Origin: Siphonodentalium dalli
Taxonomy: Eukaryota; Mollusca; Scaphopoda; Gadilida; Siphonodentaliidae
Assembly: GCA_032622095.1 (NCBI GenBank)
Contig: CP136061.1
Span: 40,553,797-40,617,796, forward strand
Direction: 5' to 3'
DNA length: 64,000 nt
Shown one piece after another: positions 1 through 64,000 of the stretch. Each line of letters opens with the position of its first letter. The stretch's first letter is position 1. The notes beneath the pieces were generated by a model, which worked only from the letters and a program-made list of their open reading frames with translations, was not told where the DNA came from and searched no databases. The translations under genes were made by a program, and so were the position numbers.

Positions 1-1783
1 AGAAAATAGTTTGAAATATTATATCATTACTATCGGATTCATCATTCAATGATGCATGCATATATATCGCAAGATGTCAGTGATGATCTAGCAGTCTGAA
101 GTCGACAGAAGTCCTAATGTAACTTATACCGATTAGATGGGAAACTACATATATACTATATAGTACATCCATATACCAGTCATTCATGTAATTTCGCCAT
201 AATGGAAAAGCCCAACACAAAAAGAGCACATGTGGTCTGAAATTCAACCGGTTCACCACAAACGCTAAAACAAACAGTGTTTTCAGCCAGCTGAGCCGCC
301 ATATTTCGTCAGCCACGAACGTCGCTGCTGAGCTGGCTTAGCTAGCTAACCAGCCACGAAATTGGTTGAGCCAGCCGCGAAAACTATTTATCGTGGCTTC
401 GGGGTCTACCGGTGGTCAACCTCATTAATTAACGAGGGTCGATTAATTAGAGCATAGCTGTACCAGTATCTGAACAATGACGACTAGATTAAATTGTCCC
501 AAAGATAAATAAAAAATGATCAAAAGTATCACGTTGTCCACCATGTGATGACTGAATAGCTAAATCAGCAATGTTCATATTTTTATGATACCGTAACCGT
601 GACCAGGTGGACGTATTTGGGGTCCACAGTGATCATCTGTTATTATTTGTATTATATTTATTATGGCTTTATACACATGGGCGATGATAAATGTCGAAGT
701 TTATTGCATGCAGCAATGATTTTTACCAATGAAACTGTTATCTATAAGGTACCTTTCTGGGGAAATATGGTGATAAGTCGACTTGGAGAATGCTAATCGA
801 TTATCGGTGAAATTCTAAATGTTGACTAATCGTTTCAACATAGTGTTTGAATCGTCAACATTAACAAGAACCTATTGCTAATCTTGTCATTCCATAATTG
901 GCAAACTACCATTTGCGAACAATCAAAAATGGAAATTCAAATGTTCCAATTACGAGCTTGAAAGTGCACAGAAAAAATTGCCATTTTGCATTTTTTGGAA
1001 TGGAATTATTTTTGACATGCAAACCTTACAACAGTATTGTGAATTTGTTTGATGCAACCCTAGCTAAGAGCCACATATTCAAGGTAATTATGAAAAATAA
1101 CCGAGGTCATTGAAAGGCCTACGCGCACCAAAAACTGTCTATTTTTCATTTTTCTTACGCCGTGGAGTTGGCAAGCCCAACTCGGGCGTTCATTGTTGTG
1201 CTCAAAAGATCTGTCTCCTCTATAAAACTAAAATAATAATCGATGGAACAATATAAGAGACAATAACCTGTCAGGAGTGACATTCCTACATCGCAATTCG
1301 ACTAAATACTCATTTTAATCGGTATATTTTCATCGAAAATTTCAGATATCCCATACTCCTTTCCTTTCAAATTTCCGTAATGTCGTAAAATACACATGAT
1401 TTTTAAAGATTATTCAAATTATGACTTTAGCAATTATCTATGATATAATTATTTAAATTTAATAACATTTTTACCTTTTTACAATTTAATGGCATTTTAT
1501 GCTCTTTTTAATTACTGTATTACGACACTTATTTCAATATTTGGCGCGAAAATTAAATGTCGGCAAATTGAGCTTCTTGACTTGACTTGAGAAATTTTCT
1601 CCAAATATCGGTCGCAATTTTGTGCTGTTTGGATGAAAATCATTAACATTTTGTGAAGTTAAATGAGTGCCCTAAAGAAGTATAACCACATTTTAATATT
1701 ATTATCGTGTTTTAATATAAAATAATGGTGTTTGTGTAAATTGTGTAGGGACGTAGAACAATCTCAGGTGGTGGGAGGGGGTG
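1..1783. other. AT-rich non-coding stretch, no gene recognised
   Basis: I see no splice-bounded coding exon or recognisable domain here. The short open frames (for example 898-1113 +) have no familiar motif and no coding-like composition. Around 300-390 there is a GC-richer block of repeated AGCCAGC/GGCTGG words. The only recognisable item is the decayed transposon end at 795-846, listed separately. Confidence 0.6.
795..846. mobile_element. Decayed hAT transposon end
   Basis: The stretch resembles the 3' terminus of the intact hAT elements at 9078-10007 and 36321-39622: a GAAATTC block, then GACTAATCG and GTTTCAACA followed by TAG. No partner end or target duplication is visible, so this is a solo remnant. 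The match is imperfect. Confidence 0.4.
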
Positions 1784-2530
1784 TTCAATTCAATTCAATT
1801 CAATAAGTTTTTATTTGATATTATCGAATAATAACATGTTATAATTACAACAGGATCCCACAAAAGCTGGGCTTATGAGGGCAGGACCCTTATACAAATA
1901 TATTACATTAATATTATATTGATATTAAAGTTGCTGTGTATATTTACAGGTGGTGCAATGGTGTGCGGCAAATATAAAGATTTTGGGGATGGGTATGGAA
2001 GGGGTGTGGGCAGGGGGAGGGGAGGGGGTGTGGGCATGTCACAGTTCACAGTATATTTTCATGTTGCAATGATATAATTGGTCATGTAATACCAAGTTCC
2101 TTCTCGACATGCTGCGACCTGATGTAGATGCATCATATCACAACCCACATGAGTCAATCCAGGACATCTAAATATTATATTAGAATTTATTTACTTATAA
2201 TTACTATGTACAGATGCAGAGGTTGAGACATGTTTCGATAGATTAGATTTGGTTCATTCTGAGTTATCCATTGGTTAATGTACGGATTTCAGTATGGGAT
2301 GACACGTTAGATATATAACACATGCTGTTGAAATATTCAGACTGTTCTTTCCCCTCACCATGTACATGTAGGGCTAATCAGAGTAGGAGGAATTATACAT
2401 TAAGAGCATGAAACAATAAGGATCTTGTCCTAATCTGAATAGCCCTGTGGTGACAGAACTCTGTTTTGTACTACTATTAGAGTACATGTCGGTAACCAGG
2501 GAGGAGTACTATTCAGTGGGGGAGGTTGGT

Positions 2531-4281
2531 TTATGTAACTTGCTTGTTAATGAAATATTCTTTCAGATATTTTGAGTAATTGCTATCAATTTCTATTCTG
2601 AGTTTGCAGTCAGTTGGTAGTTCATTCCACAGGCATCTGGCTCTGGTTGATATGGCATTTTTTGCTTTTTTCGTTCTTTTAAATACACAGAATAGATTTG
2701 AATTAGCTTTGGACCGTGTATTGTAATTATGGATATCATGTAGGCTTGTAAATAGGGAAGTCAGTGATTTAGGGAGTTTCTTGTGGTGGAAATCATGTAA
2801 AATTTTAAGCAGTTGCATATTTACAATGTCTTCAAGCAGCAATAAATTGTGTTTCTTGCATATTTCCTGGGTATTTTTTTTATTTCCATATTATGACAGC
2901 TAGTGTTGCAATTGCTTTGTTTTGTATTTTTTCAAGTTTTTGAAGATTTTTCACTGTAGTCGCACTCCAAATAGCATTACAATAGGTGAGGTATGGGATA
3001 ATAAGTATCGAATAAAGTGATTTCATCGTATCCTTTGGTACAAACTCACTAACCTTACGCATGACTCCTAGGTTTCTCGATAATTTATTGACAATTGTAT
3101 CCACATGTAAATCCCATGACAAAGTTTCTTTATTAATTCCTAGGAATTTAGTGTTTTTAACCCTTTGGACCAGTTTATCATTAATTTTTAGCTCCGGTAG
3201 AAAATTTAACGACTTACAAAGATCTGTATTTGTGAAAAGCATATAGTTTGTTTTATCAAGATTTAAAGATAATTTGTTAGCTAGAAACCATTTGTTCATT
3301 GCCTCCATTTCTTTGTTAACAACATCATAAGCATTAATAATGTCTTTATCTGAGTAAAATGCATTTGTATCATCAGCAAATAGTATTACCTTTAATTCTT
3401 TGCACACATTTGGAAGATCATTCATGTATATAAGAAAGAGAAGAGGGCCAAGTATTGATCCCTGTGGCACGCCACAGGTTATATTTGTTTGGCATGAAAA
3501 GTTGCCTTCATACTGTACAGATTGCTTTCTATTTGACAGGTAGCTGCGGAACCAGTTCAGTGCAACCCCCCGACAGCCATAGTGTTCAAGTTTATTAATC
3601 ATTATATTGTGGTTTATTGTGTCAAATGCCTTGGATAAATCTAAAAATACTCCAATGGTGTGTTCTTTTTTATCTAAAGCTTGAGTTATTTTTTCTAATA
3701 AATCAGTTAAAGCAAGAATTGTTGAGTGATTTTTTCTGAAGCCGTATTGGCTACTATATAGAATATTGTATTTTGTAAGGTATTTATCCATTCTGTTGTA
3801 CATCAGTTTTTCAAGAATTTTTGAGAAAATGGGTAGCACAGATACTGGCCTGTAGTTACTTAGAATTGTTGGGTCTTTAGATTTGTAGATTGGAATAACT
3901 TTAGCTACCTTCATGAGGTCTGGGAATATGCCATTAGATAGGGAGAGATTACAGATACTAGTATGTGTAATGGGTTTAATAATAAATTCAGAACATGTCT
4001 TCAGAATAGAACATTTCAGTTCATCAATATATACCTGCCGCCTTTTTAGAATTGATATTTTTTAATAAATCAAGGATCTCAAATTCATCAGTTGGGTGTG
4101 TAAAAAAAGAAGAACTCTTGGGCTGATTAAGGTAGTCTGAAGGATTTTCACAAGATGTTATCTTGGCAGCAAGGTTTGGTCCAATATTCGTGAAAAACTC
4201 ATTAAATTTGGCAGCAATTTCCTTCTTATCATTGATGTATTTATTTTCATATAAGAACTCTGTTGTGGTGCTGTTACTCAA
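2531..4281 (-). pseudogene. Non-LTR reverse transcriptase, frameshifted
   Basis: The longest uninterrupted part (3914 down to 2880, 344 codons) holds the palm and fingers of the reverse transcriptase. Blocks visible in order are KVIPIYKSKDP, SNYRPVSVLP, QYGFRKNHST, LDLSKAFDTINH, GVPQGSILGPLLFLIYMND, and the catalytic FADDTNAF. A pre-RT segment (4281-4024, ending KKAAG) joins it after a single frameshift near 4030. A C-terminal segment (2842-2531, with YNTRSK and RCLWNELP) follows another frameshift near 2860. That C-terminal region is typical of CR1/L2/Jockey-group ORF2 proteins. The enzyme would have copied the element's RNA at the nicked target, but this copy cannot make a complete protein. 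Confidence 0.88.
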
Positions 4282-4502
4282 TTTTTTGTTGAGAATGTTT
4301 TTGATTAGTTTCCATGTAGCATTAATGTTACTTTCATACTGTTGGAACTTACTATGATAAAAATGCTGCTTAGAAGTTCGAATAATTGAGTTTACTTTAT
4401 TTCTATACTTCTTGTATTGCTCATTATTATATTTTGTTCTGTCTTTTATGAATATTTTATAAAGTTTATTCCTTCTTCTGATGGAGTTCAGTATACCTGT
4501 TG

Positions 4503-4904
4503 TTATCCATGGATTTTGATTATTAGATATTTGGACTTCCTTTTTTTTGGGAAGTTAAGATTATAAGTGCTCATTATTTTACCATGAAATATGTTATAGG
4601 CTTCATTGCAGTCCTGGTTATAAAGTACTGTGCTCCAGTCAGCCACTGAGATATCGTTGATGAATTTTTTTATGTTTTTCTTTGAATAGTCTCTTTGGTA
4701 AATAAAAACATCTTTGTTGGTTACTTTTTTGGCTCCATTATCCACAAGAAGGTAAATGGGCAAGTGATCATGAGTTATGTCTTCCACAAAAATACCTGCG
4801 TAAAATGATGAAGAGAGATGACAGTTGGAGAATATGTTGTCAATGAGGGTTGCACTGAATTCTGTAATTCTGGTGGGTTTAGTTATCGTTGGCAGTGGGG
4901 GGAT
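4503..4904 (-). pseudogene. Retrotransposon endonuclease, C-terminal fragment
   Basis: This is the C-terminal part of the apurinic-like endonuclease domain that non-LTR elements use to nick target DNA. The recognisable pieces are PTRITEFSATLIDNIF and, further on, THDHLPIYLL, where the DH pair corresponds to the catalytic histidine motif. The open frame formally extends to 5015, but its first ~37 residues are encoded by the adjoining foldback element and are not endonuclease. The frame ends at 4503. The next segment in a shifted frame, beginning NPWIT, continues toward the reverse transcriptase, so a frameshift separates the two. No N-terminal half is present. Confidence 0.75.
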
Positions 4905-5284
4905 GAATAGGTCACTCTCACCGGTTTTCTGTAATAAAGTTACACAGGTTCCTAAATTTGTGATAAAGTTACCCAGGTTGGAGAGAATTGTGAAAAAGTC
5001 ACCCAGGTTAAGCAAAGCTCACAATATCAACTCGATTTAAAAGTGACACGAGGGAAATATTGTTCAGTTTGGGCAAGTAATAGCCTTTATTAATCATAAA
5101 TTAAGACATATTAGTACTGTAGTTCGTCATTTTGATCGCAAAAATAAATAATTTGTTGCTAAACATGAAATGTTATTAACCTGGGTAACCTTATCACAAT
5201 CCTCTCCAACCTGGGTAACTTTATCACAATTTCTGGAACCTGGGTTAAACTTTATCACAGAAAACCGGTGAGAGTGACCTATTC
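4905..5284. mobile_element. Foldback MITE interrupting the retrotransposon
   Basis: Two near-identical arms of about 109 bp (4905-5013 and 5176-5284) lie in inverted orientation. Each starts GAATAGGTCACTCTCACC at its outer end and contains three copies of a ~30 bp word built on GATAAAGTTACCCAGGTT. The centre (5014-5175) is AT-rich and non-coding. No clear target duplication is visible. The retrotransposon's open frame ends at its left border. Confidence 0.7.
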
Positions 5285-5538
5285 AGCTGTAGTGGGGGGG
5301 GGGGGGGGGGGCTGTTCTGTCTGTCTGACCCTGTCATGTCAGGTCTGTATCGTTGCGCTGCAGAATCCAATACTGGCATAAATGCGGCGGAAGAGAGATA
5401 ATCTAGATTAATTCCCTAGCATGCTCTTGAAGGAATCCACATACTCGCTCATATCAATTTCTGATTCCAGTCACATAAGATTCGAAAAATTATGAGTTAG
5501 CAAACTGGTTTGTGTTGTGTGATGGTGGAATATAGCAC
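5285..5538. repeat. Poly-G tract and unannotated spacer
   Basis: A run of 18 G residues at 5294-5311 follows the foldback element and is then followed by CTGTTCTGTCTGTCTG. The remaining sequence shows no gene or repeat that I recognise. Confidence 0.6.
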
Positions 5539-5547
5539 TTAGTATGG

Positions 5548-5884
5548 CTGAAGGGGTCACTTTCACCAAAAAAAGTGCTGAAGGGTACACAGGTTTTGAA
5601 AATGTGCTGAAGGCCGGGTTACATTTACATATATGTTTTGAAATGTCGTTCGAAATTATGTTTAGTTTTCGTGTCTGCCAGAATTTCTGATAGAGAATGA
5701 TTGTTTACGTTCCAATGAACATTAAAATGAACTGAAAACAAACTGCTGAAGGGCGCCAGACTTTCAGAAACAGAGTTTAATTAACGGTGTTAGTCATGGC
5801 AATCACAAACCCTGTGTTACTCTTCAGCACATTTTCAAACCCTGCATGTGTACCCTTCAGAACTTTTTTTGGTACCATTCAGCC
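5548..5884. mobile_element. Foldback MITE with 9-bp target duplication
   Basis: The element starts CTGAAGGGGTCACTTTCACC and its far end read in reverse is GGCTGAATGGTACC, with both arms continuing into AAAAAAAGT(G/T)CTGAAGGGTACACA and then TTTGAAAATGTGCTGAAG. It is flanked by perfect TTAGTATGG duplications at 5539-5547 and 5885-5893. A 9-bp duplication is typical of Mutator-like (MULE) transposons. No coding capacity. Confidence 0.8.
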
Positions 5885-5893
5885 TTAGTATGG

Positions 5894-6015
5894 TCATCCG
5901 ATCATCACAAAACTTCATGGATCCTCGGGGTGACCTCTAGATGGGTGCTTGCCATTTTTTTCTCCGAAATCTGTTTTTAAAAACAAGGCTGTCAGTGGCC
6001 ATCACCCAAGATGTG
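5894..6015 (+). repeat. Fragment of the Helentron-like core repeat
   Basis: The words TCATCCGATCATCAC, AAACTTCAT, GGGTGACCTCTAGATGGG and CAGTGGCCATC match the core monomers of the elements at 8403, 12718 and 61021. Here there is only about one monomer. The MULE-type MITE at 5548-5884 abuts it. Confidence 0.6.
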
Positions 6016-7780
6016 TATCATTGAATTTGGAATGTTGAATTAAATATACACACATTCGAGATCATTATTTGTCCAAACGTCATGTCGGAATATACTCCAT
6101 TCCTCGATCGAAAATGTGCTTGAGTCGAGCCACTGCCGTTGTATATAGTCGCAGATACAACGGAACATATTTGTGGTTATGATGTCAGATAAATATTGCA
6201 CTGCTTATATACGGTATGTGGTCGGCATATGAAAGTGATTATCTATCACACTGAAGCCATCTCATCCTCTGAAGTGTGAGGTGTGATTAGTCGATTGGTT
6301 ACTGTGTAAACAACCTGCTTCTATTGTTTTGATAGGATATGAATGGGGATATATAATAACGGCTTCTAAGGGTTTAAGAGAAACTTTAATATCCAGAATG
6401 TGAAAACAGTTCATTATTGTTATTTATGAATTCGCCGGTTCGTCGTTCAAACCAACTAGTGTGATAAACTGCATGGCTATTATCTTTGCTAACAAACGTG
6501 CCTAAAGTAATCTAAATGTCAAAATTGATGGACATAACTCTGAAATATATCATAATCTGAACTTAAGAAATTAATATATTAATATATATTAACTTATTTA
6601 CAACTTTTAATACAAATGTAATACCCGGGCCAGCTCGCCCCTGAAAGGTGGGCCAGCTCGCCCCAAAAACGGCCTGGGGCGAGTGGGCCCGGATCCGTCA
6701 CCAAACTTCATATGGATCTTCAGGATGACCTATAGTTTTTATTTACTTGAATTATAGGGCCCTTAGTTCTGTAATATTGTTCTTTAGGTCATCCATTTTT
6801 AGTTATTCTCGGTCGACCAGATTGACTCTTATGGGCACATATATATATATCAAACAACATGGGAACCTGCGCAGCTACGATTTTGAATTCGGTCGAACTC
6901 ATTTTGGTGGAGTTATTGCCCTTTTTCTACTTAGAATCGTACATCCTGGGACGCATCTTTTGTGCGAGTCTGTATTTCATCATTTTCCATTAAATTTTTT
7001 TTTTTTAATTTGGCACAGATGTCAACCAGCATAGGAACCTGCGGACCTGTGATTTTGAGTTCAGTCAGAGTCATTTTGGCGGAGTTATTGCCATTTTTCT
7101 ACATATTTTTTATTTTAGAGTTATTGACCCTTTCTCGAACACATTGAAGATCATAAGATGTGCAACATATTTAGAGAATATGCAATTTGTATCATAAATT
7201 GGTGTAATCAATTTCTCCTACAGTTTGTAGTATAGGGATCTGAAACCCATAAATCATTCAAACCTTTCACCTTCATCGGCCGCGACCTTTCAATATTGCT
7301 GTATTCTTAAAGATATCTGAGCAAACATCGCTAAAAGCCACATGGTTGATTCTGTTTGGATACATCGCGATTACGTCTCAATTAACGCTGTGGTCTTTCT
7401 GGTTCTCATTACTGATTATGTGGATGAGATCCAGATGTTAACAACTGAAGATTGATTGACAGGAATATTTCATGGTACCGGTACATGTATAACATGAATG
7501 TAGTGAAATCCAACATCAAGTAAATTGCAAATTTTAACAATTTCCTCTACCATTGTGTGGTGGCGGTACAAAAAATTGTCAGTACACTTATTTTACCCGC
7601 GAATTTAACTTGACGTTTTGTCGCAAAATACAAGTAGATATTCACAGATTTTTTTATGGACTGAGATTTCCCCCAATGGCCATAGCAGAAACCCTGTATA
7701 TATAAATCCTAATAAATTCAATGTAAGGTCATATTCCACACACTGATGTTCGTTTGGGAATTTGGTCAGAACTAAGAATT
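6016..7780. other. Non-coding stretch with degenerate repeat fragments
   Basis: No gene is supported. A GC-rich block at 6625-6692 repeats GGGCCAGCTCGCCCC. The region 6690-7140 contains diverged words shared with other dispersed repeats (TCACCAAACTTCATATGGATCTTCAGG, then two diverged copies of a unit with AACCTGCG and GAGTTATTGCC). The stretch 7305-7372 resembles 63858-63920 (ATCGC.AAAAGCCA.GTGGTTGATTCTG). Confidence 0.5.
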
Positions 7781-7795
7781 TCACGATTGTGGCCA

Positions 7796-8048
7796 TGCCT
7801 TGAAATAGGGTGTCTGTCATTTGCAGAATGAGGTCCCCAGAGAGGGTGAATTTAGTGATGCTACCCCACATAGCGGGCTAGCATCACCAAATTCACCCTC
7901 TGGGGACCTCATTCTGCTTACACCTCAGCAGAATGAGGTTCCCAGAGGGTGAATTTGGTGATGCTAGCCTGCCATGCGGGGTAGCATCACTAAACTCACC
8001 CTCTGGGGACCTCATTCTGCAAATGACAGACACCCTATTTCAAGGCTT
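7796..8048. mobile_element. GAATGAGG-family foldback MITE, copy 1
   Basis: Long terminal inverted repeats read GCCTTGAAATAGGGTGTCTG then TCATTTGCAGAATGAGG. Inside are two nested hairpins made of GGTCCCCAGAGGGTGAATTT and its complement. The flanks share GATTGTGGCCA (7785-7795 and 8049-8059), a likely target duplication. It belongs to the same family as the copies at 16425, 19933, 21996, 25071 and 59476, and has no open frame of its own. Confidence 0.82.
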
Positions 8049-8129
8049 GATTGTGGCCAACTTTGATATTTTATCAACATTGAGCTCAGAGCTTTATTGA
8101 GATCAATCAAGAAAACAATAACTGTGGCA

Positions 8130-8275
8130 AATACAGTAATGCTCTAATTAAATTGAACTCTCGGCGAGAGCTTTCCGATGAATGGCAACAAGCCATATTT
8201 CCAACTCAATCCTGAAAAGTTACCCATAATTCTGCTGTGGTTTAGAGGTCGTTTAATTAGAGCATTCCTGTATTT
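8130..8275. mobile_element. Short MITE with AATACAG ends
   Basis: The ends are inverted: AATACAGTAATGCTCTAATT at the left and AATTAGAGCATTCCTGTATT at the right. A second, diverged copy lies in reverse orientation at 25562-25690. Non-coding. Confidence 0.65.
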
Positions 8276-8402
8276 GTTTTTATATCTTTTCAACTCGATG
8301 GGGGCAAGCCTGATTATAGTGTGTCATTTGTAGAATGCTTAGGCCTCATCTTCTTTGGAAAGTTTCTTTAACATCAAATTTCTATGGATTCTATTTCCTT
8401 TT

Positions 8403-11105
8403 AGCTCAACTTTACTTTGAGCTATTGCCATGGCTTGGTATCCGTCTTCCGTGTGTGTGCATGTGTGATTCTTCAAAAACACGTGCTACAGGTCGTACCT
8501 TTGGTCGGATAATTATGAAATTTGTCACACTGACAGTTGTTGACATCGACATGTACTAGTACCGGTAGATGGGAACGAGTCATTTTGGGGTCATTAGAAA
8601 AAAAACATTGCTGCCAGTGGCCATCTTGGATTTCAAAATTCAATCCATTAGCACGGGCTACAGATCTTACTGTTCGTCTGATCATCATGAATTTTGTCGT
8701 GGATGTTAATATTGACATGTAGATGGGAACGAATCATTTTGGGGTCATTCGGCCAAAAAACATGGCTGCCAGCAGCCATCATGGATTTTATTCTTTGCAT
8801 GACTAAATCCTTTGGCACGGGCTACAGGTTGTATCTTTGGTCAGATCATCATGAAATTTGTCATGGATGTTGACATGTACATGGGATTAACGAGTCATTT
8901 TGTGGTCATGGCCACCAGCAGCCATCTTGGATTTGCATGACAAATTCCTTCGGCATGGGTTACAGGTTGTACTTTAGGTAGGATCATCATGAAATTTTTC
9001 ATGGATGTTAACGTTGACATGTAGATGGGAACGATTCATTTTGGAGTCAATCGGCCATAAAACATGACAGCCGGCAGTAGGGTTGAAACGATTAATCGAC
9101 TAGCACATGTAATCGATGCTGAAATGTTAGAACGTCGACTCTAATTTTGTCGTCGACTAGTCGGAACATAGTGTATTAGTTACATGTATAACGTTTTCAA
9201 GATCGATTCCGGCATAAACAGTGTTAACTGCGCGTAAGTTACGGTAAGTATAACATTTGGTGGCACCCGGAATTGACAGTGTTACTAGTATAGACACACA
9301 CGGTGACCCGACTATCAATTGAAAGAATGAAATTGACAACACAATGTCTCACTCGTCGTTTGAGGTCCAAGACATCACTGCAACATGATGGCAATGATTG
9401 ACGCGGCTTTATCGTTTATCAGAGACCGCTTTGATCTAGACACTGTGTATATTTCAATTGATCTCGCACTGTCGGGTTATGATGCGACGCTGTGTGAAGG
9501 TTGCTTAAGGTGACATCATTGGTGCTACCATCTATAAATGATACTGACATTAAGAACTGGCTATCATATTCTACAACGTAGCCTATACTAAAGGGCGTAT
9601 TTAGTCGGAACATTAACATTTTATAGTGACACTGCTCGGCACCGGTTTATTGGTGATCACGTGACTAAACGTAATCTTGAACGCTGATATTAAATTTAAA
9701 ACCTGTATAAATGATCGTGTTTCTAATCATTATCCACCACATGTCCAATTATATAATTACATTCAGTGTATTGGATAAATATCAAGATGTTTACTGTATT
9801 ATTTCCCAAATAAATTGGTGTCTATGCAGGGAAATGCGCTACGCAATAGATGTCATTGCATCAGTCATCAATGCACGTCATGTACGATGAATTTTTCGTA
9901 CCATGTTATGTTTGAAAGTTTTTATATCGGGTACCGATTAGTCGACGCAACGCGACTATTGGGCCTCGACTAGTCGGCTTTGAAATTCACTAGTCGTTTC
10001 AACACTAGCCGGCAGCCATCTTGGATTTTACTCTTTGCAAGACTAAATCATTTTGCATGGGCTACAGGTCGTATGTTTTTGGTTAGATCATCATGAAATT
10101 TGTCATGGCTGTTAACTTTGACATGTAGATGGGAACGAGTCATTTTGGGGTCATTTGACAAAAAAACATGGCCACCAGCGGCCATCTGGGATTTCAAAAT
10201 TCAATCCATTAGCATGGGGCTACAGACCAGAGTTTTCGTCTGATCATCATGAATTTTGTCGTGGATGTTAATATTGGCATGTATATGGGAACGAGTCATT
10301 TTGGGGCCAATGGGCCATAAAACATGGCCGCCAGCAGCCATCTTGGATTTTACTCTTGAAGTTTGCATGACTAAATCCTTTGGCATGGGCTACAGGTCGT
10401 AACTTTGGACGGTTCATTATGAAATTTGTCATGGCCGTTGACATTGACATGTCATATTGGGGTCATTCGACAAAAAACATGGCCACCAGGGGATATCTTG
10501 GATTTCAAAATCAATTAGCATGGGCTACATGCCGAACTGTTCGCCTGATCATCATTAAATATGGACGGATGTAAAAATATTGACATGTAGATGGGAACGA
10601 GTCATTTTGTGTCATTCGGCCATAACAAAGGCCGCTGGCAGCCATCTTGGATTGCGTGTCCTTTGACACTAAATCCTTTGGCACGGGCTACAAGTCGTAG
10701 CTTTGGTCGATCATTATGAAATTTGTCATGGCTGTTAACATTGACATGTAGATGGGAAACGAGTCATTTTGGGGTCATTCAGCCAGATCCACTGACAGCC
10801 ATCTTGAATTTTACTCTTTGCATGACTGAATCCTTTGGCACACCCTACAGTCCACTTCCCTCAGCCGATCATCACCAAACTTCATATTAATCTTGATATT
10901 GATCTAGTAGATGGAAGCTATCAAATGTTTTTGAATTTCATTCAAAAACATAGCCGCCAGCAACCATCTTGGATTTTACTTTATATTTATCTCTTCATGC
11001 TGATAATCTGGTATTACTATTTGCATTCCTAATCGCTCCATTGACTGTAACACATTAAATTGTTCCCTTTCCAAGTTGAGCTACAGTGTCATTGACACTT
11101 TCATT
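8403..11105 (+). mobile_element. Helentron-like (HINE) element, copy 1
   Basis: The element begins AGCTCAACTTTACTTTGAGC, then has a core of diverged tandem monomers of about 156 bp. Each monomer carries GATCATCATGAAATTTGTC, GACATGTAGATGGGAACGAG, CATTTTGGGGTCATTC and GCCATCTTGGATTT. It ends with AAGTTGAGCTACAGTGTC, ATTGACAC and TTTCATT. Three traits fit non-autonomous Helentrons: a subterminal repeat shared in inverse orientation by both ends (AGCTCAACTT), a small 3' hairpin (AGTGTC-ATT-GACACT), and insertion between two T residues without duplication. Bivalve 'pearl' repeats have a similar plan. A hAT element (9078-10007) sits inside it. Confidence 0.7.
9078..10007. mobile_element. hAT transposon, non-autonomous (copy A)
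   Basis: Terminal inverted repeats TAGGGTTGAAACGA and TCGTTTCAACACTA bound a 930-bp element with further subterminal CGACTAGTCG words. A perfect 8-bp target duplication, GCCGGCAG, lies at 9070-9077 and 10008-10015. The TIR and 8-bp duplication identify the hAT superfamily. No transposase frame remains. The host sequence resumes exactly after the duplication, inside a Helentron-like core monomer. A longer copy with the same ends is at 36321-39622. Confidence 0.93.
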
Positions 11106-11370
11106 TAGTTTAGTTTTTCTATATCCCCAATTTCGCAGACGACACAGTCACACATTGCAATATCGAGGTTACCAATGGGTGTACATCACAAAATTCACCA
11201 TTTGGGAACTTCAATCTGAGTCTTTGTCTCCCATAGCAGATGAGGCCATGCAGAATGAGGTCCCATAGGATAAATTTGGTGACACTAGCTTGCTATGCAG
11301 GATAGCATCACCAAATTCGTCCTCTGGGGACCTCATTCTGCAAATGACAGGCACACTAAACTCAGACTTG

Positions 11371-11581
11371 ATGTCAAAACAGCTCTGGATCTTTCCCTGA
11401 CCCCTATCCAAATCATGGTTTCTGAGATCTTGTTCAATAAATTTCCATATTTGTTTCTGACCAATAATTCATATTCAAATAGAAAATAAATGTAATGTAT
11501 GTTGCGCACCTGGAAATGCAAGCTAAGCGAAATAATGTGAAGGTTCACAACAGAAGTCAATCTAAAGCAGATCCATATTTA
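11371..11581. other. Short unannotated spacer
   Basis: Nothing recognisable. The short open frames here are unsupported by splice sites or domains. Confidence 0.5.
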
Positions 11582-11864
11582 GAGGGCTTGTTACAACGTT
11601 GTTAGCGGGACAACTCGGTATGTTGGGACAACCCGGTCGCGCAGTTTCATGAGCTGAGACAACTCGGTTATCCGAAAATCTAGCCGTCAATCTATCTGCC
11701 AATTACCTTGTCATGAAGTGAGAATAACATCATGGACATTCTATCAGCTGACGCCATGTCATGTCACAACAATTTGTGTTATGTTCCAGGTAACTTGCTG
11801 TTGCATGAGCAGAATTGTCCGGCTAAGCAGGATGGGTTGTCCCGGCTCATGTAACTAGCCCCTT
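11582..11864. mobile_element. MITE with AGGGCTTGTTACA-type ends
   Basis: The left end AGGGCTTGTTACA is followed by GCGGGACAACTCGG. The right end, read in reverse, is AGGGGCTAGTTACATGAGCC followed by GGGACAACCC. The word GGGACAAC(T/C)CGG repeats inside. Superfamily and target duplication are not clear. Confidence 0.5.
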
Positions 11865-12717
11865 AATCAGATGTACATGTATATAACTTGAATAGATCAT
11901 ATATACACAATAGACCTGAAATAGTAATTGAAAAACATATTGTTAAAAGTATGTTATGGTATGTAGATAACACATTGCTGTGGATAATTAAATGATGCGC
12001 GTCATAATATATTATTAAATTATTATGTGAATAATGCAGATTTCTCTTTTCATTTAGGTTATGTGTCTCAAACAACTAAACAGCTTTGCAGAGACATACA
12101 GCTGAAATATGGTGGAATCTAATCATATTGCTAAGGTATAATATATTTCCAATGTAATAATGATAATGGACCCAATATCAATTTATCACCCAAATTCTAT
12201 ACCAAATGATCTATATCCCCACCAACAAAGTTTAGCAGGGGATAAAGACATGGGTTCCAGACATCTGCCAGTACTCTTGGAAAGGTTGTAAATATACCTT
12301 CAAATAGTTCAATATTGAAACAAAGATTACAGTGACCTTGAACATTTTGACAAGAGGGACAAGTGCGAATTTTAGCACCTGTGAATTAAAAAATGCGAGT
12401 GGAGACGGGTGCGAGAGCAATCGCTCCTGTCTCCTTTCCACATACATGTATATAACTAAAGGAGGCTTTACAAAATTGGAACCAGATCAAATTATCTCAC
12501 ACTAACAATTTGGAAATGAATATTATTTGAGTCGCTAAGCCAATGTATGTTGTACGCCATGTCAAATTTAATTCCCATATAATTTCCCGCGATGTGCAGG
12601 GGGTGGAGGGTGGGTAATTTTTTTCACAGACACATATTGATACTTTTTTTACCTTTGGTACCCAGGTCCCACTGATCCACCTCTTGACCCAGATTTCTTT
12701 TCCGTTTTAGTATTTTT
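11865..12717. other. AT-rich non-coding stretch
   Basis: I find no exon, RNA gene or named repeat here. Open frames in this stretch lack any motif. Confidence 0.5.
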
Positions 12718-13817
12718 AACTCAACTTTACTTTGTAAAGTTTGAGCTATTGCTATGGCTTGGTATCCATCATCCGTTTGTGTGTGCGTGTGTGAGGCATC
12801 AACAATACAGTCTACAGGTCGTACCTTTGGTCGGATCATTATGAAATTTGTCATAGCTGTTGACATTGACATGTAGATGGGAACGAGTCATTTTGGGGTC
12901 ATTCTGAAAGAAAATATGGCCGCCAGTGGCCATCTTGGATTTAAAAATTCAATCCATTAGCACGTGCTACAGGTCGTACTGTTTATCTGATCATCATGAA
13001 ATTTGTCATGGATGTTAATACTGACATGTAGATGGGAACAAGTCATTTTGGGGTCATTCGGCAAAAAAACATGGCCTCCAGTGGCCATCTTGGATTTCAA
13101 AAAATTCAATCATTAGCATGGGCTACAGGCCATACTGTTTGTCTGATCATCATGAAATTTGTCATGGATGTTAATATTGACATGCAGATGGGAACGGGTC
13201 ATTAGCACGGGCTACAGACCAATACTGACTTGCAGATTGGAACAAGTCATTTTGGGGTCAATCGGCAAGAAAACATGGCCACCAGCAGCCATCTTGGATT
13301 TTACTCTTTGCATGACTAAATCCTTTGGCACAGGCGGCAGTTTGTACCTTTGGTCAGATCAGTATGAAATTTGTCATGAATATTAATAATGACATGTAAA
13401 TGGGAACGAGTCATTTTGGAGTCATTCAGCCATAAAACATAAAACATTCTTTGCATGACTAAATCCTTTGGTACGGGCTACAGGTCGTACCTTTGGTTGG
13501 ATCATCATGAAATTTGTCACCCTACAGTCCACTTCCCTCATCCAATCATCACCAAACTTCATATTAATCTTGATTTTAATCTACTAGATGGAACTTCCAT
13601 CATATAAGCTATCAAATGATTTTGAATTTCATTGGAAAACATAGCCATCAGCAACCATCTTGGGTTTTACTTTATATATACATGTACATGTATCTCTTCA
13701 TGTAATCTAGTATTACTTAGACCTTTCAATTTTCCGCATTCCCAATCGTTCCATTGACTGTAACACGTGAAACTATTCCCTTTCCAAAGTGAGCTACAAT
13801 GTCATTGACACTTTCAT
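12718..13817 (+). mobile_element. Helentron-like (HINE) element, copy 2
   Basis: It starts AACTCAACTTTACTTTGTAA and has about five to six core monomers of ~156 bp (for example from 12990 to 13146). It ends with AGCTACAATGTC, ATTGACAC and TTTCAT, in a run of T residues. One monomer contains GGAACGGGTCATTAGCACGG, where most of a unit has been deleted. Non-coding. It has the same ends as the copies at 8403, 33355 (3' part) and 61021. Confidence 0.7.
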
Positions 13818-13925
13818 TTTTTTTTTCATTTTTCAACACCCACTCGTGAACCCCCCCCCCCCCATGATATCAAAAACTTTAGGAAGAAATAACACATATA
13901 TATATTTCAGTTCATTCTGTGTTAA

Positions 13926-14307
13926 CCCTTTACCCAACAAACCGGCCAAAACCGGCCGAATAAAGCTTCAACAGCCTAAAATATCTTCGGTCTGTCTCAA
14001 TAGAACCATACAAATATGGATATCATTGGAACCGGCTCCTTGACCACATTGTGATAGTTACAGTTATACCCTGTGCCAATGCATTCTCTTATATATGCGA
14101 GTCGACCATAGGTCGCCTCGCATATATAAGAGAATGCATTGGCCTAAAAAAAATCTTTTTTTTACACTTTTTCTTACATTCTTTAACAATTTTATAATTT
14201 TTAATGTGTTAAGCCAATGCATTCTCTTATATATGCGAGGCGACCTATGGTCGACTCGCATATATAAGAGAATGCATTGGCACAGGGCCCTTCTGTTGGG
14301 TAAAGGG
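13926..14307. mobile_element. piggyBac-type MITE, copy 1
   Basis: The ends are CCCTTTACCCAACA and TGTTGGGTAAAGGG, each flanked by TTAA (13922-13925 and 14308-14311). The TTAA target with CCC...GGG ends is the signature of the piggyBac superfamily. The interior holds two 67-bp hairpins (14076-14142 and 14214-14280) that are inverted versions of each other. There is no transposase, so movement would have needed one in trans. Confidence 0.9.
14076..14142. repeat. 67-bp hairpin module in the piggyBac MITE
   Basis: The 32-bp arms start CCAATGCATTCTCTTATATA and close on a 3-bp loop (ATA). The same module recurs at 14214-14280, 15340-15406 and 15487-15553, and in decayed form at 33307-33363. In RNA or single-stranded DNA it would fold into a near-perfect stem. 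Confidence 0.85.
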
Positions 14308-14311
14308 TTAA

Positions 14312-15185
14312 CTAACGTAATCTCTAGTGACTATGAAATAATACAAGACCAAAGAGGTGGAATCCATACAATTTTTATATATCACCATATTGTCTGTTGT
14401 AGGAATGGGAAGCTCAAATTACATGTATGTTGCACTTGCTGCGCAGCCTATGTTTAGTGTTTCAACTTGTTTGCATCACAACGTTAATGACTGTTGAATT
14501 GTAATGGCTCTTGTCAGTGTGTCCACTTGTTTGTATCATGTTAATAACTGTTGAATTGTAATAGCTTTTGTCAGGTGCAAGTGCTTGTTATTATTTGTAT
14601 TTTCGGAGTAAATAAGTGATTGACAAATATCTGCATGTATGTGCGTATTGGATAGTCTGCATCAAGACATATGAGTAACATAGAAGCCTAAAGACATTAT
14701 AGAGTTGTCACCCACTGTCGAGGGAGATATTGAGATTTGTCACCTGCTCGAAAACAGAATGTTCTCGAGTGGGTGACAAATCTCAATATCTCCCGAGAAG
14801 GACAACAACTGTTTTGTTGTCCGATTACTAAAGAAAAAATCCTTGCCATTCACATATGTTGCACTAAGTCGTGCTTTCTTTTGCATTTATGTATATTTTC
14901 ATTAACTTTGTATCATCCTATAGGATTTCTGTTCCATAAAAGATAATCAAGCCATTACGTGTTCGATAATCACCGTTTATAACTTTATTTACCATAATTT
15001 TGGTGGTTAAATCGTCAGTATAGCATTATATAGGCCCATGCAGTGTAAACCAATAAGCCATATAAATATGTTATATCCCCTTCTGCAATTTGGCATATTG
15101 AATGTCATCTTGTGCACGGAATTTACTCGCGATGTTCATTTCATTACGATCTTACCCGAAAGCTATTGGGAAGTTGTCGATTTCA
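14312..15185. other. Non-coding stretch between two piggyBac MITEs
   Basis: No gene is supported. It contains a compact inverted repeat at 14722-14794. A diverged pair of words at 14485-14570 (GTTAATGACTGTTGAATTGTAATGGCT and its near-copy) indicates a short tandem duplication. Confidence 0.5.
14722..14794. repeat. Hairpin with 23-bp perfect arms
   Basis: The arms are 14722-14744 (GGGAGATATTGAGATTTGTC plus ACC) and its exact complement at 14772-14794. Flanking GTCACCCAC and GTGGGTGAC words are interlaced with the arms. It could be a remnant of a small foldback element. Confidence 0.65.
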
Positions 15186-15189
15186 TTAA

Positions 15190-15580
15190 CCCTTTACCCA
15201 ACAAACCGGCCAAAAACGGGCAAATAAAGCTGCAACAGCCTAAATTATCTTGGGTCTGTCTCAATAAAACCATACAAATATGGATATCATTGGAACCGGC
15301 TCATTGACCACATTGTGATGGTTACAGTTATGCCCTGTGCCAATGCATTCTCTTATATATGCGAGTCGACCATAGGTCGCCTCGCATTTATAAGAGAATG
15401 CATTGGCCTAAAAAAATCTTTTTTTAACACTTTTTACCATTTTTTCTTACATTCTTTAACAATTTTATAATTTTTAATGTGTTAAGCCAATGCATTCTCT
15501 TATATATGCGAGGCGACCTATGGTCGACTCGCATATATAAGAGAATGCATTGGCACAGGGCCGTTCTGTTGGGTAAAGGG
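15190..15580. mobile_element. piggyBac-type MITE, copy 2
   Basis: Same ends as copy 1 (CCCTTTACCCAACA and TGTTGGGTAAAGGG) with TTAA on both sides (15186-15189 and 15581-15584). Two 67-bp hairpins are at 15340-15406 and 15487-15553. It differs from copy 1 by scattered substitutions and a small insertion in the T-rich middle. Confidence 0.9.
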
Positions 15581-16416
15581 TTAATGTATATTCATATGTA
15601 TCAATACTTCCAAGTACATCGCGATCCCCAAACAAAATACTTCTATGATCACATTGCAGACACCGTGGAGAGGTCTGATATGAGGTATAAGCGTACAGGA
15701 TCATTCTTTCGTGACAAACATGTATTATGTTGTCTACCAGCAAGAATTTATAACCAACCGACCTCAAGGGTTCGATTCGTTCAATCTTGCACCAAAATGT
15801 TGACATGAAGATATTGAATTACCCAGATGTTTTGATGTAAACAAAAGTGTCTGATAAAAGTATCAACTTTAAAGTTTGAGTAATACTGTTCAGTAAATAT
15901 ATGCAAATTAGCAAACACCACAACTGGTGTTTTAATGTCTCTCAACTCAGCAGGCAACAGTGTGATTTGTCGCCCGGCACGTGACAGGACTTGGGCCATT
16001 CAAAATGGTTTAAATTAGGGAGGAGGTTAACAATGATTCTTGTCTAATATTAGAAAGTTCACCAATTACCGTCCTGTTGGATCATGTTGACCACTCACCC
16101 CCTCATACATGCTCACAAATTTAGTTTTTGCCCCCCCCCCCTTTCGTGCTATGCTTGGGAATATTCATTCAGGCATGGATAAGATCATGATAATCTGGGA
16201 TTTATTAGCCATTTCTTTACTAAATAGATTACATTGGATTGGCCTATTATTCATTTAGAGGGATATTCATGTAATATATGAGCCGACGACAGACAGATGA
16301 AAATCTAATACTAGTTCAGAAGGATATTATTTTGTACAAAATATTCAAATAATAAGTTCAACAAATGACCTTTGGGTGTTTTTTTAACTTAATATCTGAA
16401 AGTCAAAAAGTATTTA
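15581..16416. other. Non-coding stretch
   Basis: No exon, RNA gene or transposon end recognised. A short poly-C run lies near 16131-16141. A B-box-like word GGTTCGATTC at 15770 has no matching A box, so I do not call a tRNA. Confidence 0.5.
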
Positions 16417-16424
16417 GTAAAGGA

Positions 16425-16865
16425 CAAGCCTGCAAATAGCGTGTTATTTGCAGAATGAGGTACCCAGAGGGTGAATTTAGTGACGCTATCCCGCACAGCG
16501 GGCTAGCTTCACTAAATTCGCCCTCTGAGAACCTCATTCTGCTTAGGCCCTCAACTGCTATGGTAGACCTAGGATCAGATTGAAGTTTCCCAGTTGAAGT
16601 TGGTGATGTTCACCCATTGGGTACCTCGATTATGCATTTTTCTGCTGCAAATTTGGGGGATATAGAACTTCCCAGAAGGGAAAAAGTAACTAAAAACAAT
16701 GTTAATTTGAGACTATAGATACTTCCCAGAAGATGAGGCATAAGCAGAATGAGGTCTCCAGAGGGTGAATTTGGTGATGCTAGCCCACTATGCGGGATAG
16801 CATCACTAAATTCACCCTCTGGGGACCTCATTCTGCAAATGACAGACACACTATTTGCAGGCTTG
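16425..16865. mobile_element. GAATGAGG-family MITE, full-length with 8-bp TSD
   Basis: This is the best copy for defining the family. It begins CAAGCCTGCAAATAG and ends CTATTTGCAGGCTTG, and each end is followed by a hairpin made of the GAATGAGG...GGGTGAATTT block. A perfect 8-bp duplication GTAAAGGA flanks it (16417-16424 and 16866-16873). The 8-bp duplication and CA...TG ends suggest the hAT superfamily, though the TIR sequence differs from the other hAT elements here. Non-coding. Confidence 0.9.
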
Positions 16866-16873
16866 GTAAAGGA

Positions 16874-17437
16874 AGGGTTAAGCATGAATGAGCGCAGTTA
16901 GTATACAAATCGCTGATCGTAGTAACTCGTAATCTGAATGTGACTGGCAAATCAATGTTGTACACGACTCACACGAGGCACCTAATACAAAGACAGAACT
17001 GCACAGCATGTGAATGTGTTGAATGTTATTGTTGTTATTATTATTATTGCACTGTTACAATGTGAGTCGTCCGAAATAAATATTGACTCTACACGGAACG
17101 AAACAATCAATTTAACCTCGACTACAATCATTGTTAAGCAGTAATATGTGATTTTACATTCAAAGTATTCACATAAACCGTGACCTCTGTGTACCGATTA
17201 AAAACAAAATTGAAGGTAACGCTGACGGTATTCAAATACTTACCGATTATAATCGGTATAAAAAGATGTCGGCCAGCACTACCTAAAAGCGAATTGCGCA
17301 GGATGGAAATTTTCCTGAAAATAAAAAAAATGTGCATGCACTTTTATTTGGAACATGAGACTAGGTTTATATTGTACAGGCTGCCAGTATTTTAGTGTTA
17401 TTTTCAGTAATGTAATGACAGGGATATTATTTTGCAG
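16874..17437. other. Upstream intron or flank of the first exon seen
   Basis: No further exon is recognisable here. The 3' end supplies the splice acceptor (TTATTTTGCAG) used by the exon at 17438. Helicase-coding exons expected upstream in an RTEL1 gene were looked for and not found in 11.4-17.4 kb. Confidence 0.5.
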
Positions 17438-17582
17438 GTTAAGGATATGCTCGATATCGCCTCATATCGGAGGTTTTCAACGATGCTCAGTGATTACAAA
17501 AGAGATGATAATTTCAAGCAGCTTGCATCGGTTCTCGCTGATCTGTATATTGACAACCCACGCCATCATTGTCTATTCAGAG
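17438..17582 (+). CDS. RTEL1: Exon: harmonin-like domain of RTEL1 type, first part
   Basis: The exon is 145 bp, preceded by TTTTGCAG and followed by GTGAGT; it starts in phase 0 and ends in phase 1. The 48 codons begin VKDMLDIASYRRFSTMLSDY and continue KRDDNFKQLASVLADLY to CLFR. An S-Y-x2-F...Y-K-x-D-D-x-F pattern followed by a hydrophobic helix is what I know from the harmonin-homology domains in the C-terminal third of RTEL1, a DNA helicase that takes apart D-loops and telomeric T-loops. The next exon completes the domain in phase. The helicase part is not in this window. Assignment rests on recognised pattern only. Another harmonin-fold protein is possible. Confidence 0.68.
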
Positions 17583-18709
17583 GTGAGTATATCGTTTTTC
17601 TTTTTATATGTCTGGTATGGAGGTTTCCATTAGGACTGCTTTCAAAAAGTTCCCAATTACATGCTTTGCTACGTTTTCTTATGGTACGCTCATTTCAAAA
17701 ACAGGATGTATTGTTTTGGTGACTGTCCAATAGTGTCCATCTGTTAATTTTTCATGGATGGATGTTAACTTTAGCTCTACTGAACTAATAGGAATGAAAT
17801 TTAGCCATGTATGTTCACTACAGCAAAATGCAGGCCAAATTCGATTTTGGGGTCAGGTCGCCAATTTTTACCACAATTTCGGCCATTTGTTGAAATTTGG
17901 GCTCAATTTTAATTTCCGAATGATAACTTTTGTTGATGATGACTTAATGGAATGATATTTGATATGCAGGTTCAAAACCATAAATACATGCAGGTCATAT
18001 TTAGCTCATCACATGTGTTCTACCTTTCGTCATCACTTCTTGTTATACCCCCCGCAACGAGTTGTGGGCGGTATACTGGTATCAGCTTGTCCGTCTGTCC
18101 GTCCGTGCTTACATCTGACGTTTATGTGGCCAATTTAAGAAAAATGGATAGTTGGGTGGCTGATTTCCATTACGTGGCTAGCCACATAACAGAGTTGAGA
18201 TCAACCCTCTAAAATGATCTATTTCGCCCTTTCAGCATATTTAATTTTTTGGTCACTAAATGTAATAGTTGGAAAGAAAAAGTCCATAGAATTAGACATC
18301 CATGATCTGTCAATAGGAGGTGTTCGGACAGTTATGTGGCTAGCCACCCAATCACGGACCTGTAATTTTCTCCTATTCAACTGTCCTACATGTAGTGGCT
18401 GTTTCCAAGTTTTTGGGTTTCAATCATCTACTTCTGCTATAATTCCTACACTCAACAATTTTTTTTTTATGTTTGTCAGTGAAAAGTAGCCATTTCCTTG
18501 CACCTAAGACATGAAGTAGGAACATTGAAGTTACGTGCATAAAGTAAATTGAAACAGCACAAATTAATTAGTTATTAATTTAGTATTTCCATCATCACCG
18601 TTCAGCGCTAAACCGTATTAAAGGTCAAGGATATCAGAATGCGAACCGGATTTCGTACCGTCTGTTTGTCGTACCGATATTTTGAAGCATAGTTGGTAAC
18701 CAAGATTAA

Positions 18710-18965
18710 AGTCCCCTTGCTACGCTGGTTTGACCTCGGTCACCACGGGCATTTTCATAATTAAATCTAACATTTTTTTTATTTTAAGTGTTTTGTCAGT
18801 TACAATTCATTCTGGCTTGATCCAGCAATTCATAATTGAAAATCCTTGGACAGTTTCTCAGAATAATGCAGAATGAATTATAACTGACAAAAATAAAAAC
18901 AAATAGTAATTTCTTCACATTTTGTGTTTGTGATGGCAGCGATCAGGCCAGCGTAGCAGGGGACT
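18710..18965. mobile_element. MITE with AGTCCCCTTGCTACGCTGG ends
   Basis: The left end AGTCCCCTTGCTACGCTGG is mirrored by CCAGCGTAGCAGGGGACT at the right. An inner inverted pair (TTTTGTCAGTTACAATTCATTC and its near complement ending GACAAAAA) gives a second stem. No clear target duplication. Non-coding. Confidence 0.7.
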
Positions 18966-19179
18966 GGACTCTGCCTTGCAATTTGAGTTGGTACATGTAG
19001 CCATGCATGGTGGTAGGGAATATTCCTGAGAAGAACAAAACTATTTTTCATCAAATACTGTTATTCATGTTTGCCCAACATATTGAATCAAAAAATGAAA
19101 ATTAACTAAACTTGTACTCGTTTACAGTACTAGTATGTTAATCTTAAACTACAACAGTACACTGTCAACATTTTTTTTT

Positions 19180-19549
19180 TAGAAATCAATCTTCCGATCA
19201 GTTAAGCTCTCAAACTTATCAATAATGATGTTCTGTTCAGCATCTCGAAACTTCCCATCAGACGAAATGTGTCTTGAAATTCTCATAAGTCCCTCCAGCG
19301 ATTTTGACTTGAGGCGAGTTCGTGTGTCCGACTGAACAGCCTCTCCACTGATGATGTGCTTGCTGGAATTATGCATGTCATCTGAAGGAGTTTGATACAC
19401 CGTGGAAAGGAATCAAGCAGATTACTCCTCGTCACGTGAACCGAGTGCGTGGGCAGTTTTCTTTGTCGGCAACGGTCCCTTTGATGTGACAATTGGTTTG
19501 TCGTTGACTTATGCCGACCAAGCATTGCGATAGAGGACTGTGTAGACAA
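19180..19549 (-). pseudogene. hAT transposase, C-terminal dimerisation fragment
   Basis: In one minus-strand frame the words IIPASTSSVERLFSRTHE are the conserved start of the hAT C-terminal dimerisation domain (P-A-S-x3-V/S-E-R-x-F-S). In a second frame the sequence continues TRTRLKSKSLEGLMRISRH, the expected downstream part (R-x-R-L...LxxLMxI). The two pieces are separated by a frameshift near 19330, and the rest of the transposase is missing. It is a dead remnant within the intron, and its element ends are not identified. Confidence 0.72.
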
Positions 19550-19780
19550 CTGTTCATGGGTGGCCCGTGCAACTGATTACGTATCATTTAGGCACCAAAT
19601 GCACCTGTTAATCATCCAGTATCGGTCGCCCAATTCCCGGGAAAAGGGGATTGAGCTCGCCGGGTCATTATTGGGGAGGGGAATGAGGCCGCTTGACGGC
19701 CGGCCTGTCATAGTAGCGGAAACCCTGAGTCTTAATATAATGCCTTGTAGAGAGTACTACTATTTGATTCCATACTACAG

Positions 19781-19891
19781 ATTTCCACCAGTTTGTGAGA
19801 ATCAAAGATCAGGCTGAGTTTGGAAAACTTTGTGAAGAGCTGACAGGGGAGGGCTGTCGTTCTGTTCCAAAGCGGTCATGTAATTACATAG
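19781..19891 (+). CDS. RTEL1: Exon: harmonin-like domain, second part
   Basis: This 111-bp exon follows CATACTACAG and precedes GTGAGA. It enters in phase 1 and leaves in phase 1, so it joins the exon at 17438 without a frame break. The junction codon is GAT (Asp), giving LFR-DFHQFVRIKDQAEF-GKLCEELTG and then GCRSVPKRSCNYI. The F-x2-FVR...F-x2-C-x2-LTG stretch is the expected last helix of an RTEL1-type harmonin-like domain. The domain is thus split over two exons with a 2.2 kb intron. The residues after LTG look like the start of a disordered linker. RTEL1 identity is a family-level inference. Confidence 0.7.
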
Positions 19892-19932
19892 GTGAGAGAT
19901 TATATTAAAATGAATAACATTGTTCAGGTGTC

Positions 19933-20318
19933 CAAGTCTGGATATAGTGTGTCTGACATCTGCAGAATGAGGTCCCCAGAGGGTGAATTAGTGATGCTAT
20001 CCCACATAGTGTGCTACCATCTCCAAATTCACCCTCTGGGGACCTCATTCTGCTTAGGACTCATCTTTTGGGAAGTATCTGTAGTCTCAAATTAACATTG
20101 TTTTTATTTACTGTTTCCCTTCTGTTCAGTATCTATATCCCTTAATTTGTAGAACACAAAATGCATAATCGAGGTGACTAATATGTGAACATCACCAAGC
20201 GGAATGAGGTTCCCGGAGGGTGAATTTGGTGATGCTAACCCCTGTGCTGGATAGCATAGCTAAATTCACCCTCTGGGGAACTCATTATGCAAATGTCAGG
20301 CACACTATATCCAGGCTT
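19933..20318. mobile_element. GAATGAGG-family MITE, copy in intron
   Basis: It begins CAAGTCTGGATATAGTGTG and ends CACACTATATCCAGGCTT, with a GAATGAGG hairpin near each end. The interior matches the copy at 16425 (TGGGAAGTATCTGTAGTCTC and TAACATTGTTTTTA, in opposite order of strands). No target duplication is evident. Confidence 0.78.
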
Positions 20319-21995
20319 ACGGGTTTTTAATTAAACCTGGTAACTGCTTGATTTTATCACATTCTGAGGATGGAAATATGTTGACCATTACATGAAATAC
20401 TAATATACAGACTCTATATATAAAGTCCTGAAAAACGTAATGAAGTGACTGGAAGTGACAGACATTCATTAGACACACACTCTTGATAATTATCATACCT
20501 GAATAAATATTTACTTTTTAACTCGTTTCACTCCAACAAACTTAAATGATGATTTATTGAATAGCAACTACGAATTGTCGAAACAAAGTGATTAATCTTT
20601 GAAGACAGGATAATGTTATTTGCTTCAGACATTGTGTGCACAGAATAATATAATATTGTTATCATGATATCATAATCACATAGAGGCCTGTAATACTAGA
20701 CATGTACATGTATCATACTATGAAACTATCAACTTTTGCAATATATATTCCTTTGTATTGATGCATGACCAACCTTTTCAAAAGCCAATAGAATCGAATA
20801 TGTACTTTAATTTGGGTGGGAGGGTGGGCCAACCATGCACTTTAGAATCTTTGTTCCCTTTGAAGCTCACGCTAGAACAATCGAGAAACTCATGCTGAAT
20901 CTACTCAATAGCAATCAACACTTCTCACACGCGAACTTCTGTCACCAATCGCTCAGATATGCACCATCGATTTAACCCTTGTCGATCCGATATTTCTATA
21001 AGTCATATGGCAATTTCCATAAGAATGAGAATTTGTTCACTTACATTGAAGCAATGAACACTCACACTGATCGAGTCAGTGCCTAAATCTGATATATCTA
21101 CAGCACCAGGTCAGGTCAGGTCACTAACTTCATTTCAATCTTCTAAATACCCATTATTATATAAATAAATTTGACTTAATGTTTATATGCGGTACCTTAC
21201 TCGTATTAAAATTGAAGAATTTCTATTTTTTGCTCATTTCTGAATTCGCGCACTTCGAATTCACGCAGCCAGCTGCACAAATTCAAAACTGACGAACATA
21301 TTTTTCGTAAAAGTCTTAGTTTCAGTTTATAATTATCCCTGAAGATAAAATGTGTTTATCAACGATTGTCTCGAAGAAAATTTTCTTTGAAAAGAACACA
21401 ACAGTTATACTGCGTAATAATTTTGTTGTGAAGAAGGGTGCTAAATAAGCATTCTGATATTTAATAAAGATGTATGGACATCATGGAATTGAACTCGTAA
21501 GAGGCAAAAACACAACCACGTATCTATAGAGGTTGCTGTTTCGGGTATTTTAAATGTATAACATAACGAGATCTAACCACATAACATGTAAATATGATTA
21601 ATGGCATTGATATTGATTGGTTGCCCATATGTAAATACATGTATAAGTGTTTATTATTTAATATAAAATACCCCTCTTATTTTCCCTATTGTTTGGTATA
21701 AACTTATGAATGATACTATTTTTCACTCAGTTTTAAATTCGCGCACCAATTGGTGCTCGAAAAATAGAAGTGCGCGAATTTATATACCAGTATTAACGGT
21801 ATCTAATTTCAGTCACATCACTGACTCATATTTGTTATTTTTATACTCAGGAATTGTCAATCTGAAATCCTTTCACTTGTTAATTTTCCAGATTTTTTTA
21901 TTGAAGAACAAATTCTAGCTTCTAGAGGACGATCCAAAAGGTATGTAAAATAAGAACATCTCTTTGTCAGCTAATGAAGTAACATCATACCAATT

Positions 21996-22209
21996 CAAGC
22001 CTTGAAATAGGGTGCCTGTCATTTGCAGAATGAGGTCCCCAGAGGGTGAATTTAGTGATGCTAGCCCTATATTCTGCTGAGGTGTAAGCAGAGTGAGGTC
22101 ACCAGAGGGTGAATTTGGTGATGCTAGCCCGCTATGCGGGGCAGCATCACTAAATTCACCCTCTGGGGACCTCATTCTGCAAATGACAGACACCCTATTT
22201 CAAGGCTTG
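21996..22209. mobile_element. GAATGAGG-family MITE, short copy
   Basis: The ends are CAAGCCTTGAAATAGGGTG and CACCCTATTTCAAGGCTTG, with inner GAATGAGG blocks. It is an internally deleted relative of the copy at 7796. Flanks CATACCAA and CATACCAT look like an imperfect 8-bp duplication offset by two bases at the left. Confidence 0.8.
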
Positions 22210-23380
22210 CATACCATCAAACCAGTCTCGTTAAAACTAGACCAAGATTTAACTACAGTCTGCACCTCAGTCTAGAGACTCCAGTACTTAAATTGATTGC
22301 AGAAATTAACGGGGAATCCCCAGCTTGTGAAAGTGAAAGCTCATTTATATTCATGTTTCAAAATAAGGCACTGTTTACTGTTTTGATTGACGTCAACAAT
22401 GCCCACATGTGTTAATAACAATGGCCATAACCCATTGGCAGAATAGCCAAAACATCTTTTCTGTGGATAAACAAGCTTCATTGAATATTATCTTGTTCTG
22501 GTTTCAATGAATCAATGCCTATTTTATGCAATACGTTCTTAATTGCAACATCGAGAATTTTGATTTTGTCAAATTCAACAATCACGTCCTCGCTTTCTCC
22601 ATCACTTCCACTTTCTGTAATACTAATACTTATTTTAGCAACATTGGGCTAAGTGATAAAGTGTGAAAATTATTGGTTTTGCATGAAGCTATTGATTGGT
22701 CGAGCAATGCATTCTTCAATGCGCAAGTAATTTTGTTGGCACATTCCCTAGACCGTAATTTGATTGAAATGAACATGGTCTAGTTTTAGCAATTAGTCTG
22801 CTTCAAAATCATTCTAGTGAACCAATGAGGCTAATCCTCAGAACATACAAGAAACCTTCATTAGATTCAGGAAGGTAATATATCTCCTATACAAATTGAG
22901 GAGGGCATTCTTTTGCCATTCTGGATTTTTATATGCCAGACTGAAAAAATGGTTGTATTATGTAATCAATCTGTCTACCCGTGTGTCGTGGCGTCCGTCC
23001 GTTAAAGACATATTATGGACTTGTTCAGGTGCATGAAATTGACAAGTTAGTATTCAGGCGCTATGCCAGCTGGCGGAATGTGAAATTCTACTAATATCGC
23101 CGTAAATCTGAAGCAAATCGACCGTACTACTCCATAGAAATCATCATCTGAAATATGGTCAATTGTAAATATTTACTTCGCGATTCGGGACGCAACTATC
23201 GGCGATAAACAAATGAAAATGATTTCCCCATCGAGAGTCACTGAATTTAATTGATATATAAACACCGGAGTGTTTCACATCACTATATTGGTTTTTGACC
23301 AATAACTGGATAAATATTGAGTAATATTGAAACTGAGAGCTGCCTGCACATTTATATTCCTTTTAGTTGTCATAATTTGT

Positions 23381-23860
23381 CTTTAACACTTTCTAAACTA
23401 AATACTCATTGACGTAGTAGTTCCATTCCCTTAGGAAATGTTCAGATAATAAGTTTAACCCTTCCTATACTAAATACTCATTGGCGAGTAGTTCCCTTAG
23501 GAAATGTTCAGATAATAAGTTTAACCCTTTCTATACTAAATACTCATTGGCGAGTAGTTCCCTTATGGAATGTTCAGATAATAAGTTTAACCCTTTCTAT
23601 ACTAAATACTCATTGACGCAGTAGTTCCCTTATGGAATGTTCAGATAACAAGTTTAACCCTTTCTATACTAAATACTCATTGGCGAGTAGTTCCCTTAGG
23701 GAATGTTCAGATAATAAGTTTAACCCTTTCTATACTAAATACTCATTGACACAGTAGTTCCCTTAGGGAGTGTTCAGATAATAAGTTTAACCCTTTCTAT
23801 ACTAAATACTAATTGACGTAGTAATTCCCTCAAGATATACTCCTATAATAAGTTCAACAA
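23381..23860 (+). repeat. ~66-bp minisatellite, array 1 (about 7 units)
   Basis: The unit reads about TTTAACCCTTTCTATACTAA then ATACTCATTGGCGAGTAGTT, CCCTTAGGGAATGTTCAGAT and AATAAG. The spacing between successive TGTTCAG words is 66 bp (23505 to 23571). The array is followed at 23875-23915 by inverted words (GTTGAACATATCATCTGAAC, ACCAATGA), i.e. a reversed partial unit. The same repeat forms a larger array at 30330-32325. Confidence 0.85.
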
Positions 23861-24024
23861 ACGGTCATAGTCTGTTTGTTGAACATATCATCTGAACATT
23901 ACTTACCAATGAATACGAATTTGTCTGTATTATCATTTTGGCTTTTGGCTTTGCTTATGTCTCCCCTCCTATATTACTTATTAGTTAAATATTTTTCTTA
24001 CACGGAATGTCTCACAATTTTTTA

Positions 24025-24660
24025 TACGCCCTTTTGAAAAAAAGGTCATATTATGTAAATGGGTTGTCCGTCCGTCCGGCGTCCATCCGCTTTGGTTTCC
24101 GGATGATAACTTTAGATTGAATCGAGTGAACTGAACCAAATTTTGACTGAGTTATGTCCCTTTTTGTCCGCCGACCAACGGGTTCGGAGGACTATTATAA
24201 TCAGCACGTGCGTGCGTCTGTCGAGCCGTCCGTCCATCCGTCCGTCCGAGGTTTCCGGATGATAACTTTAGTTAGAGTGAACCAAATTAAATTAAATTTG
24301 GTATATGGGTTTACTAGCAGAAAAGACAGGTCAAGTTCAAATTCTGGTTCCGTCCGCCAAGTTTCACCAGAGTTATGCCCCTAAAGACAGGTTTTTATGT
24401 GCATACAACGGTCGTATCAAGCCAACGCTTAGAGGTGGACATGAGGTCTACCGACCTTTTATTCGACTTAGAATTTACCTGATTTGCGGTTTCCGGATGA
24501 TAACTTTAAATTGAATCAAGTGAACTGAACCAAATTTGGTATATTAGTTTACCACCCCAAAATACAGATCAAGTTCGAATATGGGTATTGTTCGCATGAT
24601 TTTGACTGAGTTATGTCCCTTTTTCGACTTGAGGAGGATACTAAAAATAGGATCGGGAAG
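24025..24660 (+). repeat. GATGATAACTTTA-type tandem-core repeat
   Basis: Diverged units share TTTCCGGATGATAACTTTA, GAACCAAATTTGGTATA, CAGGTCAAGTTC and GAGTTATG(T/C)CCCT, with a GTCCGTCCG run at each head. Related copies lie at 58528-58990 and, in part, 17750-17960 and 22925-23010. Such repeats are common in bivalve and gastropod genomes. Short open frames in it are not genes. Confidence 0.65.
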
Positions 24661-24784
24661 GGATGTAAATTTAGTATTTTTTTTATATTGGCCTTACTCA
24701 CCAACTAATACGAATTCGTAAGGATTACTCCAACATGTTTTCATTTTTATTCCATGGCTACCAGAGAGCTATTGAATTATTCAG

Positions 24785-24814
24785 ATGATATCTTTGAGCC
24801 TGATCCAAAGAGAG
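24785..24814 (+). CDS. Microexon: acidic linker
   Basis: A 30-bp exon lies between ATTATTCAG and GTGAGT. It enters in phase 1 and leaves in phase 1. With the G left by the exon at 19891 it reads DDIFEPDPKR. The next exon (29112) contributes Ala and then Arg, giving an EPDPKRAR run that could serve as a basic nuclear-localisation patch. The evidence is the strong donor, the acceptor and the preserved phase. It is too short for any domain match. A transcript would be needed to be certain. Confidence 0.55.
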
Positions 24815-25070
24815 GTGAGTTTATATAATCTGAATATCACGGTTTCCGCTATGGGAAAATAATGGCCATTTTATGGCCATTTGTGACTTTGTCATACTGC
24901 AAACTTGATGAGGTGACTGTTAATTTGCCCAACCGTGCAAAAAATTTTGATTTTGAGAATGAAAACTAGCCACTATGTTGCACATGAGAAGCTATCAACG
25001 ATCCAGATGAAGCTGGAATTTTCTAACTTTTTGTGGTTCCTCCTGTTTAGCAATCAGTTTATACCCCTCC

Positions 25071-25484
25071 CAAGCCTGATTATTTGTCTGTCATTTGCAG
25101 AATGAGGTCCCCAAAGGGTGAATTTAGTGACGCTATCCAGCATGGCAGGCTAGCAGCACTAAATTCACCCTCTGGGGACCTCATTCTGCTTAGGCCTCAT
25201 CTTCTCTGGAAGGTTTTTTTCTTATCAAATTTCTATAGAAACTTAGATTCTATTTCGTTTTTTTAGTTTAGTTTCACTATATCCAGTGCTATATTCCCAA
25301 ATTTGCAGATGACACATTGCAAAATTGAGGTTCCCAATGGGTTTACATCACAATATTCACCATTTGGTAACTTCAATCTGAGTCTGTGTCTCCCATAGCT
25401 GATGAGGCCATGCAGAATGAGGTTCACAGAGGGTGAATTTGGTGATGCTAGCCCACTATGACAGGAACACTAAACTCAGACTTG
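25071..25484. mobile_element. GAATGAGG-family MITE, uninterrupted long copy
   Basis: It starts CAAGCCTGATTATTTGTC and ends CTCAGACTTG. The flanks ACCCCTCC (25063-25070) and ACCCTCC (25485-25491) are a near-perfect duplication. It is collinear with the split copy 8305-11370 and shows that copy's structure before the Helentron-like insertion. The right hairpin is partly deleted. Confidence 0.8.
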
Positions 25485-25561
25485 ACCCTCCATATGCCTT
25501 CAAATCAATATTCAAGTAGTAGTTTGCCAAGTGTTTTGTATCAACCAATTGATAAATAGAG

Positions 25562-25690
25562 AATACAGTAATGCTCTAGATAATCCACTCCTTAACCACA
25601 GCAGAATTATGGGTAATTTTTCAGGATTTAGTCGGAAATATGGCTTGTTGCCATTCATCAGAAAGCTCTCACTGAGTAATACCATTGTGT
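25562..25690. mobile_element. Short AATACAG-ended MITE, second copy
   Basis: Read in reverse this matches 8130-8275 over most of its length (ACCACAGCAGAATTATGGGT, TATGGCTTGTTGCCATTCAT). The right end is missing. Confidence 0.6.
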
Positions 25691-25790
25691 TATCCATCGC
25701 CACGGTCAGTGTTATCGATCACCTCGGTCCAGACAATTGATATAACATTCTACGCCACGGCAATTTCCCGCTATATAATTGAGAAGCTTA

Positions 25791-25948
25791 TAATAAATAG
25801 AGGATCTACAACTCGTCCCCAGTTTATAGCAGAATTTAAAAAACGAGTCCAGTAAATTAGGTCTGGACTGAGCCTTTGGCCTAATTTACTGGACTCGTTT
25901 TGTAAATTCTGCTATAAACTGCGGACGAGTTATAGATTCTATTTATTA
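25791..25948. mobile_element. Palindromic MITE with AATAAATAGA ends
   Basis: Inverted arms of about 70 bp (TAATAAATAGAGGATCTA..., CTCGTC, AGTTTATAGCAGAATTTA, ACGAGTCCAGTAAATTAGG) enclose a loop of about 15 bases. The terminal word is shared with the larger element at 26325-29008. Confidence 0.75.
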
Positions 25949-26719
25949 CATGATCCAAAACCTCGATAAAACATACTTAAATCAACACATATGACCTGAA
26001 AATAACATCGGCTTATATAAGACCTGCGATGACATTTCAGGTAACTCTGCGTTGTTTGCCCGCGTAAAGAAATAGTTCCAGATAAATAAAAACTCTGTGA
26101 CGTATTTAATGGCGCGTATAGTTAATGAAATAACTTTTCAAATTTATTAGAGTGTGTCGGAACATTATTGGAAGCCATAGTTTTTTTTGAGACATAGAGT
26201 AGGGAATGTAAACACCAGAAGTCAAAGGTCACCTGGCACTATTTCCTGTTATGCAACGAATGTTTAATATCACAATTTATAGAATGGGTTTATTGAATGA
26301 AATAAGGCTATGATCATGTAATAAATAGAGGATATCTAGTGTTTTTTAGTGTATACCGACCAAGACAAATGTCTATTTTTCGTGATTGTGGCTTGCCATG
26401 AACGAAAAGTAAACATTTGTTGCGGTCACAAATGAGATGATTTTTGGTATCCACTCAAAATCACTAGATTTTCTTTTTATATTATGGGTGCTGTGTATAT
26501 GACCATTATAACTGGGTCACATTCAAATCTAATACTTCATAATAGAATTATACTAAATGCTACTACATGTATATGGTTAACATTTTACAATTTGTTGATA
26601 GTTATTCAAAAAATTCAGTTACGTCACATGCATCCATAACATCAAAGCTGCAATCAAAGTGTAATTTTCTATTTCTTCACTGCTAACGGTTATTATCTGT
26701 TAACGATTTCTACTATAAT

Positions 26720-27165
26720 TATACCCCCACTTTCGAAGAAAATGGGGGGTATACTGGATTGACTGCGTCTGTCTGTCCATCCGTCCGTCACGCTTTCTCA
26801 ATCCGTTTCTCCGTCCGTCCGTCCGACCTCATAACTCAAACAACTATGAACCGATTTCAATAATTTGTTTTATGCAATCTCCTTAGGACGGTCTCTCCGC
26901 ATGATGCTAATTGCGGTTCGGTCCGACCTTTTTTTTTGCAAGTTACGCCTCTTTTTCGACTTATTTTGACTTAGAAAATTCTGTCCGACATAATAACTTT
27001 AACAAATATGAACCGATTTCAATAATTTTTGGTATACATGCTTCTCATAATACCCTCTCTACATGATGCGGCTAGGGATTGGCTCATACTGTTCGTAATA
27101 TTACACCTCATTTTCCACAGTGAATTTGCCACGGTGGGGGTATGCTAGCACTTGAGTGCACACCT
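26720..27165 (+). repeat. ATACCCCC...GGGGGTAT mollusc-type repeat
   Basis: It starts TATACCCCCACTTTCGAAG and GGGGGGTATAC, passes through CCGTCCGTCCGTCCGACC, and has two diverged units with AACAA(A/C)TATGAACCGATTTC. It ends GGTGGGGGTATGCTAGCACT. A fragment of the same class is at 18040-18110. Non-coding. Confidence 0.65.
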
Positions 27166-27362
27166 CTTGTTTTTTTTATTATACTCTCATAAATCATGAA
27201 TTTTGATATCCCCCCAAAAGTGGATATCAAAGTTTTGATTTTCACACTAGCTCTCGCGAGTGCTACCAAAGTATTTGAAAATCTTCACGAATCAGTAGAT
27301 TTACTCAACACTGCTATTATTATAAATATAATACAAATCTATTATTATAGATATAATACAAA

Positions 27363-28661
27363 TAGTGCTGGGACGGTTGGGGTTTTTTCCTATCCGGTTA
27401 ACCGCGGGCATTAACCTAATCATAACCGGTTAACCGCGACCATCATTACCCTAATTATGAGATTGAATACACTGGTCACTATATCGGCAAAACAAGTGTT
27501 GATTACGTGTCCCGGAAACGGCGATATACATGCGATCACAAGCAATGTCTTGGTCGTACAATGCGGTCCCTTTACGGCGATCGAATAGTGATAAATGTGT
27601 ATAAATTAATTAAGTTTTGAGCCCAAACAAACTAAAATATAATATATATTAGTAGTGCGCTAGTATATCGATGTTTACGGGAGTTCCGCATAAACAACGC
27701 TTGCTTGCAAAACCTTCCGCGACTAAATATAGTTCCTTCCTCGTGTATATCCCGGGCATGATTAGCCCAAACATGTGTACTACAAGGTACTGAAGGTAGG
27801 TATACTGTTGTTTAGTAATGTTTACTTGTGTTTGGTATAGGTAGGTATGTATTAATCACAGTGGCTTCACGATGTTACTTCAATTATTTAATAAACAAAT
27901 TCAAACAAAATTAAATTGTCGTGATTCATTACCCAAGCCCCAGCCAGTGTTTAGGAAATAAAGTTATCGAACACATCACTAGATAAACTCGGAGTTCCCA
28001 CTCCCAGTAGGCCTATGTGTTTTTTCTGGATGTGCGACTTCATATTGGATGTTGATCCAGAATAAACGAATCGCGTTCAGCAGGCCTTGCATTCCACCCA
28101 TTTCTTCATTTTATTTCGTCATCTTCAATTAGGACTAAATGTCCCCAAACGTCCAATTTCCATTTTTGTAGGTCTCCTGCCATCGCTCCTAATAATAATG
28201 ACAAAGGGGGGACAGTTTCAACAAAACGGACAGACTATTGATGACGTAGTAAAAGTCTAGACTTGATTGCTTCGATGTATGCCGCGGTGCGCATGCAGCC
28301 GGAATGTCATGTAAGGCCGCCAAAGGAAATTGGTATTGAATGTGTAGCAAGTGATTCGCAGATTGACACAGAGTGTAGTTGTTGGTTTCATGTCTAGAAA
28401 AGTCGCCGGTGATCAAACGGGCATGTGTTGTGGAGTATATGAATACACAATCAACTGTCCAAAATCGCTTCTAAGCGGCTTCTTATTACTTTCTCTCATT
28501 ACTTAAACTTCCGTAAATGATTTCGGCAACATTTAAATGGACTACTACGATGATAGTACAATCGTTATCAATAGTACAGTTATCCGGTTGTGGCCTCATC
28601 CAACCGGTTGACACGCGTAACCGAACCATAACCGGATATCCGGACAACCGTCCTAGCACTA
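27363..28661. mobile_element. hAT transposon with BED-finger remnant
   Basis: The ends TAGTGCTGGGACGGTTG and CAACCGTCCTAGCACTA form terminal inverted repeats. A perfect 8-bp duplication AATACAAA flanks it (27355-27362 and 28662-28669). Subterminal ACCGGTTAACCGCG words repeat. A degenerate BED zinc finger is present on the minus strand at 28020-28185. TIR, duplication and BED finger together give a firm hAT call. It sits inside the 26325-29008 element. Confidence 0.92.
28035..28185 (-). pseudogene. BED-type zinc finger of a hAT transposase, broken
   Basis: On the minus strand from 28185 the sequence reads MAGDLQKWKLDVWGHLVLIE, giving the aromatic start of a BED finger. After a frameshift comes KKWVECKAC (the C-x2-C pair). 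After another shift comes STSNMKSHIQKKH (the H-x4-H end). BED fingers bind DNA at the N-terminus of hAT transposases. The rest of the transposase is absent. The finger cannot be translated as one piece. Confidence 0.7.
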
Positions 28662-29111
28662 AATACAAATATATTTTATGTTGAAATTCAGTAGAATTTT
28701 TGGGGAAACAAATGGAAGAATATTTCTCTATTCTGTGGCTGGTGAAGTGAACAGGCAGCAGTCAGCTGTTGGCTTTGATACATCGATTGAAGGCGATTGT
28801 GAGAACAGCTATCGTCATAAATGGCTTCCAATAAATGCTTCCAATAAAAAGTATATCGAGTGTTCTTTGAGTGGATACCAAAAATAATGTTATTGTGAAT
28901 GAGACGAAAGTATATTTACCGTTAAGACACTCGCGAAAATAACCATTTTTCTCACTCACTAGTGACATAATTTTCTGTATCCACTCGAAAACACTAGATA
29001 TCCTCTATATTTTTATTGAAAAGCATTATTTTCACAGGATCAAACTATTTTTTTGCCATTTTAGGTGGATTTATCAATAGATATGAAGCTAATAGTTTTA
29101 TTGTGTTTTAG

Positions 29112-29204
29112 CTCGTGTGAATTCAGAACAATCAAGTTTTGGAAACACTGCAGAAAAGAAAATGACGAGACCTGAACCAGCTCTTATGCATGGGATTAAT
29201 ACAG
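29112..29204 (+). CDS. Exon: linker ending at a minisatellite
   Basis: This 93-bp exon lies between TTGTGTTTTAG and GTATTA, with phase 1 at both ends. With the G of the previous exon it reads ARVNSEQSSFGNTAEKKM, then TRPEPALMHGINT, a hydrophilic disordered linker with no domain. Its last 10 bases, ATTAATACAG, are the first copy of a 24-bp minisatellite (29195-29466), and each unit repeats the same donor-like ACAG-GTATT. If a later donor is used, the protein gains in-frame INTGIIYE units. Alternatively reading runs on to a stop at 29513. Exon limits are inferred from splice words and phase only. Confidence 0.58.
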
Positions 29205-29466
29205 GTATTATTTATGAGATTAATACAGGTATTATGTATGAGATTAATAAAGGTATTATTTATGAGATTAATACAGGTATTATTTATGAGATTAATACAG
29301 GTATTATTTATGAGATTAATACAGGTATTATTTATGCGATTAATACAGGTATTATTTGTGAGATTAATACAGGTATTTATGAGATTAATACAGGTATTAT
29401 TTATGAGATTAATGCAGGTATTTATGAGATTAATACAGGTATTTTTTATGAGATTAATACAGGTAT
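29195..29466 (+). repeat. 24/21-bp minisatellite across an exon-intron border
   Basis: Eleven units of ATTAATACAGGTATTATTTA plus TGAG, nine of 24 bp and two of 21 bp, are followed by a partial unit. Every unit length is a multiple of three and eleven of twelve AT-TAAT starts carry a CAG-GT donor core (one is AAG-GT). Both strands are open across it, which is a product of the repeat and not evidence of a minus-strand gene. Confidence 0.92.
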
Positions 29467-30329
29467 ATGCCGATGTCACTTCGTGAGGTCAATTGAGTTC
29501 GCTTACTTTTTATAATATGTAAACACTAAGGAAATTACAACTTCAATTTGCAACTGATGTTGTTTTCAGAACAAATATCATGTCTTCTATGGAATAAACC
29601 CATTTAATGTCGCAATTGTTGTATTTGACAACATTTAATTGTGGTTTTATGTGAGCTGGTCAATATGATACATGCATGCTGATATCTTATTCCTGTGAAA
29701 CAACACAATTGGCCATTGCTAATTAATAAATTACTTATTAATTGGTTGCTTCCACATTGACTCAGTTATGAGGCCTTGGTCTGTCATATTGGCCCTCGGT
29801 ATCATAACTCAGTCAATGTGGAAACAATCTTTTAATAACATATATTAGTAAAGATAGGGTTAAGATGGTGAGAAGCGGGCATCTATGCAATTAAAGGTAC
29901 TCAATCCGATTCGATGGTCCCCACATCATCACATACCAACAACAGCATTTTTTTTAAATGCCGCTTCAGTTATCAGAATCGAATAATGGCCCATAAATAA
30001 TGCTAACCACATTCAACTATAGTATAAATTGCCCAAAACCTGTTATTTATCAACATTTTGTTCAACGAAATTTGGCCAGATTGTCTGACACCCAAAGCCA
30101 CCTGATTTTAGAGTTATCCAGCTTCATCCAGCAATTTGGTCCAAGGCCCCCAAAAAGTACCTGTGGTGAAAAATAATAGATTTCAATAATCAATATCTGA
30201 TCACTCTGAGCTTTGATAGGTGGGTCCTCAATCATATATTTTTTACCCCCGAAGCCAAAGAAATAGTATCTTGGGAGCGTTAATTCAGATTATGCATTTT
30301 TAATCAACTCTATTTAAGAGATGGGCTAA
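29467..30329 (+). other. Intron segment, mostly unannotated
   Basis: Apart from the hairpin at 29749-29825 nothing is recognised. No exon-like words were found. Confidence 0.5.
29749..29825. repeat. Hairpin, ~28-bp arms
   Basis: CTTCCACATTGACTCAGTTATGA at the left pairs with TCATAACTCAGTCAATGTGGAA at the right, with a loop containing GGCC words. It may be a tiny foldback element. Confidence 0.65.
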
Positions 30330-32325
30330 CCCTTTCAGATAATAAGTTTAACCCTTTCTTTACTAAATACTCATTGGCCAGTAATTCCCTTTGGGAATGT
30401 TCAGATAATAAGTTTATTAACCCTTTCTAAGTTAAATACTCATTGGCCAGTAATTCCCTTAGGGAATTTTCAGATAATAAGTTTAACCCTTTCTTTACTA
30501 AATACTCATTGACGAGTAGTTCCCTTAGGGAATGTTCAGATAATAAGTTCAATCACTTCAATACTAAATACTCATCAACTACCTTAGGAAATGTTCAGAT
30601 AAGTTTAACCCTTTCTATACTAAAGCATCATTGATGAGTAGTTATCCCATAGGAAATGTTCAGACAATAAGTTTAACCCTTTCTATACTAAATACTCATT
30701 GGAAGAGTAGTTCCCATAGGAAATGTGCAGACAATAAGTTTAACCGTTTCTATACTAAAGCATCATTGATGAGTAGTTATCCCATAGGAAATATTCAGAT
30801 AATAAGTTTAACCCTTTCCATACTAAACGTCATTGATGGGTAGTTATCCTATAGGAAATGTTCATATAATAAGTTTAACCGTATCTATACTAAATACTCA
30901 TTGACGATAGTTCCCTTAGGGAATGTTCACATAATTAGTTTAACCCTTTCTTTACCAAATAATCATTGACGAGTAGTTCCCTTAATAAGTTTAACCCTTT
31001 CTATACTAAATACTCGCCTTTCTTTACTAAATACTCATTGACGAGATTTTTCAGATAATAAGTTATTTTCTATACCAAATACTAATTGAAAAGTAGAATG
31101 TAGTTCCCTTAGGAAATGTTCAGAAAATAAAACACTTTCTATACCAAATACTTATTGACGAGAAGTTCTCTTAGGGAATGTTCAGATAATAAGTTTAACC
31201 CTTTCTATACTAATGCATCATTGATGAGTAGTTATCCCATAGGAAATGTTCAGATAATAAGTTTAACCATTTCTATACTAATGCATCATTGATGAGTAGT
31301 TGTCCCATACAAAATTTTCAGATAATAAGTTTAACCCTTTCTATACTAAAGCATCATTGATGAGTAGTTATCCCATAGGAAATGTTCAGATAATAAGTTT
31401 AACCCTTTCTATACCAAAGCATCATTGATGAGTAGTTATCCCATAGGAAATGTTCAGATAATAAGTTTAACCCTTTCTATAATAAAGCATCATTGATGAG
31501 TAGTTATCCCATAGGAAATGTTCAGATAATAAGTTTAACATTTTCTATACTAAATTCTCACCTTTCGTTACTAAATACTCATTGACGAGTAGTTCTCTTA
31601 GGAAATGTTTAGTTAATAAGTTTAACCTTTTCTATACTAAATACTCACCTTTCATTACTATATATACTCATTGACGAGTAGTTCTCTTAGGAAATATTTA
31701 GTTAATAAGTTTAACCTTTTCTTTACTAAATACTCATTGACGAGCAGTTCCCTTAGGAAATGATCAGATAATAAGTTCCTTTCTATACCAAATACTAATT
31801 GACAAGTACAATATAGTTCCTTTAGGAAATGTTCAGAAAATAAGTTTTACCCTTTCTATACTAAAGCATCATTGATGAGTAGTTATCCCATAGGAAATGT
31901 TCAGATAATAAGTTTAACACCCTTTCTACACTAAAGCATCATTGATGAGTAGTTATCCCATAGGAAATGTTCAGATAATAAGTTTAACCCTTTCTAACTA
32001 AAGCATCATTGATGAGTAGTTATCCCACAGGAAATGTTCAGATAATAAGTTTAACCCTTTCTATAATAAAGCATCATTGATGAGTAGTTATCACTTAGGA
32101 AATGTTCAGATAATAAGTTTAACCCTTTCTATAATAAAGCATCATTGATGAGTAGTTATCCCATAGGAAATGTTCAGATAATAAGTTTAACCCTTTCTAT
32201 AATAAAGCATCATTGATGAGTAGTTATCCCATAGGAAATGTTCAGATAATAAGTTTAACCCTTTCTATAATAAAGCATCATTGATGAGTAGTTATCCCAT
32301 AGGAAATGTTCAGATAATAAGGTTG
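30330..32325 (+). repeat. ~68-bp minisatellite, array 2 (about 29 units)
   Basis: Units like TTTAACCCTTTCTATACTAA, (A)GCATCATTGATGAGTAGTT, ATCCCATAGGAAATGTTCAG, ATAATAAG. The spacing of TGTTCAG words is 68 bp in the regular distal half (32171 to 32239). The proximal half is closer to array 1 (ACTCATTGACGAGTAGTTCC), while the distal half is a homogenised variant (GCATCATTGATGAG). The array ends in reversed words (GTTGAACTCTTTACCTGAAC, CACCAATGATT) at 32330-32365, as array 1 does. Confidence 0.9.
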
Positions 32326-32462
32326 ATTGTTGAACTCTTTACCTGAACATTTCCACCAATGATTATGAATCATTCTACTCTTGTATTATATATTATATTG
32401 TGAACCCACTGCCCACTTGCAGAAATCATGAATATACAATTTAATACAAAATATATCCTTCA

Positions 32463-33089
32463 GCTTCAACCAGAGTGCGTAACGGCTCTGCTTTAAACAG
32501 CAATCAACTGACTGCGAGAGCTTCAACCAAAGTGTGTAACGACTCTGCTTTAAACAGCAATCAACTGACTGCGAGAGCTTCAACCAAAGTGCGTAACGAC
32601 TCTGCTTTAAACAGCAATCAACTGACTGTGAGAGCTTCAACCAAAGTGCGTAACGACTCTGCTTTAAACAGCAATCAACTGACTGCGAGAGCTTCAACCA
32701 AAGTGTGTAACGACTCTGCTTTAAACAGCAATCAACTGACTGCGAGAGCTTCAACCAAATTGCGTAACGACTCTGCTTTAAACACCAATCAACTGACTGT
32801 GAGAGCTTCAACCAAAGTGCGTAACGACTCTGCTTTAAACAGCAATCAACTGACTGCGAGAGCTTCAACCAAAGTGCGTAACGACTCTGCTTTAAACAGC
32901 AATCAACTGACTGCGAGAGCTTCAACCAAAGTGCGTAACGACTCTGCTTTAAACAGCAATCAACTGACTGCGAGAGCTTCAACCAAAGTGTGTAACGACT
33001 CTGCTTTAAACAGCAATCAACTGACTGCGAGAACTTCAACCAAAGTGCGTAACGACTCTGCTTTAAACAGCAATCAACTGACTGCAAGA
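32463..33089 (+). repeat. 57-bp coding minisatellite, 11 units
   Basis: Eleven units of exactly 57 bp (627 bp), with few substitutions (for example CGT/TGT giving R/C, GCG/GTG giving A/V). The unit is GCTTCAACCAAAGTGCGTAA, CGACTCTGCTTTAAACAGCA, ATCAACTGACTGCGAGA. Two following stretches of 57 bp each look like old, diverged units (shared AKI...SS/TS...A.Q pattern). The unit length keeps the frame. Confidence 0.93.
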
Positions 33090-33263
33090 GCTGCTACATC
33101 CTGTGAAGCTAAGATAGTCACTTCAGCGGCCAATCAGAATCCTCGAGCTACAGCCTTCTGTAAAGCTAAGATAGGCTCTTCAGTGGCCAGTCAGAAGCAT
33201 CCAATACCTTTAGAGTACCCTTACTGCTGTGATGTGTGCCATTTGATCTACAAAACCAAAGAT
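32464..33263 (+). CDS. Exon: 19-residue repeats and first half of a zinc finger
   Basis: This 800-bp exon follows ATATCCTTCAG, enters in phase 1 (G plus CT gives Ala, in frame with the exon at 29112) and ends in phase 0 at GAT before GTAAGT. It encodes eleven 19-residue repeats (consensus ASTKVRNDSALNSNQLTAR), then two decayed repeats, then YPYCCDVCHLIYKTKD. That tail is the C-x2-C half of a matrin/U1-type zinc finger, and the H-x5-H half lies in the exon at 59099. Such fingers, in ZFR, ZNF346 and similar proteins, bind double-stranded RNA. The repeats look disordered. A minus-strand open frame over the same repeats is a shadow. Confidence 0.68.
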
Positions 33264-33306
33264 GTAAGTCATGTAAACCTTTGGTGCAACATTAAAGATT
33301 CTATGC

Positions 33307-33363
33307 CAGTGCATTCTCTTATATATGCAAGTCTCCCATATGGAGCCTAACATATAAGAGAAG
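33307..33363. repeat. Decayed copy of the piggyBac-MITE hairpin
   Basis: CAGTGCATTCTCTTATATATG and CATATAAGAGAAGTGG match the hairpin module of 14076-14142 with changes. No TTAA-flanked element surrounds it. Confidence 0.65.
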
Positions 33364-33718
33364 TGGAACAGCCAACAGCTATCTTGGATTTTACTCTTTG
33401 TATGACTAAATTCTTCTGCCCACCCAAGAGGCCAACTCCCTCATCCGATAATCGCCAAACTTCATGTGGATCTTCGGTGTGACCTGTAGATAAGAGCCAT
33501 CTCAGATTTTACTCTTTCTAGTCGTATTACTGCATCATTTGGCACTCCCTACAGCCAAACTTTCGCATCTGATTAATCCCAAAATGTTTATGCATCTTCA
33601 GGGTTACCTCTAGTTACATAAGCATATAAACTGTCCGAGTTCCCTATCGCTCTATGGACTGTATTATATAGCATGATTCCATTTCCATGTTGAGCTACAG
33701 CATCATTGACACTTTCAT
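33355..33718 (+). mobile_element. Helentron-like element, 3' part only
   Basis: About one and a half diverged core monomers (AGCTATCTTGGATTTTACTC, TCATCCGATAATCGCCAAAC) are followed by the family's 3' end: GTTGAGCTACAGCATC, ATTGACAC, TTTCAT. The first satellite monomer follows directly at 33719. Confidence 0.6.
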
Positions 33719-33803
33719 ATAATGTACACTGTGGGGGTATCCTTATATTCACTGGGACAGTCCCACCTCCAGTTATATCATGTACACTGTGGGGGTATCC
33801 TTA
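33719..33803 (+). repeat. Satellite, left remnant (split from the main array)
   Basis: About one and a half monomers in the same orientation as the main array (TGTACACTGTGGGGGTATCC, GGGACAGTCCCACCTCCAGTTATATC). They break at TTA where the inverted-repeat transposon starts. The main array resumes with TTAGACCC at 41341. Confidence 0.85.
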
Positions 33804-34799
33804 TAGTGTGGTCGTGGTACGCAAAAAAAAGGGGTTGACCCAGAAGAAATTGGTAAAGAAGCGATCTCGGTGTCATTCAACGCGGGAGAATCTCTGCTAC
33901 AGCATATCCAAAATCTGCTAAAATCCGCTTTGGGGAAGATCCAGGATCCAAGATGGCGTCTAACATCGCCGCCTTTAGTCAAAAGATATTCTGACTGAGA
34001 TTAATTCGACATAATGAGAACAAATTTTGCCATATTTATACAAATGTAAACATTTTTGCGAAGGTAAAGTATTATGCCACATATCTATAGAAAAAATGGA
34101 ACCCCTCGCCCCAGATGGCTGCCAAAATGGCGGCCTAAACTCGAAAATTTGAAGTTTTTGCCTAATATCAATTCCTGTTGTTTGATAATGGTTCGGACTG
34201 GCGACAGTGATTAGTCTTATTCATGTTAATTCAGCATTGGAGCAATGAAAGATACCATAAATGGGGTCCCAGACTCATCTACACCCTCAAAAATTTGATT
34301 TTACAGAATGCGGTATAAAATTCCACAAAAATCGCCATTGGGATTCCAGTCATATATCAACAAGAAATGGACAGAACTGTACAATGTAAGTTGGGCATAC
34401 CATTATCTATAAATACTCCAATTCAATGAAACCCAAATTGGCGCTTTGTCTTAAAATGGCTGCCAAAATGGCAGTCAAAATATGGAAAATGGCGAATATT
34501 TAGAATGGTCGTCAGAGGGTTGGACCCATAAGTAATTGGTAAAGAAGCGGTTTTGTTGTCATTCGACGCGGGAGAATCTCGTGTATAACATATCCAAAAT
34601 CCGCTAAAATCCGCTTTGGGGAAAATACAGAATTCAAGATGGCGTCTAACATGGTCGCCAATAATAATGAAAATGGCAAATATGTAGGTATTCACGAAAA
34701 CCCACTCGACAAAACGCCAATTCGGCATCAATACACATCATTGATTGAAATCAATGTTTTTTGTGGGTATGAGTAGCCAATCATGATTCAAAATTCTAA

Positions 34800-36312
34800 G
34801 ATGGCTACCAAAATGGCCACCGAAAATTGTCGAAATTTAAGTTCTGCTCAGAGGAGAGCCGAAACAACACATCGGTTGTGAGCTAACGATGACAGACCCA
34901 TTAAACATGTTGCCAATAATCTACTACCACAATAAGTTCAGCCCGTAATGTTCCAACTAAGCAGTATCTACTGCAGGATCCAACATGATGTCCACTTATT
35001 ACAAGGGACTATCTGGAAATTAATTAAAAAGAAATTAAATTGCGCACGAATCTGGATTATTTGAAAACATAATAGTCCGGAAGCATCAGGCTATAATGGG
35101 TTTTCCAGTGATGGCGAAAGTGAAAAGGATAGGAGGGAAAAGCGAATAATCTGGGGTTTACTTAATTGGTGGGAAAGTTGGTTATCGGAGCTGGGGAGTT
35201 TCAAAGTAAAATTATTTTCTTCAATATCAAGAGGAAAATGAAAATTCGCACGTACATTGTATACCCTTCACACTCCATGTGACAATTCCGTGTCATGCGA
35301 TTGTGGGTATATACATGTGGATAGAAACATTCTAGTAAATATATAGACGCACCGATATCTACTACACATTTAGTGAATTTCATCAATGATATGTAGACAC
35401 AATGTGTGCCACCGCTGGATCTGACCCATAGGCGTAAATGTATCAAACATTTAGCTTGATGAACTGGTATTTCAAGGTTGTCATTGGATAGAAATGCCAC
35501 ATGAACATGGTGATTAACAACATGTTTGTCTAAGAAATGTGAACAATGAACATGTTATTTTCCGGATGCTAGACAATCAAACTGCCACATAAGGCGTTCA
35601 TTCATGCTCATCAGAGCACGACATATGTGCAAATTAATGACACGAAAACTATTTCATGCGGACGACGTACTCTAGACCTACATGCAACGTCATTTCCTAT
35701 TAACTTTTATTGTTTGTACGGACGGTTTCGAGGTTTGAAAATCACGCTTCTCCAAGAAGACCTCCACATACTTACGGAGTCGATGTGTAAACAATGTATG
35801 GGGATAGTTTCTTCATAAATATATGTATTTGGCACACGTATTTCTAGGACATAAGAGATCACCATTTACCGGAGAGTTGATATCTGGGAAGAGATGAGAG
35901 TAAAACTACTTTTCGTGCATGTCGAAATGGGGAATCCATGGGCTACATTTAGTTCCAGCTTGAAACTTGAAAATGATGGCCGAGCCCGAATAGTTAATAT
36001 TTCGTCGCATCAGTGCTATAATGTAACCCACATTTTCAACTTTCCGAGAAAATGAAGGTTGAAGTTTTTAGACAACTTTTCTCCTAATGTTGACAAAGCA
36101 TGACGTATTGTTGTATTTATCCCAATGAAAACAGACATTAGCTGTTCATTGAACCACATATTGTTTTCTGTTTACTCCCTCGTTTTCTTTTAAAAAGCAA
36201 TAGATTGTTTGGAGATATCACATTTTGCGCACGCCAGCGACGATTCGTTTCCGTGCTATAATGAAGTTGTGCTAATAAATGCAGATTAAGCTAAATATGG
36301 TGGCAATCGCAT
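34800..36312. other. Interior of the inverted-repeat transposon, no gene seen
   Basis: The longest open frames (35201-35500 minus, 35627-35818 plus) have no recognisable motif. It could hold decayed transposase sequence, but I cannot support that. Confidence 0.4.
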
Positions 36313-36998
36313 GTGTCTATTAGGGTTGAAACGATTAATCGACTAGTCGTAGACGACGCTGAAATGTCAGAACGTCGACTCTGAATTTTGCCGTCGACAA
36401 GTCGGAATATAGTGTATTAGTTTCATGTATAACGTTTTCAAGATTAATTCCGGCATAAACGGTGTTAACTGCGCGTAAGTTATGGTAAGTATAATGTTTG
36501 GTGGCACCCGGAATTTACAGTAGTACTAGTATAGACACACACGGACCTGTGACCCCGACTTAATTGAACGAATGGAATTGACAACACAATGTCTCACTCG
36601 TCGTTTGAGGTCAAAGACATGATGGCAATGATTGTAGCAGCTTTGTCGTTTGTCCGAGACCGCTTTTATATAGACACTGTGTATATTTCAATTGATCTTG
36701 CACCGTCAGGTTATGAGGCGATGCTGGGTGAAGGTCGCTTAAGGTGACGTCATTGGTGCTACCGTATATAAATGATACTGACATTAAGAACTGGCTATCG
36801 TATTCTACAACGTAGCCTATACTATAGGGGCGTATTTAGTCGGAACATTAACATTGTATAGTGACACCGCTCGGCAGCGGTTTATTGGTGATCACGTGAC
36901 TAAACGAAATAATCTCGAACGCTGATATTAAATTTAAAACCTATATAAATGATCGTGTTTCTAATAATTATCCACCACATGTCTAATTATATAATTAC

Positions 36999-39374
36999 TA
37001 GAAGGTGACCCGACTTCGTCCGGGCTTTGACCTTGAATTGTCCATTTTGAAGGTCAAGGTCAAGTGGGGTCACGATTTGACCAGTCCAAAAACACTGCCC
37101 GGACAATAGTACCCGACAAACGTGCCCGTCGAAATCCATCCGGTTTTACCCGATTTGACCTTGAATTGATCATTTTGAAGGTCAATGTCAGGTCGGGGTC
37201 ACGATTTAACCCGTCCAAAACACTCAGTGGACAAAAGTAACCCTATGTATAAAATTTCGTCGAAATCCCCTCAAAATTGGCGATTTGACCTTGAATTGAC
37301 CCGATTTCAAGGTCAAGGTCACGTCGCACGGGCAAATGAATATGCTTATGAGACTCCCGATACGAAAATACCCCCACATACCAAGTTTCATCGAAATCCC
37401 GTGATATTCGGGCGTTTGACCTTGACATGACCCGATTTCAAGGTCACGTCGCACGGGCAAATTAATAGGTTTTTGCCACTCCCCGGCCGAAGGTATCCCC
37501 ACATACCAAGTTTCATCGAAATCCCGTGATATTCGGGCGTTTGACCTTGAAATTACCCAAGGTCACGTCGCACGGGCAAATTAATAGGCCTATGTCACTC
37601 CCCGGCCGAAAATACCCCCACATACCAAGTTTCATCGAAATCGGCTAGGCCGTTTTCGAGTCCATCGATTACAGACAGACAGACACACACAGATCTTTCA
37701 AAATATATAATAGACTAGAAGGTGACCCGACTTCGTCCGGGCTATTCAAAAACCAAATTTCAAGTCGATTGCTCCACCCGTTTCCGAGATCTGGTCTGCG
37801 CATGCGGGAAGCTGGCGTCGCACGGGCTCGGCGACCCGATAAAATTCGTATCCGGGGCAAGATACATTTACATACCAAATTTCAAGTCGATAGCTCCACC
37901 CGTTTCCGAGATATATAGCCCGATGTCATTTGCGGATACCTCGGCCGGTGATGAGTTAACGCGACATCGGCCGGATAAGAGTTAACGCGATCACGTCACG
38001 ATATGTTGATGGCGTAATATATTTACGCAATGATTTTCGATGAGCGAAGCATGGTCCTGCGTTCTTCCCGATAATTAAGGTAGAAACTTTAAACGTACAC
38101 AGGCGTGTGATGCATCATTGGAAAGATGAAGCGCCACAGATTCTAACCGTGCAAATTATATGACTGGCAATTTATTATTCGCGCTATATCGAATCGATTT
38201 GTGAGCACCGAACTGAAATATATTAGCGCAAAACGGCGTAAAAACAGATTTGACCTCGGCACGTGAAAAGTTGACCTCGGATCTGAAAATCAATAGGCCT
38301 ATGTTACTCCTGACCCGAAAATACCAGTCCTTCGAATTTGGAAAACGTAGGTGCGCGATATATCGCTCGGAGCTTTTGGAATTTGCGCGCGCCTTTTTTG
38401 AGGGAGCACAATTCAAATTAACATGGATGAAATGATTACTGAATAAAGACAAACACAAGTATAATGATACACACGTATAATTCCAAGTGTGCCTGTGCGC
38501 AACATAAAGTGAAAAACAGAAATAAAAACATATGTTTAGATTGTAGTACAATATCTAGTCCACAATATTAAATCCGATTATCCGGCAATCTAGGTGAATC
38601 TAATCACGGTAATGAGTCCACTTCCGCGTCTGAGAGCGCATGCTCATCAGACTCACAGTCGCTTAAAACTTCAAACTCGGAAGTGGAATGGTTACCGCAA
38701 TCCGATTCACCGGAATCCGACGAATCAACCGGGGCTCTCTTTCGTTTTGATAGAGTCGGTATTTCGGAGGCTCCAATGTCCATTTTTCGCTTTCTCCGAG
38801 TCGAGAGATACTGGCTTCGAAGTATAGCTTCGAAGTATAGTTAAACTTAAACCCTAATCTATGGCAATAGTATTCAAATGAATCGGCGAATCCCGCATGC
38901 TGAAACATCAAACGAGGCCGCCAAAGAATTGACACAGTTTTTTGCGGGAACTCGCACGTGCAGCAGTTGTGATGAGGTGTCATCCCAATCATTGAGTGAG
39001 AAAGACGCCGGCGGCCGCTTTGATCTTTGTTATCATGTTCGTAATCAACGTCATCGCTGCTGAGAAAGATACACGGTGAATAGTCTTGTCGGCGTTTAAC
39101 TATTGATGTGCTGTTTGTTAAAATCTCGTTCACTGGCTGCAAATTCCGACGCGCGCATTTAAAATTTTCGGCGTGCGCATTTAATAACTCGCTGGTTTTT
39201 AGATCCGCGTGCGCCAAGGCGCGCAAGCGCAATTGCGCGCCTCAAAATCGAAGGACTGAAATACCCCCACATACCAAGTTTCATCGAAATCGGCTGGGCC
39301 ATTTTCGAGTCCATCGATTACACACAGACAGATACACACACACACACACAGATCTTTCAAAATATATAATAGAT
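36999..39374. mobile_element. TAGAAGGTGACCCG element pair nested in hAT B
   Basis: Two related units in tandem each begin (C)TAGAAGGTGACCCGACTTC and end CAGATCTTTCAAAATATATA plus ATAGA; the first runs 36999-37712, the second 37713-39374. Inside are repeated ~120-bp blocks with TTTCATCGAAATC, GACCTTGA and AAGGTCACGTCGCACGGGC. The tail TTTTCGAGTCCATCGATTAC with CAGACAGACA resembles 3' ends of some non-LTR or Penelope-type elements, but I cannot place the class. The insertion point in hAT B is AATTAC/ATTCAG. Confidence 0.65.
38326..39257. mobile_element. AGTCCTTCG-ended element, innermost insertion
   Basis: The ends AGTCCTTCGAATTT and AAAATCGAAGGACT bound 932 bp. The flanks AAAATACC (38318-38325) and GAAATACC (39258-39265) match in seven of eight bases. 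The host repeat is seen uninterrupted at 37606 (GAAAATACCCCCACATACC). A minus-strand open frame of 189 codons (39232-38663) and an overlapping plus-strand frame rich in S, D and E run through it. Neither has a motif that I know. Confidence 0.7.
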
Positions 39375-39630
39375 ATTCAGTGTGTTGGATAAATATCAAG
39401 ATGTTTACAGTATTATTTCCCAAATAAATTGGTGTGTATGCAGGGAAATGCGCAACGCAATAGACCGTCATTGCATCAGTCATCAGTGTACGCCATGTAC
39501 GATGAATTTTCCGTACAATGTTATGTTTGAAAGTTTTGATATCGGGTACCGACTAGTCGACGCAACGCAACTTTTGGGCCTCGACTAGTCGACTCTGAAA
39601 TTCACTAATCGTTTCAACACTAGTGTCTAT

Positions 39631-40499
39631 GAACTAAAAAGTGCGTATTTTACACTATGAAAATTCACCCATGTGCATCATCATACAGAAATGTGTGGAA
39701 CAGTCACAAAATTTAAATCACCAAATGATCACGTGACTAACATGGAGATACTACCATATAGCACACATTTTAGAATTCACAAACACAAAACAGAAGTCAC
39801 GTGGACAACCTGAAGCGTCCGATTGGCTGCTGTTGGACATACGACCTCATAGCACAAATAATTATAAAGATCGCTGGAGATACGACATTTGCTTCACTGG
39901 TTTGTGCGAATATTTGTCATCCAATACAAAAACAGTTTGGCCCATCGGATTGGATTTTTTCTCACGATTCGAATTGTATCAAATACTCATTTCCCGCCAT
40001 AATGGAGTTACGACATTATAGCACTGATGTGTCGAGATTTTGTCAACCCGTGGGAAGCCACCAAAAGATTGAAAATAAATAGTTTTGATGTATATGAGCC
40101 ACATACATGTATATTAGCCAACTATCAACTGCATCCACCACTCACAACTTCCATTATATGATAAGCTGGGCAGAGTCTACCATTTTCGTTTTGGAAGCCA
40201 TATTAGATAAAATTTATTGTTTCTTTTGTTCTATTTGATATGGAATGTTCACAAATAAAAGAAACGCTCAATTATTTTGGAGACAAGATCTGCTCATCCC
40301 TAAATATCAAATGTGACCAGAACCCCAAAGTCGATTTTGGTTAAATTTCATACCGCATTTGTTATAACTTATTAGTGAAGGACCGGAGTAAACTATGATC
40401 TAATCGATTAGACATGTCATTGCTGGAATGATCAGTTGACACGATCATTAAAAGAATATACCCATTGTTTCCCAGTTCAGAGAGCAATAAGTGATAAAC
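39631..40499. other. Interior of the inverted-repeat transposon, right side
   Basis: No recognisable protein. The open frame at 39801-40082 has cysteines and aromatics but no known pattern. Confidence 0.4.
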
Positions 40500-41340
40500 A
40501 GAAGTGATAGAAAATAGTATTTCTCACATCAGGTGGCCATTTTGGCAGCCATTTTTGGTACTGATTTTTAAGTTTTTACATAGAGCTAGCATAATGGCAT
40601 CATAAAGAGGTATACATTCGTATTTATTTAGTCAATTTTATTCATCAACCACTACTTGTAATGGATTGAATGACACTGTGATCAATATCCGCCATTTTCC
40701 ATATTTTGACCGCCATTTTGAGACAAAGCGCCAATTATGGTTTCATTGAATTGGAGTATTCATAGATATTGGTATGCCCAACTTACATTGTACCGTTCTG
40801 TCCATTTCTTGTTGATATATGACTGTAATCCCAATGGCGATTTTTGTGGAATTTTATACCGCGGTCTGTAAAATCGAATTTTTGAGGGTGTAGATGAGTC
40901 TGGGACCCCATTTATGGTATCTTTCATTGCTCCAATGCTGAATTAACATGAATAAGACTAATCAAAGTCGCCAGTCTGAACCATTATCAAACAACAGGAA
41001 TTGATCTTTAAGATATTAGGCAAAAACTTCAAATGTTCGAGTTTAGGCCGCCATTTTGGCGGCCATCTGGGACGAGGGGTTCCATATTACCTTTGCAATA
41101 ATGTATACATTTGTATACATATGACAACATTTGTTCTCACTATAATCGAATTAATCTCAGTCAGAGTATCTTTTGACTAACGGCAGCCATGTTGGACGCC
41201 ATCTTGGATCCTAAATTTTCCCCAAAGCGGATTTTAGCGGATTTTGGATATGTTATACACGAGATTCTCCCGATTCGAATGACACCAAAACTGCTTCTTT
41301 ACCAATTTCTTCTGGGTCTAACCCTCCGACGACCACACTA

Positions 41341-44300
41341 TTAGACCCTCTGGGACAGTCTCACCTCTAGTTATATCATGTACACTGTGGGGGTATCCTT
41401 AAATCCGCTGGGACAGTCTCACCTCTAGTTATATCATGTGCACTGTGGGGGGTATCCTTAGACCCTCTGGGACAGTCTCACCTCTAGTTATATCATGTGC
41501 ACTGGGGGGGGGGGGTATCCTTAAATCCGCTGGAACAGTCTCACCTCTAGTTATATCATGTGCACTGGGGGGGGTATCCTTAAATCCGCTGGAACAGTCT
41601 CACCTCTAGTTATATCATGTACACTGTGGGGGTATCCTTAGACCCTCTGGGACAGTCTCACCTCTAGTTATATCATGTACACTGTGGGGGGTATCCTTAA
41701 ATCCGGCTGGAACAGTCTCACCTCTAGTTATATCATGTGCACTGGGGGGGTATCCTTAAATCCGGCTGGAACAGTCTCACCTCTAGTTATATCATGTACA
41801 CTGTGGGGGGTATCCTTAGACCCTCTGGGACAGTCTCACCTCTAGTTATATCATGTGCACTGGGGGGGGGGGGTATCCTTAAATCCGCTGGAACAGTCTC
41901 ACCTCTAGTTATATCATGTACACTGTGGGGGGTATCCTTAGACCCTCTGGGACAGTCTCACCTCTAGTTATATCATGTACACTGTGTGGGGTATCCTTAA
42001 ATCCGGCTGGAACAGTCTCACCTCTAGTTATATCATGTACACTGTGGGGGGTATCCTTAGACCCTCTGGGACAGTCTCACCTCTAGTTATATCATGTACA
42101 CTGTGGGGGTATCCTTAGACCCTCTGGGACAGTCTCACCTCTAGTTATATCATGTGCACTGGGGGGGGGGGGGGGTATCATTAAATCCGGCTGGAACAGT
42201 CTCACCTCTAGTTATATCATGTGCACTGGGGGGGGGGGATCCTTAAATCCGGCTGGAACAGTCTCACCTCTAGTTATATCATGTACACTGTGGGGGGTAA
42301 CCTTAGACCCTCTGGGACAGTCTCACCTCTAGTTATATCATGTACACTGGGGGGGGGGTATCCTTAGACCCTCTGGGACAGTCTCACCTCTAGTTATATC
42401 ATGTGCACTGGGGGGGGGGGTATCCTTAAATCCGGCTGGAACAGTCTCACCTCTAGTTATATCATGTACACTGTGGGGGGTAACCTTAGACCCTCTGGGA
42501 CAGTCTCACCTCTAGTTATATCATGTACACTGGTGGGGGGGGGGGTATCCTTAGACCCTCTGGGACAGTCTCACCTCTAGTTATATCATGTGCACTGGGG
42601 GGTATCCTTAAATCCGGCTGGAACAGTCTCACCTCTAGTTATATCATGTGCACTGGGGGGTATCCTTAAATTCGGCTGGAACAGTCTCTCCTCTAGTTAT
42701 ATCATGTACACTGTGGGGGGTATCCTTAGACCCTCTGGGACAGTCTCACCTCTAGTTATATCATGTGCACTGGGGGGTAACCTTAGACCCTCTGGAACAG
42801 TCTCACCTCTAGTTATATCATGTACACTGTGGGGGGTATCCTTAGACCCTCTGGGACAGTCTCACCTCTAGTTATATCATGTGCACTGGGGGGTAACCTT
42901 AGACCCTCTGGACAGTCTCACCTCTAGTTATATCATGTGCACTGGGGGGGGGGTATCATTAAATCCGCTGGAACAGTCTCATCTCTAGTTATATCATGTA
43001 CACTGTGGGGGTATCCTTAGACCCTCTGGGACAGTCTCACCTCTAGTTATATAATGTGCACTGGGGGGGGATCCTTAAATCCGGCTGGAACAGTCTCACC
43101 TCTAGTTATATCATGTGCACTGGGGGGGGGGGGGGGTATCCTTAAATTCGGCTGGAACAGTCTCACCTCTAGTTATATCATGTACACTGTGGGGGGGTAA
43201 CCTTAGACCCTCTGGGACAGTCTCACCTCTAGTTATATCATGTACACTGTGGGGGGTATCCTTAGACCCTCTGGGACAGTCTCACCTCTAGTTATATCAT
43301 GTACACTGTGGGGGGTAACCTTAGACCCTCTGGGACAGTCTCACCTCTAGTTATATCATGTGCACTGGGGGGGGGTATCCTTAGACCCTCTGGGACAGTC
43401 TCACCTCTAGTTATATCATGTGTACTGTGGGGGTAACCTTAGACCCTCTGGGACAGTCTCACCTCTAGTTATATCATGTACACTGGGGGGGTATCCTTAG
43501 ACCCTCTGGGACAGTCTCACCTCTAGTTATATCATGTACACTGTGGGGGGTAACCTTAGACCCTCTGGGACAGTCTCACCTCTAGTTATATCATGTACAC
43601 TGTGGGGGGTATCCTTAAATCCGGCTGGAACAGTCTCACCTCTAGTTATATCATGTGCACTGGGGGGGTATCCTTAAATTCGGCTGGAACAGTCTCACCT
43701 CTAGTTATATCATGTACACTGTGGGGGGTAACCTTAGACCCTCTGCGACAGTCTCACCTCTAGTTATATCATGTACACTGTGGGGGTAACCTTAGACCCT
43801 CTGGGACAGTCTCACCTCTAGTTATATCATGTACACTGGGGGGGGGGGTATCCTTAGACCCTCTGGGACAGTCTCACCTCTAGTTATATCATGTACACTG
43901 GGGGGGGTATCCTTAGACCCTCTGGGACAGTCTCACCTCTAGTTATATCATGTGCACTGGGGGGGGGGGGGTAACGTTAGACCCTCTGGGACAGTCTCAC
44001 CTCTAGTTATATCATGTACACTGTGGGGGTAACCTTAGACCCTCTGTGACAGTCTCACCTCTAGTTATATCATGTACACTGGGGGGGGGGGGGGTATCCT
44101 TAGACCCTCTTGGACAGTCTCACCTCTAGTTATATCATGTGCACTGGGGGGGGGGGGGTAACCTTAGACCCTCTGGGACAGTCTCACCTCTAGTTATATC
44201 ATGTACACTGTGGGGGGTATCCTTAGACCCTCTGGGACAGTCTCACCTCTAGTTATATCATGTACACTGGGGGGGGGGGGGGGTATCCTTAGACCCTCTG

Positions 44301-47300
44301 GGACAGTCTCACCTCTAGTTATATCATGTGCACTGGGGGGGGGGGGTAACCTTAGACCCTCTGGGACAGTCTCACCTCTAGTTATATCATGTGCACTGGG
44401 GGGGGGGGGTATCCTTAGACCCTCTGGGACAGTCTCACCTCTAGTTATATCATGTACACTGTGGAGGGTATCCTTAGACCCTCTGGGACAGTCTCACCTC
44501 TAGTTATATCATGTACACTGGGGGGGGGGGGGTATCCTTAGACCCTCTGGGACAGTCTCACCTCTAGTTATATCATGTGCACTGGGGGGGAGGTAACCTT
44601 AGACCCTCTGGGACAGTCTCACCTCTAGTTATATCATGTGCACTGGGGGGGTATCCTTAAATCCGCTGGAACAGTCTCACCTCTAGTTATATCATGTACA
44701 CTGGGGGGGGGGTATCCTTAGACCCTCTGGGACAGTCTCACCTCTAGTTATATCATGTGCACTGGGGGGGGGGGTATCCTTAAATCCGGCTGGAACAGTC
44801 TCACCTCTAGTTATATCATGTGCACTGGGGGGGTATCCTTAAATCCGGCTGGAACAGTCTCACCTCTAGTTATATCATGTACACTGTGGGGGGTAACCTT
44901 AGACCCTCTGGGAGAGTCTCACCTCTAGTTATATCATGTACACTGTGGGGGGTATCCTTAGACCCTCTGGGACAGTCTCACCTCTAGTTATATCATGTAC
45001 ACTGTGGGGGGTAACCTTAGACCCTCTGGGACAGTCTCACCTCTAGTTATATCATGTGCACTGGGGGTATCCTTAAATCCGCTGGAACAGTCTCACCTCT
45101 AGTTATATCATGTACACTGGGGGGGGGGGTATCCTTAGACCCTCTGGGACAGTCTCACCTCTAGTTATATCATGTACACTGTGGGGGGTATCCTTAAATC
45201 CGCTGGAACAGTCTCACCTCTAGTTATATCATGTACACTGTGGGGGGTAACCTTAGACCCTCTGGGACAGTCTCACCTCTAGTTATATCATGTGCACTGG
45301 GGGGGGGGGGGGGTATCCTTAAATCCGCTGGAACAGTCTCACCTCTAGTTATATCATGTACACTGTGGGGGGTAACCTTAGACCCTCTGGGACAGTCTCA
45401 CCTCTAGTTATATCATGTACACTGTGGGGGGTAACCTTAGACCCTCTGGGACAGTCTCACCTCTAGTTATATCATGTGCACTGGGGGGGGGGGTATCCTT
45501 AGACCCTCTGGGACAGTCTCACCTCTAGTTATATCATGTGCACTGGGGGGGTAACCTTAGACCCTCTGGGACAGTCTCACCTCTAGTTATATCATGTGCA
45601 CTGGGGGGGGGGGGGTATCCTTAAATCCGCTGGAACAGTCTCACCTCTAGTTATATCATGTGCACTGGGGGGGGGGTATCCTTAAATCCGGCTGGAACAG
45701 TCTCACCTCTAGTTATATCATGTACACTGTGGGGTATCCTTAGACCCTCTGGGACAGTCTCACCTCTAGTTATATCATGTGCACTGGGGGGGGGGGGGGT
45801 ATCCTTAAATCCGCTGGAACAGTCTCACCTCTAGTTATATCATGTACACTGGGGGGGGGGTATCCTTAGACCCTCTGGGACAGTCTCACCTCTAGTTATA
45901 TCATGTACACTGGGGGGTATCCTTAAATCCGCTGGAACAGTCTCACCTCTAGTTATATCATGTACACTGTGGGGGGGTAACCTTAGACCCTCTGGGACAG
46001 TCTCACCTCTAGTTATATCATGTACACTGTGGGGGTAACCTTAGACCCTCTGTGACAGTCTCACCTCTAGTTATATCATGTACACTGGGGGGGGGGGGGG
46101 GTATCCTTAGACCCTCTGGGACAGTCTCACCTCTAGTTATATCATGTACACTGTGGGGGGTATCCTTAGACCCTCTGGGACAGTCTCACCTCTAGTTATA
46201 TCATGTACACTGGGGGGGGGGGTATCCTTAGACCCTCTGGGACAGTCTCACCTCTAGTTATATCATGTGCACTGGGGGGGGATAACCTTAGACCCTCTGG
46301 GACAGTCTCACCTCTAGTTATATCATGTGCACTGGGGGGGGGGTATCCTTAGACCCTCTGGGACAGTCTCACCTCTAGTTATATCATGTACACTGTGGGG
46401 GGTATCCTTAGACCCTCTGGGACAGTCTCACCTCTAGTTATATCATGTACACTGGGGGGGGGGGTATCCTTAGACCCTCTGGGACAGTCTCACCTCTAGT
46501 TATATCATGTGCACGGGGGGGGGGGGTAACCTTAGACCCTCTGGGACAGTCTCACCTCTAGTTATATCATGTGCACTGGGGGGTATCCTTAAATCCGCTG
46601 GAACAGTCTCACCTCTAGTTATATCATGTACACTGGGGGGGGGGGTATCCTTAGACCCTCTGGGACAGTCTCACCTCTAGTTATATCATGTGCACTGGGG
46701 GGGGTATCCTTAAATCCGGCTGGAACAGTCTCACCTCTAGTTATATCATGTGCACTGGGGGGGTATCCTTAAATCCGGCTGGAACAGTCTCACCTCTAGT
46801 TATATCATGTACACTGTGGGGGGTAACCTTAGACCCTCTGGGACAGTCTCACCTCTAGTTATATCATGTACACTGTGGGGGGTATCCTTAGACCCTCTGG
46901 GACAGTCTCACCTCTAGTTATATCATGTACACTGTGGGGGGTAACCTTAGACCCTCTGGGACAGTCTCACCTCTAGTTATATCATGTGCACTGGGGGGGT
47001 ATCCTTAAATCCGCTGGAACAGTCTCACCTCTAGTTATATCATGTACACTGGGGGGGGGGGGGGTATCCTTAGACCCTCTGGGACAGTCTCACCTCTAGT
47101 TATATCATGTACACTGTGGGGGGTATCCTTAAATCCGCTGGAACAGTCTCACCTCTAGTTATATCATGTACACTGTGGGGGGTAACCTTAGACCCTCTGG
47201 GACAGTCTCACCTCTAGTTATATCATGTGCACTGGGGGGGGGGGGGTATCCTTAAATCCGCTGGAACAGTCTCACCTCTAGTTATATCATGTACACTGTG

Positions 47301-50300
47301 GGGGGTAACCTTAGACCCTCTGGGACAGTCTCACCTCTAGTTATATCATGCACACTGTGGGGGGTAACCTTAGACCCTCTGGGACAGTCTCACCTCTAGT
47401 TATATCATGTGCACTGGGGGGGGGGGGGTATCCTTAGACCCTCTGGGACAGTCTCACCTCTAGTTATATCATGTGCACTGGGGGGGTAACCTTAGACCCT
47501 CTCGGACAGTCTCACCTCTAGTTATATCATGTGCACTGGGGGGGGGGGGGTATCCTTAAATCCGCTGGAACAGTCTCACCTCTAGTTATATCATGTGCAC
47601 TGGGGGGGGGGGTATCCTTAAATCCGGCTGGAACAGTCTCACCTCTAGTTATATCATGTACACTGTGGGGTATCCTTAGACCCTCTGGGACAGTCTCACC
47701 TCTAGTTATATCATGTGCACTGGGGGGGGGGGGGTATCCTTAAATCCGCTGGAACAGTCTCACCTCTAGTTATATCATGTACACTGGGGGGGGGGGGGTA
47801 TCCTTAGACCCTCTGGGACAGTCTCACCTCTAGTTATATCATGTACACTGTGGGGGTATCCTTAAATCCGCTGGAACAGTCTCACCTCTAGTTATATCAT
47901 GTACACTGTGGGGGGTAACCTTAGACCCTCTGGGACAGTCTCACCTCTAGTTATATCATGTGCACTGGGGGGGGGGGGTATCCTTAAATCCGCTGGAACA
48001 GTCTCACCTCTAGTTATATCATGTACACTGTGCGGGGTAACCTTAGACCCTCTGGGACAGTCTCACCTCTAGTTATATCATGTACACTGTGGTGGGTAAC
48101 CTTAGACCCTCTGGAACAGTCTCACCTCTAGTTATATCATGTACACTGTGGGGGTATCCTTAGACCCTCTGGGACAGTCTCACCTCTAGTTATATCATGT
48201 ACACTGTGGGGGGTATCCTTAGACCCTCTGGGACAGTCTCACCTCTAATTATATCATGTACACTGGGGGTATCCTTAAATTCGGCTGGAACAGTCTCACC
48301 TCTAGTTATATCATGTACACTGTGGGGGGTAACCTTAGACCCTCTGGGACAGTCTCATTTCTAGTTATATCATGTGCACTGGGGGTATCCTTAAATTCGG
48401 CTGGAACAGTCTCACCTCTAGTTATATCATGTACACTGTGGGGGTATCCTTAGACCCTCTGGGACAGTCTCACCTCTAGTTATATCATGTACACTGTGGG
48501 GGGTAACCTTAGACTCTCTGGGACAGTCTCACCTCTAGTTATATCATGTGCACTGGGGGGGGGGGTAACCTTAGACCCTCTGGAACAGTCTCACCTCTAG
48601 TTATATCATGTACACTGTGGGGGTATCCTTAGACCCTCTGGAACAGTCTCACCTCTAGTTATATCATGTGGACTGGGGGGGGGGGTATCCTTAAATCCGC
48701 TGGAACAGTCTCACCTCTAGTTATATCATGTACACTGTTGGGGTATCCTTAGACCCTCTGGAACAGTCTCACCTCTAGTTATATCATGTGCACTGGGGGG
48801 GGGGGGTATCCTTAAATCCGCTGGAACAGTCTCACCTCTAGTTATATCATGTACACTGTGGGGGTATCCTTAGACCCTCTGGAACAGTCTCACCTCTAGT
48901 TATATCATGTGCACTGGGTGGGTATCCTTAAATCCGCTGGAACAGTCTCACCTCTAGTTATATCATGTACACTGTGGGGGGTAACCTTAGACCCTCTGGA
49001 ACAGTCTCACCTCTAGTTATATCATGTGCACTGGGGGGGGGGGTATCCTTAGACCCTCTGGGACAGTCTCACCTCTAGTTATATCATGTACACTGGGGGT
49101 ATCCTTAAATTCGGCTGGAACAGTCTCACCTCTAGTTATATCATGTACACTGTGGGGGGTATCCTTAGACCCTCTGGGACAGTCTCACCTCTAGTTATAT
49201 CATGTACACTGTGGGGGGTAACCTTAGACCCTCTGGGACAGTCTCACCTCTAGTTATATCATGTGCACTGGGGGGGGGGGGGTATCCTTAAATCCGCTGG
49301 AACAGTCTCACCTCTAGTTATATCATGTACACTGGGGTGGGGGTATCCTTAGACCCTCTGGGACAGTCTCACCTCTAGTTATATCATGTACACTGTGGGG
49401 TGGGGGGTATCCTTAAATCCGCTGGAACAGTCTCACCTCTAGTTATATCATGTACACTGTGGGGGGTAACCTTAGACCCTCTGGGACAGTCTCACCTCTA
49501 GTTATATCATGTACACTGTGGGGGGTAACCTTAGACCCTCTGGGACAGTCTCACCTCTAGTTATATCATGTACACTGGGGGGGGGGGTATCCTTAGACCC
49601 TCTGGGACAGTCTCACCTCTAGTTATATCATGTACACTGTGGGGGGTATCCTTAGACCCTCTGGGACAGTCTCACCTCTAGTTATATCATGTACACTGGG
49701 GGGGTGGTATCCTTAGACCCTCTGGGACAGTCTCACCTCTAGTTATATCATGTGCACTGGGGGGGTATCCTTAGACCCTCTGGGACAGTCTCACCTCTAG
49801 TTATATCATGTGCACTGGGGGGGGGGGGGTATCCTTAGACCCTCTGGGACAGTCTCACCTCTAGTTATATCATGTACACTGTGGGGGGTATCCTTAAATC
49901 CGCTGGAACAGTCTCACCTCTAGTTATATCATGTACACTGTGGGGGTATCCTTAGACCCTCTGGGACAGTCTCACCTCTAGTTATATCATGTGCACTGGG
50001 GGGGGGGGGGGTATCCTTAAATCCGCTGGAACAGTCTCACCTCTAGTTATATCATGTGCACTGGGGGGTATCCTTAAATCCGGCTGGAACAGTCTCACCT
50101 CTAGTTATATCATGTACACTGTGGGGGGTAACCTTAGACCCTCTGGGACAGTCTCACCTCTAGTTATATCATGTACACTGTGGGGGTATCCTTAAATCCT
50201 CTGGAACAGTCTCACCTCTAGTTATATCATGTACACTGTGGGGGTATCCTTAGACCCTCTGGAACAGTCTCACCTCTAGTTATATCATGTGCACTGGGGG

Positions 50301-53300
50301 GGGCGTAACCTTAGACCCTCTGGAACAGTCTCACCTCTAGTTATATCATGTGCACTGGGGGGGTAACCTTAGACCCTCTGGGACAGTCTCACCTCTAGTT
50401 ATATCATGTACACTGTGGGGGGTATCCTTAAATCCGGCTGGAACAGTCTCACCTCTAGTTATATCATGTGCACTGGTGGGGGTATCCTTAAATCCGGCTG
50501 GAACAGTCTCACCTCTAGTTATATCATGTACACTGTGGGGGGTATCCTTAGACCCTCTGGGACAGTCTCACCTCTAGTTATATCATGTGCACTGGGGGGG
50601 GGGGGTATCCTTAAATCCGGCTGGAACAGTCTCACCTCTAGTTATATCATGTACACTGTGGGGGGGTATCCTTAGACCCTCTGGGACAGTCTCACCTCTA
50701 GTTATATCATGTGCACTGGGGGGGGGGGGGTATCCTTAAATCCGGCTGGAACAGTCTCACCTCTAGTTATATTATGTACACTGTGGGGGGTATCCTTAGA
50801 CCCTCTGGGACAGTCTCACCTCTAGTTATATCATGTACACTGTGGGAGGTATCCTTAAATCCGCTGGAACAGCCTCACCTCTAGTTATATCATGTACACT
50901 GTGGGGGGTAACCTTAGACCCTCTGGGACAGTCTCACCTCTAGTTATATCATGTGCACTGGGGGGGTATCCTTAAATCCGCTGGAACAGTCTCACCTCTA
51001 GTTATATCATGTACACTGGGGGGGGGGGGGGGTATCCTTAGACCCTCTGGGACAGTCTCACCTCTAGTTATATCATGTACACTGTGGGGGGTATCCTTAA
51101 ATCCGCTGGAACAGTCTCACCTCTAGTTATATCATGTACACTGTGGGGGGTAACCTTAGACCCTCTGGGACAGTCTCACCTCTAGTTATATCATGTGCAC
51201 TGGGGGGGGGGGGGGGTATCCTTAAATCCGCTGGAACAGTCTCACCTCTAGTTATATCATGTACACTGTGGGGGGTAACCTTAGACCCTCTGGGACAGTC
51301 TCACCTCTAGTTATATCATGCACACTGTGGGGGGTAACCTTAGACCCTCTGGGACAGTCTCACCTCTAGTTATATCATGTGCACTGGGGGGGGGGGTATC
51401 CTTAGACCCTCTGGGACAGTCTCACCTCTAGTTATATCATGTGCACTGGGGGGGTAACCTTAGACCCTCTCGGACAGTCTCACCTCTAGTTATATCATGT
51501 GCACTGGGGGGGGGGGGGGGTATCCTTAAATCCGCTGGAACAGTCTCACCTCTAGTTATATCATGTGCACTGGGGGGGGGGGGTATCCTTAAATCCGGCT
51601 GGAACAGTCTCACCTCTAGTTATATCATGTACACTGTGGGGTATCCTTAGACCCTCTGGGACAGTCTCACCTCTAGTTATATCATGTGCACTGGGGGGGG
51701 GGTATCCTTAAATCCGCTGGAACAGTCTCACCTCTAGTTATATCATGTACACTGGGGGGGGGGGTATCCTTAGACCCTCTGGGACAGTCTCACCTCTAGT
51801 TATATCATGTACACTGTGGGGGTATCCTTAAATCCGCTGGAACAGTCTCACCTCTAGTTATATCATGTACACTGTGGGGGGTAACCTTAGACCCTCTGGG
51901 ACAGTCTCACCTCTAGTTATATCATGTGCACTGGGGGGGGGGGTATCCTTAAATCCGCTGGAACAGTCTCACCTCTAGTTATATCATGTACACTGTGCGG
52001 GGTAACCTTAGACCCTCTGGGACAGTCTCACCTCTAGTTATATCATGTACACTGTGGTGGGTAACCTTAGACCCTCTGGAACAGTCTCACCTCTAGTTAT
52101 ATCATGTACACTGTGGGGGTATCCTTAGACCCTCTGGGACAGTCTCACCTCTAGTTATATCATGTACACTGTGGGGGGTATCCTTAGACCCTCTGGGACA
52201 GTCTCACCTCTAATTATATCATGTACACTGGGGGTATCCTTAAATTCGGCTGGAACAGTCTCACCTCTAGTTATATCATGTACACTGTGGGGGGTAACCT
52301 TAGACCCTCTGGGACAGTCTCATTTCTAGTTATATCATGTGCACTGGGGGTATCCTTAAATTCGGCTGGAACAGTCTCACCTCTAGTTATATCATGTACA
52401 CTGTGGGGGTATCCTTAGACCCTCTGGGACAGTCTCACCTCTAGTTATATCATGTACACTGTGGGGGGTAACCTTAGACTCTCTGGGACAGTCTCACCTC
52501 TAGTTATATCATGTGCACTGGGGGGGGGGGGGGTAACCTTAGACCCTCTGGAACAGTCTCACCTCTAGTTATATCATGTACACTGTGGGGGTATCCTTAG
52601 ACCCTCTGGAACAGTCTCACCTCTAGTTATATCATGTGCACTGGGGGGGGGGGGTATCCTTAAATCCGCTGGAACAGTCTCACCTCTAGTTATATCATGT
52701 ACACTGTTGGGGTATCCTTAGACCCTCTGGAACAGTCTCACCTCTAGTTATATCATGTGCACTGGGGGGGGGGGTATCCTTAAATCCGCTGGAACAGTCT
52801 CACCTCTAGTTATATCATGTACACTGTGGGGGTATCCTTAGACCCTCTGGAACAGTCTCACCTCTAGTTATATCATGTGCACTGGGTGGGTATCCTTAAA
52901 TCCGCTGGAACAGTCTCACCTCTAGTTATATCATGTACACTGTGGGGGGTAACCTTAGACCCTCTGGAACAGTCTCACCTCTAGTTATATCATGTGCACT
53001 GGGGGGGGGGGTATCCTTAGACCCTCTGGGACAGTCTCACCTCTAGTTATATCATGTACACTGGGGGTATCCTTAAATTCGGCTGGAACAGTCTCACCTC
53101 TAGTTATATCATGTACACTGTGGGGGGTATCCTTAGACCCTCTGGGACAGTCTCACCTCTAGTTATATCATGTACACTGTGGGGGGTAACCTTAGACCCT
53201 CTGGGACAGTCTCACCTCTAGTTATATCATGTGCACTGGGGGGGGGGGGGGTATCCTTAAATCCGCTGGAACAGTCTCACCTCTAGTTATATCATGTACA

Positions 53301-56300
53301 CTGGGGTGGGGGTATCCTTAGACCCTCTGGGACAGTCTCACCTCTAGTTATATCATGTACACTGTGGGGTGGGGGGTATCCTTAAATCCGCTGGAACAGT
53401 CTCACCTCTAGTTATATCATGTACACTGTGGGGGGTAACCTTAGACCCTCTGGGACAGTCTCACCTCTAGTTATATCATGTACACTGTGGGGGGTAACCT
53501 TAGACCCTCTGGGACAGTCTCACCTCTAGTTATATCATGTACACTGGGGGGGGGGGGTATCCTTAGACCCTCTGGGACAGTCTCACCTCTAGTTATATCA
53601 TGTACACTGTGGGGGGTATCCTTAGACCCTCTGGGACAGTCTCACCTCTAGTTATATCATGTACACTGGGGGGGTGGTATCCTTAGACCCTCTGGGACAG
53701 TCTCACCTCTAGTTATATCATGTGCACTGGGGGGGTATCCTTAGACCCTCTGGGACAGTCTCACCTCTAGTTATATCATGTGCACTGGGGGGGGGGTATC
53801 CTTAGACCCTCTGGGACAGTCTCACCTCTAGTTATATCATGTACACTGTGGGGGGTATCCTTAAATCCGCTGGAACAGTCTCACCTCTAGTTATATCATG
53901 TACACTGTGGGGGTATCCTTAGACCCTCTGGGACAGTCTCACCTCTAGTTATATCATGTGCACTGGGGGGGGGGGTATCCTTAAATCCGCTGGAACAGTC
54001 TCACCTCTAGTTATATCATGTGCACTGGGGGGTATCCTTAAATCCGGCTGGAACAGTCTCACCTCTAGTTATATCATGTACACTGTGGGGGGTAACCTTA
54101 GACCCTCTGGGACAGTCTCACCTCTAGTTATATCATGTACACTGTGGGGGTATCCTTAAATCCTCTGGAACAGTCTCACCTCTAGTTATATCATGTACAC
54201 TGTGGGGGTATCCTTAGACCCTCTGGAACAGTCTCACCTCTAGTTATATCATGTGCACTGGGGGGGGCGTAACCTTAGACCCTCTGGAACAGTCTCACCT
54301 CTAGTTATATCATGTGCACTGGGGGGGTAACCTTAGACCCTCTGGGACAGTCTCACCTCTAGTTATATCATGTACACTGTGGGGGGTATCCTTAAATCCG
54401 GCTGGAACAGTCTCACCTCTAGTTATATCATGTGCACTGGTGGGGGTATCCTTAAATCCGGCTGGAACAGTCTCACCTCTAGTTATATCATGTACACTGT
54501 GGGGGGTATCCTTAGACCCTCTGGGACAGTCTCACCTCTAGTTATATCATGTGCACTGGGGGGGGGGGGGGGGTATCCTTAAATCCGGCTGGAACAGTCT
54601 CACCTCTAGTTATATCATGTACACTGTGGGGGGGTATCCTTAGACCCTCTGGGACAGTCTCACCTCTAGTTATATCATGTGCACTGGGGGGGGGGGTATC
54701 CTTAAATCCGGCTGGAACAGTCTCACCTCTAGTTATATTATGTACACTGTGGGGGGTATCCTTAGACCCTCTGGGACAGTCTCACCTCTAGTTATATCAT
54801 GTACACTGTGGGAGGTATCCTTAAATCCGCTGGAACAGCCTCACCTCTAGTTATATCATGTACACTGTGGGGGGGTATCCTTAGACCCTCTGGGACAGTC
54901 TCACCTCTAGTTATATCATGTACACTGTGGGGGGTATCCTTAGACCATCTGGGACAGTCTCACCTCTAGTTATATCATGTACACTGTGGGGGGGGGTATC
55001 CTTTGACCCTCTGGGACAGTCTCACCTCTAGTTATATCATGTACACTGTGGGGGGTATCCTTAGACCCTCTGTGACAGTCTCACCTCTAGTTATATCATG
55101 TACACTGTGGGGGGTAACCTTAGACCCTCTGGGACAGTCTCACCTCTAGTTATATCATGTACACTGGGGGGGGGGGGGTATCCTTAGACCCTCTGGGACA
55201 GTCTCACCTCTAGTTATATCATGTACACTGGGGGGGTATCCTTAGACCCTCTGGGACAGTCTCACCTCTAGTTATATCATGTGCACTGGGGGGGGGGGTA
55301 TCCTTAGACCCTCTGGGACAGTCTCACCTCTAGTTATATCATGTGCACTGGGGGGGTATCCTTAAATCCGCTGGAACAGTCTCACCTCTAGTTATATCAT
55401 GTACACTGTGGGGGGTATCCTTAGACCCTCTGGGACAGTCTCACCTCTAGTTATATCATGTGCACTGGGGGGGGGGTATCCTTAAATCCGCTGGAACAGT
55501 CTCACCTCTAGTTATATCATGTGCACTGGGGGGGGGTATCCTTAAATCCGGCTGGAACAGTCTCACCTCTAGTTATATCATGTACACTGTGGGGGGTAAC
55601 CTTAGACCCTCTGGGACAGTCTCACCTCTAGTTATATCATGTACACTGTGGGGGTATCCTTAAATCCGCTGGAACAGTCTCACCTCTAGTTATATCATGT
55701 ACACTGTGGGGGGTATCCTTAGACCCTCTGGGACAGTCTCACCTCTAGTTATATCATGTGCACTGGGGGGGGTAACCTTAGACCCTCTGGGACAGTCTCA
55801 CCTCTAGTTATATCATGTGCACTGGGGTGGTAACCTTAGACCCTCTGGGACAGTCTCACCTCTAGTTATATCATGTACACTGTGGGGGGTAACCTTAGAC
55901 CCTCTGGGACAGTCTCACCTCTAGTTATATCATGTGCACTGGGGGGGTATCCTTAAATCCGGCTGGAACAGTCTCACCTCTAGTTATATCATGTACACTG
56001 TGGGGGGTAACCTTAGACCCTCTGGGACAGTCTCACCTCTAGTTATATCATGTACACTGTGGGGGTATCCTTAAATTCGGCTGGGACATTCTCACCTCTA
56101 GTTATATCATGTACACTGTGGGGGTATCCTTAGACCCTCTGGGACAGTCTCACCTCTAGTTATATCATGTACACTGGGGGGGGGGGGGGTATCCTTAAAT
56201 CCACTGGAACAGTCTCACCCCCTCTAGTTATATCATGTGTACTGTGGGGGGGGGGGGGGGGGTATCCTTAAATCCACTGGTACAGTCTCACCTCTAGTTA

Positions 56301-56328
56301 TATCATGTGCACTGGGGGGTATCCTTAG
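41341..56328 (+). repeat. Main satellite array, ~59-bp monomer with a poly-G run
   Basis: About 15 kb (roughly 250 monomers) of head-to-tail repeats. Two main types alternate irregularly: type A with TTAGACCCTCTGGGACAG and type B with TTAAATCC(G)GCTGGAACAG. Both continue with TCTCACCTCTAGTTATATC, ATGT(A/G)CACTG and a G run of about 4 to 17 residues, then GTATCC or GTAACC. All G runs lie on the + strand. Monomer length varies mainly through the G run. Large internal duplications exist (see findings). The open frames across it (ISCTLWGVSL, GTVSPLV) are satellite translations, not genes. Confidence 0.97.
46915..54845 (+). repeat. ~3.97-kb tandem duplication inside the satellite
   Basis: Rare monomer variants recur at a constant offset of about 3,965 bp: CATGCACACTG at 47349 and 51318, CTCTCGGACAG near 47505 and 51472, CTCTAATTATATC near 48243 and 52208, TCATTTCTAG near 48355 and 52320, TATATTATG near 50768 and 54735, CAGCCTCACC near 50870 and 54837. 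The two copies are thus about 46915-50880 and 50880-54845. They differ mostly in G-run length. Confidence 0.85.
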
Positions 56329-58461
56329 TAGTCTGGGAATAAATTTGGACTAAGTTGTTTTTTATTCTGTTTTGAAGAGGAATATATCCTCTACAACATA
56401 TCCAAAATCCACTTTGCGCAAACTTTTTTACAGATATTTTTAAAATGCCCATTTTTCGACCATGTCAAGTAGGTTTTTCTACAATATCCCTCATCGGCGA
56501 CACCAGAACGCATTAATCCTCCATCCGATATATACCAGTTTGTGTGAAATTAGAGTATAGGGGGCGAATAGAGTGACAAGGACAGAAAATAATGCAATCG
56601 CGGCGATGAAATGGCTGTCAAAATGGCCACAACTCCAATCCATGCTACTACGAAAGCAACAGATTGGATAACCACCTATATTTGAAAATACACATTGGTA
56701 ATTTACAGGTATGTTGTCATATATATCTTTAAAGATACACATATAATTAAAACAGATTTGTCTGAATGATTTATCGATCACTGCAACGCACGTTAACCCA
56801 ATGATTTACGTTCGGGTTCTCTGCTTAGAATGCACACAACAGTCGGGCCAAAAACAGTTATTTCAGGCATGCAACACACGAAGTAATATTTCGTCACGCA
56901 GTGCGTGGTAGTTTCATTTGGAATGATGATTAATTATTGAATGTAACGCAGAAACTGAAGTGCACACCCTTGCTGTGTAAATACTAGTTACATTTCCGGA
57001 ATTTTCAACACTCTCCGTGATAATAAACCATACACGTATGTTGTAATGCTGATTATACTGTAAAGAAACACTCATCTCTTCAACAGGATAGTACCCTATC
57101 TCACTAGATCGAAGAGTACATTTTATTTAATACTAAATTTCATGCTGTTTCCAAACCGGTTTCTTAGACAATTTTGTTCAAATTACTTCAATCGGCACTT
57201 TACAACGGGAATATGTACCACGCAATGCACACTATTAGTTTTCAGTATCTTGTTTGAAATTATATTACCATTGTCACCCACAAACTTGCGTTAAATATCA
57301 GGTCATCAGCGTTTAAAGTTATTAGTTCTGCATTTACCATTCACTCAATGTTGATATTTATGGGTTTGTATGCAGCAGATATGTCTAACATTAGGGAGAA
57401 TGGGTAAATGGCGGCAATGCGGTTGCAGAAAAGGTAGTACATTTCAGTATATGTGGCCTTAGTGCATTTAAGCACATATAATTTCCAGGTATAAAGACAG
57501 TCTCTGACACAGAGTATGTAAGCAAATTAGGTTATGTTGAGAATTTATTGAAGATAGTCTATTGTACTTCTTTGTATTTTGATAAATTGCGTTCATGGTA
57601 TACCACCATGCATTTGTGTGATAAAAGCGAAATATTTGTGTTTAATCACTTGACCAGCGGCAAGTATGACTACTATTTTAAGACACGGACAATAGGATCT
57701 ACACATTTTACCTAGTACCATATGAATAGCCCTCACACTGTTCTATAGTAGTGAATTTTGACAGATTTGGTGTTGTAGATATAAAAATAAATTATTATCG
57801 GTCACATTCGTTTTCGTTACATACATTTCTGCTTCTAGAAAAGGTCACTTAATCAATTCATCCCTATTAGATCCTATTTAACTATTTAATTACACATATA
57901 TTACACGATTCAAGATAAACAGTACAGATAAAACTGCGTTATTCTTCTGTTTCTTGGCGCCCAAAAAGTCCACATTTAATCGTTGTATGAGACCTGGCTT
58001 TCGTTTGCTCTCTTGCAAGATACATTAGAGAGAATTCTTACACTATTATTAAAGCTCCCCTTATACTCTGAAATCATTCTTCCTCGTATAATTCGATGGG
58101 CTTGTTCGTTCTTGTATGACTAGCTATTCAATTTTCCACAAATTGTAAATTTCATTCGCTTTTGTTCATTTTGGCAGCCATATTGGGACAGACATTCTAC
58201 CGATATGGTTCACGACTAAGCATTATTTGTGTGCATTTTATTTTATCACTAATTTGGTATTAGTTGGCGCACCTACCACCGAAATTCAGAATTTTTCTAT
58301 ACCATCTGTCATCATGGACGCCATCTTGGATTACAGAAATGCTCAAAGCGGATTTTTGATATGTTATAGAGGATATATTCTTCTTCAAAATGGAATAGAA
58401 TCCAACTTAGTCCAAATTTATTCTAGGTTGACCCTAAAATGTTAGTTTATCGACCAGTCTA
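56329..58461. mobile_element. Long inverted-repeat transposon in the satellite, copy 2
   Basis: The ends TAGTCTGGGAATAAATTTGG and CAGTCTA close inverted arms (about 56329-56640 and 58130-58461) that share GGACTAAGTTG, GAGGAATATATCCTCTA, and CATATCCAAAATCC with their complements. The satellite is duplicated by 3 bp, TAG, at 56326-56328 and 58462-58464. Arm words are shared with copy 1 (CGCCATCTTGGAT, TATCCAAAATC). The 1.5 kb centre has no gene that I recognise. Confidence 0.82.
56641..58129. other. Interior of inverted-repeat transposon copy 2
   Basis: AT-rich, with only short open frames. No domain, exon border or RNA gene is seen. Confidence 0.45.
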
Positions 58462-58527
58462 TAGACCCACAGACCCACCTTTAGTTATATCATGTGCACT
58501 GCGGGGGGGGGGGGGGGGGGGGGGGGG
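58462..58527 (+). repeat. Satellite, right remnant (split from the main array)
   Basis: One monomer, TAGACCCACAGACCC, ACCTTTAGTTATATCATGTG, CACTGC and a G run of about 26 residues. It continues the array on the far side of inverted-repeat copy 2. Confidence 0.85.
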
Positions 58528-58990
58528 TTCCTGATGATAACTGAATTGTTGGGTTATTGGATTGAAACCAAATTTGGTATGTGAGTTTATGAGCTTAATA
58601 CAGGTGAATTTCGAATATAGGTTCGGTCCGCCCATTTTGGCTGGAGTTATGGCACCTTTTTTACTTCGGATTTTTCATTTTGAGGTTTCTGGATGATAAC
58701 TTTAGTTTTGTAATCTGATTGTTTTTAAATTTGAATGTGGATTAACCACATGAAGATACAGGTCGAGTTCAAATTTGGGTTTGGTATGCCCATTTTTGAC
58801 GTTGTTATGGTCCTTGTTGACTTAAATTTGCCAATTATTTTGGTTTCCAGATGATAACTTTTAAGTTATCTTTTAAGTTATCTGATTGTTTTTAAATTCA
58901 ACTGAATCTCTTGATATTTGGTACGTGGTTCAATTTTCAGAAGACAAAGACGGAATTTGGTCTCAGTCACGGTGCAATGAATTTTGACAG
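58528..58990 (+). repeat. GATGATAACTTTA-type tandem-core repeat
   Basis: Three diverged units with GATGATAACT, AACCAAATTTGGTATG or its variants, CAGGT(C/G)(A/G)A(A/G)TTC and GAGTTATGG. It is related to 24025-24660. Unit heads follow directly on the satellite's last G run. Confidence 0.6.
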
Positions 58991-59098
58991 AGTTTGAATA
59001 AACCTATCCTTACTAAAAAGCAACCGTTTCAGGTGACATATGGTCGGTGACCTTTTATTGTATCTGTGTTGTCTGAATCAAATTACTTTATTTTACAG

Positions 59099-59272
59099 AG
59101 TCTCAACACACATCTCGAAGATGGTAAACACGCAAGAAGGATGGCTGCATTGAAACGCATCAAACATGCAGGCAAAGTAAATCCCAAAGCACGGATCTGT
59201 GAACTTTGTAATGTCGTTTGTAGCAATATAGATAATTTCAATAACCACATCCATGGACAAAAGCATGAGAAG
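59099..59272 (+). CDS. Exon: matrin/ZFR-type zinc fingers
   Basis: A 174-bp exon between TATTTTACAG and GTAACC, phase 0 at both ends (58 codons). It opens with SLNTHLEDGKHARRMAALKR, whose two histidines complete the finger begun by CDVCHLIYKTKD in the exon at 32464-33263, giving C-x2-C-x12-H-x5-H. A 14-residue basic linker follows, then a full second finger, CELCNVVCSNIDNFNNHIHG then QKH. Tandem fingers with this spacing and an AALK after the first are typical of ZFR and related double-stranded-RNA-binding proteins. The transcript must continue to the right, but no later exon in phase was found in the window. Confidence 0.8.
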
Positions 59273-59475
59273 GTAACCTGTTATTTCACCTGAACATAAA
59301 ATACCCATAAAATTTAAAAAACCTCAAATTATGTATATCACATTCTAAATTATATACCTGCATTGGAAAGAGGAATCTCCATAGCCGATATATCAAAGTT
59401 ATTCCCGTGAAAAATGTTGTTAAGTGTATTATATGAGTATCATGGTTTGTTTTTGATAGGTTCACAGCTGCGGAG

Positions 59476-59650
59476 CAAGTCTGGAATACTGTGATATTTG
59501 CAGAATGAGGTCCCCCAGAGGGTGAATTTAGTGATGCTGTCCCGCATTGTGGGCTAGTGTTACAAAATTCACCCTCTGGGGACCTCATTCTGTTTAGGCC
59601 TCAGATCATATTGAAGTTCTTCAGTTGACGTTGGTGATGTTCACCCATTA
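59476..59650. mobile_element. GAATGAGG-family MITE, left half
   Basis: It begins CAAGTCTGGAATACTGTG, then has the GAATGAGG hairpin and ATTGAAGTTCTTCAGTTGAC and GGTGATGTTCACCCATTAG, as in the copy at 16425. The right half is missing. Confidence 0.72.
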
Positions 59651-60325
59651 GTGTATGTTTCTATACTCATAGAAGCGTCGCTAATTGGTCACTTTGGGTT
59701 GAGGCTACCATGGTACCAATGATATACACAGACAATGTGTGTAATTTAAAGTATCGAACTTTGTGACAAAATAAGCACTCTTTGCAACTACCTATAGATC
59801 ATATTGCCTTCCGTTTTGGTTGGGCAAGTTGCAAATTGGGATTGCTGCTATGCGAATATTGTCACCATATGTATACAAGCACCATTTATTTAGCAATAAC
59901 ATAATGCTGTTTAAATTTGGTTTTGTTAACTCTGAAAATAACATATAAATCAAGTTATCCATCACTTATACAAACGTATATAGATTACTAATTCTAGTAC
60001 CGGTACCATGAAAATTGTCCAAGTACCGACGGTTCCAGTACAGGTACTGGTACCGTTGAGAAGCCTGCTTTGTGCTCTATAATTTGCAAAACACAAGAAT
60101 GTCTGTCTGTGATAACATTTCACTGTTTATTACACACTTGTTCCTAGAAGTACAGTGTTATTGCTGTTCCATATTTACAAATCTGTATGGAACATACGTT
60201 CCATACGCATCTCGTACTGGAACTATTTAAATAAAAGAATCATCACACATGACAAACACGCCCTGTATGAGCCTAAAGAAACCTTTTAATCCTGTATTTT
60301 TAATGCACAGATTCTAGGACACGAA
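59651..60325. other. Non-coding stretch
   Basis: No gene is supported. Around 59996-60055 the words GTACCGGTACC and GGTACTGGTACCG are inverted and may be the ends of a decayed small element. Confidence 0.45.
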
Positions 60326-60505
60326 GCGTGTAATAAACACAGAACGACACGATGTGTAAATGGGTTTGTCGATACAGAACTCGTGCTGTCGCGGAAGGAT
60401 AGAACGCGAGGCACAAGCGCCTCTCATTCTATCCTTCCGCAACAGCACTCGTGTCGTATCGACAAACCCATTTACATGTCGTGTCGTTCTGTGTATTTAT
60501 TACGC
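60326..60505. mobile_element. Near-perfect palindrome (~180 bp), foldback element
   Basis: The arms run from GCGTGTAATAAACACAGAAC through GACACGA, AATGGGTTTGTCGATAC, CTCGTGCTGT and GGAAGGATAGAA to a centre near 60415, then back in complement to TATTTATTACGC. Mismatches are few. No open frame and no certain target duplication. Confidence 0.7.
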
Positions 60506-60509
60506 ATGT

Positions 60510-61020
60510 GAATTATGAGAATTGTTGTCGTTTTAGGATAGCTCAACTTGAGGGAAATGATGCCCACATTCCACAGGTTTACATCCCTTGTTCAAGCTGT
60601 CAGTCCGTCAAACATTTTGTATGGTCATTGCAGTAGCATTTGTCAAATTTGAATGCCAGTCGGGAAAAGTTATAAGCTGCTATATATTGCAAAAAGAATA
60701 TTAAAAAACAAAAGGTTTTGTCCAAGGATTCAAGACATCTTGTCAGAGTTATTGTCCCGGGCATTGTTGAAAAATAGCAACATTTTTCATCTTTATTAAC
60801 ATTTAGCATTATTCAGAGTTTCGGTTAGAGGGGCAGCGGGTTCCTTTCAGGGTCCCTTTCCCCTCACCCAAATTTTCCCTCTACATATTCCCCTACCTGA
60901 CTCGCATATTAATGCCTACATCACCTGTGTATCTGCCACTAAATAACACCAACGGGGAATGATAAAAAAAAAATTGATTTGCCTGCTTATGCTGATCACA
61001 AGCACAAGTCAATCATTTTT
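60510..61020. other. Non-coding stretch
   Basis: A possible exon at 60536-60577 (TTTTAG...CACAG-GT) was considered and rejected because it does not match the phase of the exon at 59272. Nothing else is recognised. Confidence 0.45.
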
Positions 61021-62178
61021 AGCTCAACTTTAATGTTTGAGCTGTTGGGAACCGTCGTCAGTCAACAATTTCCTTCAGCTCACCCTACAGGCTGCATCCC
61101 TCATCCGATCATCACCAAACTTCATATGGTTCTTCAAGGTGACCTCTAGATGGGAGTTATCAATTTTTTCCGAAATTCATTTAAAAACATGGCCGCCGGT
61201 AGCCATTTTGAATTTCAAATATGAATCCATAGGCACACCCTGCAGCCTGCATTTATTGGAGAAATGTTTTGAAAATTTACGTGCATGTTTAGGATCACCT
61301 CTAGATGGGAGCTATAAAAAATTTGAGATTTTCGAAGAAAACATAGCCGCCGGCAGCCATCTTCGATTTTACCCTTTGCATGACTAAATCCTTTGGCTCA
61401 CCCTATAGACCACATCCCTCATCCGATCATCACCAAACTGCGTATGGGTCATCGGGATGACCTCTAGATGCGAGTCATCGATTATTTCTGAAAATCAATA
61501 AAAGCATGGATGCCAGCAGCCATCTTGGATTTACTCTTTGCATGAATAAATCCTTCAGCTCATCCCACAGGCAACATCCCTCATCCGATCATCACCAAAC
61601 TTCATATGGATCTTCAGGGTGACATCCAGATGGGAGCTTACAATGTTTTCCGAAATCTGTTAAAAACATAGCTGCCACCAGCAATCTTGGATTTCAAATT
61701 TGAATCCATCAGCTAAGCCCACAGCCCGTATTTATTGGAGAATTGTTTTGAAAACATCAGCTGGCATGTTTAGGATCACCTCTAGATGGGAGCCATCAAA
61801 TTTTAAAAAGGTTTGATGAAAAACATACTCTTAGCATGACTAAATCCTTTGGCACACCCTACAAACCACATCCATCATCTGATCATCACCAAACTTTATA
61901 TGGTTCTTCATGGTGACTTCTAGATGTGAGTGATCAATTTTGTTTTGAAAAAACATGGCTGTCAGTGGCCATTTTGGATTTTACTCTTTGCATGACTAAA
62001 TCCTTTGGCACACCCTGCAGGCCACATCCCTCATCCGATCGTCACCAAACTTGATAGGGATCTTCAGGGTGACCTCTAGATGGGAGCCATCGATTATTCC
62101 CAAAATTTGTTAAAAAACGTGGCTGCCAGTGGCCATCTTACTTTTACTCTTTGTCTGACTAAATCCTTTGGCACACCC

Positions 62179-62362
62179 TGTAATATTATTGTCTTTAATA
62201 TTATTGAATAATATGCAAACATAAGATATAGATAAAGTATAAAGATGGCGGTCTGCCATGTGCGATATCTCTGATAGCTCAATCGTCTATATTATATCTG
62301 GTCGCACATAATGGTGTCCTCTACAAACATATAAATCAGGATAACATAGTCAGAATACTACA
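62179..62362 (-). repeat. 3' LTR of the Ty3/gypsy element
   Basis: The borders TG...CA (on the minus strand TGTAGTATTC to ATATTACA) lie immediately downstream of a polypurine tract. No second LTR is in the window, so similarity between LTRs cannot be measured. Confidence 0.72.
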
Positions 62363-62451
62363 TCCTCCTTTTCCCCCAACAAAATAAAACACTCCTGTCT
62401 GGAGTTCGTTGCTGTTCACTTATTCAGCCCCATATCTGAGTGGCTGTTTGA

Positions 62452-63539
62452 TCAGTCTACCCAATCTGGTTCTGGGCATAGAATCTGATGGAACGTCACA
62501 TGCTTGAGGGCTCTATGTGTCATCTGGTTAAGGTACGGCGTAATATCGGCAACCGGTGCTTTGCGAATGTGTGAACGATTGCGTGTTAGAACATGTCCAG
62601 TCTCCTTCTGCACCTCATACGAACGATCTCTCCTTTCGGTTATGACTTCTGCAGGAAACCAAACTTTCCTAGCCTGATCAAGAACATTTACCGGCTGTCC
62701 ATTGATTAATGGTGGTAGTCCTTTTGTATGCGCATTCCCGTATAACCGCTGTTTTTCGACCACATCACGTAAATGGTCTTTGCAAGTTTCCGCGGATGTC
62801 GTTTTCCGTCTGCTCGGAAGTACGGTTGGTATTGGTCTGCCAAACATCAATTCGGCTAGGCTCGGTAGTACGAATGTTCAGTATCGCCAAGTTCATGTCG
62901 TTGCCAGATGTTATGCACTTTCTGATGATAGGTTTGATATACTTCACTTGCCCCTCTATGAATCCATTATCCTGAGGATGTCTAGGACTGCTAGTGACAT
63001 GCTCAATATTCCCCATTCTCTAAAGAATTCATCGTATTCACTTAGGAATTGTGGGCCGTTGTCGGATACAATCACTTTCGGAACACCTAGAAGTCTCAAT
63101 GTATCCTTTGTTGCGTTAACAATCGAACGGGCGGATAATGAATTAAGCTGCTTCACAATGGGATATCTGCTGAAGTAATCAGATATCAACAGGAAATGAG
63201 AACCTTTTATTTCGAACATATCGGTACCGAGCTTAACCCAGGACGCATTCGAACGATCGTGCATCACCATCGTCTCCTTTGGTTGCTGTGGTTGCAGTTC
63301 CTGACAGAATCGACAACTTTTGCACAGAAGCACTATATAGCATTTTCTCTATTACCTGATGACTTTGATGAAGCTGATTCAGATATATCCTTACGCAGGG
63401 TCGGTGGTATGAGTATTTGCTTCCCCTTGAAGATTACACCATCTTCAACAGCAAGTTCATCGTGATAATGCCACAACTCGCGAATGTCGGTAGGAAGTTC
63501 CTTTATTTTCTCAGGCCATCCAGAGAAAACCGTTTGCAT
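62452..63539 (-). pseudogene. Ty3/gypsy integrase, broken
   Basis: Successive minus-strand pieces follow the normal order. WPEKIKELPTDIRELWHYHD and ELAVEDGVIFKG (63539-63333) precede the zinc-binding region, which is mostly deleted at a frame break near 63333. LCKSCRFCQELQPQQP gives its C-x2-C end. The catalytic core shows GTDMF (first Asp), VSDNGPQF (second Asp) and, after a frameshift near 62990, SPRHPQDNGFIEG (the Glu). A C-terminal piece (62850-62452) has FGRPIPTVLPSR, KVWFPAEV and YEVQKETG. The enzyme would insert the element's cDNA, and this copy cannot work. Confidence 0.85.
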
Positions 63540-63545
63540 GAGACA

Positions 63546-63750
63546 TCGTAATACAGGGTTACAGCTTATCGCGCCTGCCGAATTAAGACAAGAACGATAA
63601 TGTTGAACTAGAAGTTCATGTTAACGAAATAAACATTAATTATTTATTAAGTGAACTGTTTCAAATGAAAATAATTTCATCTACACAATACAAGACCTTT
63701 ACTGTAACTTTTTGGCTTTCCTTCCTCTTTATCATTCTATTCATTGCTCA
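63546..63750. other. Unassigned sequence between the gypsy remnant and the HINE 3' end
   Basis: No motif is recognised. It may be residual gypsy or Helentron-like sequence. Confidence 0.4.
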
Positions 63751-63804
63751 GCAAAAAATAAACTCCTTCCCAAGTTGAGCACAGTGTCATTGACACTTTC
63801 ATTT

Positions 63805-64000
63805 ATGAAAGAATGCTTTTTTTTCAGAGCTATACCTATTAACAATTATTGCCTTATTCTGAAAGATATTGACCGGACATCGCAAAAAGCCAAGTGGTTG
63901 ATTCTGCCTGGTTACGTGGCAAAAATCACATTGTTCTGACTTGTTCTAATTTGTTATAACGTAGACGAGGTTCACTGAAGGGTGATCAGGAGTATTTCAT
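63805..64000. other. Flank at the window edge
   Basis: The stretch 63858-63920 resembles 7305-7372, so it is probably another dispersed repeat. No gene is seen. Confidence 0.4.

What the first reader, a model, noticed from the sequence alone, without database searches (positions are those of the whole stretch)
33231..59172. One zinc finger cut in two by a 25.8-kb satellite-filled intron
The exon ending at 33263 stops after CDVCHLIYKTKD. The exon starting at 59099 opens with SLNTHLEDGKH. Joined at phase 0 they give C-x2-C-x12-H-x5-H, the exact spacing of a matrin/U1-type finger, and both borders are proper GT-AG sites. The intron between them holds the whole G-rich satellite. A host gene therefore has to be transcribed and spliced through a megasatellite-like block. 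Spacing and phase are read from the sequence. That the splice occurs is inference.
Basis: partly seen in the sequence, partly recalled or inferred. Interest (0 to 1): 0.78.

Follow-up and report, generated by a model that had tools for sequence, protein, structure and literature searches.

The report
Zinc-finger intron swollen by transposon satellite
One zinc finger of this gene really is encoded in two pieces 25.8 kb apart; the split itself is old and shared with related genes, but here the gap became large mainly because the tail end of a jumping gene was copied about 250 times inside it.

Summary
Exon 8 (32464-33263) and exon 9 (59099-59272) join at phase 0 through GT-AG into C-x2-C-x12-H-x5-H. 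An intronless copy of the gene on C6 is a natural cDNA: it crosses 33263|59099 without a gap. A tandem paralogue has the same split and homologous intron ends, so an assembly misjoin is very unlikely. Three divergent homologues (two near-identical) have a compatible split with 2-3 kb introns, so the split is an old family trait.
What is special is the growth: a 15-kb satellite (249 units), a 7.5-kb TIR element and a 2.1-kb element. The paralogue's intron is 10.2 kb with about 8-9 units. The monomer is the 3' terminal module of a dispersed HINE/pearl-like element plus a 16-bp linker; 1,145 exact copies of a 32-base piece of that end exist. Described Helitron-derived satellites use mostly central repeats or 5' ends.
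Limits: the retrocopy probably predates the duplication, so it proves the ancestral splice, not splicing through 249 units today. dN/dS between paralogues is 1.06 (0.65-1.79). No RNA. The array is not G-rich.

The parts
1540..1679 (+). exon 1 (5' UTR; start approximate)
   Evidence: aligned to the C6 retrocopy, donor GTATAACC; the exon 1/2 junction is the weakest
12058..12135 (+). exon 2, start codon at 12109
   Evidence: GT-AG borders, retrocopy collinear
17438..17582 (+). exon 3, first half of RTEL1-type HHD
   Evidence: PF23116 E 2.9e-12 on residues 11-85 of the joined protein
19781..19891 (+). exon 4, second half of HHD
21892..21940 (+). exon 5
24765..24814 (+). exon 6
   Evidence: paralogue C1:40697079-40697128
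29112..29204 (+). exon 7
   Evidence: paralogue C1:40699967-40700059
32464..33263 (+). exon 8: 57-bp coding tandem repeats, then first half of zinc finger 1 (CDVCHLIYKTKD)
   Evidence: paralogue C1:40712248-40712591
33264..59098 (+). intron 8, 25,835 nt, GTAAGT...TTTTACAG
33719..33803 (+). left edge of satellite (about 1.4 units) directly after a dispersed repeat that ends near 33718
   Evidence: 38 of 46 listed matches to 33600-33800 end between query bases 115 and 126 (40 of 1,370 candidates scored)
33804..41340 (.). 7.5-kb element with long terminal inverted repeats, inserted in a satellite unit with TTA on both sides
   Evidence: inverted arms; dispersed family, 3,742 first-look candidates, 40 scored; junctions read
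41341..56328 (+). 59-bp satellite, 249 units
56337..58423 (.). about 2.1-kb element with 84-nt inverted arms, inside the same satellite
58471..58527 (+). right-hand remnant of the satellite, ending in a run of 25 G
59099..59272 (+). exon 9: second half of finger 1 (SLNTHLEDGKH) and the whole of finger 2
   Evidence: paralogue C1:40722774-40722947; exon 10 lies beyond the window at C1:40621722-40622259

Best explanation
A spliced gene (at least ten exons; RTEL1-type HHD plus two C2H2/zf-met fingers) has an old phase-0 intron inside its first finger. The parts that the two tandem copies share are about 1 kb of intron flank and a short run of satellite units. In this copy the intron is 25.8 kb because (a) the 3' terminal module of a HINE/pearl-like rolling-circle element, with a 16-bp linker, is present as about 249 tandem units, grown partly by duplication of blocks of about 66 units, and (b) two TIR elements inserted into the array. 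The splice sites and frame were kept, so the finger can be rebuilt at the RNA level. Shown: exon structure, ancestral splicing, homologous paralogue intron, conserved split, identity of monomer and transposon end. Inferred: local tandem amplification as the mechanism, expansion here rather than contraction in the paralogue, and present-day splicing across the block.
For: Retrocopy: collinear exons, exact 33263|59099 junction; 7 of 9 junction probes align ungapped across the junction, and 8/9 scores 63 versus 33/30. Paralogue: same exon borders, open frame, C-x2-C-x12-H-x5-H kept, intron 10,182 nt with 6.6 + 2 units. Intron ends homologous at 92% and 91%. Conserved split: L003 (39% identical) joins CDVCKISCAGPQ|TYKEHLEGQKH over 2,067 nt with GTAAGT; L037 and L038 join CGPCRVLFDEEK|VFNVHNESGMH over 2,989 and 2,968 nt. 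Monomer: dispersed elements end in GGGGGTATCCTTAGTCCCATTGGGACAGTCWCACCTCTAGTT with unrelated flanks (5 of 5). A 32-base piece has 1,145 exact matches and 0 in the reversed control. In 16 sampled places, 12 carry at least 60% of the element body, 15 have a single terminal module, and the base after TT is T in 13. At L013 the element body runs straight into an array of its own 3' module with a different linker. Block structure: identity at lag 66 is 0.914; the next best of lags 1-199 is 0.886.
Against: No RNA data. dN/dS 1.06 (bootstrap 0.65-1.79; 311 codons) gives no sign of purifying selection. P(no stop) under 84 neutral substitutions is 0.07, so the open frame is weak support. The retrocopy is older than the duplication if rates are similar, has no poly(A) tail or target duplication that I could recognise, and stops inside exon 10. 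One homologue (L004) has no intron in the finger. The upstream halves in L037/L038 are short: such a pattern turns up 0.22-0.24 times by chance in that much sequence (0.09 for L003). Seven other arrays, two of them in the paralogue, have a linker like the window's, so the unit may have arrived already tandem rather than been born in this intron. A recognisable 5' end was found in 7 of 16 sampled elements. The transposon end and the monomer do not fold better than shuffles.
Confidence: 0.8

Rival explanations
1. The window copy is a dying duplicate: the exons are still readable, but the gene is no longer transcribed or spliced through the array, and only the paralogue (or neither) is active.
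For: dN/dS about 1; satellite units, 57-bp coding repeats and the two TIR elements are more numerous in this copy's exon 8 and intron 8; no transcript evidence.
Against: Open frame over the modelled coding exons 2-10 and all modelled splice borders canonical; the seven gaps in the coding DNA alignment with the paralogue (3, 3, 99, 57, 3, 27, 9 nt; 57-bp repeat number left out) are all multiples of three; exons 1-5 of the paralogue were not found, so the window copy is the more complete one.
Confidence: 0.3
2. Transcripts of this copy usually end or splice elsewhere within the intron (truncated protein lacking both fingers).
For: 12 AATAAA/ATTAAA words in the 7.5-kb element (11.4 expected) and 5 in the 2.1-kb element (3.9 expected).
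Against: These numbers are near chance. The array has 0 GTRAGT (7.9 expected), 0 pyrimidine-tract acceptors (5.7) and 2 polyadenylation words (4.4) against composition shuffles, although a repeat of one monomer samples few words.
Confidence: 0.15
3. The two exons belong to different genes or loci brought together by assembly error.
For: Long arrays are a common place for misjoins; array length cannot be verified here.
Against: Retrocopy and paralogue both have the same exon order, and both intron ends are homologous to the paralogue's. No N in the window.
Confidence: 0.02
4. The array is an ordinary minisatellite unrelated to any transposon; similarity to the element end is coincidence or the element captured a piece of satellite.
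For: Helitrons and HINEs can capture tandem repeats (PMC7492417 and PMC12628747, passages); seven of eight other arrays looked at share a similar linker.
Against: The shared 42 bp (3 differences) is exactly the element's 3' terminal module, present in more than a thousand dispersed places and single-copy in 15 of 16 sampled. L013 and the paralogue show element body followed by multiplied module.
Confidence: 0.1

Closest known systems
HINE / pearl elements and their satellites in oyster (Cg_HINE; PMC7492417, passages read)
   Same: Left module with microsatellite, about 170-bp central repeats, right module with 3' subterminal repeat and palindrome, T-rich insertion sites, satellite-like arrays linked to the element.
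   Different: There the satellite is the central repeat. Here the tandem unit is the right (3') terminal module itself, single in 15 of 16 sampled elements.
Rolling-circle amplified Helitron arrays (Xiong et al. 2016, known only as described in PMC12628747, passages read)
   Same: Tandem arrays made from parts of rolling-circle elements.
   Different: Many of those arrays have multiple 5' ends and a single 3' end, explained by loss of the terminator. Here the terminator module is what repeats.
Satellite-containing gigantic introns of Drosophila Y genes kl-3/kl-5 (PMC6508621, search listing and start of abstract)
   Same: A coding gene with satellite DNA inside an intron.
   Different: Megabase-sized introns with expression data there; 25.8 kb here, and no expression data.
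Intronic VNTRs such as TERT VNTR6-1 (PMC11722454, search listing and start of abstract)
   Same: Tandem repeats of a short unit (38 bp) in an intron, variable number, with splicing in the title.
   Different: About 24 to 66 units there; 249 units of transposon-terminal origin here, variation untested.
RTEL1
   Same: HHD_RTEL1 domain (PF23116, 47.2 bits, cut-off 27).
   Different: No helicase in the gene model; two C2H2/zf-met fingers and repeat-rich regions instead.
ZFR (zinc finger RNA-binding protein); resemblance recalled, not tested
   Same: The C3 homologue (L003) reads like the finger pair of ZFR as I remember it, and the window fingers are 39% identical to L003.
   Different: No DZF domain was looked for or seen. 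A search of solved-structure sequences gave only weak general zinc-finger matches (best E 0.00076).

Membership tests
C2H2 / zf-met (matrin, U1-like) finger | C-x2-C-x12-H-x5-H spacing after joining the exons | tested here: met
   kept in the paralogue and in joined L003, L037, L038
C2H2 / zf-met (matrin, U1-like) finger | Pfam profile above curated cut-off | tested here: met
   zf-met PF12874 27.0 bits versus 21.2, two stretches, best on finger 2
U1-type finger proper | match to the zf-U1 profile | tested here: not met
   not among hits up to E=10; HMMER filters drop most weak matches
C2H2 / zf-met (matrin, U1-like) finger | zinc and nucleic-acid binding | not testable with these tools
   needs protein
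RTEL1 | HHD domain | tested here: met
   PF23116 47.2 bits versus 27
RTEL1 | helicase in the same protein | tested here: not met
   in this gene model the ATG lies just before the HHD, exon 1 has stops in all three frames, and the retrocopy brings no helicase exon; other first exons are not excluded
ZFR | DZF domain in the same protein | not tested
   no search made
HINE (non-autonomous Helentron, pearl-like) | 3' subterminal repeat plus palindrome close to the 3' end | tested here: met
   GGGGGTAT about 42 bp from the end, GTCCCATTGGGAC 16 bp from the end, in 5 of 5 copies; the end does not fold better than shuffles
HINE (non-autonomous Helentron, pearl-like) | 5' subterminal inverted repeat of 11-15 bp with inner inverted repeat | tested here: inconclusive
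   ATACCCCC...GGGGGTAT seen at the 5' end of L016, L017 and (as GTACCCCC...) the paralogue's element and in 7 of 16 sampled, but only 8 bp are shared with the 3' side
HINE (non-autonomous Helentron, pearl-like) | microsatellite and central tandem repeats | tested here: met
   GTCC-rich stretch and about 170-bp repeats; pearl central repeats are about 160 bp (PMC7492417)
HINE (non-autonomous Helentron, pearl-like) | insertion in TT / T-rich sites | tested here: met
   CTAGTT end in all five copies read; next base T in 13 of 16 sampled places (the search pattern itself ended in TT); empty sites not examined
HINE (non-autonomous Helentron, pearl-like) | autonomous Rep/Helicase partner with the same ends | not tested
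   no search made
gigantic satellite intron | megabase-size intron | tested here: not met
   25,835 nt
gigantic satellite intron | satellite array inside a spliced coding intron | tested here: met
   (splice shown for the ancestor)

The most novel reading that the evidence does not exclude
The satellite is built from the stop signal of a rolling-circle transposon: each of about 249 units carries the element's 3' terminal module. This happened more than once (arrays with the window-type linker, and L013 with other linkers), which is the opposite of the published model in which arrays form because the 3' terminator is lost. In this intron such an array lengthened a gap inside a single zinc finger by 15 kb without breaking the finger, and its length is likely to differ between individuals and to change how long the gene takes to transcribe.
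Probability: 0.5. Interest if true: 0.6.

Novelty: new variant of a known kind. Interest (0 to 1): 0.45.

Why it matters
It gives stages of intron growth that can be compared: divergent homologues with 2-3 kb introns at the same point, a cDNA fossil of the ancestor, a paralogue with about 8-9 units, and this intron with about 249. It points to a transposon 3' terminal module, rather than a central repeat, as a satellite monomer. That makes two questions testable: how terminators of rolling-circle elements become tandem, and whether an intron inside one protein domain can grow by more than 20 kb at no cost to splicing.

Tried and rejected
A further exon right after exon 9 (59460, VHSCGASLEYCDIC) was considered and rejected. 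The retrocopy continues instead with VMKYYNTLGIPTP, found 8.7 kb further on at C1:40621722, and the candidate runs into a palindromic repeat.

Exons 6'-10' downstream being further exons of the same transcript after exon 10 was considered. Exon 10 ends in phase 1 at its putative donor while exon 6' needs phase 2, so direct splicing in frame does not work in this model. Alternative use of 6'-10' after exon 5 is not excluded.

Naming the organism failed; 'animal' would be an inference from the RTEL1-type HHD and the pearl-like elements. A mollusc hemocyanin profile found nothing, with no control ringing. A genome search for PF23116 also found nothing, not even this gene (the domain is split between short exons) and no control rang, so that absence means nothing.

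ORFs of the 7.5-kb and 2.1-kb elements matched no Pfam family (5 of 15 and 1 of 10 listed ORFs tried). Purifying selection was looked for over exons 6-10 and not found (dN/dS 1.06). The lack of strong splice sites in the array was not taken as selection, since one monomer contains few different hexamers. Neither the transposon end nor the monomer folds better than shuffled sequence. The ZFR resemblance of L003 is recalled and was not confirmed by the solved-structure search or by the paper search (listing only).

I also withdrew a 'more than 20-fold' growth figure, because the ancestral intron length is not known.
Full report
WHAT WAS CLAIMED. Two exons 25.8 kb apart were said to make one zinc finger, with a satellite in the intron between them.

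THE SEQUENCE. Exon 8 ends ...AAAGAT at 33263 with GTAAGT behind it. TTTTACAG precedes AGTCTC at 59099. Both borders are phase 0, and the joined peptide CDVCHLIYKTKDSLNTHLEDGKH has C-x2-C-x12-H-x5-H spacing. Exon 9 runs to 59272 (AAG|GTAACC), not 59172. The intron is 25,835 nt. Pfam gives zf-met (27.0 bits, cut-off 21.2, two stretches) and C2H2 models below their cut-offs; zf-U1 does not appear up to E=10.

A NATURAL cDNA. Searching the window's own genome (G000, 2.23 Gb, 9 contigs, unnamed) with the joined peptide gave 11 matches up to E=1, among them a place on C6 where both halves lie side by side. The C6 stretch (L001) is an intronless, degenerate copy of the gene. It matches window stretches 1540-1681, 12102-12137, 17427-17578, 19779-19891, 21893-21941, 24764-24808, 29120-29204, 32461-33263 (in pieces) and 59099-59274 in order. 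The alignment leaves the window at 33263 and re-enters at 59099 on consecutive bases. With these as guide I placed ten exons, each intron border GT and AG; exon 10 lies past the window at C1:40621722-40622259. Joined, they give an open frame of 662 residues to the putative donor of exon 10: an RTEL1-type HHD domain (PF23116, E 2.9e-12, residues 11-85), 19-residue repeats, two fingers, and a Thr/Ser/Ala-rich repeat region. As a check I scored 60-base junction probes against the C6 copy. Of 9 junctions, 7 align without a gap across the joint. The two that do not are 6/7, where the copy lacks 16 bases, and 7/8, where my probe used an inner repeat unit (probably the reason). Junction 8/9 scores 63, against 33 for reading on through the donor and 30 through the acceptor; junction 1/2 is the weakest (63 versus 59 for donor read-through). 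The copy has frameshifts, stops matching inside exon 10 next to other repeats, and shows no poly(A) tail or target duplication that I could recognise. 'Processed copy' is therefore read from the missing introns, not from those marks.

THE PARALOGUE. About 110-126 kb downstream on C1 lies a second set of exons 6-10 with the same borders and an open frame. Exons 1-5 of it were not found in the search with the retrocopy's 5' part. Its finger is split at the same place and keeps the C and H spacing. Its intron is 10,182 nt. The first 468 nt after the donor are 92% identical to the window's and 536 nt before the acceptor are 91% identical. So both ends of the window intron are in their right places, and an assembly join between unrelated loci is very unlikely. 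Array length itself cannot be checked here, though the window holds no N.

THE SPLIT IS OLD. Four more matches were looked at. L003 (C3, 39% identical) has CDVCKISCAGPQ followed by GTAAGT and, 2,067 nt on, TTCTTCCCAG followed by TYKEHLEGQKH: the same cut, same phase, same spacing. L037 and L038 (C1, 37% identical, nearly the same as each other) have CGPCRVLFDEEK|GTTTGT and ATCAAG|VFNVHNESGMH, 2,989 and 2,968 nt apart. The upstream pattern is expected 0.09, 0.22 and 0.24 times by chance in these stretches, so L003, with its strong donor, is the firm case. L004 (C7) reads through the finger without an intron. L003 reads like the finger pair of ZFR as I recall it; this was not tested. So the cut finger is a family trait, and only the size and filling of the intron are peculiar to this gene.

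WHAT THE INTRON IS MADE OF. From left to right: a flank with a dispersed repeat that ends near 33718 (38 of 46 listed matches stop between query bases 115 and 126); about 1.4 satellite units; a 7.5-kb element with long inverted ends (33804-41340), which belongs to a dispersed family (3,742 first-look candidates, 40 scored) and sits between two TTA; 249 satellite units (41341-56328); a second element of about 2.1 kb with inverted ends (56337-58423); a last satellite remnant; and the right flank. In the paralogue the same intron place holds 6.6 units, then one dispersed element with 169-bp repeats, then 2 units; I did not analyse the rest of its 10.2 kb. So most of the extra length in the window copy is array plus two insertions. 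Whether the array grew here or shrank in the paralogue is not decided; growth is the simpler reading.

WHAT THE SATELLITE IS. Five dispersed places that matched only part of the unit (L016-L020) turned out to share one element. It has a 5' end TATACCCCCGCAACGAAGTTAGGGGG or close to it (seen in L016 and L017 and in the paralogue's element), a GTCC-rich stretch, about 170-bp tandem repeats, and a 3' end GGGGGTATCCTTAGTCCCATTGGGACAGTCWCACCTCTAGTT, after which the five flanks differ. This is the plan of HINE elements: a left module with microsatellite, central repeats, and a right module with a 3' subterminal repeat and palindrome, in T-rich sites; pearl elements have about 160-bp central repeats (PMC7492417 and PMC4067079, passages read). 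The subterminal repeat here is only 8 bp, shorter than published. A 32-base piece of the 3' end has 1,145 exact matches in the genome and none for the reversed control. Of 16 places picked down the printed list (all on C1), 12 carry at least 60% of the element body and 4 carry 16-45%; 15 have one 3' module and 1 has two; a 5' end was recognised in 7; the flanks are unrelated and the next base is T in 13. The window unit is this 3' module (3 differences in 42 bases) plus a 16-bp linker. At L013 (C4) the body of the element runs straight into a row of its own 3' modules with other linkers. Of the eight other arrays looked at, seven (the two paralogue stretches, L010, L011, L012, L014, L015) have a linker like the window's and one (L013) does not. 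So multiplication of the 3' module has occurred at least twice, and the window's version also occurs at other loci. I did not determine whether it was born in this intron or arrived as a short row.

HOW THE ARRAY GREW. 248 units split cleanly, 90.2% identical to the consensus on average, 125 distinct. Identity between units 66 apart is 0.914, the highest of lags 1 to 199; the next is 0.886 at lag 32. That points to duplication of blocks of about 4 kb on top of unit-by-unit growth (inference). Many Helitron arrays described in plants have multiple 5' ends and one 3' end, explained by loss of the terminator (Xiong et al., as described in PMC12628747), and HINE satellites are central repeats (PMC7492417). 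The same review also says that satellites can come from various element parts and mentions oyster loci where element parts are tandem. A monomer made of the 3' module is thus unusual but not outside what the field expects. I did not find it described in the search listings or the passages read; I made no exhaustive search.

DOES THE GENE STILL WORK? Unknown. Over 311 codons of exons 6-10 (57-bp repeats left out), dN/dS between the paralogues is 1.06 (bootstrap 0.65-1.79), which is no sign of purifying selection. The frames are nevertheless open, and the seven gaps in the coding DNA alignment are multiples of three. A neutral simulation with 84 substitutions keeps the frame open in 7% of runs, which is weak support. 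The retrocopy is about equally far from both paralogues (0.154, 0.159) and farther than they are from each other (0.087, exons 6-9), so it was made before the duplication if rates are similar. It therefore shows that the ancestor spliced exon 8 to exon 9; it does not show splicing through 249 units today. In the array there are 0 GTRAGT (7.9 expected from base-composition shuffles), 0 pyrimidine-tract acceptors (5.7) and 2 AATAAA/ATTAAA (4.4). This would make it an easy stretch to cross, but one monomer repeated samples few words, so I do not read it as selection.

COMPARISON. Satellite-bearing introns of megabase size are known in Drosophila Y genes (PMC6508621, listing and start of abstract), and intronic VNTRs in people (PMC11722454, listing and start of abstract). 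This case is far smaller than the former. It is a new variant of a known kind: its special points are the fossil cDNA and short-array paralogue that bracket the growth, and the transposon 3' module as monomer.

VERDICT. Observation confirmed with small corrections; interpretation partly supported; interest moderate.

Noticed in passing
window 29190-29466: A 24-bp tandem repeat starts at the very end of exon 7 and repeats the exon end plus splice donor (ACAGGTATTAT; 7 exact copies); the frame stays open in steps of 7-8 residues. The paralogue has about 4 units of 21 bp at the same place. Tandem donors could give variable protein length; the retrocopy shows none of the extra units.
   Followed up: partly
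window 32462-33092: Coding 57-bp (19-residue) repeat in exon 8: 11 units here, 4 in the paralogue, 1 in the retrocopy.
   Followed up: partly
window 30334-32321 and 23382-23830: A 66-68-bp intronic satellite, shared with the paralogue (21.6 units, L005:1635-3106), so four different tandem arrays lie within one gene.
   Followed up: no
window 62452-63620 (-): Three open pieces that look like a retroelement; one has an integrase core match (rve, E 2.5e-8), one a sub-threshold Agenet match, one none.
   Followed up: no
window 59492-59603 and 7794-8049, 16430-16865, 19933-20318, 22017-22213, 25071-25199: Dispersed palindromic repeat (GCAGAATGAGGTCCCC...), several copies in the introns of this gene.
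   Followed up: no
L013 (C4:240465200-240468500), 1020-1947: HINE-like element whose 3' module is itself tandem (49-bp units, then 58-bp units with another linker); the right flank resembles the second linker.
   Followed up: partly
C1:40697079-40737009: Tandem paralogue with exons 6-10 but no exons 1-5 found: either a partial duplicate or alternative 3' exons of one gene.
   Followed up: partly
L037 and L038 (C1:22882200-22888200 and C1:26657600-26663600): Two nearly identical further members of the finger family 3.8 Mb apart, each with the finger split by an intron of about 3 kb.
   Followed up: partly
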